A DNA stretch of 64,000 bases, taken from assembly GCA_030248295.1 (NCBI GenBank), contig JASANH010000737.1, positions 1 to 64,000 on the forward strand, written 5' to 3'. This DNA is from Mesodorylaimus sp. YZB2_4. Taxonomy: Eukaryota; Nematoda; Enoplea; Dorylaimida; Dorylaimidae. Shown piece by piece: positions 1-64,000 of the stretch. Numbering within the stretch: the stretch's first letter is position 1; every line of letters starts with the position of its first letter. The notes under the pieces are model-generated. The model was not told the origin of the DNA, made no database searches, and saw nothing but the letters and a program-made list of their open reading frames with translations. Both the position numbers and the translations under genes were made by a program.

Positions 1-370
1 TTACTGTGGCCAAGACAATATGTTTTGTGATTACTTCTGATAAAGCAAATACAAAAGGGGTCAAAAAAGTCGGCTGGCCAATTATATTTCATATGGGTCG
101 AGTCTCTCATATACCGTCTCTTAATTGACCAACGATCGAGATAAAAATCTCACTTGTCACACAATGCCATGTTGCTGCAAAGACCATAAGCACTGGCCTG
201 ATCATATTGGCTGCCTGAAAATATAAAAAAGCATCGAGTTTCGAATAGTTACATGGGCCTTGCCACTCCCAGTTGATCTCGTGTGCCAGAGCGGGATACC
301 ATCACTTTTCTCAATACTCCGACATCAGTTCTAAGCTGCACCTCGTCTTTAATGAGAACACATCAGTAAA
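1..370. repeat. Partial, rearranged copy of the long-inverted-repeat element at 9.7-10.7 kb
   Basis: Bases 40-125 match the right arm of the element at 9707-10685, sharing the stretches ACAAAAGGGGTCAAAAAAG and CATATGGGTCGAGTCTCTCA. Bases 195-300 match the reverse complement of its interior (10320-10410), including the motif around TCGAATAGTTAC. The two blocks have a different relative orientation here, so this is a rearranged or nested copy cut off by the window edge. No coding potential is seen. Confidence 0.7.
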
Positions 371-1400
371 TGGGCTTTATGACAGCGACTATATGTGAAA
401 GCATGTGGGCGGCAGTGCTAGTGGTAACCCTCGTAGCTCGGTAGCTCGAGCCTTCACGAACAATAATTTTGGTCCTGAAAGCAAATTTCTCTGGAAACGT
501 TCAGGCAGAAAAAAAAAATTGATTTGTACCTAGCATATTTTACACGAGAAAATTTCAAATCCTTTTGACCTCGTATCGAAAATAACAATGCTTTTGTTGT
601 AAGTTTTCGTTTGTGTGGCTGCTGTCTGTGTATTTGGTGCAAAACTTTCGATTGCTAGTCAACACGGCTGGGTTTTCAGTTCAAGTCCCACGTTGTACAA
701 GGTTATTGTTGGTCTTCGATCGTTCATGCTGCGAAAACTACTTCTTCTGGCACCGCCACGTGGTCCAGATAGGGGCCATAACTCACAAATGCCATTACAC
801 AAAGCCTGACGGAGACAGTATGCTGCGGCAACGCGAAGCGATTAAACTTTGTATAATAAAGACGGAGACTTTTTGCGTACTGTATTTGAGATAACCGATC
901 CTCCTCTTATCATTGCAATTTATCGAGCTATCAATCACAACTAGTTCAGATTGGATGGATAGCATCCGTTCCTATTAGGGCCAGGTTTTCCATTCTTGTT
1001 CATCCCTTAAAACGTAAATAGATCAACGTTTGATATTTTTAGTTATTGTTTATTTCGAGCATTTTGATTGCAACTTCAGCGACTTGTCATCGTTGGGGAT
1101 TGCAGTATTGATTAAGTGTCTAATGGCACACAAAATATCTATCGCCAGTTGGCCTGTATGAATAGTTTTCAATCTGTTTCTAAATCTTGCGTGAAGAAGC
1201 GCTTTTGGATCTGTCAATCATAGGCGATCAGAATCGGAACATGTCGACTGATTTTCGAGATCAGGAGAGGCACACAATTCGTTTAGTGCGGCGTGTAGAT
1301 TGAACCAAAGTGAACGAACGATTATTGAATTTAAACTCATAAAAAGCTGTGAATTCAGCGAGTGGAGTCGACGATGCCTGAAGTAAGCTGACTGCTGCTA
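371..1400. other. No gene seen
   Basis: Only short, stop-rich frames are present, and none shows conserved motifs or plausible splice chains. No repeat was recognised in this stretch. Confidence 0.6.
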
Positions 1401-1401
1401 T

Positions 1402-2072
1402 AGGCCCGTTCAGACTTCGGTGTGTTTGTGTGATCGTGTAAGTGGGGAGGTGTGGTTGCGGAGATTTCTTTGCTTACCGCTAGAAGCAGACATCTCCCAT
1501 GGTGGTTGAGGTTGTGGGAGGGTGGTTAAGACAAAATGGAAGTCTGCGAAAGAGAAATCATGAAAACTTAGGGTAATGTGGGAAAGCCCCTCCCAGCTGG
1601 TGTGTGTGGAGAGGAGATTTTGCAAATCTTCGAAGTACCCATACTCGGCTTGTTTTCAAGATCCATTGAGGGAAATTTTTTGCAAGAAAATTGATATCTG
1701 TAGGAAAAAATGTTCTCTTTCAGAATATTATATTAATTTTTGCTGAAATTGCCGATGTAATTAATAATTTTGCTCTGAGCGAAGACACTGTCGCTGGTGT
1801 GTTTTCCTGAGTGCACAGATATGTATATACCTACTACGCCTAGTTTCAAGATATAGGTAGATTGGATTGGCCCATTCGCGTAGACACTACGCGCCACTGT
1901 ACGCACCACTAGCGGCCGACGCGCACATCACGTGACTTTTATCTTTCACACTACCACAACCCCAACTCTCCTAGAAAACCCACCGCACCAACACAACCAC
2001 ATCTGGAGTTAGAATTGACTTTTCGCACTTCCACAATCACACAAACACACTGAAATTTGGACGGGCCTTATC
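1402..2072. mobile_element. Short DNA element with about 45-nt terminal inverted repeats
   Basis: The left end (from about 1402) and the reverse complement of the right end (to about 2072) share AGGCCCGT, then GTGTGTTTGTGTGAT, then a GTG-rich run, over about 45 nt with a few mismatches. A second, weaker inverted match follows inside (GGAGGTGTGG against CCACATC). The interior of about 580 bp has no transposase-like frame, so this looks non-autonomous, like a MITE. Boundaries are good to about 5 nt. Confidence 0.65.
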
Positions 2073-4193
2073 ACGTCTGTCATAGATGAATTTTCCCCTA
2101 GACGAGGGGCCCACACGGAGAATCCACCGTTATCCATGGATGCATAGTTTTCTTGCAATACGAGTACAAAATGCGGCGTACCAAAACATGGAGACGTAGT
2201 GGCAATGATCTAATCTTCTTCGTCAATGAGAAACGGCTGAGCACGAGGCGAAGCACAATCTAAGTTCACTGACGAACAGTCACCGGGTGCTTTCTGGTCA
2301 GCCTTCAGAAAGTTATCACGAAAGGAGCAGTCAGCTCGAGCAGTTGTGCAAGATAATGAACTGTCCATTATTCAGCTCGTCCTCTATCTCAACTGCCTTT
2401 TAACGAACATTTCGCTAGAAACTTCATATATAGTGATCGTTGCCACTATACTCCCCGTTTTTTCACTGTTGTCGACCACTTCGATTATTCTGTGACCAGC
2501 GAGTGTCTTGCGAATTGACCGATTGAAAGTGCGAAGTGCACTAGGTGATGCTGGCATAATCGTATCTATTTTGAGGTACATGCGTCGTCCATTTGTCCTG
2601 GCCTTACAGCTTTTTTATTCGATCGATCGATTCTGGCGTTTTCCCATCTGCTTGGAAACCGGGATAGAGCACAAACTTGTAATTATCGATCAATATCGCT
2701 TTTGTCAGTAATTTTTTAATTATTCGAAAAACGCGTCGACCTCTTGTTGCGCAAAATCATTCAGCTCTCTCGTGACCAGGATGGATTTTGACTAGCAAGG
2801 ATGAAGCATAAATACTGCCCTAAAAGCAACATCGCAGCAAATTTACGAATGGCTGGATAGTTCCAGCTGTAACTCGCCGATGTCTATGAGATCAGGCAAA
2901 AGCATTGCTTTGAGCAACATGTGCAATACTCTCTAGATTTTGAGCCTCAATTTTGTCTTCAGGCGCGGAGGCTAAGAACTTATTTATCCAGACATGCCAC
3001 TAAATCAAGGCGGTACGTCCACTTCAGCCTATGCGGACCCACGCTCTGAATGGGGCCCCCAAACATGATGTCATGAGAAACATCTCATTCGGACCCGTCA
3101 ATATGGCACATTTTTCTGGAAGAGAATTCTTGAAACAGGTTGTTTCTCAGTTTGTGCCCTCAATGTGGAAGCATTTTTAAAAATTATCAGCCAAAAACAG
3201 GTGCTATTTTGTGCTCGACGTTGGTAGGTTCGAGGACTTAAACACAATGTGGAAAAGAGAAGACTTTCACTGCAGGACTAGCAAATCAAGGTACTTATGT
3301 GCATGCGTGTTTGACATCAAGAATTTCAAGAGGCAGAGCTGAGTTCAGTACTAAAACTTCATGAAGTTTACCCCGCATTTTTCACCATAAGCCTTCACAT
3401 TTACTGTAAATCTATTGTGGATTAGCAGAGACATGAGCGCTATCGATGAGAAGCACCTTTGCTAAAATAGGACCACTTTGGACATTTTTCTGTTTCAGAC
3501 AAAAGTACAGCATCGCCGGACAGCTAGCTAGCTACCTCGCTCCAACTACCAGTACCAACCTGATCTCACTGGCCAATGTGTGCGCATTACACAATGTCTA
3601 GTCAAACCACGCAGGCAGTATGGTACTTTTCATAAGTGACCATCTCACAACATGGCACAAAATGGCGACACTTCAGCGGGTCTTTTCGACAGTCGAACGC
3701 GGGAAAGTTTTTGGGAGTGAATTCCCAATGCATTTTTTTAGGGACGGGGACAGGGCCCCTGTCGAACACTACTAGCCATCTCAGAACGTGGTGAAGTTTT
3801 ATCAGCGCATTGCACGTCTGGCAGTTGGTGACTCACCCGTCATCCCTCTGGGGTCGATAAATGGGAGGGGTCTTATGGGGCGGGGGTTTCGAATCCAGGT
3901 CCCCTTACGAGGCTCAGGTTGAGTGCGGTTGCCCCATGGGGTAACAATCGATATCGCAGGCTTGCGATTTACACGCGCCCTTGCCCCGCATGCACCCTGC
4001 ATTGACCCTAGTCGATGGCAAAAAGGGCCAAAAATCGACTCTCCTTGACACCAGGATTGGTCAGAAAAAATGAATGAAATTTGTCTGCTTTATCTGCATT
4101 CTTAGCCAACAACAGAATTCTGGTGCCACAAAGCATGCACAAAATCCTGTAGAACAAGTATCTTCCCCATCCACAGTCTGGCACGATCCGCAA
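2073..4193. other. No gene seen
   Basis: No open frame above 67 codons has family features, and no exon chain could be built. A GC-richer patch at about 3800-4010 gives a short Pro/Arg-rich minus frame that I do not believe is coding. Nothing else was recognised. Confidence 0.55.
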
Positions 4194-5112
4194 TCATGGC
4201 CTGTAGCTGTAATAGGCGCATTCTGGTCGGGGAGCAGTCAACCCGTGCTTGGCGCTATCGGTTTCGTCCAAGGCGAGCATCTCGCAATCGCCATTAATCC
4301 ACATATTGAAGCTGCGACACCATGGTTTTTCGGCGCAATTGGTCGAACAATCTGTGGCGCTGGATACCGACTGTATTTTCTCAATCACCATGCTTTGGTC
4401 CGCGCATTAGCTTGGCACATAGTCGAAGTCTTGGATTTTATCTACAGTTTTAAAAAATTCAGACTTTCATATGAGGGAAAAAAGACGGAAAAACAGCTTG
4501 CTCAGCGTCAAAAAACTTCAAGCTAATGTGAGAAGGATAGCCTCAGAGACTTCGGCGCTTACTTACTGAATACGGAACAAAGTACGTAAAATATATTCGT
4601 TTCATTGCACCTACGGTCGCCAAAATTTTTTGTTTTATTCCAAAGATGTCCGCATAACGAATCACCAGTGCCTGGATCATCGGCAAGGTGCCACTGCAGG
4701 ATTGTCTTGTCGAAGCTGAGATTTTGATCGATCGAGGTAATGTCAGAGTGAAATTGGGTGAACGGACCGAATAATTGGGTTGCATTGGCCATTGCAGTGT
4801 TCTTAATGGCTACCCAAAATCCAGATGTCGCGGGAAGTCCCTGGAAAAATCAATATTTCTGACCAATTAAGAAAAAGCAAGTCGAGCATACTGTCGAGTA
4901 ATTTTGAATCGCCGCCATTTCTTTGCTTGTAAAAATTTGAGTGAAGGTCGCATTATTGCTCTGGCATATTGCGAAGGCATCCAGCCAACTACTCTTCATG
5001 TAGCCGCCAGTGGTGTTGCGAGGAACGAAATAACAACGACCACCGTGGATTGTCCCTCCGTGAGTACTCTTGCACATTCGCTCAAATGTGGTTTGATCGA
5101 CGCAGTACTGGC
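4194..5112 (-). pseudogene. CTLD-PAN copy A, probable pseudogene with an in-frame stop
   Basis: This is the most diverged of four related lectin genes in the window. Exons are 5112-4892 (CTLD first half), 4840-4567 (CTLD second half) and 4441-4194 (PAN/Apple). Splice sites and phases match copies B-D, but exon sizes are 221, 274 and 248 nt against 224, 271 and 248. The CTLD keeps its cysteines (AFAICQ, SLCGHL, RRCNE, YVLC). In the PAN exon the codon after VPS, where B-D read PNSC, is TAA at about 4408, so translation would stop before the PAN cysteines. The frame reopens and reaches the family ending YYSYRP-stop. No good signal-peptide exon was found. A decayed match to it, without the ATG, may lie at about 5465-5505 (shared GATGACT). 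A truncated CTLD-only product or a sequencing error remains possible. Confidence 0.75.
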
Positions 5113-5736
5113 CTAAAACAGCTTTTTTTACTCACTCGAAATATGAGCTAAGCAGCTTTGTAGTGCTTCCTTCATCGAAATATTCATAATGAAGCTTCTT
5201 CATTTAACTGAAATATGATTAAGCGCTTGCACAACCATGAAAAATTGGAAGTAATCCGCAAAATACCAGAGATTTTGAGGGGCTCGTTTTTTTTATCAGA
5301 GCCTGTCTCCCATTTTGCAGACACTGGAAGCCAAACTATATGGAGGGATAAAAACATTTTCTAAACCTGAGTATGTCAGCGAGATCTGCAGCGTAAAAAT
5401 TTGTACTGTAAAACACAAATTAAATTAAACTGTAAAACCAACTATGGTTACGGAATAATGTCAAGTTTTTTTAGTCATCAAACAGCACAATGCGAAGGAG
5501 CGTTGCGCTATTGAGCAATGGCAGGAAATTCCAAAGTAGAAGCGAGCAAAAACGGTGATTCGGCTCATTAATGACTTATCTTTAAAAAAATTATAAAACA
5601 TTTATCTCTGACCTGCGCTCAAAGACACGAGTCCCTCAAAAAATCTGCTCAGACATTATGCAGCATGGTTCAAACAGTGGGAGACATTGGTCCCGCCTTG
5701 CTTGCAGGGGTAACCGAGGTCCCAGTTCTATTCTGG

Positions 5737-8700
5737 CTAAAAAGGCAGTTTAGTGAGCGCATTCGAGTGGGAGCTGGTGTCTGACGACAGTTCAGTAAGA
5801 ATGTCGCTGGCTCTGGGCGACTCAACCAGTGCTGTCATGTCGGGAGGGTCCTTCCGTTCTCGCCTAGCATCATCCTTGGACGCGTGCTGGGTGGGTGCCC
5901 TCGTGTTGCAGTCCTCATAGTTGAGACCCTCTGTAAGGGGGAATGAAGATCTAGTTAAATCCGTTACGCAACTGGGCATGACCTCGTCTGATGGTGGGCT
6001 CGAGTCTAATGATAGCTGATGATTGCTGTGTGTGGAGCTGGTTTCCCTCTGTGTAGTGTGTTATCTGTTCTGTGCTGGTGCACTCTTGCCCTGATAGGTT
6101 GGTGCCTTTTGACTGATTAGTGTTGTGCCAGCGCGTGCTCGGTGCGGTGGAATGATAGACCTCTTCTATAAGACACGAGGTCTTATAACACAGAGGGGGC
6201 GAAAAGGTCCTTACCTTTCACACAGCAGCAAATCGCAAGAAATACTGTAAGCATGAGCCAGATCATCGTGAATGGCCTTAATGCGGAAAGAAAGATTTTT
6301 GTTCTCCACCTAACGTTTTGTACCAGGCTACAACTGAACAGCGCAGCTTGCATTACAGCAAGAAGCTCGAGAAGACAACCCCCGTGGTGAAAATCTTGAA
6401 TTCGAGACGATCCAAATCTTATGGACTTGGACCAAATTTGTCTGGATCGAACAATAAAGATAGCCTGAAGATATTACTGTATAATCAATGCTGAGGCTGA
6501 ATCCCTGCTAGGCGCTTCGACCATGAGCAGATCCTGCTAGTACCAGTTTTTTTGGTCATTTTATGGCGGCGTACAGCTAAGCTTTAAAGTTTTGTTAGCC
6601 CCAAGAAATGATTAAAACAGTCCAAAAAAAGGAATTGAGTTTTTCAGTTTTCCAAGAAACATTTTAAAATCCTCTTTCCTTGATGTTGAAGACAGCCAGG
6701 GAAGATAGCAGGCACTACCTTATACCAGCGCTTACTTCGTATTAGAGATGTTGTATAAGAGCAGCCAGGTCGTCAAATTTTCATACAAAAGACACTACCA
6801 TGCCAGCATACTTGTGTCTCTACACGACCCCTGGGAACCATTGTGTACGTAAGTGACCCTTTTTTTCTCAGTTGGATTCCGAAGAATTGATTTTCTATGG
6901 TTTGTTGCGCGCGAGGACACTGTGTATAGCGGGTCATCTTATTTGAGGCATTGTGCAGGCAAGGGAGGGAGCGGCGTGATTTTTTATGAAAGCTGATAAG
7001 CTTACAAGGGAACATCGCCAACCGTTAAGTCAAACTTTGAGAAACCAAAAATTGTGATATGTTCCTGGGTGCAAAAGAAAGCTCTGTACCAAATGTAAGA
7101 GGCGTCTGGCCAACTGGTCAGCAGTGGTCAGCGTCTAAAGTCCCAAATTTTTGTGTGGTAACGAAGCTGAACTTTCTAAACTAAGTTTTTGGGTTCGGAG
7201 TGTCGATTTAAAGCTTCAAACACTCGGCTTTGGGGTTTTTTCCTGAAAAAAAACAGAAAATAAAGCGGAATTTGAAAATTTCATTTACTCTAAGCGCTGA
7301 CCACAACTGACCGGTTGGCCAGACGACTCTTATATTTTGCACAGAGCTTTCTATTACAACCAGGAGCATGTTACAATTTTTGGTTTTCCAAAATTCAACC
7401 TAACGGTTGGCGAAGTTTCCTTGTTAGTGGATAAGAATCCGCAGCAGACCTTGCATCTCGTGTGATGCAGTTGAAATTCTGCGTACTGGCCAGAATAGAT
7501 GGTGAGCTGAAGCGCTGATCTTAGCGCAGAAAGGTTGCAGAAGCCGTCGAAAAACAATAAGAGCAAGCGCCACTACGCAAAGCCCGAGAGTTAGACATAT
7601 CCAGCCCACTAGGACCACGAGCACAGGATTGCATGGTCCTCTGCAAGGATCAGTCGTCCTGTTGATATTGATGCAGAGAAAGCAGCTTCTGCTCAGCCCT
7701 GATCCGGGAAGCCTTGATCCGCCAAGTTGAACTAGATAGTTATAATCGATGACTGTAAATTCTTTCTAGGTAGAAAGAGCTAATTGCACATTGGACCCGT
7801 CTATGAAGCCCGGCAGCAATACTCAGCGCCTAGAGTCGTAAGTTCTCGAACTCCTGTATGGAAAGAAGAAAGAGTATTGGAGAAAGCTTGCAGATGCTAA
7901 ACCAGGTTTTAAGGTCCTACGCTTTGGACCCAGGTCCGACATCGGGTACCCGACCCTTACCCGACACGAAAACCCGACCCAAAAAGTCGGGGTTTGATTT
8001 TGGAGCCCCCAAAAATCCTGACTCTCACTTCATCCCACGGATGGACCAAAAGTTCTCGATACAAATTCGCTTATCAAACCGTTAGCCCACTTTCTTGCGC
8101 TCAACTCGCATAAAATTAAAATCCACCACTGCTGCTCAGTTGACCAGACGGGCTCGATATTTTTCAGAGAGCAAGTTTTTGCTCCTAACAATCACTGGCT
8201 ATGTCAACATCGACATGGTTGACGACGCTAACTTGTAGGCACCGGATCAGGTCAGGTTGAACCTGACGGTCAACCCGACCAGAGCCGAAAATCCTTGACC
8301 CGAAATTTCGGGTCAGGTAGACCCAGACTCGCTTTAGCAGCTAAAGTTCCTTGAGATAAAAGCCTTGCACATATCCTCAGAGCATGTGATGACTTTTCTG
8401 TAAAGGTGACTGTGTGGAAAATGATAGAAGCATTTCATTAAACGCATTCGAATTTTCATGTTTTGTTATCCCTAGTACTCCTTCCAAAACAGCATTTCTT
8501 CATATTTCCGACTATACTAGTCTAATTACGTGAAAAATACCTTGGTAGATCTGACGGCGACTAAAGGCTGTTTGTTATTTTTTGGCAAGATATAATCAAT
8601 TAAAATAATATAGACTACTTGCATAATTTTTGCAATTAGAGACAGGCTATACCGGCTGAATGTAGAAATACCCAAATAGATATTTACCCACCCAATAGTA

Positions 8701-11700
8701 TGCATCTCGTCTTCACAAAAGGTACTGCTTACAAAGTCATATTGTGCTGGCGTCATATAGCTCCAGTCAGAACTCTGCTACTAATGGAGGAATATAGAGT
8801 GCTTATGACTTTTGAATACAGCGATCTGTTTCGCAATGGTGACGTGAATGGTTGTCGAGGGGACTATTATTGGTGCAAATTTTTTTGTGGTTTGGGCTCA
8901 GACTGAATCGCAGGCTTTTCCAGCCAGGTCCCAAGACTTTACTTGTCACATTCAGGAATCAAATGTGATTGTGGATAATCCGAGGACCTGTTATCAAAGA
9001 TCATCAAGTCCTTCTCGGACTATGGCGAGTCCCACCATTTATCAGAGTTGCTAAGAGTGCCAATAGGACCTCTGAGATATAGACCTTTCTTTTTGCAAAA
9101 ATTACTCAGAAAATACAGATTGTCACAAATTGCAATTTGTCTGATATTCCTGAAAATGACGCAGAATTAGAACCTTTTAATGCATGGCTCTACACGCTAA
9201 TTGCATAAATGAGGCAAATTCCGCAAATCCTGGAGTTGAACAGATATGAAACGGTTTCAATAACTGCTAATAGTAGTAGCTTAAAAAATTGCTGTAATTT
9301 TGACCCGTTTGACCCGCTCTTTCGAAAAGTAACCCGACCCGACCCGAATATACTCGGTTCGATCCGGGGTCTAAGCTGGTGTGACCTGTTGTTGAAAAAA
9401 TTCAAAAGTGTTGGATCTGAATGAAAAAATGTTGAGATTTATTTTCGCCAAGATACATAGAATTTTTGCAAGAAGAACTGAATCATTTAGTTCAATTTAG
9501 TTGACTGAATCTTCTAAGATCCATTAAACTGTAACTGAAACAAAAGCTCAATATTATTTCCAACGCTGTATCAACGCTAGTTCAAATAAACATAGGTTCT
9601 CAGTGGCAATCTAGTACACAATGGCGCGCGACTTGTTTCTTTGTTTGTTTTAGGTTAGGGATCAATTACAACGAAAAATTGAAATTTCCCGCCGCACGCG
9701 CCGCTTATGACAGTTTACTTAGATGAAAAGTCCTCGACTTAAAGCCCTGTGCTTTAATTGTATTGACAGAAATTTCCTGATTCATGGCTTTCATTGGTTA
9801 TCTTCCCAAAAAGGCGCCAGAATAAGTTGCCATCACTTTCAACGAAAAGCTTTTGAGAGAGGGTTTCTGGAAGATTGGACCCAGGGCTGACCAGTCGACT
9901 TTTTCGACCCTTTTTTATGTGCTCAATCGAAAGTACTCGCAAAACTGATTGTCTTGGCCCAAATGAAATTTTTTTTCAGTGCCTATACATGGAAACATAG
10001 CACTTTATAGGTGAAATAGGGGTCACTTTGGTCAGAAAATCATGACTTGCTTATTTTGGGGCCTAGCACAATTTCGAAAATACAGAAATGACCGCTACAT
10101 TCTGAGAAATCGAAATCTTTCTCACTGAAATAGTTGCTTAGGGCCACTACATCACAAAACAGCTCGAAATTTTACCCCACGACCATAAATTATTGTGCAC
10201 ATGTGGGATAACTGAACCCCATTTAGGCAATCTTAGCCAAAACTGATCAGTAATTTTAGCTGTTGATCAGCTGCGCTGTGTGAGAGCGCAGCTGAGTAAT
10301 GGCATCCAGATTCGGCTCTCGAGATTAACTGGGAGTGGCAAGGCCTATTTAACTATTCGAAACTCGATGCTTTTTCATATTTTCAGGCAACCAATATGAT
10401 AAGGCCAACATGAGCAAGTTATGATGTTTTGACGAAAGTGACCCCTATTCCACCTATAATGTGCTATATTTCCATGTATGGGCATTTAAAAAAATTTTAC
10501 TTTGGCCAATCAATCAGTTTTGTGAGTACTTTCGATTCAGCACATACAAAAGGGGGTCAAAAAAGCCGACTGGCCAAGTATATTTCATATGGGTCGAGTC
10601 TCTCAGAAACCCTCGCTTAAGAGGGAGACTCGCTATGCACAAGCATTGAAGTAAGGAACTTTTCATCTATGTAAAACTGTCATGAGCGATTTTGAAGCTC
10701 AAAGAAAATTCAAATTTTGCGTTGTTCGAGCTCCATTAATTAAATGGTCAGTATCGCCTCTAGGGCCACCCATAAAGGACGACCGGCAAAATCGTGTTTT
10801 TCTGACTCTCCCTACCGCTACCCACTCAGCTTTTGCGATTTCAGTGAAGATCAGGGGACACCCACGATAATCCCTAGTTTTTGATTGTCCTGCTCCTAGA
10901 AGCTTATAACTAAAAACTGTTTTATCTTTGCACTGTCAGTCAAAGTGAAATAGTAGAGGCTCGACTGGCAATCGATACTCTGCACGGAGCCGGCAGCTGG
11001 GAGCGTCACCCGTCAGGGCGACGTTTCTGCCATGTACTAGGTCGGAGGACTAAGTAGGCTGCCCTGGGTTTCTGGCGTGGTGCACAAGCTGCACCGGTCA
11101 CTCCCTCCAATAATACAGACCCAGTCGTATTACAAAATGATACAAGCCGCGCGAGCTGGGCTTGCTTTGGTTCGGTTTGGCTCGGTGGCAGTAATCGATC
11201 TTTAGTATCGTGGTAAAAACTGGAATATGATCGATCTTAGTCCCCCAACGAAAAGTCTTTGGATCGACCCTTGATGATTAAAAATTAGTAATTTTTATCT
11301 AGAACTAATTGACTGATGATAATTTTGCGAGATGTCTCTTTCCAATTTTGTTAAGTGGACGTCCACTTGGCTTCAGCTTCCCAGCCCCATCCACTTCCGT
11401 TCACTTTCCGCTCACACCCCCCTCTCCCCATGGGGTGGACGTCCTTTATGGATGGCCCTATCGGGAATTGGCAGGTGTAAATAGCCATCTTCACTGCACA
11501 TCTCGGCCAAGTGATCCTCCCAGCGTTTGGGCTCATCTAAAAAATGCATTCAATTCTACATTGGGCTAATCCACTAGGAAAAGTTAGCACTTATTCTGTG
11601 AGGCTCTAACATTTCACAGTTTCTATGTGTTTTGAACTGTTGTGATGCTGCATACAAAACTTTCTGGAAAAGCTGATCAAAACTGTGCACCAGCAGATAT

Positions 11701-11874
11701 CACTGGGATAATCGTTTCACCTACAGCGTGGCTGCAGTTCCGCAGATCAGAAGACCACTGAACATCGCTTGTAGATATTCGCCATGCTGCAGTGAGTCCA
11801 CCTGAACAAAACATGACACAAAATCCGATCGCGACCACGTTCTTCCCGGAAGAATTTTCGATTTTTAAACGCAT
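5737..11874 (-). CDS. Proposed single-pass type I membrane protein, family not recognised
   Basis: Three exons are proposed. Exon 1 is 11874-11704 (57 codons): ATG followed by a hydrophobic run (NVVAIGFCVMFC) that looks like a signal peptide, then a short segment with an NCS glycosylation site. Exon 2 is 7765-7487 (93 codons) behind a very good acceptor (CTTTCTACCTAG). It carries a Cys-containing ectodomain with an NRT site and one strong membrane segment (VLVVLVGWICLTLGLCVVAL) followed by FRRLL. Exon 3 is 6048-5737: 103 residues rich in Ser, Thr, Asp and Pro, then a stop, as in a cytoplasmic tail. All junctions are phase 0 and give 253 aa. Exon 2 is the best supported, because a decayed second copy exists at 45.3 kb. 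The exon 1 donor (CCA|GTGATA) and the exon 3 acceptor are weak, so the chain is a hypothesis. I do not recognise a family and assign no function. Confidence 0.42.
7001..7426. mobile_element. Inverted-repeat MITE (GGCCAACTGGTCAG family), near-complete copy
   Basis: Arms of about 140 nt face each other. The left arm has AGGCGTCTGGCCAACTGGTC followed by GTGGTCAGCG. The right arm carries the reverse complement, including GACCGGTTGGCCAGACG. Both ends carry a variant of AAGGGAACATCGCCAA. The roughly 140-bp centre is AT-rich and non-coding. It sits in intron 2 of the proposed membrane-protein gene. Related copies lie at 39385-39535, 41690-41830, 58231-58740 and 58870-59010. Confidence 0.8.
7940..9395 (+). 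mobile_element. Interspersed repeat of about 1.1-1.4 kb, bounded by CCCGACCC-rich ends, copy 1
   Basis: From about 8340 to 9395 this segment aligns along its length, in the same orientation, with 35125-36175. Shared landmarks include GAGACAGGCTATAC, TCGTCTTCACAAAAG or TAGTCTTCACAAAAG, CAGGAATCAAATGT and TTGACCCG. The left end (7940-8330) and right end (9290-9375) are rich in the motifs CCCGACCC and GGGTCGGG in both orientations, as expected of terminal repeats. No frame longer than 76 codons survives, so this looks like a non-autonomous or dead DNA element. It lies in the long intron of the proposed membrane-protein gene. Confidence 0.7.
9707..10685. mobile_element. Fold-back element with arms of about 300 nt
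   Basis: The first bases (ATGACAGTTTACTTAGATGA) are mirrored by the last ones (TCATCTATGTAAAACTGTCAT). Matching continues inward through GGGTTTCTG/CAGAAACCC, the GACCC...TTTTTGACCC block, and the stretch around CATGGAAACATAGCAC. The arms run to about 10050 on the left and start at about 10420 on the right, with small indels. The centre has its own small palindrome (CAGCTGCGCTGTGTGAGAGCGCAGCTG, about 10265-10295). No coding frame is present. A partial copy opens the window at 1-370. Confidence 0.85.
10686..11329. other. No gene seen; hairpin-family fragment near 10985
   Basis: No convincing exon was found. Bases 10990-11015 (CACCCGTCAGGGCGACG) resemble the short hairpin repeats at 14565-14800 and 20985-21200. 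Confidence 0.5.
11330..11465 (-). repeat. GGACGTCC / GGCCATCC short repeat, copy 1
   Basis: Its reverse complement begins GGGCCATCCATAAAGGACGT and ends near AAGTGGACGTCCACTT followed by AACAAAATTGG. The same layout, about 135 bp with purine-rich middle and GGACGTCC near both ends, occurs at 47545-47680 and, more diverged or deleted, at 48745-48880 and 61625-61730. It looks like a very short non-autonomous inverted-repeat element. Confidence 0.75.
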
Positions 11875-12056
11875 ATTTAGCACCAGCTTTATTTACTGAA
11901 AAATTACAAATACCAAAAACTGATCCAAATATTTCATGTAGAGTAAAAAAAAACGAAAAAAAATTGAATGCAAATTACTATCGAAATGAAATATGAAACA
12001 AAAAGCTCTCCACGCAAAAAATATTGAAAGTCAAAATAAACTGTATTAAATGATTA

Positions 12057-13607
12057 TTAGAAGCTTGGTCGACCGAGGAGAAAAGTCACAGTTGTGTAAA
12101 TAATACTGCCAATGACACTGAAACAGAAAAACCTCATTAGTTTTTGGCGCGAATAAAACCAAAAAAGGAATAAAATATTATATGCCTGCATATCTTTCTA
12201 GCAAACCACACCGCCCACCTTATGTTTATACCAATAAAGTTCGTCAAAGAAAATAAATAATCTCCACTCAGGATCATTCCTCCATAAGTGACGAGGAGAT
12301 TCTTAAAAAACTTGAACTTTCTAAATTCATTTGTTGAAAAATCCTTAAACTTTCAAACCTTAATGGTGCCCACACAAGCAGTGACCAAGGCCGAATTATA
12401 ATGGGTACACAGCACGATTGCATAATTCAAAACGAAGCCGCACAAACAGGCCAAGGAGAAAAGTGTCAGAAACCATGGATCCAACCATTGATCATATTCA
12501 AAGGCCTAAAAAAAACAATTCGGAATCCATTAGGATGAAATTTTTCTTCTCAATTTAGAAACGGAATCGTTCGCGAGAATTGTCAAGTAATTTGGCTTTC
12601 ATGACATTTACACCTCAAAATCTAACAAAAGCTTAAACACTTACTTGCTGCAAATCACCAGTTAAAAAGGCGATAAATATCGCAAATGGAAGCATAAGTA
12701 AGGCGTTATAAAATTGCAACCCGTTTTTTCCCAAATCCTACAAGAAAATGCATTGATGAGAAAACAGAAGTCATGAGATTTCACAAGAGATCAGGAACAT
12801 ATCCACCTGAATTTGGTTTGATCATGAACTTGCCTTTGCATCTAGTTTCCGTTTTAAGCACACTCCATTCGCTGCGGTTGCAAAATCATTCAAGAAAATC
12901 ATGAAATAGCCGCGAGCATCAAAAGTTAGATCATCCCTGAAAAGTATTGGACAATGATTAGGTTTATTAATTAAGAAAAAAAGCTGAAAAATTAGGGTAT
13001 AATGATGATGATTTGAGATATTTGTCAATGTTTAAATTAAACTGTCGGTCGACTCAAAATTAAGAAGCAATTTGGAGCTGATAATTGCATTTTAAAAGGA
13101 AAAATCCAAATCATTATCATTTTCCTTGTGTGCAGTCTTGCCTCAGGCAGGGTCAACTTTGCCAGAGGCAGTTAGATATAAGACATAAAATGCATGTGTA
13201 CGAAAAATTCCAAGTCATGCGGGAGGCTGATGTCATGTACACGCTAGCCTATCCTCCCATTCAACACTGTACAGAACTGTAACTGCCTGATCCGCAGCAT
13301 TTGGACCTTTTGTTACTAGTGACCCAATGACTTTATCAGTGTGACACTGGTAGCTCCCACAGCTCCTACCATGCCGCAGGAAGGCTGAATTACAACAGTA
13401 TAAGGCTGCCTGGTAGGACAGTCTAGGGGAGTTGGCGCCTGGAAAAGCAAATTGGTGGTCAGGAATCTCACCAAAAGGCTAGTACCCTCACCACCACTGA
13501 CAGTTACATCATTGAATGTTATACGTACATATGTACATATATTAACATAGATATATCTACATATATGTATATGAATGTGTATACATGCGTATGTGTACAT
13601 ATATTTA

Positions 13608-13638
<31 letters not shown>

Positions 13639-16200
13639 TGCTGCATGTACAGACATGTAAATATGCCGGTATATATACATACATATGTATATATATATAT
13701 TTATATGTACGTATTGGTAGTTATATATATATCCGTATATACTGTATGTATATAAAAGATACATATGTTTGGGTATGATCATAAATATATATACATATTG
13801 CTGCATGTACAGACATGTACATATGTATATATATGTATATATATATAGGTACACATTAGTAATTATATATATACAATATATGCGTATATACTGTATGTCT
13901 ATACAGATAGATATGTATGTGTATGATCATAAATATAAATATATATAATTTTGCATTGTGCAAGTATAAACGAAGCACAGCATAAAATTCCAAGTCCCAT
14001 AGAATGCTGTTGATTTAGGGCATAACAATAGATATGGACAACAGTGACTGTGACAACAGATCCTGCCAGACTAGCTGTTTCATGAGACTTTCATCAAAAG
14101 TTAAACAACTTACGAAGCTGCCACAATGGAACCTAAAATCATCAATCCGACAGCCACTTGAACAGCTGGCCGAGGTCTGACTCTAGAAGGAAGAATAATA
14201 GCATGAATTCACTCCTTGAGCAAAAATAACCAAACTTCACCCAAGTACTAAATATTCGCCAATCATAGTCATTAAAATTGAGAACCGTCTCAAAACTGTG
14301 AACATTGGCAAACTAAAAACAGTTTACTAGAAATTTTTGTTAAAATAGAACGATTAACCAGTTTACTTGAGTTTTTTCGTTCCACCAAGGCCAGATACCA
14401 AATTCAGTATGTACAATAATGGCAATGGGAAAATCTAGAATGATGAACCTAAAATATTTCTGGCCCTATCTAGAGTCAGAGTGTAAACTAGACAATTGCA
14501 GGCGCTGGAGAAAAAGTGACCGACTGAAGCCGTTTGAACAAAAGCTTAGACTGCAGCTGCGGCTGAAATATCAACCCGACAGGTTGATGTTTCTCAGCCA
14601 GGGACGAGGGGTACAAAAGTGATCACAGTCAAGTCAAGTCGCTTAATCGCATCAATTTTCCGTTCTCTGATTTTCTGTTGACTGACTGTCTGCTAGGTCA
14701 TGGCGAGTGTTAGAGAATAATCTATCTCCCCTGGCTGAGAAACATCGACCCGTCAGGATGATATTTCACCCTCACCTGCAGTCTGAGTTTTTGTACCAAG
14801 GGCTAATTTTTTGGTCAAGTTTCCAGCGCACTAGAGTGGACATAAAAGCACATTTGCATACCTTTCTGAAAGTGGCTTTGGTGAACCTTGGCAGCTTTAC
14901 CACTTCAATAAGATTGGCCATAAAGAGTACAGCTACGATAGCCATCATCTAAAAGAGGACGCAATAAAGAACAAAGCTCTTATACAACACTATACTGACA
15001 TTACCTGGCCGATTCCGAGCACCAAAAATGAGGGAAATCTACGAGTAACATAAGTGTTAGGTTAGTACAATATGAGATGGCCTTGCCATTCAGTGCAGCT
15101 TGGGTTACTATACATTTGATGTGATGACAGGTACATGATTTATGTGCATACAGTATACTGGATAAACATATAGCTGCATTGTAACGTAAACTAATGCGTC
15201 TGTTTAACACTGCCTGAGTGATACACGGGAAGAACAACATGCAGTGACAGCAAAGAAGGCATGAGGAAAAGCATCTAACGGAAAGCATAAACACACTCAA
15301 AAGGATTATAAACACTTTAAGCAGTGCTGTAAGTACACTACATCATATACTTGTACAATCGTTTATCGTACACTATATACACATATATAATAATATGCAG
15401 TATATATATATACCATATACAATATACTTATATATATGTATATATATAATATACAAGTATACAACGTACTGTACTTACAGCTTTTATAATCCCTTTCCGC
15501 GTGTTTGTGCTTATCGTTAGATGCTTTTCCTCATGCCTTCTTTGCTGTCACAAGTTGTTGACAGTGGCCCTTGATGGAGCAAGGTCGCCAAAAGTTTTGA
15601 CCAAACTGTCATGACATTCATCGTATTTGAGGGCCCGTTTTAAATCATAGAAGATAATAAGACGAAAATTTTCTTCTGTGGGCTCCATGGCTAGATACGC
15701 AAGAAACTAAGATGCCTTGTCTTTCTAGCCCTCCCTTTCAGACTGCTTGCTTCTAAATCGATACTCTTACTCATGCACACTACTGGAAAGTTCCTGTTTA
15801 TATTCATGGCAGTTTTGTTTCCAAACATGTGTCTGTTCATGCAGGTCTAAATACTCATGGAGTGGCCCACGTACACCAACACAACACTGTATAAGTGGGT
15901 ATTACATTATGTGACACTAACGATAAGGCCTTGTGCAGCAGAGTCCACTTACTTATAATTCGTCAGCACAATCTTGTTCACGAACATTGTCGACATGGAT
16001 GCCAGTCCAAAGAACACGGCCGACATAACTCTGTTCACAACAGTTATATCCCTTGCTGATCCGGGCGAAGTCAAATCGATACCGCTGAGCGAACGAAACG
16101 GAATTGGTGACCCACTTAGCGTAGGTTCTTGCGTGGAGAGCGTGATCGGAGACGCAGATCGCTCTCCCGCAATTTTCATCTTCTTCTTTGATTTTGACAT
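12057..16200 (-). CDS. SLC35D: SLC35D-type UDP-sugar transporter, 354 aa, 11 exons, intact
   Basis: This is predicted to be a Golgi/ER multi-pass antiporter that brings UDP-sugars (UDP-glucuronate, UDP-GalNAc or UDP-GlcNAc in the family) into the lumen in exchange for UMP. Exons: 16200-15953, 15038-15005, 14948-14862, 14434-14367, 14312-14241, 14182-14114, 12936-12834, 12737-12645, 12505-12359, 12301-12219, 12117-12057. They sum to 1065 nt with no frame break. Family landmarks in order are VNKIVLTNYKFPS (TM1), LPMFTVLRRFSILMTM, NDFATAANGVCLKRKLD (family: NDVLTAANGAYVKQKLD), LGKNGLQFYNALLM, CTHYNSALVTACVGTIKN and a last helix ending LGRPSF. Human SLC35D1 is about 355 aa, so length is normal. 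The cytosolic N-terminus is Ser/Thr-rich. Intron 7 uses a GC donor. Acceptor-like AGs lie directly before the ATG and 21 nt upstream. The exact sugar specificity cannot be read from sequence. Confidence 0.95.
13515..13955. repeat. TA/CATA microsatellite block in SLC35D intron 6
   Basis: About 440 bp of (TA)n, TATG and CATA runs include two near-identical sub-blocks around GCTGCATGTACAGACATGTA at about 13640 and 13800, some 160 bp apart, so a larger unit was itself duplicated. The long Tyr/Ile-rich open frames here are an artefact of this composition. Confidence 0.9.
14565..14800. repeat. Short inverted-repeat element in SLC35D intron 3 (CAACCCGACAGGTTG family)
   Basis: Left motif GACAGGTTGATGTTTCTCAG and right motif CTGAGAAACATCGACC are inverted copies. 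Each end also has a small internal hairpin (CAACCCGACAGGTTG). Flanking GGCTGAAATAT / ATATTTCACC also pair. Related pieces occur at 20985-21200, 31430-31470 and 50140-50175. Confidence 0.65.
15345..15475. repeat. AT microsatellite with inverted symmetry in SLC35D intron 1
   Basis: The core is (TATA)n with ATAC/GTAT borders. Sequences on both sides (AGCACTGCTGTAAGTACA-like at 15325 and GTACTGTACTTACAGC at 15465) and AAGCATAAACACACTC/GTGTTTGTGCTTATCG are inverted relatives. The microsatellite therefore sits at the centre of a larger imperfect inverted repeat, about 15240-15550 (GCATGAGGAAAAGCATCTAA is mirrored by TTAGATGCTTTTCCTCATGC). Confidence 0.75.
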
Positions 16201-17218
16201 CTAAAGTTTTATTGTTGACTGGAAAACGTACGAATCAAGGATATATATCAGACAAAATGAAAAAAATGTTTTTATATGCAGTTTTATATATCCACAGTGT
16301 ATAATGATAACATGAAAAATTAAAAAAATAAATATGCTGTAAATATATAAGTTTAATATATATATATATTCATGTGAAATATATACTATATATATTTTCA
16401 CATCATATAGAAAAAATTTTTAATTATCTATACAGACAGTATAAGTGCTTTATGCAAATATATATATGAATATTGCATTTACATGTATATCATGTATATG
16501 TATGCATATACATGCAATATTTTCATATATATGTATATATTCTCTCATATAAATATATGTTTATCATATCAATGAGAATATTGCATGTTACAAAAGTATA
16601 AGCTTTGCACGTCAACGCACGCAGCCGGCGATCAGTGCAAAAACGTTAAACCAAAAACACAAGCTATGATCTTCCAACTCAAAGAAAACAAAAAGCTGAC
16701 AAAAACAGCATCATTGACTGAGCACTCACCAATATTTAACTTTTTACTGTCTTCTTTTAACGAGCAACACACGCACCATTTCTTATCACCACAAAGCGTC
16801 ATACGCGAGCATCTTTGGCGTTGCCTATCAACTCAGACACCTCTTATCACACCCTACCTATCCTAGCCAACAGAAACCCCACGCCATCTATGCCAGCCAA
16901 TATATCCCGTAGAGTAAAGCGAGCAAAGAAAAGAAATACAAAATTCTCAAACCTAAATCCATTTTCTACTGACCTGGAAAAAAATATAGCTCATATTACA
17001 CCGTATCTAAGTCATTAAATTTAGAGCCACCACTCAAAGCGCCAAAGCACACAAAATATCTAAACCAATCAAAACACACCGTTTGTCCATGATAACTCAC
17101 TGATACGTCAAAATATAAACTGCAACAGCACACAAAACTTCAATTCCAGCCTACAAGGACTTACGTCCATGTTAGTGTCTCCAATCCTAACATACAAAAT
17201 ACACTCTTACAGCGCCAT
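16201..17218. other. Spacer between DENND5 and SLC35D with AT microsatellites
   Basis: 16240-16580 is made of TATATA, CATATA and ATGTAT runs. From 16600 to 17218 there is no believable exon. The spacer should hold the DENND5 3' UTR and SLC35D 5' sequences, both read leftward. I see no canonical AATAAA for DENND5 close to its stop. Confidence 0.6.
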
Positions 17219-20200
17219 TTAAGTTTCAATGCCCCAAGTTAAGGATTTCTCCAAATCGAATGTAAATTCATTCAAAGAAGCCAATAATTGAGTGAGAAAT
17301 AATCGATATCGTGGAGTTTTCAGAAAAGATGGTTCCTCATACATATTCTGAGTAACTGGCGATGATGACATCAAAATAAGTAATGCCGGTAATTGATGAT
17401 CTCTAAAAAAGGTTTAACCTCCATCTTTCCTCGAATCCACAAAAGCCCCACCTCACCTCAACGAAATCAATATAAAAACTTGAAATTTCCCATCCTTGCC
17501 CACATTCGTATTCGCATTGATCCTGGCCACGAGACGACAACAATACGCCATAACCGCCTTATTCTCCCTGCTTTCACTTTCAATATTCTCACGCAAGCAT
17601 GCTGCGCAGAACAATGCGAATTTTTCTGAAAAGCACATACAGCTATGAGAATATTCTGACAAGCAAACCTGCAACTACAGGCAAAAATTATATCTTATAT
17701 GCCCACCACGCATGAACTGGCTACTTTCCCCTTTTCTCACGCCAGACTGCCACATTTTTTAACATATTCTGTTTTATTTTCAATTTCCACATTCTCACAT
17801 TGGGTTTGTAAAATATGGTTTCGAAACCATATTTTACACACCCAATGTAAGAAAAAAGGATAATTAGCGTAAAAACTCGTTTCAGATATGGAATTACTGT
17901 TTTATTTTTAATTTCCTCGCTCTTGCATTAGATATGTAAAGCATGGTTTCAGATACAGATTTAACGAATTTTTTTTTAATTTTCACATTCTTACATTGGG
18001 TGTGTAAGATATGGTTTCAGTTACAGACTTCCCAGCAGAAGAATCGTTTCTCAATTTTAACATTTCAATATTAGGTGTGTAAAATATAGTTTCAGACGAA
18101 GATTTCCTAACAGAATTATTAAGTGGCCTTCTAAGCTTTAAATTCCATGTTTACAGTTACATCAGACAATAAAAATAACGATTCCACCATCTACAGCCCA
18201 CAAAACCCATATCTGAAACTATATTTTACACACGCTTTTAACCATGCGTTTACTGCTTGGTCATTAAAAAAAGGCCTTCGCGACAAAAAACCTTAGGCTG
18301 ATGGACGAAATCTCTTACAGTGGAATGGTTTCATAAGACCCCGTGGCTAAAAAACTGGATTACCATCGCCACAAAAACTATCAGTAATGCAACTGACTTA
18401 TACTCACCAACAAAATCCCACGGGTACCAATGTCGGAACAGACGCGATGTGCGAAAACCAACAAGAAACGCTTGTTCCATGCACCAAACCAGTCCACGAT
18501 CGCCGCACAGAAGAGCCGTCATGTTGCTTTTCTGTAAGGACACAACTGCTCGTAAAATGAACGCACCAACGATCCTCATGGGTATAAGACGCTATTCTAA
18601 TCCGTACTGCAAGAAATAAGAGCCACTCCTGCTGTCTACAATGATGCCACCCGCACAAATCAGACCAATCTCTCTCAAAAACCCTATCAAATGGGTCTTT
18701 TTTCGACAGAAAACTTGTCCACGCTCCTCTCAGACACCCACGCAATGCACTTACATCTCGATCTGACCGATAAAAAGACTTGACGATATTGTTGACCGCC
18801 TCGCCCAATTGTTGTTCCAAGTCGCTGACCCGACTTCGAGGGGTCATACGTTCAACCGATCCTTTACGATGCGCGCTCGGTGAACGACTACGAGGCGGAG
18901 TGCGCCAGCCCGACTTGGACGATGAGGTCGATTCTACAAGAAAAACAGCCCGTTTTCAACTAAAAGAGACAAGTGCATCCCATCCATAACATGCCCATCA
19001 TGCGTAGCTGGCACAGACCATCAACCTGACAAAACTTACCTGGCGTCCCATCGTACAAAGAAATAGGTTCAGCTACGAGCAGCCGTTCCAAACTGCCATC
19101 ATCCACACCTCGCCCAAACCACCGGCCGCAAGGAAATCTGCAAAGTAGAAGGCCATCGCAATGTCATATCCAGAAAAGGAGCCCTCGATTGATATTCTTT
19201 CATCACTCCCGCAAGGAAGCTGTAAGAGTCACTAAGGACAGGGTACGAGTACACTGGGACTGAAGGGGGCCTGGCGTACTGTACATTATCTGCCACAGAC
19301 AAAACTATCCACTGCAGATAAACTGTGTTTCCTCCAATCACACTGTCGTCTATGCGGCTAGTTGCCCGGCAGGTAAGGCGACTGCGCCAAGCCCGCCAGG
19401 CAATGACCACGCCAGAGCGGGAAACTCGTCTGTAAAGTCAAGTACGCAGTAACAGGCGAGTGTTCAAGCATGATAATGATCCACCAATAATGTAAATGAT
19501 GAATCTAGCCAGTGGGGAAAGATGTGCACTTGATTGGCTCAGTGTCTCAGTGTCAGTGTGCCCAGGTGTCTTGACCACATCTAGGATTGTCCGCTCCAGT
19601 AAGCGGACACCCATCGGCTGAGATCTCTAGAACCTACGACTTATGACTGCCCAGGTGTGGACAACGGTACAGCGATTTACCATGTCATACATAGGCCCTC
19701 ATATGGTAGAAATACGAGTCGCTTCGTCCCGCTACCCACCTACTTCCACCCAAATCGACTCAGACCAGAAGACACAGCAGTCCTGCTCCCCGACTAAATT
19801 GCCTGGAACCGCAGTTCTAACCAGCCAACCCGACTCACTTGTACGCCCGTCCCGTGATCTCGTTCCTGATCAAGGCATACTCCATAAACCACTTGGACGG
19901 CTGCGATACGCCCATCGTCGAATCATGTCCAATGCGCAACGTCGACAACACACCCAAATTCTTGTGCTAAAACACAAAAAACCGTTTTTATCCTCTTCAC
20001 AGCACAATTCTTATTAGACTTCCACCCTACTCCTTCAATGTGTACCACTGCACAGCAAGTGTGTTTGGCCGCACCTACCGTACAGTGGTGCAGGGGAGAT
20101 GGGTAGAGTGGTAGTGCATTCGGGTGCCTTATACACCCACATCAGCATGTACTCTCTCGATGCCAGGACGAGGCAGATGACTCTAGCTCTCTTGAGGCCG

Positions 20201-23200
20201 ACCAGGGTTCATACAATAAAGGAAAAATGATTTCCCGCGCTTTTTCCAACCAAACTTCCAACTGATTTTCTTTTTCCCAGCATGATTAGCAGGTTTACAA
20301 AAATGGCAGCTGATTTAAACTTTGAAATCTCGAAATGCAGCCTCTCAGTTTTCTATGATTTTGGCTCCAAAATTTCCAGATTTTTCAGACACTTCCATGA
20401 TTCCCTGACAATTCCAGGTTTCCAGCTTTGTATGACCCCACCCTCTCCAATGTAGGGCTTGCAGCATGATACAGATGTCACTGGCCCTGTCGCATCAAAT
20501 CCTCTACCAGTCACATTCAACTGGACCAGAATTCCTTTAAGTTTGGACAGAACCCCCAGGAAGACCCTCACCTCAAAACTAAATTGCAACGTATTTTTCG
20601 GCACCAAAATTGTTCCAGTTTGCGCGCACGTACCGGCCACTCGAATCCACACGCTCGGTTGTGTCGTTGCACCGATCGTAAATCGGCCACCACCCGGCAC
20701 AATCAGCACCTGATATACCATTTCTGGAAAACCGTAAGATTTTTATTTTTGAATATTAACCCACAAAAATCTAAAAATAAACTGAATATTTTCCAGAAAT
20801 CTTACTCGTTTTTGTAAATGTATTTGTAAAACAATGAAAATCTGCCGCGTGTAATGAAAGTATATGGAATAAAAATTGCTCTTTTTCGTCTTCGCACCGT
20901 AGAAAAGCGTATCGTTTATACAGCGACCTAAACAAAATCAGAAGTTCAACTTCTCCATATTTCATCCACATGTAGCTCTTGTGCCTGACGGGTCTTGGCG
21001 AGTGTGAGAGCTCCCAGCCACAGGTATAGTCGTCAGGCATGCTTGCTGCTGGTTTTTGTCAGGCCAGGAGCCAGGGCCTTGGTGAGTCAGAATGATCGAT
21101 ACTCTGCCCTGGCTGGGAGACGTCAACCCCTCAGGTTGATGTTTCAGCCGCAGGCATAGTCTGTTCATGGTTGATGTCACATCTCCCAGCCAGGGGAGAA
21201 TATCGATCATTCGTTCCGATCAGCCACGAAGGTTGCACACACATCAGTCGAATTCTGACCTGAGCAACTCCTGATTCGATAGAAGTGTTTTCAAATGTTT
21301 ATGCAACATTTTCCTTTCCAATGCCAATCGTACGAATGCTCTGGCGAATCCAATATCCGTCTTGATTTCTGTCATTTTCAAAACGTTCCGCATATCGTAC
21401 ACGATCACATTAGGTAACGGCTTTAAACTTTGACCCAATTCCGGGCTCCTCGGCCTCGAAAGACTACGTTTCCTTGGCGAAGGCGGTTCGTATTGGGCAG
21501 CATTCGTCGACGAGGCCGCATTCACTGCACTATTCGAATAAAATTCAAACTGCCCAGGACCACCACTTGGAGCCGTAGGCGTCGGGGTATTGCTCGAATA
21601 TATACTACCATTCGACGTAGCTGCACTTAAGTTCGACGACCAAGGCGAGAAATCTAAAAAACTCTCGTCTAAAACTGGGGTTGGCGGGTCAAGACACGAG
21701 CATCACATTCGTCCACCAAAGCCTCAGCATTTGGAACACAAGGCGATTCCACTCGACATGCGATAAGCTGCAAGCTAATGCCTGGTCATGACTGCACAAA
21801 ACATGCATTCTGCACTGGCACATCCACTCCCTGATCACACATCTCTGCACGTCGTATCATTGGTCAATGCCAGTGTAACTGTGTTAGTCCCCCGCCCACC
21901 TCGGGCACTCGTACCACCTACCCCTGAAACTTCGTTTTTTCCACGACTTAGCACTAGGCATATCCGTTTGCTCGCACATATTCAATTCCGGTGTCGATCC
22001 CGTGAAAGCAGCAGTTTGTTGTTGCAATTTATCGCAAATAAACGATGCAGCCCTCAACAAATTCGTCGACCATTGTCCACCACCAGCACCCGAATTCGCA
22101 TCAATGGCACCGCCTGGCCCAGGCATCAAAGCATTCTGGCTCACCAAGTTCGAACCATTCGTCGTCGTCGAAGCCGTAGTTCCAATATCTTTTTGCAAAT
22201 TCTGGAAATATGTCACCAACGGATGCGCTGGTTTCGATGAATCTAAGCAAAATAGGCAGCATCGACAATCAGAGCAAATCATCCATCAGCAAGCCGCTAT
22301 ACCAAAACAAGGTTCACAAAATATCTAATCTGCAGGCAGCTCGCCAAAAAATTAACATTCAGCAAATAGGGGCAAATAACGGGACAGATTACGAATGTAC
22401 TTGACACACAGCGACACCAAAAGTACATGCATTCCAGGGGGATGAAACGTACATTCCAATCGTCGCCTAAGTAGGACCCAGGCGAGTGCTGCGTGAGGAA
22501 AAATTGAAAAAAAGGAAATCCAGTGTTATGTACTTTTCACATAGTCAAAGGGACTTCAAAATAGTTTCTAGTTTAGAGCCCAAAAACCACATAAACACTT
22601 TTGTGCGCAAGGACTGACAGTGCTGTCACTTTGGGATATCGTGTGCTGTGCTTGTGCGTCAAACACAAGACAGTTCAAGAAGGGGAATGCACAAGAAAAA
22701 CTGGTGTCATTAAAAAAGCATTTCTGGATCTTGATAGGAATATGTTCAGTGGTAGAGATTTCGGTTTCTTGTGCTACGCAGGATGCTAATGCACAGATGT
22801 AGGAACCTAAGACTTGTTACATAACTTTCACAAGATATTATTCCTGCAGAAATTCATAAGTACCACTTATAACAAGCAAGTTGAAGCGTCGCAAACACGG
22901 AATGCGCTGTACTTAATACTGACGCTTGGTTTCATACAGACAACAGTTGTCCTTTCGTTTTTTATCGACTTGATTCGCAATACTGATTATTTATGTACCC
23001 TACATAAGCACTGAGTTTACAAAACAGTGGTGCGAAATTTGAATTCCCGCCAGGGCAGGGCTCGTATGACAAAACGGTCAATCGGCTGCCATGCGCGGCA
23101 ATCTTATGCATTTTCACTTATCTTGACGGAGAATAAATGGAAAAGGTTCCAGGCTGTGAATCATTTTGGGTTAGGACATCATTTGTTTGAAGCAGCAATT

Positions 23201-26200
23201 CGACAAAAAAACTGACCGCTTCGACAGGATTCCGCAGTCCTAATCAGCAGTGCTAGCGTGAGAAACAAAATCAGGAAAGAAACTCAGCCATAGAGATTGT
23301 AAAAAGTGGATCACGATTAGAGGGTGAATCTAAGTGGTGATGAAGACTCTGCGATACTGCAGTTATGTCCAATTCTTTGGCACTGCTGCTGTTTCGAGTA
23401 ACTGATGTGTTATCGCCACAGCTGGAAGCTTTTTGCATTTACATCTCAATTGATCACGTCAATCGGTTGCTAGAAGCGCTAATTTCTACCTTTTATAATT
23501 ATCTTGATGAAAGTTAAACGCCGAAGACTTCAGGCTGTGGATAATTTTGCGATAACACAACATTTCCTCGAAGCAACAGCATTGCAAATCAACAGGACGT
23601 TTCGACAGAATCTCACAGTCCTCGTCAGCACTCTTTCATACACACTCTCATCATTCTCTAATTCTCACAACCTCTGTCTCCTGAGTTTTTCTCCTATTCA
23701 CAGTCGAACGCTAGTACTGCTGACGAAGACCATGGGATATGATCGAAACGCCCACTTCTTTTTTACTGATGCTGCGCCGACCAACTGACTATATTGAATA
23801 TCAACAGCCTAAACCCTTTCGCACTTATTCTTCCCAAGATCATTACAAAATGCAGAGTAGTGCCGCTTCTAGCAGCCGATTGCTCGTTTTGCTATAAGTG
23901 GTACCCTACCAGCCTTGGCGGGAATCAGAATTCCGCATAGCCGTATCTTTTAGACAAGATTATGCAAAAACACTAGTTCCGTCATTTCGTCTCCTGCTTC
24001 CGAGAGTCTAAAAAATGCTTCCTAATCACACTCATTTCACTCGCGCTTTCCCCTTCAAACAGTGCTATGAGACGCCTCAATTCAGGAGGTTCTATATATA
24101 TATATAAAATTAACAGTGCAGATGGGATAAAATCATGGGACTAAACGTTGATGATAGCGATTTTATCAACTGCATATAATGCATGTGGGCGACTGCCCCC
24201 TATGTGTCATTTTGAAGCTCGGTAGGTTGTTTATATGTAAATCTGGATTTCACAGCCTTACCTGGAGTGAGGTAAACAGGAGGCACTGCTTTGCCTTCAT
24301 CCGATACTTTCTCCAATTCTTGTAACGCCAACAAATGATTCCACAATGCTGACTTTCCCTGAAACGAATCACACCTGATTTTTGTCGATGATAAAAAATA
24401 TTCATCCTTTGGAGTTTTCAAGGATTTCCACTCTTAAAAAATGTTTATAAAGTAGTCATATAAGTTTTCAATTTAAATTGACCGAGTCACATTTTTTAGT
24501 TATAAATGTCGAAAGCCAATCGCAGAGCGTCGCATAGCTTTCGAGACGCTCCCTCAATGCTTTCATTTTTTTCTAGCCATTGTCGCTCACTGTCTACAGT
24601 AGACACACCAGTGCATCTTCGACAGGTGTGTTCCAGTCAAATGGCTAGTTCCCTCTTATCTCTTCATCAAAAAATACTGTTTACCTTCTTCTTATGTAAA
24701 CCATGACTCCATATCCTTTCGATCAAATCGCACAGACTCGCCACCAACGTATTCTCCTCGACACCAGTTATACTTAAATCGGCGTGACCCAATTCCACAG
24801 CCTCTTTACCCATTTTTTCGACCAGCATTCTTTTCGTCTTAGCTTTTGCTTCGCGCAATAATTGTTCAACGAAGCGCCAATTCGTTTGAGCTACTTGAGC
24901 TGGCGTTAAATCGTTGGCCAAACCAGTCAGATTTGTGCTATTTCTATAACTTTTCGCTGTGCCACCGACTTGATTCGCCGCATAGCGCTGAAATGGTACA
25001 CTAAGTTAAGAAAACTTTGCGAGCAGGCAATTGACGATTTCTTGATGCACTGATCCAGATATTCTATAAGTGCACAACTACATGAATGTGGCAAGCAGTA
25101 AGTCCAGCAAACTAGAATGCCTAGCAGTGACAGTGGCTGCTGTCATTGCATGACTCTGTGCAAATGTCAGCAACAAATTCTCAAAAGGTTCTCCGAATCA
25201 ACCTAAAAATTTTTATCGATTCATAACTGTGTTAGCCCTGTCACTGTCGCCCTCGTTATAGCCTCGCAAAATTAAACGTCTACCGTTTACGACAGATGCC
25301 GGGCTTTCACCTCGTGGCCTGGTGGGTCAGGCATCTGCCTCTCACGCCAGGCGCGCAGTTACGGGCGAGTGTTCGACTCGAGGGCCAGTAAATCATTTCG
25401 TGTAAAATGTGTCCCTTCACCCTCGAGTGCGCATAAGCGTTTGGTGATGTGGTAAAACATGAACATGAGATGCGCATTTATGAGAGCGCTCGATCAAGCA
25501 AGCCAATTTCAATAACAAACTGGTTTTCTACGCTCTCACTTGTCCTCCAATCCAAACATTTTTTGCATAGTGACATAACATGTCCTATTCTGGTCTCCCC
25601 TAAGCCACCACCAGTTCGCTGTTTTTATTCATTTTTCCGCTCTCCGCCTGTTAGTGATTCAAAGTCAGCAAGCCATCGCCTTTCAACCAATTGTAAGTCA
25701 TTTCACGCTAAGCAGCAGACGAAATAGCATTGAGTGACACTATTAACAATTCTTTGAACGGAAACCAGTTCAGTTAGTTGAATATATCTCCCTCAATTTA
25801 AACAAATATCCCGTTTTATGTCTACAAAAATGTAAACCATTCAACCTCTTCCCTTTCTCCTAGCTCTCAGAAAAAAACTATTTTTGGTCATACTTACATC
25901 ATTTGCGCTTTGTTCCTTTTGCCTCAAATGTCTATATCTTTGCTTCCAAGGACTTCGTTGAGGGCTACAAAAAAAATCAAGCTCCGTTAAAACGAGGGTT
26001 AGTTGCCCGTTTATATCCATCTACATACTAAATTAAATTTCCCCCCAATAAAGCAAAAATCGATTCGTTACCTAGCCGGCGGCGGACGATTCAAAACGTT
26101 TGCATCGAGTAGCGGAAAAAAGCCAGGCTCGTGTACTCGACCAAACCCGACTCCTCCACTCGTCGCCGATGCTACGCCCGAGTCAGGCGAATCGATCAAC

Positions 26201-29200
26201 GAGTCCAAAACGTGCGGTCTTGGAACTTCGTAATCGAAGCTTTCTTCCCTTTTCGCAATCATTTCCTCTATGGAATAAGAAAAAAAATGCAATGTTATCG
26301 TTCGCTTGACTGACTACCCTCTAGCCAAAATTTAACGATTTCGGTAAGCTTCTTCAATAAAACTCATGTTTCTCCTCAAACTCAGACTTAAAAAATTGAC
26401 TAATTTTTCACTTCTTCAATCCCTCAAGGATCGAGCATATGTTTTCAATACCTCACGCCGGTAGGTATTCCCAAAAAAGCTTTCAAAGAAACCAGAAAAT
26501 CAATTGTACTCAGCCCCCCCCCCAAAAAAAAAATTTCATAACTAAGGCCAATTCATGGCTGGCATCAGTCTTTGAAATCTCCTTCAAAAATTTTAAGGCT
26601 ACGATAGTAAACTTAGGATGGAACTGACAGATTCCACGATCAGATCAAACTGACGAATCAGGCGCAAGATACGACATAAACAATTCTTATATAATCAACC
26701 TGATTTGATCAAATTAACTGGATAAGAAATTAGTAGTCAAAATTTCGCATGGATTCCCCATTTCCAGCAAACGTTTCTCAAAATCAGCATCCTATTCCGC
26801 AGAAAACAAACCAAAGCGCGCAATTCACCTGTCCAGGCAACTGAAGGGCAAGCTTCGTAAGTCGGCGTTCTGACCATGGCATCACCATAACGTTCCCTCA
26901 AATCAATTAATCGTTGATCAAATAACTCCAAAAATGGATCCGGTGTTTCCCATTGAGCCAAAATCTTGTTATCGATAAAACTAGTGAACATTTGCGTTTC
27001 AATAAAAGCTGATAAAAATGGTAAATGCGATTCAGGTTGATCGGATAAAAAACTAGCTTTGTCAAAATTTTGCATGGATTCACGATTGCTAGCAAATGTT
27101 TCCTTATCGTTGTAATTGCCAATAATAAAATGATCATACGAGAAAAGCATATAAACGAATCGATTGAAGAAAACTTCACGAATCGCATTATTGAAACGCA
27201 TTTCTTCAAAATATCGACGACACGATGGCGAATTTCGATAAGCATTCAATGATTCTAATTCTTGTTGTAAATTTTCTAAAGGGACATTAACACCAGCCCG
27301 TCTTGCCAATGCCGTAATACGAGCCAATGGTGCACTTTCTTTCAATACGTCCAGCGGAAGCGGTGGAAGCTGAGAACGATGCGGGAGACCAGCCGCGCTT
27401 CGATTATTATTCAAAGCCGAACTATTGTTCTCCATCGATGGCATATTGCCCGATTCCATATTCGCCGTCAGGCTGTCTTCATCGAAACTTCTTGACATTC
27501 GTTTCCACTAAAATAAAAGAAACTAGAAACTCGTTTTTCAGCCTTTTGCAATGCGCTATGATTCGAAAAACTGATCACGAAATTGGTCAATTTGATTACC
27601 CTGATCAGATTTATCGGTTCTAAGCTTCTGACTCACCTTATGATTAGGCCAGCAAGTATTACCAGTTATCAGTCCAGTCAGTAAGACCATCTGATCAGAC
27701 TCAGGGTGCAAAACACAAAAGTCTGACTCCTCCAATAGGCCAGCTAGCGTAATCAGTCCAGCCGGTAAAACCATCTGGTCAGATTTATCAATCCGAACCC
27801 CAGCCTCTGACTCACCTGATAATCACCCCGTCGCCCCTTCGGTCCACTGCCTGAGTAGTGCATGGCCGCTTGTTCGTAAATCATCGCCGCATTCTCTCGT
27901 TCAGAATATCGATCAAAAACGTACTCTAATTCTTTCACTAATTCTTTACGATCAGGCAAAGCTGGCACGTCCTCAGGCAATTCCACATGACGGGTATCAA
28001 TATCAACTAGACAAATGTTCGACTAAAATGCAAAAAAATTAAGGAAACATTTATGAAATGTTAAAAAGTCCCTAAAAATTGCATACTTGAAGAACTTCTT
28101 CTGGAATGTTTTCTTCATACCAAAGGCCCATAATAAATGGCAAAGGTGCTTCGAGAAACATGGCTTGCGAATAAGGTATAATTGGGACATAAACGTGTTG
28201 CCAACGAAATGGGAATAAAAGCGATGTCAATGTTTCCGACACCAACATCAGTTGCTGAAGAACTGAAATAAACATTCGAAATTTTTAAGTGCAATTAAGA
28301 AAGGCGAATTCCAGTTTAAAAAATGTGACTTTTTAAAGTTTCTAAGCCCCCTGCTTTTAGTTCTATCCAAGCGAGAATGCCTCAAAATCTTTCAGTTACA
28401 TCATTTTCTTCTTCGATTTTGTTTACATAGTTCACAGCGTTGAAGCAAGCGAACTCGCTGTATCGTGAAACGAAACTAATTTAATCATACAACTTCATCA
28501 AAAAGGCAGCAAGACTTCTAGAGCAGAAACGGTGAGATCGATCGCGCGAAAAAGGCGAGAACACGCGATGCGCCTCGCATCAGAAACAGAATAAAGGCTA
28601 GTAAGCGCAGAGAAGATAAACAAGAAATTTTTACCTTTTGAACACAACAAAACTTGATGTTCGAGTAAAACGCATGTATAAACTTTCAAAAATATGTCCA
28701 CCGGTAATAAATCAAAAACTTGTCGTAATGAATAATCGAAAAATGGCAATTCATTTATTCCTGGTCGTTGACATACAATGTCATTATTTGCCAAAGTTAG
28801 TTTTAAACTTCGCCCAGGCGGCGGTAATGGAACTTCGTATAAAAGCCAATAAACGTAAGATTCCAAGGGCAAAGGTGGCGGATTTAAATTAGCAACAAAC
28901 GAATATAGTGTCCTTAGAACACTCTCGCACGCACCCACCATCGGCAAACGAGTAGTCATGGCTAAACATTTGCAAACGAATAATTTATCTTTCGATGCGT
29001 CATAAAATGATGTCCGTTTCGATCGATGACTACGACCTCGACGAGGCAACGTATGAGAGCCACCACGACTAGAACCACTCGATTCATCCTGAAACATGAT
29101 GCTGATTGTGTGCTGTGTGTTCATGCTCCACATACTGCACAGTACGGCCTGCATGCCAGTATCAGCAGAAATCTCTGACTTGCAGGCTGCAGGTCGAGAC

Positions 29201-30437
29201 TAACCAAATTATGTGATAGCAAGCGATGGTGGCCAGACACTGTGATGGCAAGCTTAGCTGCCATTGGCTGCCGTCTCACACTGCACTGTCCAACAGTGCC
29301 ACATTAGAAGAGTATTCTAACACAATGCTTCTCTCATGTCATGTCAAACTTTATGATAGCCAAGCACTGTGCAGCGCACTCGAGTGCCAAGGTGAATATA
29401 GATTGACAATTATTTTTTACCTAGCCGATAGTCGACCTAGCGTGAGGCAGACGCCTTAACCCTCTAGGCCACGACCGGGATTTAGGCGCCCCTCACTTGC
29501 ATTTCCTTGACAACTAAAACACGCTTTTCCGGATTCCCAAAAAACTTTAGCAGCAACTTTGCAGAAGTTTTCACTTCATCAATTTGATGCAAACCAAAAC
29601 ATTGGGTAATCAGGGTAACTATTGTAACTGCTGCTAGTTCTTCTAAGCTTCCCCTTGTCTACTTTAGCAACCCCTAAAAAGTTTTCTGAGTCCGACACGC
29701 GATAGAGAAAAATTGCACTAAAATTCCTGGAGGTAATAGATGACAGAGAACAGACAAAAGGGGCCTGCTCACCAATCTCAATCGACTCGCCGAATGTTCG
29801 TCGTTTCCCGAATTGCCCAAAGCACCAGCCGACGGTCCATTACTTCCGGTCAGTTCACGCAGATGTAAACTATGCAAGGACTGCATGGCTTGAATAATAT
29901 GAGCATGAACCACTTCTTCCCAAAACGTCAATGCGCAACCATCCGAACGCGATCCATCGGCTCGAATACAAGCGAAAGTGTGAAACGAAGGTTCGGCTGG
30001 TATATCCTTCTGTGTACAGAATCGTAATCCTTTCGGCAGGCATAACTGAAACAAAAATGATGCTTTATGATAGCTTGGAAACCAAGAAGAACTATATGCA
30101 TTCCAAAGATCAAATTCGGATGCATTTTTGAAAAAGGACCTGTAAATGCGTACCGGAAGAATTTCCTCCGCGAATGGTTGCCCATCACGAATCTCTGGAT
30201 AATGGCCCAATAATTTCGCCACATACGATCGTTCTAATGGACCTACATTCGCCGCACCTTGAACTTTGCCTAAAAAATTTCAGGTTTCTCAGGATAAGGA
30301 AAATCCAGCGCCAAAAATGTGCCTGATGGCAAAAAAAGTTCAACTACATAAAACTTACTGGCATATTGCTCTAATTCTAAACCCGTCGATACATCGAGAC
30401 CATAAATAATAAAATAATCAATGAATGTCGATTCCAT
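17219..30437 (-). CDS. DENND5: DENND5 (Rab6-interacting protein 1) orthologue, 1518 aa, 21 exons, intact
   Basis: Known members are Rab GEFs (Rab39) and Rab6 effectors in endosome-Golgi traffic. Exons: 30437-30359, 30269-30154, 30045-29773, 29088-28635, 28262-28087, 28022-27816, 27507-26829, 26267-26072, 25964-25898, 24987-24685, 24358-24262, 22242-21922, 21668-21260, 20927-20806, 20723-20482, 19900-19839, 19137-19040, 18933-18755, 18531-18408, 17625-17457, 17402-17219. The sum is 4557 nt with all phases compatible. Domains: uDENN about 5-155, cDENN about 200-366 ([20 protein letters not shown]), dDENN about 500-640 ([14 protein letters not shown]), RUN1 about 770-1165 ([38 protein letters not shown]), PLAT about 1168-1285 ([10 protein letters not shown]), RUN2 about 1320-1518 ([17 protein letters not shown]). 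It is longer than human DENND5A (about 1287 aa), mainly from a low-complexity insert split over exons 12-13 inside RUN1. The start fits the family N-terminus ([10 protein letters not shown]). Confidence 0.97.
17797..18240. repeat. Palindrome and about 65-bp direct repeats in a DENND5 intron
   Basis: 17797-17848 is a 52-nt palindrome with one mismatched pair, centred on TTTCGAAA, with arms ACATTGGG...ACCATATTTTACACACCCAATGT. The same unit (TGTAAAATATGGTTTCAGA) recurs as direct copies near 17935, 18000 and 18075, and inverted at about 18205-18235. It lies between exons 19 and 20 of DENND5. It looks like a small repeat that amplified locally. Confidence 0.8.
20985..21200. repeat. Hairpin-rich repeat in DENND5 intron 13
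   Basis: Several units pair a GACGGGT or CTCAGGTTGATGT motif with CTCCCAGCC(A)GGG. Examples are GTCAACCCCTCAGGTTGATG at about 21121 and GGTTGATGTCACATCTCCCA at about 21170. CGATACTCTGCCCTGGCTGG and CCAGCCAGGGGAGAATATCG form inverted partners. Related to 14565-14800. Confidence 0.6.
23035..23935. mobile_element. Inverted-repeat element with internal duplication in DENND5 intron 11
   Basis: The left end has GAATTCCCGCCAGGGCAGGG...GACAAAACGGTCAATCGGCTGC. The right end (about 23870-23930) has its inverted relative (GCAGCCGATTGCTCGTTTTG...CTTGGCGGGAATC). Inside, 23150-23275 and 23515-23640 are direct relatives (TTCAGGCTGTGGATAATTTTG type, then TTCGACAG...CAGTCCT). No long frame is present, so it looks like a non-autonomous element of about 0.9 kb. 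Confidence 0.65.
25313..25457 (+). repeat. tRNA-derived SINE, copy 1
   Basis: The first 75 bases imitate a tRNA: an A-box-like GTGGCCTGGTGGGTCAG, an anticodon-arm-like CTGCCTCTCACGCCAGG, and a B-box-like GTGTTCGACTCG. A tRNA-unrelated body follows (TAAATCATTTCGTGT, then CCCTTCACCCTCGAGTGCGC). The same head and body occur inverted at 56135-56302, degraded at 45170-45272, and as a trace at about 19430-19480. It lies in DENND5 intron 9. It cannot be a functional tRNA: the acceptor stem does not pair. Confidence 0.8.
29410..29485 (-). repeat. tRNA-like SINE head (second type) in DENND5 intron 3
   Basis: The reverse complement reads GTCGTGGCCTAGAGGGTTAA then GGCGTCTGCCTCACGCTAGG. This has an A box and an anticodon-like arm close to the SINE at 25313, but a degraded B box and a different continuation. 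Confidence 0.45.
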
Positions 30438-32909
30438 GTTTTCTTGTACTTTTCACAAAACTAGGCATTCGACCGCTTCTTAGAGTAACGGAAAGGACGA
30501 GTGCCAGGAAACATTCAGGTTTCCCATACTAACTAGCGAATGAGGGCCAGTTTGACGAGGCAACAAACAGCAAAGAGCCTTTTTATGAGGCGTCACGCGT
30601 TCAAGCGCGTCAGGGACTGAAAAATTTCTTGATTGACATGCTCCTCGTCGGCCACCGACTAGAAACAGCTCTATTTTGAGAAGAGCGGCTGGTAATTGGC
30701 CGCCCGCCCTGGGCAACCAGCCGCTAGCGCACGGGGTACGCAGTGTCATAAGCAGTCACCGACTTGACTACAGTAAAAAGAGGAGGGAGCTCAAAATTTT
30801 TGTTTGATCTTGTCTTTTTCTTTATTATTGGCGGAGTGACAAGTGGAGCATGTGCAACAAGCTAAAAGCCCATGGCAACCAGGCAAGTCTTCCGACCTTG
30901 TTAATTAATCCTTATGGGTGCAGCTCTGTGCAGTATCGATGGCCTGTTGAGCAACAACATACGCAGGCATAAAAAATATATATTTACTGGAACCAGAGTT
31001 TATCTATGCTTCCCTCGGCGACACATGCTTGCAATTACATTTCTGTGAGTATCTAATACTCATGAACAGTATCAAATGCATGATGAATGACATGATTACT
31101 TGCATGTCGTTTCAACAATACTCATTAAACTTTTGATGATGTGCTGGTTTCTCCTGGAGGAGGGGCCTGGGGGGGGGGGGGGGTCAGGAAGACCCTGACC
31201 CCTCACCCTCCTGACACGGTTGAGGTGGTCCTAGACACCGACATTCTAGAGACAGTCTCCTCGTTTGTCTTCTGTTCGACGATACTTAGTGAGTCATTCA
31301 CTGCAAGGTCAGCGAGTGTTTCTGGTTCGCAAACCAGCCTCCAGCACTAGGAATCGAGCCTAGGATGACCCAGCCACTCGCTCGCAAGCAATGCGGGGGA
31401 CGAATGCTGAGCAGCACCATCGCGGCCACATCAACCCGATGGGTTGACGCTCCTAGCTAGCTCAGGGAGGATCGATTCTTCTCTCCTACTCGCCATGGCC
31501 TGTCAGGCAGTGATGTTATACCAGCTGCAAAAGAAAATGTGCGATGTAATTATCAATGTACGACTCTCTGATCGCAGATCCCGCCACAAGTCGAGAAACG
31601 TCTGGACGTACTCCTTGGAGCTGGTCCTCACATGCCCATTTTCATGGCATATGTACCAGCACGTTCCCGCTGATATATCCGCATGGTTTCCAGAAGAAAG
31701 GGATTTTGAGACTAATGGGCGAAGTGTTTCTTTTGCCTGCTTGTATTCATGCATTTATTAACGCAGCCGCATGCTAGCATAGCAAAGAGCATTGGGCTCG
31801 CATATGCAAGTCGCGTTATTCGCGTGTTCAAATCGCAAGTACACTTGACTTGGCCTTCCTTAGGGCTCAGTCGTTTTATGAATGGTCCACTGGCCACCAG
31901 AGTGTGGTGTCTTCTGATTCTGCCTAACATTACGCGCAGTCGGATCTCCTCGGAATGGTCACTGGCATAAGTGATCAGCCAGCTGCGGCCAGTCAGCCGG
32001 CCAGCCGGTTTGTGGTAAAGCGATATATACCTATTAATCCAGAGATCGATGTAACCCTTGCGCATGGTAGGCCATGGCGAGGAGGAGAAAGTTCTCGATA
32101 TCCCCTGGCTGGTTTCACTTGCACGAGCAGGTATACTTGCAAAACTTTCCTTTCTCCAGTCAGAGTCTTTGTCCCGCCAACATACATCCCCTTCTACTGT
32201 ACGCAAGGCCTGGTTACACTGGCAAGGCCTAGCGTTTTAGCCCCCAAAGTCCGTAACCCTAGATTCAGTTCGCTCACTAGGAGTTTTTGATTGTCAGTCG
32301 CATGCTCCCACGCCGACCAGGTGGTTGCAGGGCGGATCGGAAGTTTGACGTTCTTTTGCAATCTGTACAACATTATACAGTGCAGCAAGCCGTTGATGCG
32401 AAGCCCTCTTCCGCACTTTACTCCACCCTTTCGCCTTGCCTAATGCCCTACACTCCTTATCTGCATCCTTGCATCCGTAGAGTACCTAGCTGGGAAATGA
32501 GCACTGAGTGGTCCCATCTTCGCCATTGTTTCATTTTCCGACTCGTGTTTCCGAGTGTCGAAGTATTCGTGTACAAGTTCATAAGTTAGCCGAAGCCAAA
32601 ACGGAAATTAGCTCGCAATAATCTTGAGATTTTCTTGAAACTCTTCTTCGACGATGTCAAACTACGTCAGAAACGCATGCTTGACGCAAAGCCACCCGCC
32701 ACGAAATCAATCGTAATCTTCACTTTCCAGTGATTTGCCGACGTTGGTCGAGTCAGGCTTAGTCGCTCTTTGTAATAGATCGATTCTTGTAGCTTTTCGC
32801 AGTCTCTGGCATCATTGATAGAGAGAACACCGTTTCCAAAAATCGTTGGCACGACCTACTGCAGCGTTCTTTCGATTTCCTCTGATCTTGTGCAAGAAAC
32901 CACGAGAAT
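30438..32909. other. Spacer between DENND5 and the GPCR, no gene seen; one G15 tract and one tRNA-like stretch
   Basis: No exon chain was found. 31169-31183 is a run of 15 G. 31430-31470 belongs to the CAACCCGATGGGTTG hairpin family. 31765-31835 is tRNA-like (TAGCAAAGAGC as A box, GTTCAAATC as B box) and may be a SINE head. The DENND5 and GPCR promoters face away from each other here, so this spacer should contain both. Confidence 0.6.
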
Positions 32910-34100
32910 ATGAATTCTTCAGTGACCATCCCCACCATCTCCTGGTTTTCTTTAAACGCCAACTTATCTCTGCCAAGTATAACCGGCGTCTGGCCATGGG
33001 GACATCTTCTCTCAATCGACGACTGGTCATCTATGATTACTCGATTGAGAGCCACCAGAAGTGGCATTCGCGCCTTTGGTACTTACTCGCAATTCCCCTT
33101 TTACTTCCTGGGTTTCCTGGGTGGTGCCCTGACCATACTCACTGTGCGCTGTATGCCCCCGCAGTCAGTCACTGCATTCCACCGAGTTCTTTCGCTTATC
33201 GCACTGCTTGATATGATCTTCGTTATCTTAAAATTTGGTAGATACTTAGCCCAGCTTCACGACATGAGCAACCCCAGCTTACTGTACTTTTATGCTTACG
33301 CCTCGGCCATAGCTTACACGTGTTCATTGACCAGTGATATCATCGCTTTGTGGCTGAGTATGGAACGGTATTTGGCCTTGGCTTGGCCTATTTTCTATCA
33401 AGGGTTGCTACCTGGCCAAAAACGACGAGGTTGGCTATTCGCAATATTTCTCTCCTTGCTTTTAGGGTCGACTCGCATGCACTACGCTTTCGACACATTC
33501 GACTATCCTGGCGCCGTGAAAAATGAGCAATGGTTTCAAGGCGCTGTTTTTTTCAGCGATACAGTAATCCCTTTTATAATAACAGGAATCATGCTTATTT
33601 TTGTGCTCGGTATAACCAAGGTTGTGAGCAAGAGACTGAGGCAAAAGATGGTCCACGTTCGTCAAATAGGGCAACCCACAAATAAACAGAAGGAGATCAA
33701 TGAGGCGCTTAAAACTGTTTCTTTGTTGAGTGTCCTATTGGCTATGTTTTTCCTTAACCAGCTCGCTTATATCATGTACACCGTGGCTGGGTTTTTGATG
33801 ACCAAGGCGGGCGCATCATTGACTTATTCGAGTTCACTGGAAGATATAACAAGGTACATGAGCGCGCTATACTTTGCTTACATCGGAACGGGTCTCAGTG
33901 CCCCACTGGAAACCATATCTCGATCCTTGCCATTTTATATGTATTTCGTGTTTTGTAGTAGTTTTCGTCAGGAATTTTTCAAAGTCATGAAGAAATTCAG
34001 CTTTGGGTCATCGATCGAAATTTTAATCAGTAATCATAAAGGATTGGGAAAAAGTGGAGCTGATCGAAGACATCAGAATATAGATAATGGCAGAAATTAG
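32910..34100 (+). CDS. Orphan class A (rhodopsin-like) GPCR, 396 aa, single exon
   Basis: Seven hydrophobic segments lie at about 62-82, 91-111, 125-150, 173-190, 211-236, 266-296 and 313-340, with an extracellular N-terminus bearing NSS and NLS glycosylation sites. TM3 ends in MERYLALAWPIF, the E/DRY position. TM5 is followed by a basic third loop (KVVSKRLRQK). Helix 8 is SSFRQEFFKVMKKF. It resembles invertebrate peptide-receptor-like orphans (FMRFamide-receptor type) in the ERY and TM7-helix 8 region. Odd points: I see no cysteine at the usual TM3 top or in the second extracellular loop, and NPxxY is replaced by SRSLPFYMYF. It reads outward from the 5' side of DENND5. The intronless structure suggests retroposition or a typical chemoreceptor-like family. 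Ligand unknown. Confidence 0.85.
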   Translation: MNSSVTIPTISWFSLNANLSLPSITGVWPWGHLLSIDDWSSMITRLRATRSGIRAFGTYSQFPFYFLGFLGGALTILTVRCMPPQSVTAFHRVLSLIALLDMIFVILKFGRYLAQLHDMSNPSLLYFYAYASAIAYTCSLTSDIIALWLSMERYLALAWPIFYQGLLPGQKRRGWLFAIFLSLLLGSTRMHYAFDTFDYPGAVKNEQWFQGAVFFSDTVIPFIITGIMLIFVLGITKVVSKRLRQKMVHVRQIGQPTNKQKEINEALKTVSLLSVLLAMFFLNQLAYIMYTVAGFLMTKAGASLTYSSSLEDITRYMSALYFAYIGTGLSAPLETISRSLPFYMYFVFCSSFRQEFFKVMKKFSFGSSIEILISNHKGLGKSGADRRHQNIDNGRN

Positions 34101-34614
34101 GTCCAAGGTTTTTAGAGCTTACTTAAAAATGTGTGTTTATTACAAAAACGCGTTGTTGAATAAGTAAATTGTGTCATCTTTCGCGTCTATTATATCAATT
34201 GTTTTGTGTCTGTGTTTGCGCTTTCTGGACTCACATTATTTTCATCCTGTATCATGTCAATTTGTATCACATGCCAGTAATTTCACGAATAAGCACCTTA
34301 GCAGTACAATTCTCTTTTATTATCTCAAAACAAGGTCTCACAGTAGACTGAGCACGAGCACTTTGAGACACCTGCTGTACAAAAAGCGAGTATCCATGTG
34401 CCAGCCAAACCGAGGGCAGTCTTAATGCGTTTCACAGTTAGCTTTAGCCGCACAATGAACAGAAGACAGACTGCTAGAGAAATTTGTAAAATCTCAGATC
34501 CATGTTGTTATTTCATAGTTTCGGGCTGTCACTGGGGAGCTATGTGGATCTTTAGGATGGAATTACTTTTTTCTTTGCAGCGGACACATGTGAAATGATG
34601 TTAATATGTTATTA

Positions 34615-34895
34615 TATATATGTTAACATGTTTTTAAATATGCCTTAAAACGTTATTATATACAGTATATGATATCTATGTTATATGTATGCTATGTATG
34701 TTATATGTATGCTATGTATGTTATGTGTATGCTATGCATGTTATATGTATGGTATGTATGTTATGTGTATGCTATGCATGTTATATGTATGGTATGTATG
34801 TTATATGTGTGGTATGTATGTTATATGTATGTTTTGTATGTTATATGTATGGTATGTAAGTTATATGTATAGTATGTATGTTATATGTATGCAGC
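34615..34895 (+). repeat. 20-bp minisatellite (TTATATGTATGCTATGTATG)
   Basis: About eleven units of TTATATGTATGCTATGTATG with substitutions (GCTATGCATG, GGTATGTATG) run from about 34680 to 34895, preceded by TGTTA-rich sequence. The alternating variants suggest a 40-bp higher-order unit in the middle. The Met/Cys/Tyr-rich frames it produces are artefacts. Confidence 0.9.
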
Positions 34896-35094
34896 ATAAC
34901 ATGCTCTATATGTATCAGTTTGGCGCTATGGGGAGATACTGTAGGTTTTCAGGATGTGCGAGTAGATTGCACCAAGGAGAACCGCCAGCGGCGCCAGTCC
35001 TTCATACAGTATCCTTTGAGCTCGTACATACATAATGGCTTCAATAATGACATCGGTAAGTGCGTGATTAATGAGGTTGCGAGTACACACCGGA

Positions 35095-36178
35095 TCACAT
35101 CGCCCGACCCGAGTTCGTTATAAGTCGCCGAAGTTCCTCGTGATAAAGACCTTGCACAAATCATCAGAACGTGGTGGCGTTGGTGTAAAGGTGACTGTGA
35201 GAGAATATGAGATGGAGACATCTCACGCGCGCCAATATTCATCTTTTGTTATTCCCTACTATCCTTAGCAGATGATAAAATAACTTTCTTTCATATTTCC
35301 CACAATAGTGGTCAAATAATTTTTTAAAAACTTGAGCAGATCTAAAAGCGACTAGGGTCTGTCCACTGGAGACAAGATTTAACCAATCCGAATAATAGGC
35401 GTGAATATTAGGGACAACTCTGTCATAACCTCTGGAGTCAGAGACAGGCTATACTGGTTAAGCAAAGAAATACCTAATTATATCAGCCTCACGTTAAAGT
35501 TGCATCTAGTCTTCACAAAAGATATCGCTTACACAGCCATATTGTGCTGGACACTAGCTCCTGTCAGAACCTCCACTACTGACGGATGTGAGGGTACCTA
35601 TCACTTTTGAACACAGCAAACTGTTTTGCAATTGTAACATGGAAGGTGGTCAAGGGGCTATTATTTGTGCAGATTTGGTGTTTGGGTACAGACTATATTG
35701 CTCTTCCAACCAGGTACATATACCTAAAAAGTTATGTCATTTTCAGGAATCAAATGTCATTTTAGATACTCGTACGACCTGCGAAAAATCGTCAATTCCT
35801 TGTTAGAGTTTGGCTAGTGGCACCCATTCATTAGAGTTGACAAGAATGCTTATGAGAGCTGTCACATATGGACCCTTCCCTTTGCAGAAATTACTCCGAA
35901 AAATTGGTCGTTCTCACAGCTTACAATTTGTCTGGCATTCTTGGAAGTTACGCAGAACGAAAACGTGGAATGAAAGACTTTATGCATGCATGCATTAAGC
36001 ATATACTGCAAATCCTAGAGTCGAACAACTATGAAAATGTTTCTGTAACTGCTTATAGTGGTTATCTTGCAAAATTGTTGAATTTTCACCCTGTTGACCC
36101 GATCTTTGAAAAAAGTGACCCGACCTGACCCAAAATTAAGCTGACCTGACTCGACTCGATCTGGGGTCTAGTTGCGAG
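35095..36178 (+). mobile_element. Interspersed repeat of about 1.1 kb, copy 2
   Basis: It aligns in the same orientation with 8340-9395. It starts near CGCCCGACCCGAGTTCG and ends in CCCGACCTGACC...GATCTGGGGTCTAG, against GATCCGGGGTCTAAG in copy 1. Divergence is moderate with several indels, so the copies are old. No long frame is present. It lies 3' of the GPCR and 3' of CTLD-PAN copy B. Confidence 0.7.
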
Positions 36179-36370
36179 TAAGACTTATTTCCTTCAAGCA
36201 GCCGAGGATACCAGGCATCCTGAGCCTCCTTACCACAGTAAACCTTAGCTCGTGCAGGAGTTTTTCATGTCACATGAGACCGTCTTTCAAACAGTGCCAT
36301 TATTGTTCCTTTTCGTGCACTTTAAAAACATGACAATCAGAAACTATTCCACGCAAAAAAAGATTTTATC

Positions 36371-36376
36371 TTTATT
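36371..36376 (-). terminator. Polyadenylation signal AATAAA of CTLD-PAN copy B
   Basis: On the minus strand AATAAA begins 37 nt after the TGA of copy B, a normal position. Copies C and D have no AATAAA this close. Confidence 0.6.
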
Positions 36377-36412
36377 TTTCTTGATTGACGTCGTACAAAT
36401 ATTGCAAGCTTT

Positions 36413-37490
36413 TCACGGCCTGTTGCTGTAATGGTAGCATCCTGGTTTGGGTGCGAGAAAGCCGTGCTTAGACGCGTCTGATTGATCGAACATGGAAATT
36501 TCGCAATCGCCATTGAGATACCAATTGAAACTACGACACGGCCTCCTTATTGCGCATCGATACGCGCAGTCGTTCACAGTGGCCATTGACTTATCGATTA
36601 GAATAATTGCGTCTTGGTTTATGCACGAGTTCGGAAAATGGTCGTAGTCATGCATGGTGTCTGCAAAACAGTTTAAAGGTGCACAACCAAAGAGTAACCC
36701 CACTAATCGTAAGACTTGCTCGCTGCGTCTTACAGACTACTGTAGCATCGAACACCGCCCCATTGTGGCCATCACGCAGACTCACTTGTCAGAGCGCATA
36801 AAGGAGGCAAAAGTGTTTCGCACGGGACGTCTTCGAATTTGCTAGAGTTGGTATTCAGAACCAAGCACGCCCCATCCCCTGGATTGGGATCGTCAGTAAG
36901 ACGCCCTTGCAGAAATGTCACGTTCACATTTTGTTTTGCGTGGGTAATGTTGGCGAAAGTGAAGATTTGGGTGAACGGGCCGAAGACATTGCCATTAACA
37001 TTTGCCATTGGGTTGTTTTTCATGCTCACGTAAACGTATTTGACGCCAAGGTTTTTCTAAAAAAGTTTGAATTCGAAGAACCGTAAGATGTCAAGGAAAC
37101 CTGAAAAATGCATACCGCCATATGATTCGAAATGATTGCGGTCTCCTTGTTTGTTAAAATCAAACCCAAAAGAGCGTTTTTGCTCTTGCAAACTCCATAC
37201 GCATCGTCCCAATTGCTTTTTATGTAGCCCCCACTGGATGTGTCCGATGGAAGGAAGAAACAGCGGCCCCCAACTGCCACTCCGCCATACTCAGTCGAAC
37301 AGATTTGTTTGAAATCGATTGGATCAACGCAGTACTGACCTGAAAAAGGGCTGCGTAGCATCGTGAATTCATGCGATGCGTGTGGATTTTTGTCAATGCT
37401 CATGTGGAGATTCCGCGGCTCGCATATGAAAAATGTTTTCTCACTTTCAACAACAGACACTAGGCAGAAAATGAATAAGTGGCGAATCAT
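36413..37490 (-). CDS. CTLD-PAN copy B, secreted C-type-lectin plus PAN/Apple protein, 262 aa, intact
   Basis: Predicted secreted protein. Exons: 37490-37445 (signal peptide, MIRHLFIFCLVSVVE), 37339-37116 and 37056-36786 (CTLD), 36660-36413 (PAN). CDS is 789 nt with junction phases 1, 0, 1. CTLD residues are about 16-180. Cysteines include QYCVD, QICST, GRCFF, GVCKS, GACLVL, VPCET and PLCAL, in the usual spacing. There is a partial Ca-site-like DDPNPGD but no WND motif, so calcium-dependent sugar binding is uncertain. PAN is about 181-262: NSCINQ, NDCAYRC, PCRSFNWY, GDCEIS, PGCYHYSNRP-stop. NVT and NIT are glycosylation sites. This copy has the smallest introns (105, 59 and 125 nt) and may be closest to the ancestral layout. 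PAN and CTLD modules bind carbohydrate or protein; the real ligand is unknown. Confidence 0.9.
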
Positions 37491-37559
37491 TATGGGCAGG
37501 GCATTAAAAAGGGGAATGGTCCAACGCGAATCGTGAGAGAGAAGATTGTTGGTCGGAAA

Positions 37560-38700
37560 AATGTACCTAACGGCTCTAAAACTGTAACTGTGGACGATAA
37601 AGTTGGTTAGAGAATGTGAATTTCCTGAAAAAATTGAAGCCTAGTCTGACTGAAGAATTCAAGAGAACTGAGGTACGACAGCTCACAGTCGCAGGTATGA
37701 GGCCCCTTATAGGCAGCCTTTGTCCCAATGTTCAGAAACTGACGTGGGCGAAAGGTCGAGGCTCGACCTCATAATTAATACAAGGTATTCCGTGTGAGAC
37801 ATGGTAACTTGCCAGGAGGCAGAAGTTTTTGTGCCGCCTCCTTTGTCAGTGATCATCAAGGCACAAAGATGTTTGGGTTCTGCCAGCAAGAAAGGAGGAA
37901 AAAGCTCCACAAGAATCAAATAGACTGCTTTCTTGTCTTTTCACACCAAGACCTTTCTGAAAGATCAATATTCTGGATCTGTGACCTGTCTGAAGAAGTT
38001 GCGAGCAGCGGCTTGGAAGCAGGTCCGATTCTCGCGTACACAAACCAATAAAGCGGCAGCAGCAGTGACTAACAATAAGCCATTGCCCGACAACGAAGTA
38101 TTCCCGCGAGGCAAGCTTCAGTCCCTGACAACAAGGAAGCATACCGAAATCTGGTTCTGTCCTGCCAAAAATTAGAAGGCATCAACAGTTGTGTATGATC
38201 CCATGCAGAACTGCGCATCTCTGTTTTCAGCTTTTCGTAACAGAAATACGGCGGCGGGTGGCTCACGATCGACGATTTATCCGCAGTTTCACTCTGTGCA
38301 GTGTTTCTTTTGCAAGTTCTGTTTTCTGTCATACTGTATACTGCACTGATGGAATTGTCTGAAAAAATACTAGGGAAGGAATCAAAAGTTTTTTAGAATA
38401 AAGCTGGAATCCTTGAGGGATTCAGCAGAGAAAGCGTTAGACAGATAATTTACGATGGCTAATCATATTTTCTGTTCCCCGACTTTTTACCAAGCGATCA
38501 AATACACGTTCAGCGACAGGCGAAAAAAATGTTTGCACACGTTTATGGATCGCGTTAAAAATGTAACAGCCAAGAAGAGAAGACTCGGTGTCCGCTGTGA
38601 TGGTCATTGTGAAGCTCGAATGCTCCCGACATGTAGCTCAGGGAGACCTGGAGATAGACACACTCTAATGAGCTGGAACGAGAATCCGTGATTGCGCCTT
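37560..38700. repeat. 5' flank of copy B, homologous to the flanks of copies C and D
   Basis: From about 37640 to 37830 this matches 46330-46490 and 55090-55260. The best block is AGACATGGTAACTTGC about 310 nt upstream of the ATG, preceded by a GTGGGCG element. Near 38595-38660 it holds GATGGTCATTGTGAAGCTCG, a repeat also found at 49455, 55722 and 57742. No gene is seen. Confidence 0.65.
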
Positions 38701-39384
38701 TGTGAAACTTTTGTCGCAGGAAAGAGGGCCATTGTGCCTCCAATGATTATGATTGGGCACCAAGTGCCAGAAGCTCGCACTTCTTTAATTACGCGCCTGC
38801 GCGCCGCTAATGACATTGAAGCGGGTTCGCCTGCTTCCTCTCGAGATATGAAGAAAATATACTGAAACCGGCAGAATAGACCGAGCAAAATGTATCCAAT
38901 TTCCTATTCGATGCTCTCCGTTTTCCATTTTTGGCTTCGCAGGCGGTTCAATGGAAGACTACTTCTATCATAAGCGACTAATAATCGATTTGTTCTTAAT
39001 TACGAGTATGAACATTGATTCGTGTTTTCATTCAGCTTCACTGGCCGATAAAACTTTTTACAGTGATGAAGAAGTTTTTTTGACGAAGGCACAAACGAGG
39101 GTATTGTTCGTGAATCGAACTGAAATTTACATATTTAAAAGTGACATGAAGAAGAATTGCGCTTTGACTTCACTCAAGCTAAATATTTTGATAGTCGTCG
39201 GTGAGATTTCATCATTTTGTCAGGTTTTTTCGAGGCTAGACCACTGAAAAAACTCGGAAAAGTCAAGGAATCCAACAGTTGCCTGGGAGAATCAGCGGGA
39301 ATAGAGTTGAGTCAAGCTTTCAACACTCAGTTATGTCCATTTTTCCTCAAAAAAACCGTCAAGTCTGGAAAAAAAACTCACTTC
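38701..39384. other. No gene seen
   Basis: Only short frames are present. One 98-codon plus-strand frame (38951-39247) has no family features and no splice context that I trust. Confidence 0.5.
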
Positions 39385-39535
39385 ACTTTAGTCGCTGACC
39401 ACTGCTGATCAGTTGGCCAGACACCCCTAACATTTTGCTCAAAGCTTTTTCCGCCTACTAGGAACATATTACAATTTTCGGCTTCGCAAAATTTGACTTA
39501 ACCACTGGCAATGTGCCCTCGCTAATGGTCCTTGC
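39385..39535 (+). repeat. Single arm of the GGCCAACTGGTCAG MITE
   Basis: GCTGACCACTGCTGATCAGT then TGGCCAGACACCCCTAA matches the right arm of the element at 7001-7426. The arm ends at CAATGTGCCCTC. The left arm is missing. Confidence 0.7.
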
Positions 39536-39989
39536 TCATCTCGATGGACTCGGCTGGTTTTTTTCAAAAACCACTTAGTACTCGACGTAATAAAGATTGC
39601 ATTGATAAGAGATAACGACTAATCGCTTTCTTAGTGAACTGGCCTTGTTATGCATAACTGCGCGAAAGTAAAGGTTTTTTTTAAATGTTGATCCATCGTG
39701 CTTAACGTTATGGAGTCGATATGCTTACAAAACAACCTAATGTCTCAACAACCGCCATGGAACACGCGAAAATGTTTTGTTTTGCAAGCGAAAAGAATAC
39801 GTAGATTCACATTTGCAAATATGGTTACAATCGTGAGTGAACTATCACTATTCTGTAAATTTTTGTATCATATACCTCTCAGCTTCCCTGGAGGGCGCTA
39901 CAGTGGGAACCAATGCACGCATGCGTCTTGAACCACACTCCACCAATAACTGCCTGCATCGATGTCGTCCAAATCCACATGCTCGCGTC

Positions 39990-42900
39990 TTACGGCCTGT
40001 TGCTGAAGTAGTTGCACCCTTGTCTGGGTGCGAGCAGGCCTTTCTTAGAGGCGTCTAGTTGATCCATGGCGGACAGTTCACAAATGCCGATTGAATACCA
40101 GTTGAAACTGCGACACCACTTTCTCTTAGAGCATCGGAGTGCACAGTCGTTTATAGTGATGATTGACGTTACATTCGTGATTACAAATTTTTGATCAATG
40201 CATGAGTTTGGAGCATGCTCGAAATCTTTCATGGTGTCTGCAAAATAAAATTAGGTCTTACAATTAACGAAGTACAAGGTTGAGACATTTTACTATCTGT
40301 TATCTTTTGGAATGTACACGCGGCACCATGGGCGATCCGAGGCTGGCAGCAACACTTGGACGGCTAAGCAATGTCGACCTAACCTCTTATAACAGAACCC
40401 GCCATTTTTAAAATCTGCATAGTGCGCGCATATGTGCATATCTTGTTGAGTAAACAATGTAACCGTGCTAAGGAGCAGATATTTGTTTCTGCTATGCGAT
40501 AAGAGGTTCGGATCAGGGGTCGGCGATCCAAGTGTGCTGCCAGCTCTGGTTCGCACCATAGGCGACGGGCGTGTATATTCCAAAGAAAGTAGGTAATAAA
40601 ATGTTTTAAAGCTCACAAGCGGGTAGGACATTTTCCAAGTTAAGCACAGTCAAGGCACAATCACATACATTTGGAATTAGGGCGTCTGTAGTGAACTTGT
40701 GTTGTCCTCCTACTTTGAATGTGCGCAATAACTGTCCTACGCATCAAGGCTGTGTGCTAGACTGGTGGACGGGTGTGCGTTGGGATTAACGCGCTTACAA
40801 TTTCGTGTGTGCAAACAATATACAACCTTCTTCATAGCGCAGTCTTTTCAAGGTGGTAAGGATACTGTTACTCGATCCTCTAGTTCTTGAGTTCGGTTCC
40901 TTTCTCTGCACATATATTCAGCTTCATACATTCATTCTGCCAATCTGTCAATCGGCTTCATGGCAACTCATCTTTTGATTCAAGCACAAAGATTCGTGTG
41001 AAGTCTGTTTCTTGAAGGCGGTAGTGATTTAATGGCAAGCAATTTTAAGTAGTGCATGAGGAGTAATAAGGGATAACACTTTACAACGGTTTTCAATGGT
41101 CGATAGCCCTGGGGCCTGTTTCACCAACACTCCGTCCTTTGTTAACGGATCCTTTCTGAAATGGACGGAGGGAGGAGTGTTTCACCAGCATATTTCGAAT
41201 CTGTACGCTGCTAGGCAGACATGCGTCAACGCCAGAGGCAGCGACTGTTTGCGACCGCAACGAAATCGTATGAGCGGTCGCTAGACAAGTCATGCAGGTA
41301 CAGTATGTGCTTGATACTTGACTCTAGCCTTGGCTATCTGACAAGCTCTGTTGATTGTCTGTCTGTCTCACTTGGGCCTGGACTCCAAAGCATAAGAGTA
41401 CATCTGAAATATATAGAAATGCTTTGTTCAGCAGTTGTACTGCATACTTCGGTAATACAAACGCCTTCGCTAGACGCAGAGGTCAGCGGTCAAAGTCCTG
41501 CAAAGTCTTTTAACATTCTCGCTTCGTCAGGTCTTTCGTGAAAGGCAAGAAATTTAGAACCAGAAGCCTGGAAGACGAAACCAAAGCCCATAACCCTGAA
41601 CAGCGGGTTCAGAAGAGCCCTGCGAGTGTTTCTCAACTTTCTGTCGCCTCGCAGCACAAAAATTGGAAAAACCCGCAAGATTTTAGGAGCTGACGGCTGC
41701 TGACCAGCTGGCCATAAGGGTCAAATATTTTCAGTAGAGCTTTCTTCCGCACCAAGAGCTCGGGAATTGTCGAATAAGCATGTCAAGTTTAACTCAGTGG
41801 TTGGCAAAGCTTTCTAAGATCAAGAAGATGTAACTTTAAAATGTTTGTAATAAAATGATTGAAACTGAAGAAACCCTTTTTCATGAATTGTAGTTACTTT
41901 TATTTTATGATACTGTACCGACTGCTTTTCAACATGGACCTCGCCTAGCTTATAACTTCTTTCACTCGGCGCTAGCCTGCAGGAAATGATGAAGCACTAG
42001 AGTATTCGTGAAGATTTTGCAACTTCTCTCTACATTTGGACCAAAATTCGAATTGATCGATTTTTTGCGATAACTAGGGTTTTACGGATAGCAAAATGAA
42101 ATGATTCGATTAAGATGATTCAAACCAGCAAATCGTCTGGCTGCGTTTCGTTCCTCTTTGAGATCTTTTAGATTTGAGATCTAACATCCGCATACAGATT
42201 TCTAATTTTCAAAAGCGTAGTAACTTGAAAACTCAATTTTAACTGAATCTACACTTGAATTCAGTTTTGGCGAGGAGATTCAGTCTCAGTTTCGGTCACA
42301 GTTGACTAAATTAGATAAATTCAGTTAACCGATAGATTCAATTTCAGTTTCAGGTTTCGCTAGTTTCAACGCTAGTTTCAGTATAGACCTGAGAAACAGT
42401 TCATTGCCCAGCATATGGCGACAACTTCGGACGGCCGAACAATCGATGAGGTTTGGGCAGGTATTGCAATTCGGTATAGAAGGGCACCAGTCACTACAGA
42501 GACAGAACTAGAGATCTCTGTTTGCACTTACAATCTGTATATTCGCTTAACAGTATATGTAGATGGTGTATTTTGCTTGGTCGTGGAGTCGACTGCGGGG
42601 AATGCAAGTATGGTCACGCTAGGAGTGCATATTGTATTGGTGGGTGACTGAAGTTCAAAATGGACGTATGGAGAGTGTGGGTGTCGTCTAACGATAAGAC
42701 GTATTGAGAGTGTGCATGTTTTATATGTCCAGTGCACCAAACATTAGACAGACTGTGGTATGACTAATTCAGCTCATGCACTCAACCTGAATCGCAAGAC
42801 TATGTTGAAGCAGTCTTGCGGGTACTCGGGTCTGCTACATACTGTCAGGGCTTAGGACTAAAGATTAGAGCGGGGAGGGGAGATTTTTCATTTTACTTCT

Positions 42901-45900
42901 TACAAGTTGCTTACAAGTTGCTTGTTAGTGAGAAGCTTTGGGTTCTCTAGTCCTAAGCACCTTAGACCTTTTTAAAGGGGGTACTCTATTAGGTATCGGA
43001 CTATACACTCAGACTTACTCGACAATGTGCACAAGACATGCAAAGATGTCGTGCAAGGAGTATCCGCGAATTTGCTCGCCTGGTTATGCAGCATCAAACA
43101 TGCCCCGTCGCCTGAATTAATGTCGTCAAACCGGCGCCACTGCAGAAACGTCATGTTCGCTTCTAATCTCACGTGAGAGGTGTTTTCAGCGGTGTACAAA
43201 AGAGTGAACGGGCCAAAGAGATCGCCCTTGACACTAGCCTGTGGGTTGTTTTTCATCGCTATCAAAACAGATTTGTTGCCGATAGTTCCCTGAAACACGA
43301 AGCGTGAAGATGATGCACGGTTGAAGCCTGACAAGAATAAGGAGCAGTCGTACCATTACGTATTTTGAAATCGCTGCTATCTCGCTGTTTGTGAAAACCA
43401 AACTAAAATATGCGTTTTTGCTTGTGCAAATGTCGAATGCATTGTCCCAAGTGCTTCTAATATAGGCGCCAGTTGATGCGTTCGAAGGAAGGAAAAAACA
43501 GCGGCCCCCATTCACCACTCCGCCATACTCGGTCGAACAGATTTGCTTGAAGTCGATTGGATCCACGCAGTACTGACCTGTACGAAGAGCACATGACACC
43601 TTCTATACCATCTAAATGTGTCTCACTTTTAACCGTGGCTGTACTACAGACATCACAAGCTCACAGTTCAAACCCAGTCATAGAACAGGGGTCTCCTTAC
43701 GCTAGTCCTGCCCACAAGCCAATCAAACTACAGCTGTATCTGCAGAACGATGTTGAGGGTCAAACGAATAACATTTTTTAAATGTTCACGCCAAACGCAT
43801 TAGCTTTTGGTCTGCCTCTCAAAACCCAGTTTCACTTCACACCGCTACTTTTCCCTGCGCAAATGTAATTATTTCTAAAAAAATCTGTTAGCAGACAACA
43901 AAAAGGTTAGCCCAGCCACCCTACTCGAACCATATGCGAGGCAAACGGGGTTGGCTGGGCTTCCTCGGCGGCACATGCTTAAGTGGGTTATACTTATCTG
44001 GACGTGATATATCTTTTATGTTGCCTTCAGGGCGAGGCTCACAATCGTTCTTCCACACTCACCCACAACGTATGTCTCTGTGATGTACTTGGTACCTCGT
44101 GAAGTTCATGAGCAGACACGGTAGTGCGGATAAGAGTTTCTGACCATGAAATGGACGATCTTTAGGCGGTCTTTACGAGTAATTTCAATGGCGCGGGTTA
44201 CCGTTCCGTTTGATGCTTCTCTTTTAAAGAAGTTTGGAAAAGGTGTATGACAGTCAAGTCACTCAATTCTCTTAGTTGTAGGAACAAGTGTTTTGAGCCA
44301 AACTAGTTTCTAGCAAAAAACTAAAAACGGTTTTATTATTTTCAAAAAAGTCTGTTATGCCAGACTCAAAACTTTTAGACCAGCCAATGCACACAGTGGA
44401 GCCCGGGCTTAGAATGGTTGGTCTACTCGGCCACAAGAAAAACGAGAGGTGGCCCAACATGTTAGGCACTGCAAACAGCTTGTAATTGCTCGCACACATA
44501 CTGTACGTATGCATGGATATGTCAGCATCCAAGCCGCAAAGCTGTGTTCTGTGTACTGCTGCTGTTCATACAGGCTCCCCTACCCTGCTACGGGCACCAT
44601 GCGACTAAACGCGTCAAGCGACTATTCGCAACCGCAACAAAATCGACTGCGAGGTAGCGTGCGGCCCTGTACCAGGCGTCTGGGCAGCGTCTGGCTGGCG
44701 AGCCTGACCCCATAGTCCGTGCTAATGATAAGTTGTCTTGCTGTACGTCTTGCCTTATTTAAACCGTTTTTGGTTGATTAAGTGCCTTGCGATTGCATTT
44801 TTAGCGCTACCTGTAGTACCCTATAGCTGTTGTTGGGAATGGAATGGAGCAATTGATGTCGATGCGCCTAATACAGCACAGTACATCCCTTGGCGCAGCC
44901 GCGTATTTTGCCGCACGCCACCTCGCACCCGCTTTCGTTGCGGTTGCGAATAGTCGCCGGACGCGTTTAGTCTCATGGTGCCCGTAGCAGGGTAGGAAAT
45001 AGAAAAGTGCCTCCCCAAAGACAGCTGTGCTGGTCCACACGAGCAACCTGCCTACTGTATGCTAAAGCTGTAGCACTGCGAGGGAAGTGATTTGGCTTGT
45101 CGTTAGACCTATGCCTCGAGGTAAACTGAAAAATATTTTGCCCTTCTTTCAACTTTATGTTTACGCTCATGGTTTATCATATCAGTAATGACACAATCGA
45201 GGGTGAACGGACACATGACACAAAATGATTTACTTATCCGCGAGTCGACGAACACTCTCTAGTAACAATAAGAGCAAGCGCTACTACACATAGCCCGAGC
45301 CATAGACACTCCAAGCCCACTTTGAGGACCACAAGCACAGGATTGCGTGATTCTCTGCTCGTTGCCAAGATCAGTCGTCCTGCTGATATTCATGCAGAAA
45401 AAGTAGCCTCTGCTCAGACATTTTTCCTAAAGCGTGTTTGCGTGAAGCAGTGGCCGAGTAGACCAGCCATCCCAAGCCCTAGTTCCACTGTGTGCATTGG
45501 CTGGTCTAAAAGTTTTGAGTCTGACATAACAGACTTTTTTGGGAATAATTCAGTTTGTGTCTGCCCCAGTAAGTACGCTCTTGCTGCTTTGTGTCGCAGT
45601 AGAGCTTGATATTCGAGGAAAATCGGCCATGATTAGCAGTAATCAGGCACATAATCGATTATGGGTGAATTATAAAAGTTAAAATCCCCTGTTTTTTTCC
45701 GCTGAAATACATAAGAACCTTGGGTCAGAACATCATAAAACAACCCAAATTTTCGCACTACAGACCAAAGTTTCAGTTTCTGAACTCTGGATCGGGGACT
45801 CAGGAGGCAGTATAAATGTTCTGCCATGCACAGAGTGGCAGAGAACTCTGTACAGAGCGCGCAGTCAGAGAGACCGTGGTGGCAAGTATAAATAAACGAA

Positions 45901-46085
45901 CCTTAAGCACTGAAATACGCAAAGCAGGCTAAAGTCGCGAGCAACCGCTGTCATCAATCAGTTTTCACTGGATTTCGATTGCATACAAATATACTGTACA
46001 AAAGAAACTTACTAAATGAATCAAGGGGGTTTCACTTACTTTTGACTTGAGTCATCAAGCAGCAAATAAATATTTTGCGAATCAT
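39990..46085 (-). CDS. CTLD-PAN copy C, secreted C-type-lectin plus PAN/Apple protein, 262 aa, intact but transposon-expanded
   Basis: Exons: 46085-46040 (signal peptide MIRKIFICCLMTQVK), 43577-43354 and 43289-43019 (CTLD), 40237-39990 (PAN). Exon sizes 46, 224, 271 and 248 nt and phases are identical to B and D. Introns 1 (2.46 kb) and 3 (2.78 kb) are swollen by mobile DNA (44343-45543, 40304-40586, 41690-41830, a SINE), while intron 2 remains 64 nt. CTLD: GRCFFLPSNAST, DICTSKNA, GACLMLHN, TPCTTS, HVLCTL. PAN: NSCIDQ, NDCALRC, WCRSFNWY, GICELS, GCNYFSNRP-stop. Compared with D, exon 2 differs at 2 of about 74 residues, exon 3 at 15 of 90 and the PAN exon at 28 of 81. The exon 1 link across 2.4 kb rests on sequence and phase match, not on transcript data. 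Homologous 5' flank precedes the ATG. Confidence 0.85.
40304..40586. mobile_element. Fold-back element of about 280 bp in intron 3 of copy C
   Basis: The left arm (CTTTTGGAATGTACACGC, then GCTGGCAGCAACACTTGGA, then AACCTCTTATAA) is mirrored by the right arm (ATAAGAGGTT, then TCCAAGTGTGCTGCCAGC, then GCGTGTATATTCCAAAG). Arms are about 95 nt with a central spacer of about 90 nt. No coding frame is present. Confidence 0.8.
41690..41830 (+). repeat. Single, diverged arm of the GGCCAACTGGTCAG MITE in intron 3 of copy C
   Basis: GACGGCTGCTGACCAGCTGG, then AATATTTTCAGTAGAGCTTTCTT and ACTCAGTGGTTGGCAAAGCTTTC follow the order of the right arm at 58600-58740. Confidence 0.6.
41831..42971. other. Intron 3 of copy C, no additional gene seen
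   Basis: AT-rich, with repeated short words such as AACTGAAT and TTCAGTTT around 42190-42390, much as at 9480-9560. No exon was recognised. Confidence 0.5.
45170..45272 (-). repeat. tRNA-derived SINE, truncated copy
   Basis: The reverse complement has GAGTGTTCGTCGACTCGCGG, then AAATCATTTTGTGT and GTTCACCCTCGATTGTG, matching the B box and body of the copies at 25313 and 56135. The tRNA-like 5' end is missing. Confidence 0.65.
45271..45425 (-). pseudogene. Decayed copy of the membrane-segment exon of the 5.7-11.9 kb gene
   Basis: The reverse complement aligns with 7700-7556. Both read CTGAGCAGA, then TTCTGCAT or CTCTGCAT, AGGACGACTGATC, CAATCCTGTGCT, TGTGGTCCT or CGTGGTCCTA, and GTAGTRGCGCTTGCTCTTAT. 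A length change after the Cys-rich part shifts the frame, so the membrane helix is not read in phase. It is flanked by a SINE on one side and a fold-back arm on the other. Confidence 0.65.
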
Positions 46086-46880
46086 GATGCGTGGGCCTGG
46101 AAAAGAAGTCTATCGAACTAGAGATATCCCGGGAGAGAAGTACCCATAGAAGATCAGAAGAGCAAAACTTGATCATATGGTAGCAATGTACTGGGATGGG
46201 AGCACCTTGGGTGAGTCAGTATACTACTTCCAGTGAATGTGTTTCAGGCAGTGCCTGCTTTGAAGTGGCAGACAGAGAAGATATAACCAAACAAAGACGA
46301 AAAGCGATTTGGAGACTTGACAGAATGGCTCAGACTGGTTGAATTTCGGGGGCTAAGTCATTGAAGCTACCACAGTCGCACTGCAAAAATAGTGGAACGG
46401 GTCAATACTAGCGTGGGCGCCACAAAAATCTCCCATCTTATAATTTATACATAAGCAATCGCGTTAGACATGGTAACTTGCTAGGTGAAAGCAATTGTCT
46501 TTTCGCCCACTCGCAGCACATATGGAAAGCTGTGACATACGGGTGCAAGAAAAGAAACATGAATTTTTCACAAGTTCATCAGATACTTTTGCAAAGACTT
46601 CTTACTCGCGACTGTGCGACATTTCTGAACTGTTTCATTGAAAATCGAAAAAATCACTCCCGATAAAATCAAAACACCAACCCGAAAGTTTAATAGAATA
46701 CAGTTTTTTATGAGGAAAAACAGAATGTTTGCTGAGTTTCGCCAAACAGTTCGTTCAATGTTTCGCATCAGGCAAAGCCGCATGCTGCCACCCACACCTT
46801 TCAAACTTGACTTGCTCGACTTTAACCTGCGAATGAAATTTGTAGGCTACACGCAGAACGATAGAGGATTTTTGTTGTAA
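46086..46880. repeat. 5' flank of copy C, duplicated at copy D
   Basis: Aligned with 54925-55640: GATTTGGAGACTTGACAGAATGGCT, GCGTGGGCGCC, AGACATGGTAACTTGCTAGG, ATGAATTTTTCACAAGTTCAT, ACTTTTGCAAAGACTTCT, CGCGACTGT, and near the end GCGAATGAAATTTGTAG. The alignment shows that the duplication that made C and D included at least 0.7 kb upstream of the start codon. The first part also matches copy B (37640-37830). Confidence 0.75.
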
Positions 46881-47544
46881 TATTCAAGGATTCAAAAAAG
46901 TCTGACTGATAAGATTTTGAATTTATTTTCAATTGCTCTTCTTCAAGTTTTGTTTTGGGTTTTTTTGCCCGGTTTTTTCGTATCCAAAAACACTAAAAGG
47001 GTCGTGCATCAAACTTTGAGTTGCTGATCAACAAGTTGTTCGGGCAACGACTGGTTCCTGTGTGCCTTTGTGTCTTAATTTCATTCCAAAACACCACTTA
47101 TGACAAAATTAGGCCAGTGCTCTAAAGACTGAGGGTTTTTCAGCTCTGACCTGACTCTGACTTTTACCAACCCCAAAAGATTTCGGACGTAGCTCTGGCC
47201 CTCGGAATTGAAAAATTTTCTGACTCACTCTTACCTAGATCAGACAAAAAATATTGATCGTGATTGGCACAGACAACAGGTTGATCGTAATTGGCGCAAC
47301 AAATCTTCACAGGGTTGTCTGTTTTATAGAAAGATATTTTACTGTAGCAGGCAGTTTTGTGCGAATGGAAATGGGGAGCCTCAAAAGGAGTGGGCCGCCT
47401 GCGACGTGAGAATTTGGAAACTATACTAATTCTGAGACTTATTTACTTTATTTGAAATAGGTCGTGAGAAATATCTGTCGATAACAGCTATCCCTTGATA
47501 GCCTCTAGCGAGGAGGGTATTACAGGGTGATAGGGGCCATTCAT
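46881..47544. other. No gene seen
   Basis: AT-rich stretch with scattered words like CTCTGACCTGACTCTGAC at 47142, similar to 49310-49400. No exon was recognised. Confidence 0.5.
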
Positions 47545-47680
47545 AAAGGACGTCCACCTAAGGGGGGTAGGTGGGGGTGAGCTAAAAGTGGACGGAAGTG
47601 GATGGGGGAGGGGGAGGCTGAAGCCAAGAGGACGTCCACTTTACAAAATTGGTGGGGATATCTCGCAAAATTAGCAAAAT
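47545..47680 (+). repeat. GGACGTCC / GGCCATCC short repeat, copy 2
   Basis: GGGGCCATTCATAAAGGACGTCC at the left and GAGGACGTCCACTTTACAAA at the right match the reverse complement of 11330-11465 closely, including the middle GTGGACGGAAGTGGATGGGG. Confidence 0.8.
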
Positions 47681-48084
47681 TTTTATTACTCATTACTCAA
47701 AATCGAGTAAGCTGTTGAGCTTTGCTACAACTTGTCCAGTCCATCCTTACTGACAGCAGGATAGCTGCTGTTTATTTCGATCCTGATTCGGTCCTCTGGT
47801 CATGGTTCAGCTGCAAAAGCTAGTTCAGTTGAACCTGGCAGGAAGAAGGATCGATACTTTCCCCATTCGCCATTTTCCTGGGTAACATTTATTCATTCTG
47901 TCATTGGGACGCCAGAGATGATGCTGGGCAGTACCAGTACCAGTGATCTGACCATCGGCATGGATCCCAATCGTGGATCCCAAAGAAATAAGATATAAAT
48001 CAGGGTGATGTCTTTGGCACTATGCCCTCCAACCCGCCCTCCTGCAAGCCTGTTTTCTCGCTGTCACTGTCTATGACCACTTCG

Positions 48085-48550
48085 AAATGTCAGCAGCTAG
48101 TGTTCGGCTAATGATGACTTTTGTCGAGGTCGAGGCTCAACATTACCGACCCGAGGCGAGGTCGAGGTCGGGGTTGATTGTCGAGGTTGGGTCGAGGGTC
48201 GAGGTTCGAGCTTTTTTGGTAACAGTCCCTGACTTATTTTGTAATGTGTTCCGCAAGTTTAAGTCTTTCCTATGCCTTTCTGACTGCATTTTCAGGGGAC
48301 AAATCACCCACAAGAATAAAAAGGCAAGCAGTCTGGACGAAGCAGGCCCACACGGCGATATAATAAAACGCTACAAGAAAAATCACTGATTTTTCTCTGT
48401 GCAAGAAGCAAGCACACTTGTGCGCCTTGTGTACAAACTGGTAAACAGCGCATTGGTTGCATCTTGCTCGTGAACCTCGAACCTCGGCCGTTTATCCTCG
48501 AGGTCGAGGGTGGTTAAACTCGGCCTCGGTCGAACACTAAGCAGAACTAA
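48085..48550. mobile_element. GTCGAGG-rich inverted-repeat element
   Basis: The left end (AGCTAGTGTTCGGC, then repeated GTCGAGGTCGAGG at 48123-48210) is mirrored by the right end (CGAACCTCGGCC ... CCTCGAGGTCGAGGG ... CGGTCGAACACTAAGC at 48475-48545). The terminal GTGTTCG / CGAACAC marks the boundary. The interior has no frame worth calling. Confidence 0.6.
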
Positions 48551-48744
48551 CCTGCACTTAAAGCGGGATTCAATACCGATTTGGGAGAAAAAATTATGAT
48601 TTCTTATTCGTATGGAGACATCATTTGCAAGCAGAGCGGGCAAAAAATTATGAGTTGCCAATCCGGCAGGCAGCAGTCGGATCAGAATGAAGACCAATGC
48701 CCATCATTTCGGAGGATTGATCGATGCTGAGATAATTGCTGTGT

Positions 48745-48880
48745 AACGGGGGTCCGCTAAAGGGCACGTCCACTTTTAGGGGGGCGGGGGGTCAAGGCAA
48801 AATGGACAAAAGATGGATAGGGGGAGGGGGAGTCAAAAAATGAGGTTTTTGGAGGACGTCCTTTATGGATGGCCCCTAAG
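48745..48880 (-). repeat. GGACGTCC / GGCCATCC short repeat, copy 3
   Basis: The right end GGAGGACGTCCTTTATGGATGG and the left end GGGGTCCGCTAAAGGGCACGTCC are imperfect inverted copies. The purine-rich middle resembles copies 1 and 2 but is more diverged. Confidence 0.7.
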
Positions 48881-49454
48881 AGAGAATTAGGGGATTCAAG
48901 GATTAATTTCCAATTCAGTCAGGTGGTTTAGGCTTACTTCTTTGAATAAAAATATACTTTTCATGCCCTTTTCCTTATAATGCTGAAACATAAATAAGTT
49001 TTCGTGCGCACATATTTTCTTAAATTAGTCCACACGCCCATCTACTCGCAATTTTTCCAATCAGGGTGAATTTTCGAGTATGCATGGCGCTGTGTGCGCC
49101 ATAGATCTATGTAGGGCACACATGCGCAAGCACCAGGCTAGCATGGTCTAGCTATGTTATTAGTTCCCTGCAACATACCTTTCAATAGTACAAGCAAGCC
49201 TCACGATCAGCTGATACACGCAGAAAGACTGGAACTCGGAAATTTCCCAACTCGGAATTCCATTAAATTCACTTTCTTTTGATCCCAAAATAATCTGACT
49301 GGGTGCATAAAATTCTGACCAGACCCTGATCTTGACCGACCCTAAAAAATTTTCTGGCCAGGCACTGAGTTTGACCAGGGTTCTGACCGACTTCTGACCT
49401 TGACCATAAAGTCATTTCCGACACGAAATTAGACTCGCAACAAAAGATCTTCTG

Positions 49455-49610
49455 TCCTGACGGTCATTGTGACGTTCGAAAGCTCCCGACATGTAACTAA
49501 GGCGAACCTGGAGACGCACCTGACGCATTTGGAACAAGAACGTGTCTTTGTGATTGACTCCGCTCGGAAAAGAGCCATTGTGCCTTTATTCGATCCTCCC
49601 ATCCTGAATC
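49455..49610 (+). repeat. GGTCATTGTGACGTTCG repeat, copy at 49.5 kb
   Basis: Shares GGTCATTGT, CCCGACATGTAACTAAGGCG, AACCTGGAGACGCACCTGACGC and AAAGAGCCATTGTGC with 55722-55930 and 57742-57960, and its first 60 bp with 38595. The 173-codon frame that starts here (49469-49990) is probably a consequence of this repeat. Confidence 0.7.
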
Positions 49611-51165
49611 CAATTTTTTCTCGAAGTAGTCACCCAGTGCTTGCCAAGAATCAACATCATAGACCTGGCTCACAACTAAGAAGCAGTTTTAAAGTAGCTT
49701 GTGGTAGATGGCTGTACATGAGCATCTTTTTACGGCAGGCATGTGCGCGCAAAAATGTCCCTGCTAAGTGGGAAATTCAAATTAACAATGATCCCGGCTA
49801 TACAGTATCTGGGAGGTTTCGACGAAAACCTAGAAATGGCCCAGCCAAGAAGTGGTGGTTATGCCAAACTTCATATACTCTCGATCAACGGGGCCTAGTG
49901 CTTGGGTTTTTTATGTGCAGCATATCGTTTTCGACCTGGGGGTTAGACTCGGAAAAAATTAGCCGCACAGAAGAGAATGTAGGTGACTGAAATCGGCTTG
50001 ACAAGAACTCTTGCTGGAGAAATGTAGGCTTCGCGATTGTACCTCCCGCCCAGGTAAACAAAGTCTTGTCAATCTAACGTTATGTTTACCTTGGGCCGCG
50101 AGCGCGCTGTATGGTGGCTGGCTATATAGGTGGAGAATGACATGACATCAACCCGAGAAATTGATGTCTCTCACGATGATAGCGATGGAAAAAACCTGAC
50201 AAAATTGTGCCGAAAGCTCATTAAGGGGCTCGTTCAAAATGTATTTTTCAGGGTTTGGCTAAAGTTTCACAGCCCTGCAACACAAAAAATCATTTGAGTA
50301 TTGTGAGTGGATATTTGGCAGAATTTCATGCCGGTAATGTGGACATATCAGTTTAGGATGCATTGATTAGATGTGATTTCATTGCTTTTTATAGTTCTTC
50401 ATTGATTTATTGATCTAATTGGAAGCGAGTGCATTGCATATCAATGTTGAATTACCTGCTCAAATCTTGTTTCACTTTTTGACTAGAATCCCTTTTTGCC
50501 TCTCTACCTTCCATGCAAGGTTGTACTTGGACCAGAAGCCGTGGCAACTTCCCTCTGTGCATCTCCTTCAGGAGTACCTCCGCATGGGCATCTTGGACTG
50601 TTCACAACTTTCCTTGGACGATGGCGGGCGGTCTGTGAACCCTGACTGTGTCGCGATAGTCTCCTCGTTTGGCTTGTCTCTACACTTTGAGCACGTCAGC
50701 GGTAATGGGCGAGTCACCAACAGACTGTCGTGCGAGGTGCGAGGGCTTACGATTGGCAATTACCGACGTGTGTCAGCGGAAATATGAACCCAGGACGACC
50801 ACGCCCGCCAATTAAATACGGGCATCACAGTGTCTTGCGACAAGAAATTTCCAGCCCAGCCACTGTTGTACACACGCACGCTAACCGGGGATTCTTAAAA
50901 GTAAGCTGGTCTATCGCGGCGGCTGATACTGTCGCACTGCATGACAGCAGACATCACAATCCACCTGATCTCCGCAGTCTACCCGTGGTAGTTCAGATAA
51001 GCTGGTGGCATGCGATTCGAAACATTGGCATACATGTGCGACTAATAACTAATTGTAAGTACCTTCAGTAAAACTGAGGACAAAAATTTTTCAGAAGTTT
51101 TCAACATGCTCACATATATTTACGGTAACAATGCAACGCGTCATTAATCACTAACCACCAATCAT
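49611..51165. other. No gene seen
   Basis: Two plus-strand frames of 113-122 codons (50419-50787, 50730-51071) have no recognised domain. A hairpin-family fragment (ATCAACCCGAGAAATTGATG) is at about 50147. Confidence 0.45.
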
Positions 51166-51436
51166 GACTGTTGCTGTTGTTTCTGGGTTGGCGCTGGTTG
51201 CTGTTGTTGCGTTCGACCACTCGCACCTTGCTGTTCACCACGTCAACCACGGCCACAGCCACGTCCTTTACAATGCCCACGTGCCCCACCACGACCACCG
51301 CTGAGTCCGTTTTGGCCACCACCGAATCCAGCATTGCAATAAGAGGCGCGCTGGCGCGAGACAGAAAAAGCTTGGAACAAGAAAGATTGAGGAGGGGGAA
51401 GTGGAAATGGTTGAGTAGCTGCCCAGCTTCGTTACG
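51166..51436 (-). pseudogene. Degenerate Gly/Arg- and Gln-rich coding remnant
   Basis: On the minus strand one frame reads a Pro-rich stretch (FPLPPPQSF), then GFGGGQNGLSGGRGGARG and GRGCGRG, a stop, then a Gln-rich tail (RTQQQQQPAPTQKQQQQS) and a second stop. The RGG and Gln composition recalls RNA-binding tails (LSM4, SmD, fibrillarin) or a retroelement gag-like tail. I cannot choose between them. The internal stop and lack of a start argue for a pseudogene fragment, or chance low complexity. Confidence 0.35.
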
Positions 51437-51673
51437 AAGTTTCTCAAGCTTAGTTGTGCATGCAAAGGCAAGCGGTAAGAGCAACTTAAAACACGAACAC
51501 GAACATATTGTGCGCGAATATTTTCTTGCCGATCAAAAAACGCCTTTTGTAAAAAAAACCTTCAAATAAATTGCTTGTTGCATGTTGAATAATTGAGGGC
51601 CTAACCTCAACCGCTGTTTTGCTTTCTTCGAATATTGAATTTCTCAGTCCCCTTACCAAAGCCTCAGTGTGGT

Positions 51674-51749
51674 CAGTGTGATTATGAATGCGACATCACA
51701 CACTGACAAAATTTTGTTAGTGTGTGATGTCGCATTCATAATCACACTG
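51674..51749. repeat. Near-perfect 76-nt palindrome
   Basis: The left arm CAGTGTGATTATGAATGCGA continues through CATCACACACTGACAAAA and is repeated inverted in the right arm with one difference, centred on AAAATTTT. It would form a 38-bp hairpin with almost no loop. No larger element around it was recognised. Confidence 0.95.
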
Positions 51750-52693
51750 AGTGTGAGCGCCATGCCAGAAAAAGTGAAATGTCAGGGTTACTTCGCGGAG
51801 GCGAAAGCTCCAGAACTTTTACTCCTGCGTAGAGTCGAGCCTTGGTCACTCAGCTTTGAAACCCAGCTCTCTACCAAGGCAAGCGCGTACGCAGGGGGGG
51901 GGGGGGGTGGTGCTTTGGGGGCTCGGGCCCCCTACGACCCTGAAAAGTAAGGTAAGGGTAGCTACCTTCACAAACTCCGTGGAGTCCCGGCCATGCGTTT
52001 GGTTGTATGTCCACTTCATACATTTTTATGCTTTCGCAGAGCAAGATTGAAATTTTTTGCCTCCGGCGAGGCGGAGATAACCCCAGTGACGAGCACAACG
52101 GGTGGCATCGCGGCCATTGGTCCCCTTCTAAATCAGAGAAGTGGCCAGAGTGGGCACCTAGTTGATAACATTGAAGGTTTTTTTTATTTATGGTGAGTAC
52201 GGTATGCTGACAAAGATGGCACTCATTGCTTCTGTAAGATCAGAAAGATTGTGCGCAAATTTTGGAAGGTCAGATCCCTTTGCACCCCGCCCACTCTCGG
52301 GCGCTTCGCGCCCTCGGATCGCGCCTTCGGCGCGTATTTTGAAATACCAAACTGGACTCCATTTTCTATTCAGCCACATCCGTTTCCTGGACTTTGCGCG
52401 ATGCACTAAATTAGCATATTTATGCAAATTTTTTGTTGAGGCCCCACGACCCCCAAATCCTGCGTATCTCAGAACACACAAAAATATTTTGGCAAGCCAG
52501 CGAAAAGAATTTTCAAATTCACAGATGCAAAAGTGGCTACAGCGTGAACCGTCACAGTCAGTAAATATCATCCATCTGTTTTCTCTATTTCATCGACATT
52601 GACAGAAACCAATCCATATGCCTAGCTTCGACCACACTTTCTCCCCGACTGCCAGGATCGATGTCATCTGAGTCTTCTGTACAAGCTGGCATT
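51750..52693. other. No gene seen; G14 tract and GC-rich hairpins
   Basis: 51894-51907 is a run of 14 G. 52295-52340 has nested short hairpins (GGGCGCTTCGCGCCC, CGCGCCTTCGGCGCG). The plus and minus frames of 127-146 codons over 52162-52602 show no domain and are probably chance. Confidence 0.5.
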
Positions 52694-54914
52694 TTACGGC
52701 CTGTAGCTGAAGTAGTTGCATCCTGGCTTAGGTGCGAGCAAGCCTTTCTTAGAGGCGTCTGGTTGATCCAAGGCGAACATGTCGCATCCCCCGTTCGAAT
52801 ACCAATTGAAACTACGACAAAACTTCCTCCTAGAGCAATGCAATGCACATTTGTCTATCGTCGGTGTCGACGCCAACGTGTCAACAACATATTGTTGACC
52901 CATGCACGAGTTTGGGATATGGTCAAAGTCTTTCATGGTGTCTGCAAAATAATCTTAGACGTTATAATGAATCAATAACACATTCGTGACGTTTTGAAAT
53001 CGCTTTAGCACTATCACACCATGGCACATGCCCTTTGAAGATGTTGAGTTAGACATACCTACATACTTTATTGGGGTATGGATATCAGACTCATATTTTC
53101 AGTATCAGTAGTAGGACGCCAATAAACATTCAGACTTACTTGACAACGTGCACAAAATATTCAAAGATGTCGTGCAGGGAGTATCCGCGAATTTGCTCGC
53201 CTGGTTATGCAACATCAAACATGCCCCGTCGCCTGATTTCATGTCATCAGACAGGCGCCACTGCAAAAACGTCATGTTCGTTTCTAATCTCACGTGCGAT
53301 GTGTTGGCAGCAATGTAAAAAAGAGTAAACGGGCCAAAGAGATTGCCGTTGACAGTGGCCTGAGGGTTGTTTTTCATTGCTATCAAAACAGATTTGTTGC
53401 CGACAGCTCCCTGAAACAGTGAACAGAAAGAGGCTGCAAGATTAAGGCCCCAAGAAGAATGAGAAACAGTCGTACCATTACGTATTTTGAAATCGCTGCT
53501 ATCTCGCTGTTTGTGAAAACCAAACTGAAATATGCGTTTCTGCTTGTGCAAATGCTGAATGCATTGTCCCATGTACTTCTAATATAGGCGCCAGTTGATG
53601 CGTTCGAGGGAAGGAAAAAACAGCGGCCCCCATTTACCACTCCGCCATACTCGGTCGAACAGATTTGCTTGAAGTCGATTGGATCCACGCAGTATTGACC
53701 TATAAGAAGAGCGTATGGCACCTACTTTACCATCTAAAACGGTGCAGGTCTCCACAGAAAAGGTCCATCTGATGACGATGAACACATCTGTCGCAGCCAG
53801 TTCACTTATCCGAGCTCTTCCCATTGGCACCCCCACCAGCACTATTTCACGAGTTTTACAACCCTCGATCATGCGCTGGCCTGCACCAAGACCGAACCAA
53901 CATGCAGTGCCTGCCACTTTTGTACCAGTGACAATTCTCACTCTGCACCTTCGGACACAAGTACGTTTGTCGCACCTTTTAATCCCTCCCTACCATTAGA
54001 GAAAGTGACTAAAGACCTTTTGCACCACGCCTATCACCAAGAACAGCCAATCCAGACTGGTAGTAAATGTCTGCACCACTTTGACTGCTGACTTTCTGAA
54101 CACCCGGCTCTGTGCAAAGAACGTATTGTTAGGCAGTCGTTTCGAAACAAATTTCAAGCTTCGTGCGCAGGGAAAATTTTAATTTCCTGCTTCAAGCCGC
54201 TTATGAGAATTTTGCGTAGACAAAGTGCTATACTATATGTGATAAATCATTGTTTCGCAAGCGACACCCACGCCCCCCCCCCCCCCCCCCCTAATGGTAT
54301 AAATCAGTCACCGTTGCCACGAAACGGCGTGAAGGCTCGGAAAGTAATGATAACAAAGAAACAGTGATAGGAGGCACAAAATCAGCCATATATGGTTAAT
54401 TGCCAAGGAAATTGGAATATGGCACTTTGGCGGTTTTTCGAATTTGTCGCCGATCAGGTTTGGTGTTTTGGTGTCTGCTAGAAGCGCCAACGAGTGACCA
54501 TCAGCCAGACCATAGTCTCAGATCCTTGTTCTTTCGTTTGATTCGTTTGAGACCATGATCTGGCTGATGGTCTTTTTTGGCACTTCTAGCAGACATCAAA
54601 CCTGATCGGCTGCAAAGTCAAAATAATCGCTAAATTGCCATATTCCAATTTCCTTGGCGATTAACCATGTATATGGTTGATTTTGCGCCTCCCAGCACTG
54701 ATTTTTGTCCCTTTCCGAGCCTTCACGCCGTTTCGTGGCAACTGTGACTAATTCATACCACTAGGGGGCGCGAGCGGCGACGCGAGCCAGGGATTTATCA
54801 CATACGAGTATAGTATAGCCATGACCATAGGGAAAAAACGGGGGGGGGGGGGGGGGGGCTCGACCTACTTGCAACCTGAGTCATCAAGAAGCAAATTAAT
54901 GGTTGACGAATCAT
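52694..54914 (-). CDS. CTLD-PAN copy D, secreted C-type-lectin plus PAN/Apple protein, 262 aa, intact
   Basis: Exons: 54914-54869 (signal peptide MIRQPLICFLMTQVA), 53699-53476 and 53410-53140 (CTLD), 52941-52694 (PAN). Sizes and phases are identical to B and C. CTLD: GRCFFLPSNAST, SICTSRNA, GACLMLHN, TPCTTS, NILCTL. PAN: NSCMGQ, DKCALHC, FCRSFNWY, GGCDMFALD, GCNYFSYRP-stop. The CTLD is nearly that of copy C, but the PAN is much more different. Intron 1 (1.17 kb) contains a 600-bp fold-back element. Its 5' splice site is followed 11 nt later by a 19-nt C tract (minus strand), which may make the donor region unstable. The role is presumably as for B and C. Confidence 0.85.
54227..54820. mobile_element. 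Fold-back element of about 600 bp with 280-nt arms, intron 1 of copy D
   Basis: The left arm (CTATACTATATGTGATAAATC ... GAAACGGCGTGAAGGCTCGG ... GCTAGAAGCGCCAA ... CCATCAGCCAGACCAT) is mirrored by the right arm (ATGATCTGGCTGATGG ... CCGAGCCTTCACGCCGTTTC ... GATTTATCACATACGAGTAT), leaving a spacer of about 20 nt. The left arm holds a C19 tract (54273-54291) where the right arm has CTAGGGGGCGCGAGC, so the C tract is an expansion within the arm. Confidence 0.9.
54840..54858 (+). repeat. G19 tract next to the exon 1 splice donor of copy D
   Basis: A run of 19 G on the plus strand (C on the gene's strand), starting 11 nt into intron 1 of copy D. Other runs: 31169-31183 (G15), 51894-51907 (G14), 54273-54291 (C19), 55541-55555 (C15), 56508-56524 (G17). 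Confidence 0.95.
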
Positions 54915-54924
54915 GCTTCGAGCG

Positions 54925-55640
54925 CCTAAAATAGAAGTATTCATAGATATAGCGCAAAAAGAGCAGATGTGAAAAACTTGCTTATGTATTGAAAGAAATA
55001 TATATTTCTGCCAGTGTCTGTTTAAAAATGTCAGACAAAGAGCGATTGGAGAGACTTTCGAAATCAAAGAACTTTAGAGTACGACCTAACTTGGCGGAAT
55101 GGTTTGGACTGGTTGATTTCTGGAGGGTCAAGTCAGTAAACCTAGAACAGTCGGAATGTGGCCGAAGACTGGCGTGGGCGCCGCAAGGAGACCCCATCTT
55201 ATGATTGATACATAAGCTATCATGTAAGACATGGTAACTTGCTAGGTGGCAGCCAGTGTTTCTACACCCACGCACAACACTTGCTGGGTGCTGTTCCATA
55301 TGGGTGCTCGATAAGTCACATGAATTTTTTACAAGTTCATACGAATACTTTTGCAAAGACTTCTGACTCGCGACTGTACGACGCTTCTGAACTGCTTCGT
55401 GAAAAATTAAATCCCCTGACAGATAACCCTAGAAATCGACTTCTACTGCATGGAGTTACTTCAGGGAGAGACAAATCAGGCCATTTGTTGAACCAAAGGT
55501 GAACACTCCATTTAGTGCCGAGGGGCTAACCAGCTTGCTTCCCCCCCCCCCCCCCTCCCCCCTCTACATCATGCTCGACCTTGACTTGCGAATGAAGTTT
55601 CTAGAGTTCACGAAAAATATGAGGTATAGGGACAAAAAAG
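54925..55640. repeat. 5' flank of copy D, homologous to the flank of copy C
   Basis: Matches 46086-46880 block by block: GGAATGGTTTGGACTGGTTG, GCGTGGGCGCC, AGACATGGTAACTTGCTAGG, CATGAATTTTTTACAAGTTC, TTTTGCAAAGACTTCTGAC, CGCGACTGTACGA. The alignment is interrupted by a C15 tract at 55541. No gene is seen here. Confidence 0.75.
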
Positions 55641-55721
55641 GTGATTTTGTTGCAATAATAGCAAGGCAAGCATTTGGAACAGTAACTTTCGACGAAGAGT
55701 GCACTGACTCATGGTGTCCTC

Positions 55722-55930
55722 TGTGATGGTCATTGTAACTTTCCAAAGTTCCCGACATGTTACTAAGGCGAACCTGGAGACGCACCTGACGCAATTGAAA
55801 TGAATTCGCCATTGTGTCTTTGTGAAGTACCTTTTGGACAAGAGCCATTGTGCTTATATTGGTGCTCCCCCAGTGAATCCCACGTTTTATCATACGGTGG
55901 TCTACCAGTACCATTCGAGAATCAATACAA
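55722..55930 (+). repeat. GGTCATTGTGACGTTCG repeat, copy at 55.7 kb
   Basis: GATGGTCATTGTAACTTTCC, CCCGACATGTTACTAAGGCG, AAGAGCCATTGTGCTTATAT and CATACGGTGGTC match 57742-57960. The right end extends to GAATCAATACAATA, found also at 56775. Confidence 0.75.
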
Positions 55931-56134
55931 TACCTCCTGAGTACACGACTGACTCAGGTGCAATATTTCAGTTGTAGTTCAGTGCCTCCCCATTTTTTTG
56001 TGACCCCGGATCACGTAATTGGTCGATGGAAAGTCAAGACTTTATCGAAGATAGATACGACGCTACTTCTTGTGCTATCTGGCTCCAAAGTCGAAAAAGA
56101 TGAGGCTTTTGGCAATTTTAGTATCTTGTTCCTG

Positions 56135-56302
56135 TTTTACCACATCACCAAACGCGCATGCGCACTCGAGGGTGAAGGGACAAAAACACACGAAATGATT
56201 TCACACGAAATGATTTACCGGCCCGCGAGTCGAACACTCGCCCGTAACTGCGCACCTGGCGTGAGAGGCAGACGCCTGACCCACCAGGCCACGAGGCCGG
56301 TA
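56135..56302 (-). repeat. tRNA-derived SINE, copy 2 (most complete)
   Basis: The reverse complement reads CGTGGCCTGGTGGGTCAGGC, CTGCCTCTCACGCCAGG, GTGTTCGACTCGCGGGCC, then the body AAATCATTTCGTGTG (duplicated here) and CCCTTCACCCTCGAGTGCGC, ending GTTTGGTGATGTGG. It has the same end point as copy 1 at 25313-25457. Confidence 0.85.
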
Positions 56303-57541
56303 CCAGGCCTGTCGCAGGTGAAAATTTTCGATTAGGCATTTTTTCAGACAGCGCAAGGTTTTAGGTTGAGTACATTCTCAATTCTTACAAGTTTTTACCC
56401 TGAAGCAACAGGATCAGAAGGGTTAGATCTTGGGGATATAAGTTACGAGGAGAGAATTTACTGACAAAAGTCGGCGTGACAAGAACTACCTCGGGCCTCC
56501 AGCTTTCGGGGGGGGGGGGGGGGGTTGATTGTGACATCCAGGGGAATCTCTCCAACTCGCCACGGCCTGCCACTAAGTGAGGCTGGTAAACCATATTTTC
56601 AATACACATGCACTAATATTGTGGACTTTTATATCAAGCGTCAAGTCGATGAAGCTCAAAAAGTTAAAGAACGTGAATTTGAGAAATTCAGCATTGCGCT
56701 TCAGCGTGATCTTCTGTCTGAATCCCACCCATTACCATGATGCAATCTACAGTATCAGTCCTGTTCGAGAATCAATACCATACCCGCTGCCAGCATCGAC
56801 CGATCCCTCGATCCAGCCGAGCTGATACGCTGATCGGAGTGGGGATCAGCTCCCGATCCAATCCCACTGCTGGATCGGCCGGATCAGCAACTCATATTTT
56901 TCGCGCTTTATCTGCTAGGAATGATAAAATGAGACAAACTATAACACGAGAAAATCCCGCTTTTGTTTCAAATCAGTATTTAAATACTGTTACCCAGCAT
57001 CGACCAATCCGACCATCCCATATAGGCCTAGAGCTCAATCACGATCCAATCCTGCCGATCCCCTTCAAAAAAATAGATGATAGATAGGGATGACTCGTTT
57101 GGCGCGGCATCCGCACCAACCTGGCTGTTTCTCTGTCGGACCACTCCAAAGGGCACAAGAGAATTAACCAGCACCTAAAGCGGGATTAAGTCGTTATAGG
57201 GAGCGGGTTTAAAACACTGACTTTTTTGCCTGAATCAATTCCTGAAGTTGATAGCACTTGCTATTCTCCAAATTTTGTTTTTAATAAACAATGTTTAAGT
57301 GCGAGTGTCGTATTTTGTAAACACCACCTTGGTTTTGCATCAAACGTCAAATCACTTAGCGTTTTGTCTGTTTTCTTGCACTTGGACAACTAGGAGAAGG
57401 GTGAACGTGCCACAGCGACACCTGGGCGAAATTTGAATGTTCACAAAAAATTATATCTTCCCATTATTCATACTGCTTTACAATCTCTTTCTAATCGCAA
57501 TGCTGTAGTGCTCATGGATTTCTTCCACACCCTAAAGCCCA
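56303..57541. other. No gene seen; G17 tract and GATC-rich patch
   Basis: 56508-56524 is G17. 56810-56890 and 57030-57065 are rich in GGATCGG, CGATCC and GATCAGC words in both orientations, apparently a small inverted-repeat relic. No exon was recognised. Confidence 0.5.
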
Positions 57542-57649
57542 AAGTATAGTTCGATGCGATGCGGCACTTTTGGGTCAACTGACAATGTAAAAAGGTGCCT
57601 GAAACGTCGCATCGCAAGCTTATTCGACGCATCGCATCGAACTATACTT
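57542..57649. repeat. Perfect 22-nt inverted repeats, 108-bp unit
   Basis: 57542-57563 and 57628-57649 are exact reverse complements built on GTATAGTTCGATGCGATGCG, with a 64-nt spacer. Further partial pairing exists inside (ATCGCAAGCTTATTCGACGCATCGC). It could be a tiny MITE or a transcribed hairpin. Confidence 0.9.
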
Positions 57650-57741
57650 CCAGCTTAAGACAGCTGATACTGCGAGCTAACATAATTTCTACTTTCATTG
57701 CGAATCGCTCTTCGAGAACGGTAAAAGACTTGGTATTCTTT

Positions 57742-57960
57742 ACGATGGTCATTGCCGTCCGAAAGCACTCGACATGTTACTAAGGCGAACCTGAAGACGC
57801 ACCAAACGCATTTGGAATGAATCCACCATTGTGTGTTTGCGAAGTACTACCTCACGGAAAAGAGCCATTGTGCTTATATTTGATACTCCCCCATCGAATC
57901 CCACCTTTTATCATACTGTACAGCAATCTATAAGTCCTGTTCGAAAATCAATACAATATT
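57742..57960 (+). repeat. GGTCATTGTGACGTTCG repeat, copy at 57.7 kb
   Basis: GATGGTCATTGCCGTCCGAA, CGACATGTTACTAAGGCG, GGAAAAGAGCCATTGTGCTT and TTCGAAAATCAATACAATA follow the order seen at 55722-55930. Confidence 0.75.
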
Positions 57961-58230
57961 TGTGCATGCACTCTGACTTATGCGCGACATTTTTATAGTT
58001 TGACTCATTCTTTTTTGGTGATCCCAGACAAAGAGGAATAAATTTATTGGAGATCGATTCAACGTTTTTTTCTTTAGCTGACTGGCTCTGAAAGTCAAAA
58101 GAGACGGGACTGCGGGCAATGTCATCACTTGTCGCAGGTGAACATTTTCGATTCGGCATTTTTTTAGATAGCGCTTCAGGTTTTATGTTGAGTCCATTCT
58201 CAATTGTTACCCTTTAGCCACTGGATTTCA

Positions 58231-58740
58231 GAGGGCCCACAAGGGAACATTGTCAATCGTCAAGTCGAACTTGGCAAAACCAAAAATTTTATGCTCCTGC
58301 AGCTGCAGAGGAAAGCTCTCTGCACATTATTATTATAGAGGCGTCTGGCCATCCAGTCAGTAGTGGTCAGCGCTTAAATTCCGCAGATTTTCAAATTTTT
58401 CATGTGGAACTCGAGCGTTCGGAAAAACAAGCAGGGCTTTTTCCAAACTCGGTTTTCCGATTTGTGGTATCAAGCATCAAACACTCTCAGAGTTTTTTTT
58501 TAAAAAAACCCTAAATTCATAGAAAAAGGTAATTTCTCAGAGTTATTCAGAGTTTTTTCTTCAAATCCCCAAAAATCCAAAAAATTCACTTGACTTTTAG
58601 TGCTGACCACTGCTGACCAGTTGGCCAGACGCCTCTAATATTTTGCACAGAGCTTTCTTTTGCAGCAAGGAACATAGTACAAGTCTGGTTTTGTCATGTT
58701 CGACTCAATTGTTGGCGAGGTCCCCCTGCTAGACCCGGTA
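58231..58740. mobile_element. Inverted-repeat MITE (GGCCAACTGGTCAG family), full copy 2
   Basis: Left arm: CACAAGGGAACATTGTCAAT, AACCAAAAATTTTATGCTCC, GAGGCGTCTGGCCATCCAGT. Right arm: CCAGTTGGCCAGACGCCTCT, TTTGCACAGAGCTTTCTTTT, ATTGTTGGCGAGGTCCCC. The centre of about 230 bp has its own inverted AGTTTTTT/AAAAAAACTC words. Confidence 0.85.
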
Positions 58741-58869
58741 CTGTAAAAACACCGAAGTCGAGTGTTGGAAGCTTAATCGGAGCCTGAAATCCAAAAATCC
58801 AGTATGGAAAGCACCATGCGTGTTTTTCTCAACGCATGGGTTCTTTACTACTAAAATTGAATATCCGGT

Positions 58870-59010
58870 GAACTTCAGGCGCTGCTGACTGGTTGGCCAG
58901 CCGTCTCTAATATTTTTCACGGGGCTTCATTTCGCACCTGCGAACAAACTACAATTTCGGTTTCGAGAAGTTCGACCTGACGGGCGATGTTCCCCGATAA
59001 CCAGCAAGAG
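58870..59010 (+). repeat. Single arm of the GGCCAACTGGTCAG MITE
   Basis: GGCGCTGCTGACTGGTTGGC, TCTCTAATATTTTTCACGGG and GACGGGCGATGTTCCCCGA match a right arm. There is no left arm. Confidence 0.75.
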
Positions 59011-60149
59011 CGTATTTTGGATTCTTAGTTTTACCTCTGATTCGGAACTGCTTCTTGCGATTACATGAATAGAATTTGCTGACTTGTTAAAACATTTAGT
59101 ACATTCGTGGATGCCTGGTAAAGACCCATGTACTGTTGAGGGTTAGCGTCCAGCTTCTGCATTGTATCTGAAATTTGACCCAACCTAGGCGGAGTCGACT
59201 GGATTGTTACCCAGCTTTCGCTATCAAAACTAGTTACTTTGAGAAGTCTGTACCTGTTTGAATCGGTGGAGAATTCGAATTAGTCTGGTGCTAAACCACG
59301 AGCAACCCTTCCTTCCCGACGTCTACAGTAGTTTTTCTTTCCACATAGACTTCAGCTGTTCGAAGAAATCTTCACTGTAAATAGGAAACTTGGTAAGAAA
59401 GCATACAAACAGAGTGGCTCAGTCTAGTCCAGTCTATATTTAGTTTAAAGCTGCACAAATACAGGCTTTACAGGCCAAAAATGAAGCCACGCCACGCCAG
59501 GCCAGATGGCGGTCGCTCTCATGGCACGCGTGGGCGTCCTTTTACTTGTCCTTTTCGAGCGTGGGTGCGCCGAGATGTCTGCTAAAAGGTTTGTCTGCTT
59601 GGTGCGGGATTCCGGGGATCTGCAAAAATGCGCACTGTATATGTTGGTAACACAGGAGAATATGTATGGACAGAAGTCGGTGGGACAAGAACTCAGAATA
59701 GAGATAGACAGGTTGGGCGAGTGTATCTCCCTCCTTGGGAAATATGGTTGTCAGTCTATCTCCTCGACACCGCTTTGTTAGCGCTATTTAATCTATGTTA
59801 CCGCATACGAAATACATGTCATTCAAAAATGACTTGTCGTGGAGTGTTCTTATTTCTGGAAAGTTTCCAAGGCACATTGCGAATTCACGCTTGCAAGAGA
59901 GACACAAAATTCTATGATTAATGATGCAGAGGGGAAAAAGACCTCATCAGACAGGAACGTCAAATGCCTTGGCGTCAAACTCAATATGTTCATACTAGGG
60001 TGCAGAAAAAGATGTTCAACTTTGACGACAGCTACTCTCTGAAAGGTCTCCGCTGTGCATTTCGTCAAAGGACTTCCCGCCTTGTTTCAACCAAAGTCAA
60101 AAAAGTGATACGTGGGTGGAAAATATGAGGTGATACAAAATTATAACCC
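59011..60149. other. No intact gene seen
   Basis: Frames up to 97 codons (59506-59921) have no recognised domain. It may contain decayed upstream sequence of the receptor pseudogene that follows. Confidence 0.45.
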
Positions 60150-61075
60150 GCAACAACTGTCAATGCGACCACATATCTTTGCTGGATTTGTCTCTCCAGC
60201 TTTAGTATTGTAACAAATTTCCTCGTCGTTTTGACCATCGTCTCCTCGAAATCACTGCACAATAAAAGTCAATTTCTGATCCTAAGCCACACAGCTGCAG
60301 ACTTGGTGTCCATGTGCTGTTATTTGGGCACTGGTCTTTCTCGATATCTTGCTTATTTCTTTGAGAGACTAGAAACCTCGAATCAGTTGACTTGTATTTT
60401 GAAACAGGCTCCACTAAATTTTACAACTGGCACAGTCAGACACTTTTTATTCGCTATAGCTTGCGATCGATTTATGGGCTTGGCGTTACCGCTTTTTTAC
60501 AGAAGCCTTGATCCAAAAAAATATATCTTATTCATTAAAATAGTTGTTTGGGGTTTCACTGCGGCAAAACTGACATTCGCCTTTCTGATACACAACAAAG
60601 AAATATTTTTCCAGTTTGCACTTTTGCAACTAGTTTTGACTCTAAATTTACTTCTTACGAGATCACTGAAACCAATGTTTCGACTTGCGGCACTGCATTA
60701 ATTTATTTAATAACTTGTTCCATCATATTTTATCAATACAAATCGAAAAACTTTTCAAATGATTTTGTGAAAAAAGAATGGAAAAAGCAAATGGAATTTG
60801 ATGTTTTTGTAGCCCTTGTAATAATCGCTGTGACATTTTTCCTTGGTTACGGAACCGGTATGATAGTCTCGTCGATTGCTGAACGTGTGCGCAGTCTTTC
60901 CTTCACTATTTCACTGGCCCCAATCGTGTCGGGTGTCTCCCCGTTAGATCAGCCTCCCATTTATTTATTTATTTGAAATTTTATGGTGTTTTCAGTGTCG
61001 CACTTTCACAAATGTTCAAAAAGTCAAACGACGTGTCTCAATTGATTGTACCACTCCTACCAGCGGCCACAGTCT
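60150..61075 (+). pseudogene. Class A / chemoreceptor-like GPCR pseudogene with frameshifts
   Basis: A receptor can be followed through two frame changes. Frame one, from about 60160 to 60640, gives TM1 (FSIVTNFLVVLTIVSS), loop KSLHNKSQFLIL, TM2, TM3 with CDRFMGLALPLFYRS (the DRY position) and TM4. A shift near 60640 leads to a second frame with TM5 (GTALIYLITCSIIF), loop KKEWKKQMEFD, TM6 (ALVIIAVTFFLGYG) and TM7 (PLDQPPIYLF). After 60970 a third frame continues into an intracellular helix 8-like part (SQMFKKSN). There is no start codon with a plausible N-terminus. It resembles nematode Srsx-type receptors in DRF and loop layout, but the family assignment is tentative. It is unlike the GPCR at 32.9 kb. 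Confidence 0.65.
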
Positions 61076-61109
61076 TGCCCTCTGGTCGTCGAAGAAGTGC
61101 GATTCTGGG

Positions 61110-62629
61110 ACAATGCTCGACGACGCTCGACACATTTACAATGCTTGTGCATGACACTAGATGTTTTTTTTAATTTTCTGAGAATACTTTGTCTGCTTGT
61201 CCATTTGCAGAAAGCTCATATTCAACGTTATCCTAGTGACAGGCGATACTAATTTAGTTAATGGATCCATGTTTTCCTTCAGGGAAGAACCTAGCCGAAG
61301 TTTGTGCTATAATGATAACAAAGTCATCGTCACATAATGCATTCCACACATTGTCATATACTGTATGTAGTGTAATGTGCGAATAATACTGGTTGTGCAA
61401 ACGATGGATAATGTTTGTCTGTTATGCTTGTCTTTAAAAACTAGTAAAGTATATACCAGAAAATGGCTCGCTACGCTCGCAATTTTCTACTTGCTCGCTT
61501 CGCTCTCAGTTTGCTGAGGTGGCTTACACTAAATGCTCGATATGTCTACGCAATGCAGTGAAAATCAAACAGGATCGAAGTATCAAAAAGATTACTGTAA
61601 AAGTAACTCGCAAATATATCGCGCATATTGGGTCCATTCATAAAGAACGTACACCCTTCCGCACGGGGCTTATGTAAAGTGGACGTCCAATCTTCTAGAA
61701 TTGGCGGGAGATATCTTGGAAATAATATCAACATTATCAAAAGTAAATATTGCAAATAGAATAACCAGTATTTAAAGGACAACATTGGGCATGCTCGTCA
61801 TGGCGTAAAAACACCAGGTGTTTTTAGGATGTCCAGGTTCAAAACGATCTGTGCGTAACCCTTGCATCGCTATAAACTTTAGCTCACGCGCGCGCAGCAG
61901 TCTCCTTTATCTGCCGCCAAAATCAAATCTTGCGTTCACTGTTGCAACATGCCCTGCTGTTGTCCTTCAAATATTGATGATTCATTACACGACAATCGGG
62001 TTCGAAAAATTGATCCAAAACCGCTCAGCTTACTCAGATGGAAATATACCACTTTTTTAAAACATCCTTTATCTTCTGGTTTCTAATTGATCTAGTGTCC
62101 TCTGGTACCTATCTATAGACAGTCAGAATAACACGCTATTCACAGCTGGGCTCGAACACAAAACGCAATGACTGTACACTGCAGGGAAAGTGAATTGCAT
62201 ACTGAGACACCCCGATAAACAAATGCGCCCTTTAGCGCTAACTTATATTTTATCGATTATCTAGCGATCCGATCAAAAATCGAATATAAGATTTATATCT
62301 GTTTTGTCGAGCTCGAAATTCTTCACAGCTTTCATGTTGGGGTCAAGGGTGGCCGTCGCTGATAATTCCGAGAAAATCGGCAAAAACCCGTGATTTGTGA
62401 CTTTTAGCGCTCTCAGGCCTCCTCTTCTCGGCATTTTTATAAGTATGCTAATAAAACCTCAGTCTTACTTAATGAACCAGATTCTCTGATAAAACTAAAA
62501 AGAGCTGAAGTGCCGAAAATATTTTTTTAAAAAATGTGGAATATTCAAAACAGTGACAGTTTTGAGAAACCAACCGAACTAAGAATTGCTTTACGCCCCT
62601 CAAAGCGCTGGCAACTACAGTTGGTTGCG
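61110..62629. other. No gene seen; GGACGTCC repeat relic at 61625-61730
   Basis: 61625-61730 (GGGTCCATTCATAAAGAACG then AAAGTGGACGTCCAATCTTC and GGGAGATATCTTGG) is a deleted copy of the 11330/47545 repeat. 61465-61515 has GCTCGCTACGCTCGC words. The rest is unremarkable. Confidence 0.55.
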
Positions 62630-62765
62630 TACAAAATACGCATACGCAAAGTTTGCGTATTACGCATTGAAATTTGGATGCGTATACGCAAACGCATACG
62701 CATACGCATTCTAACCGATGCACGCATGTACGCATACGCAAACTGGCTTGTACGCAATACATACA
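62630..62765. repeat. Hexamer array of TACGCA / TGCGTA
   Basis: ACGCATACGCA is repeated with spacers in both orientations (ATACGCATACGCAAAG, TTTGCGTATTACGCA, GCATACGCATACGCATTC), about 15 hexamers in 130 bp. Confidence 0.85.
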
Positions 62766-64000
62766 ATGCGTACGCCGATAAAAGCAGCTTGAGCTAAATC
62801 ATAGAAAGCCGCGCATTTTTTCCAAACAATGGCGACGATAGATAGAGACAATGTGCTCACATCCTCTTATTTATCCATATTTCTTGTCTCATGACCAGAG
62901 TTATTGTCTGTAAGGCGTCTGCGTGTTTGAGTCATGCCTCATTTCTAGTTTAAACTGGCTTGCTCGTGGAAGGAAGAGCTACCATACTGTACATAATCCT
63001 TCTACCACATCTATCTCCTGTAAACTTCTTGTTTTGACTTTTATGATTCTTCTGCATGTCGCCATAAAGCTCTCATAAAAGCCTCATAAAGCCCATAGCA
63101 TAAAGAGAAGGTTTTTGTGCCACTTTGCATGCTGTGGTCCCTATGCAGGGTCCACGGTAAGGAGTGAGTATGATAGTTTGAAGCGATCCCGTAATACGCT
63201 GATTTATTTAGCCCCCTCGGTAAGGATTTCTCATGTACATTACGTAGGAGACCAAGAAGAAATGGTAAAAGAATTTGTATTCGAATCCGCGAGGTTTCTT
63301 CTCCGTGATTCACTTGTTAGGAGCTCTGAGGTTTCTCAATAAAGATCCTCCAAAACTGTATGAGGAAAATGCCAATAGGAAGCGGCTTGTTTTTTAAACA
63401 ATCGGGCAGCCAGGTGAACTGTGTTTCTACAGACCAGCATATAATATGGAATGCTGGAAAAAGACTTGTTTTTATAATCCAATTGGAATTTTGGCAAGCA
63501 TTCCTAGCTGACATTCTAAAAACCCTGTCATTCTTAAAAATCCTTATCTGATGTAAGAGTTCTTATCCGAAATTTGTGCAGGAAATCTGGAAAGTCTAAG
63601 CATTCTTCTTGTGAGTCTTAGGAATGTTTTGTGAGCGTGTGGCCGCTGCACTGCAAGCCTCCAAACGCTGGACTAGAATGTTATGTCAAAGAAACTTATC
63701 ATTCATTCAGGTCTGCGGCCCCAAAGCCAAAGTCTGTGATAGGTTTTTTGTATCATATACAGCTAAATATCACCTTGTGCCCCCGTGGCTATGGCATGTT
63801 GCGCGAGTGCTGAACAAGTGTTTCAAAAAGTACCGCGTTGGAACTATTCATGGCAATTAAGGCATTGATTGGATGGGAGCTGAGAGTACTCGGAAAGAAT
63901 CCATGATCGAAGCTTACAGGAATTTTTCCGGTTGGACTTCTAAAGCTGGCCATAAGCGGTAGCAAAATGTACTGTCATGTCAAAATGACCTTGCAGCTGC
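62766..64000. other. No gene seen
   Basis: Only short frames are present (up to 90 codons), without recognised motifs. A gene continuing beyond the window edge cannot be excluded. Confidence 0.45.

Follow-up and report, generated by a model that had tools for sequence, protein, structure and literature searches.

The window analysed here, a 64,000-nucleotide stretch of Mesodorylaimus sp. YZB2_4 DNA (contig JASANH010000737.1), carries four gene copies, A to D, that join a CTLD to a PAN/Apple module, which raises the questions of how far this gene family extends and what its products might do. An earlier note had described the copies as a four-member family on the minus strand, three members of which share identical exon sizes.

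Gene Copies in the Window

Copies B, C, and D were each rebuilt exactly as minus-strand genes with exons of 46, 224, 271, and 248 nt and phases 1-0-1, giving a coding length of 789 nt (262 amino acids plus stop). All of their introns are GT-AG, and the exon sizes given in the earlier note were confirmed, the joins between exons being predicted from sequence. In copy B, exon 1 (37445..37490, minus strand, 46 nt) encodes a predicted signal peptide, MIRHLFIFCLVSVVE/S, exon 2 (37116..37339, 224 nt; donor GTATGC) the first half of the CTLD, exon 3 (36786..37056, 271 nt; donor GTGAGT) its second half, and exon 4 (36413..36660, 248 nt) the Pfam-matched PAN/Apple module and the stop codon. Copy C has the same layout, with a predicted signal peptide, MIRKIFICCLMTQVK/S, in exon 1 (46040..46085, minus strand, 46 nt), followed by exon 2 (43354..43577, 224 nt; donor GTACGA), exon 3 (43019..43289, 271 nt; donor GTAAGT), an intron 3 of 2781 nt, and the PAN/Apple exon 4 (39990..40237, 248 nt; Pfam). 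In copy D, the predicted signal peptide is MIRQPLICFLMTQVA/S (exon 1, 54869..54914, minus strand, 46 nt), and exon 2 (53476..53699, 224 nt; donor GTACGA), exon 3 (53140..53410, 271 nt; donor GTAAGT), and the PAN/Apple exon 4 (52694..52941, 248 nt; Pfam) follow.

Copy A also lies on the minus strand. Its exons measure 52, 221, 274, and 248 nt: a candidate exon 1 predicted from sequence (6215..6266; MIWLMLTVFLAICCCVK/G), in which an internal start giving 40 nt scores equally, exon 2 (4892..5112), exon 3 (4567..4840), and the PAN exon 4 (4194..4441). The PAN exon of copy A is interrupted by an in-frame TAA, whose last letter is nucleotide 35 of that exon, and copy A is therefore a probable pseudogene.

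Domain Architecture and Cysteine Pattern

A profile check bore out the assignment of both domains in B, C, and D. Pfam Lectin_C matches them at 25.7 (B), 23.5 (C), and 24.0 bits (D) against a curated cut-off of 22.6, scores that are barely above it, and PAN_1 matches them at 24.9 (B), 31.7 (C), and 32.0 bits (D) against a cut-off of 21.4. Among 10 family members searched at E ≤ 0.01, PAN_1 was found in all 10 and Lectin_C in 6, the other 4 missing this E value. PAN_3/CW gave no match in the 10 members at E ≤ 0.01 and none in B, C, and D at E values up to 10, a range in which the HMMER filters hide most weak matches. The family profile retrieved four PDB entries at E ≤ 0.1, all CTLD proteins (REG4, the macrophage mannose receptor, and CD69 twice); these matches are weak (best E 0.013), and copy D alone, searched against the PDB without a profile, returned nothing at E ≤ 1. 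An AlphaFold2 model of the PAN module built from three window sequences is of low confidence (mean pLDDT 51).

Thirteen cysteines, seven in the CTLD and six in the PAN module, are invariant in the 10-sequence alignment, and each is absent from no more than one of 29 members. They include CTLD cysteines C13, C26, C50, C138, C153, and C161, which are probably disulfide partners among themselves, and, in exon 4 of B, C, and D, PAN cysteines C12, C31, C35, C41, C52, and C74, which we take to be the Apple-type pattern. The predicted proteins begin with a signal peptide, continue with a single CTLD whose coding sequence is shared between two exons, and end with an Apple-type PAN module encoded by one exon. 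Plasma prekallikrein and factor XI likewise contain Apple/PAN domains, and the six cysteines, in pattern and pairing, are presumably common to both; in contrast to those proteins, the models here have a single PAN module, fused to a CTLD, and no protease domain.

The motifs of the classical sugar-binding site are missing from the window branch of the family, as judged from 29 aligned members. The CTLD contains EPN in none of the 29, nor is QPD found at the sugar-site position in any of them, the sole QPD letters belonging to the PAN module of copy D. At the WND column, WND itself and the W-N pair are absent from all 29 members; the D is present in all 29 and F in 25, the commonest form being FGD (17 members). 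The letters WND occur elsewhere in four members, in the first helix region, and one sister-type gene, L030, has EPN. These sequences thus lack the marks expected of a calcium-dependent sugar-binding C-type lectin, and according to PMC5297725, few of the CTLDs of nematodes keep the sugar-binding residues.

A Genome-Wide Family Built on One Exon Template

The family is far larger than four members. Genome searches gave at least 45 clusters of the window type with both CTLD and PAN exons (45 of 63 clusters, among 150 matches listed) and at least 55 of a sister type (55 of 89 clusters, among 150 matches listed), so that the window's four copies are part of about 100 related loci, duplicated both in tandem and dispersed through the genome. 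Exon 2 is 221 or 224 nt long in 27 of 34 models and exon 4 is 248 nt long in 26 of 34, and the identical sizes in B, C, and D are therefore the local version of a genome-wide exon template. When candidates for exon 1 were read (GT donors only), a credible upstream signal-peptide exon of 46 nt was found in 19 of 32 distinct models, one of 49 nt in 4, and one of 52 nt in copy A; 8 models, most of them from short stretches, yielded no credible exon 1. The recurrence of these upstream exons, together with the selection described below, indicates that the exon anatomy is beyond chance.

Selection and Exon Exchange

The family is under purifying selection, with a median pairwise dN/dS of 0.31 over 177 non-independent pairs of members. 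Sliding windows gave no clear sign of diversifying selection, and thus no arms race is visible: all values were below 1 except one of 1.12, in a poorly aligned stretch where exons 2 and 3 meet. CTLD and PAN exons have also been swapped between copies. The CTLD of L052 groups with that of L056 (support 100) and its PAN module with those of L051 and L054 (support 89), and copies C and D differ by a dS of 0.22 in the CTLD versus 0.79 in the PAN module. Purifying selection and exon exchange together point to a family that is alive and recombining, in which recombination within the CTLD-PAN intron would be a built-in source of new domain pairings.

Variation of the Predicted Intron 2 Donor

The predicted donor of intron 2 varies across the family. 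In 32 distinct models it reads GT in 13, GC in 10, GG in 6, and GA in 3, so that 19 models, all outside the window, have a non-GT (GN) donor; the intron 3 donor is GT in 32 of 32 models, and the tubulin introns that were read have GT in 35 of 35. The G at +1 and the A at +3 of intron 2 are fixed (32 of 32), with a pyrimidine at +4 in 29 and G at +5 in 27, and the predicted donor changes at least nine times on a tree of 27 CTLDs. We consider it an evenly balanced proposition that a short intron homologous across the family has been freed from T at +2 and drifts among GT, GC, GG, and GA, whereas the other introns read obey GT. U6-type pairing at +4 to +6 may outweigh U1 pairing at +2, a recognition mechanism that we infer from the donor pattern.

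A compensating U1 variant was considered and rejected. Five U1 matches were found in the genome, three of which retain ACTTACCTG; L068 reads ACTTACCTA, with a change opposite −3, and L067 reads ACTTACTTG, with a change opposite −1. As the base opposite +2 is unaltered in all five, they leave the GN donors unexplained.

Conventional splicing at another site is possible for 14 of the 19 GN models, in which at least one in-frame GT..AG alternative exists with a donor between 45 nt upstream and 20 nt before the acceptor and an acceptor within 30 nt. In L050 and L055, the alternative shifts both sites by 4 with zero net change; other alternatives would change the protein by about −15 to +6 residues, and by more where donor and acceptor are both moved a long way. 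In L033, the assumed intron contains no GT, and the use of a GT 21 nt upstream would cost 7 residues. No in-frame GT alternative lies within this range in the remaining five models, L034, L035, L043, L053, and L056. L034 also lacks its last residues, though it was scored as unbroken.

A non-GT start of intron 2, if true, would be unusual for an animal. GA-AG introns are described in a tunicate, Oikopleura dioica, and a copepod, Eurytemora affinis (PMC7072748), GG donors in E. affinis are indicated by a reference title in that article, and GC-AG introns are described in Globodera (PMC4901422). The combination of a GN donor with an AG acceptor is common to these systems and intron 2. In those species, however, such donors occur genome-wide, whereas here the variation was seen only in intron 2 of the family, and the donor here is GNAYG, in contrast to a GA preceded by AG and followed by A (PMC7072748) or to CAGG[T/C]AAGT (PMC4901422). 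Among the literature matches listed, which included few subscription papers, titles and abstract openings gave no nematode GG or GA donors. If the GN donors are spliced, one genome offers many natural variants of a single donor along with GT controls, and the +2 tolerance of the animal spliceosome would be directly testable.

Putative Function

With moderate confidence, we place the window genes within a large duplicated nematode family of small secreted two-domain proteins whose most likely use would be as a humoral recognition repertoire. After secretion, the CTLD would contact its ligand at some other part of its surface than the classical calcium/EPN site. The PAN module, with its six cysteines, could offer a further surface for binding or assembly, and two chains may be joined through the odd seventh cysteine of the CTLD, which lies close to the N terminus of the mature protein. 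Recognition in the gut or body fluid would be the most likely setting, with microbes or glycoconjugates as plausible ligands, a use already proposed for other CTLD proteins of nematodes; in C. elegans, roughly one in five CTLD genes is reported to be induced by pathogen infection (PMC5297725).

A self-recognition or matrix role outside immunity, for example in the extracellular matrix, the eggshell, the seminal fluid, or the meeting of gametes, is a tentative alternative. The purifying rather than diversifying selection and the loss of the classical sugar site are consistent with it, as is the view that PAN modules join in protein or carbohydrate binding (PMC5297725), but the roughly 100 loci, the arrays, and the broken copies would resemble an environmental-recognition repertoire more. 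That a parasitic nematode secretes these proteins to interact with its host is unlikely: the proteins are small, predicted to be secreted, and expanded in number, and parasitic-nematode secreted C-type lectins appear among the titles cited by PMC5297725, yet the same source gives larger CTLD families in free-living nematodes.

The notion of a mostly decaying family, in which copies with GN donors are splice-dead pseudogenes, is improbable. Five of the 32 distinct models, copy A included, were scored as broken, and the median dN/dS of GN pairs is somewhat higher than that of GT pairs (0.39 for 17 pairs versus 0.30 for 5 pairs). However, GN-pair values range from 0.17 to 0.48, well below 1, and all five broken models have GT donors, compared with none of the 19 GN models (Fisher p 0.006 for copies that are related and not independent). 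The humoral recognition role remains the most likely on this analysis.

Comparison with Known Nematode Families

The earlier note knew of no named family with this compact 262-residue order of a CTLD and then a terminal PAN module, a view that is supported in part. The combination itself is already known in nematodes: Table 2 of PMC5297725 defines a C. elegans class IV of one to two CTLDs with one to two CW (PAN-3) modules, comprising 16 genes in C. elegans and none in the table's other six nematodes. Class IV proteins likewise combine a CTLD with a module of PAN type, but that module is CW (PAN-3), whereas the Mesodorylaimus family matches PAN_1 with PAN_3/CW not listed, and the Mesodorylaimus form is in this respect a new variant. 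Its single CTLD precedes a single PAN module at the C-terminal end, and its approximately 100 loci would far exceed the 16 C. elegans CTLD-CW genes. The nematode class I of the same table is also a large family with one CTLD but without PAN. Titles and abstract openings among the literature matches listed, with few subscription papers, included none on a CTLD and PAN_1 family.

The genome's COX1-like copy, on a contig of nuclear size, is best read with mitochondrial table 5 (407 bits, versus 392 with table 13 and 384 with table 9), a result that speaks against a tunicate or flatworm source. A search for 5.8S RNA found no match, nor did one for SL1, which was equally silent in its controls. With 133 Col_cuticle_N and 27 TTR-52 matches, the genome is that of a nematode.

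Gene models and domain architecture

The minus-strand copies B, C, and D were rebuilt exactly with exons of 46, 224, 271, and 248 nt and phases 1-0-1, as the earlier note had proposed; in these models, rebuilt from sequence, the introns are GT-AG and each product has 262 aa. Exon 1 of copy C (46085–46040, minus strand) lies 2462 nt upstream of exon 2. The exons of copy A differ (52, 221, 274, and 248 nt), and its PAN exon is interrupted by a TAA whose last base is the exon's nucleotide 35; copy A is probably a pseudogene. The first introns of copies D (54271–54344 and 54711–54784 of the window) and C (44335–44434 and 45450–45549; 44579–44665 and 44910–44996) carry inverted repeats, possibly small transposons, and long G or C runs adjoin the pair in copy D.

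The CTLD and PAN assignments were upheld by profile search, with Lectin_C and PAN_1 matching above the Pfam cut-offs in B, C, and D (copy C entered without exon 1). In a 10-member alignment, PAN_1 was matched in all ten members and Lectin_C in six. A plain sequence search of the PDB with copy D gave no match at E ≤ 1; a profile search gave four sequences at E ≤ 0.1, all of them CTLD proteins (best E 0.013). Thirteen cysteines are invariant in the 10-member alignment, seven before the PAN part and six within it, the number expected of an Apple domain, and each of the thirteen is present in 28 or 29 of 29 members of a larger alignment. The seventh CTLD cysteine sits near the mature N-terminus; it lacks an evident partner and may therefore form a bond between chains. 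As for sugar-site motifs, EPN occurs in none of the 29 aligned members, and the single QPD among them belongs to copy D, within its PAN part. Where WND would stand, all 29 have the D and none the W-N, FGD being commonest (17/29). EPN is present in L030, the one sister-type gene read.

Family size

In the 145-Mb genome containing the window, the nematode cuticle collagen N-terminal family was matched 133 times and TTR-52 27 times, both families being presumably nematode-specific or nearly so. When the genome was searched with the family, the best 150 of 470 candidates formed at least 63 clusters on 25 contigs, at least 40 of them with all of exons 2, 3, and 4 and at least 45 with CTLD and PAN exons. 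When the conceptual L030 protein served as query, the best 150 of 672 candidates formed at least 89 clusters on 36 contigs, at least 55 of which have CTLD and PAN exons; no shared place was seen when the two CTLD-plus-PAN sets were compared by eye. The “four-member family” of the earlier note is thus far too small. Both types together amount to some 100 CTLD-PAN loci or more, a rough lower bound because 150 candidates were scored in each search, and one that takes in broken copies and probable assembly duplicates (contigs C584/C673 and two C659 copies). Members at C584 31.5 kb and C673 2.9 kb, and at C659 8.7 kb and 24.9 kb, score equally or are nearly identical; they may represent duplicated haplotypes or a contig built as an inverted repeat. 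The sister expansion was observed at L030 and on contigs C5, C32, C138, C159, C314, C12, and C84.

From fetched DNA, 34 models were built at 32 distinct places. Twenty-nine passed an intact-frame filter; among these, L013 and L046 represent the same place, and L039 passed despite a frameshift in exon 4. Trees were built from the 27 distinct intact models. Exon 4 has 248 nt in 26 of the 34 models and exon 2 has 221 or 224 nt in 27, and exon 3 ranges from 268 to 277 nt. Among the 32 distinct models, reading of upstream candidates gave a credible signal-peptide exon of 46 nt in 19, 49 nt in four, and 52 nt in copy A, and none in eight.

Intron 2 donors

The predicted intron 2 donor is GT in 13 distinct models, GC in ten, GG in six, and GA in three, so that 19 of 32 are non-GT (GN models, among them L033, L013, L034, L035, L043, L053, L055, and L062); in window copies A–D it is GT in all four. 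The intron 3 donor is GT in 32/32, with G at +1 required by the model builder. In intron 2, +3 is A in 32/32, +4 a pyrimidine in 29/32, and +5 G in 27/32, counts that are not fully independent results since the builder's scoring favored G at both +1 and +5 and either purine at +3; raw flanks give the same G-N-A-Y-G motif. By-eye controls gave GT in all 35 introns read at seven alpha- and beta-tubulin loci and at three introns of the DENN gene in the window (24667–30279, minus strand; uDENN, DENN, and dDENN exons; we take it to be DENND5-like), housekeeping genes being no random intron sample. The distant relatives L030, L042, and L063 likewise have GT at the intron 2 place, read by eye.

Whether the species splices at these GN donors we consider about evenly balanced. 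The constant position, kept frame, and intact copies favor such splicing: none of 19 GN models vs five of 13 GT models was scored broken (p 0.006), and the GN models are not decayed, though L034 lacks a few C-terminal residues and dN/dS is slightly higher in GN pairs. The +2 base changed at least nine times on the 27-member CTLD tree vs a shuffled-label mean of 14.3 (range 10–17), so it is inherited yet labile. Alternatively, the actual junctions may lie elsewhere. GG and GA donors are rare in animals, the models are predictions from sequence, and an in-frame GT..AG alternative lies within the range searched in 14 of the 19 GN models, two without net length change, all of which count against GN splicing; no such alternative was found in that range for the other five. 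The assumed 59-nt intron 2 of L033 contains no GT. In two U1 copies the 5′ end is changed: L067 has ACTTACTTG, the change facing donor position −1, and L068 has ACTTACCTA, the change facing position −3.

Selection and exon exchange

The median dN/dS is 0.31 over 177 pairs that share members (dS 0.05 to 1.5), and when 32 pairs (dS 0.05 to 1) were scanned in sliding windows, the ratio was below 1 everywhere but in one window, at the exon 2/3 junction. The CTLD of L052 groups with L056 (support 100) and its PAN part with L051/L054 (support 89); C vs D gives a dS of 0.22 for the CTLD and 0.79 for the PAN part. These different nearest relatives of CTLD and PAN exons point to exon exchange or gene conversion. 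As judged from these comparisons, the two parts have partly different histories, so recombination in intron 3, the 2781-nt intron between them in copy C, can re-pair the domains.

Relation to known systems

The best-supported reading of these predictions is a nematode expansion of a family of secreted CTLD-Apple recognition proteins. A role in defence may be inferred by analogy with other nematode CTLD proteins, as covered in PMC5297725. The earlier note knew of no named family with the compact CTLD-PAN order; the combination as such had already been reported in nematodes, that paper listing 16 C. elegans genes with one to two CTLDs and one to two CW (PAN-3) domains and none in six other species, whereas the present family differs from these in PAN type and gene number. 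As for donors, PMC7072748 places GA in Eurytemora and Oikopleura, terming two species outliers for GA-AG, and GG in Eurytemora (per a reference title there); PMC4901422 describes GC-AG introns in Globodera, and PMC13326754, a tunicate study, ties such donors to altered U2AF and snRNA methylation. No report of GG or GA donors in a nematode was found, judged by title or abstract start.

Other features

Two chemoreceptor-type GPCR sequences lie on the plus strand of the window, a single-frame 7tm_1/Srv-like gene at 32886–34100 and an Srsx-like fragment at 60147–60976. Elsewhere in the assembly, contig C21 has Lectin_C matches by the several dozen in a dense array at 899–951 kb, and many of them fall within long open frames. 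A COX1-like stretch at 253 kb of the large contig C73, with TGA as its only internal stop, is followed by presumably ND4-like sequence and would be a mitochondrial insert or a misassembly.
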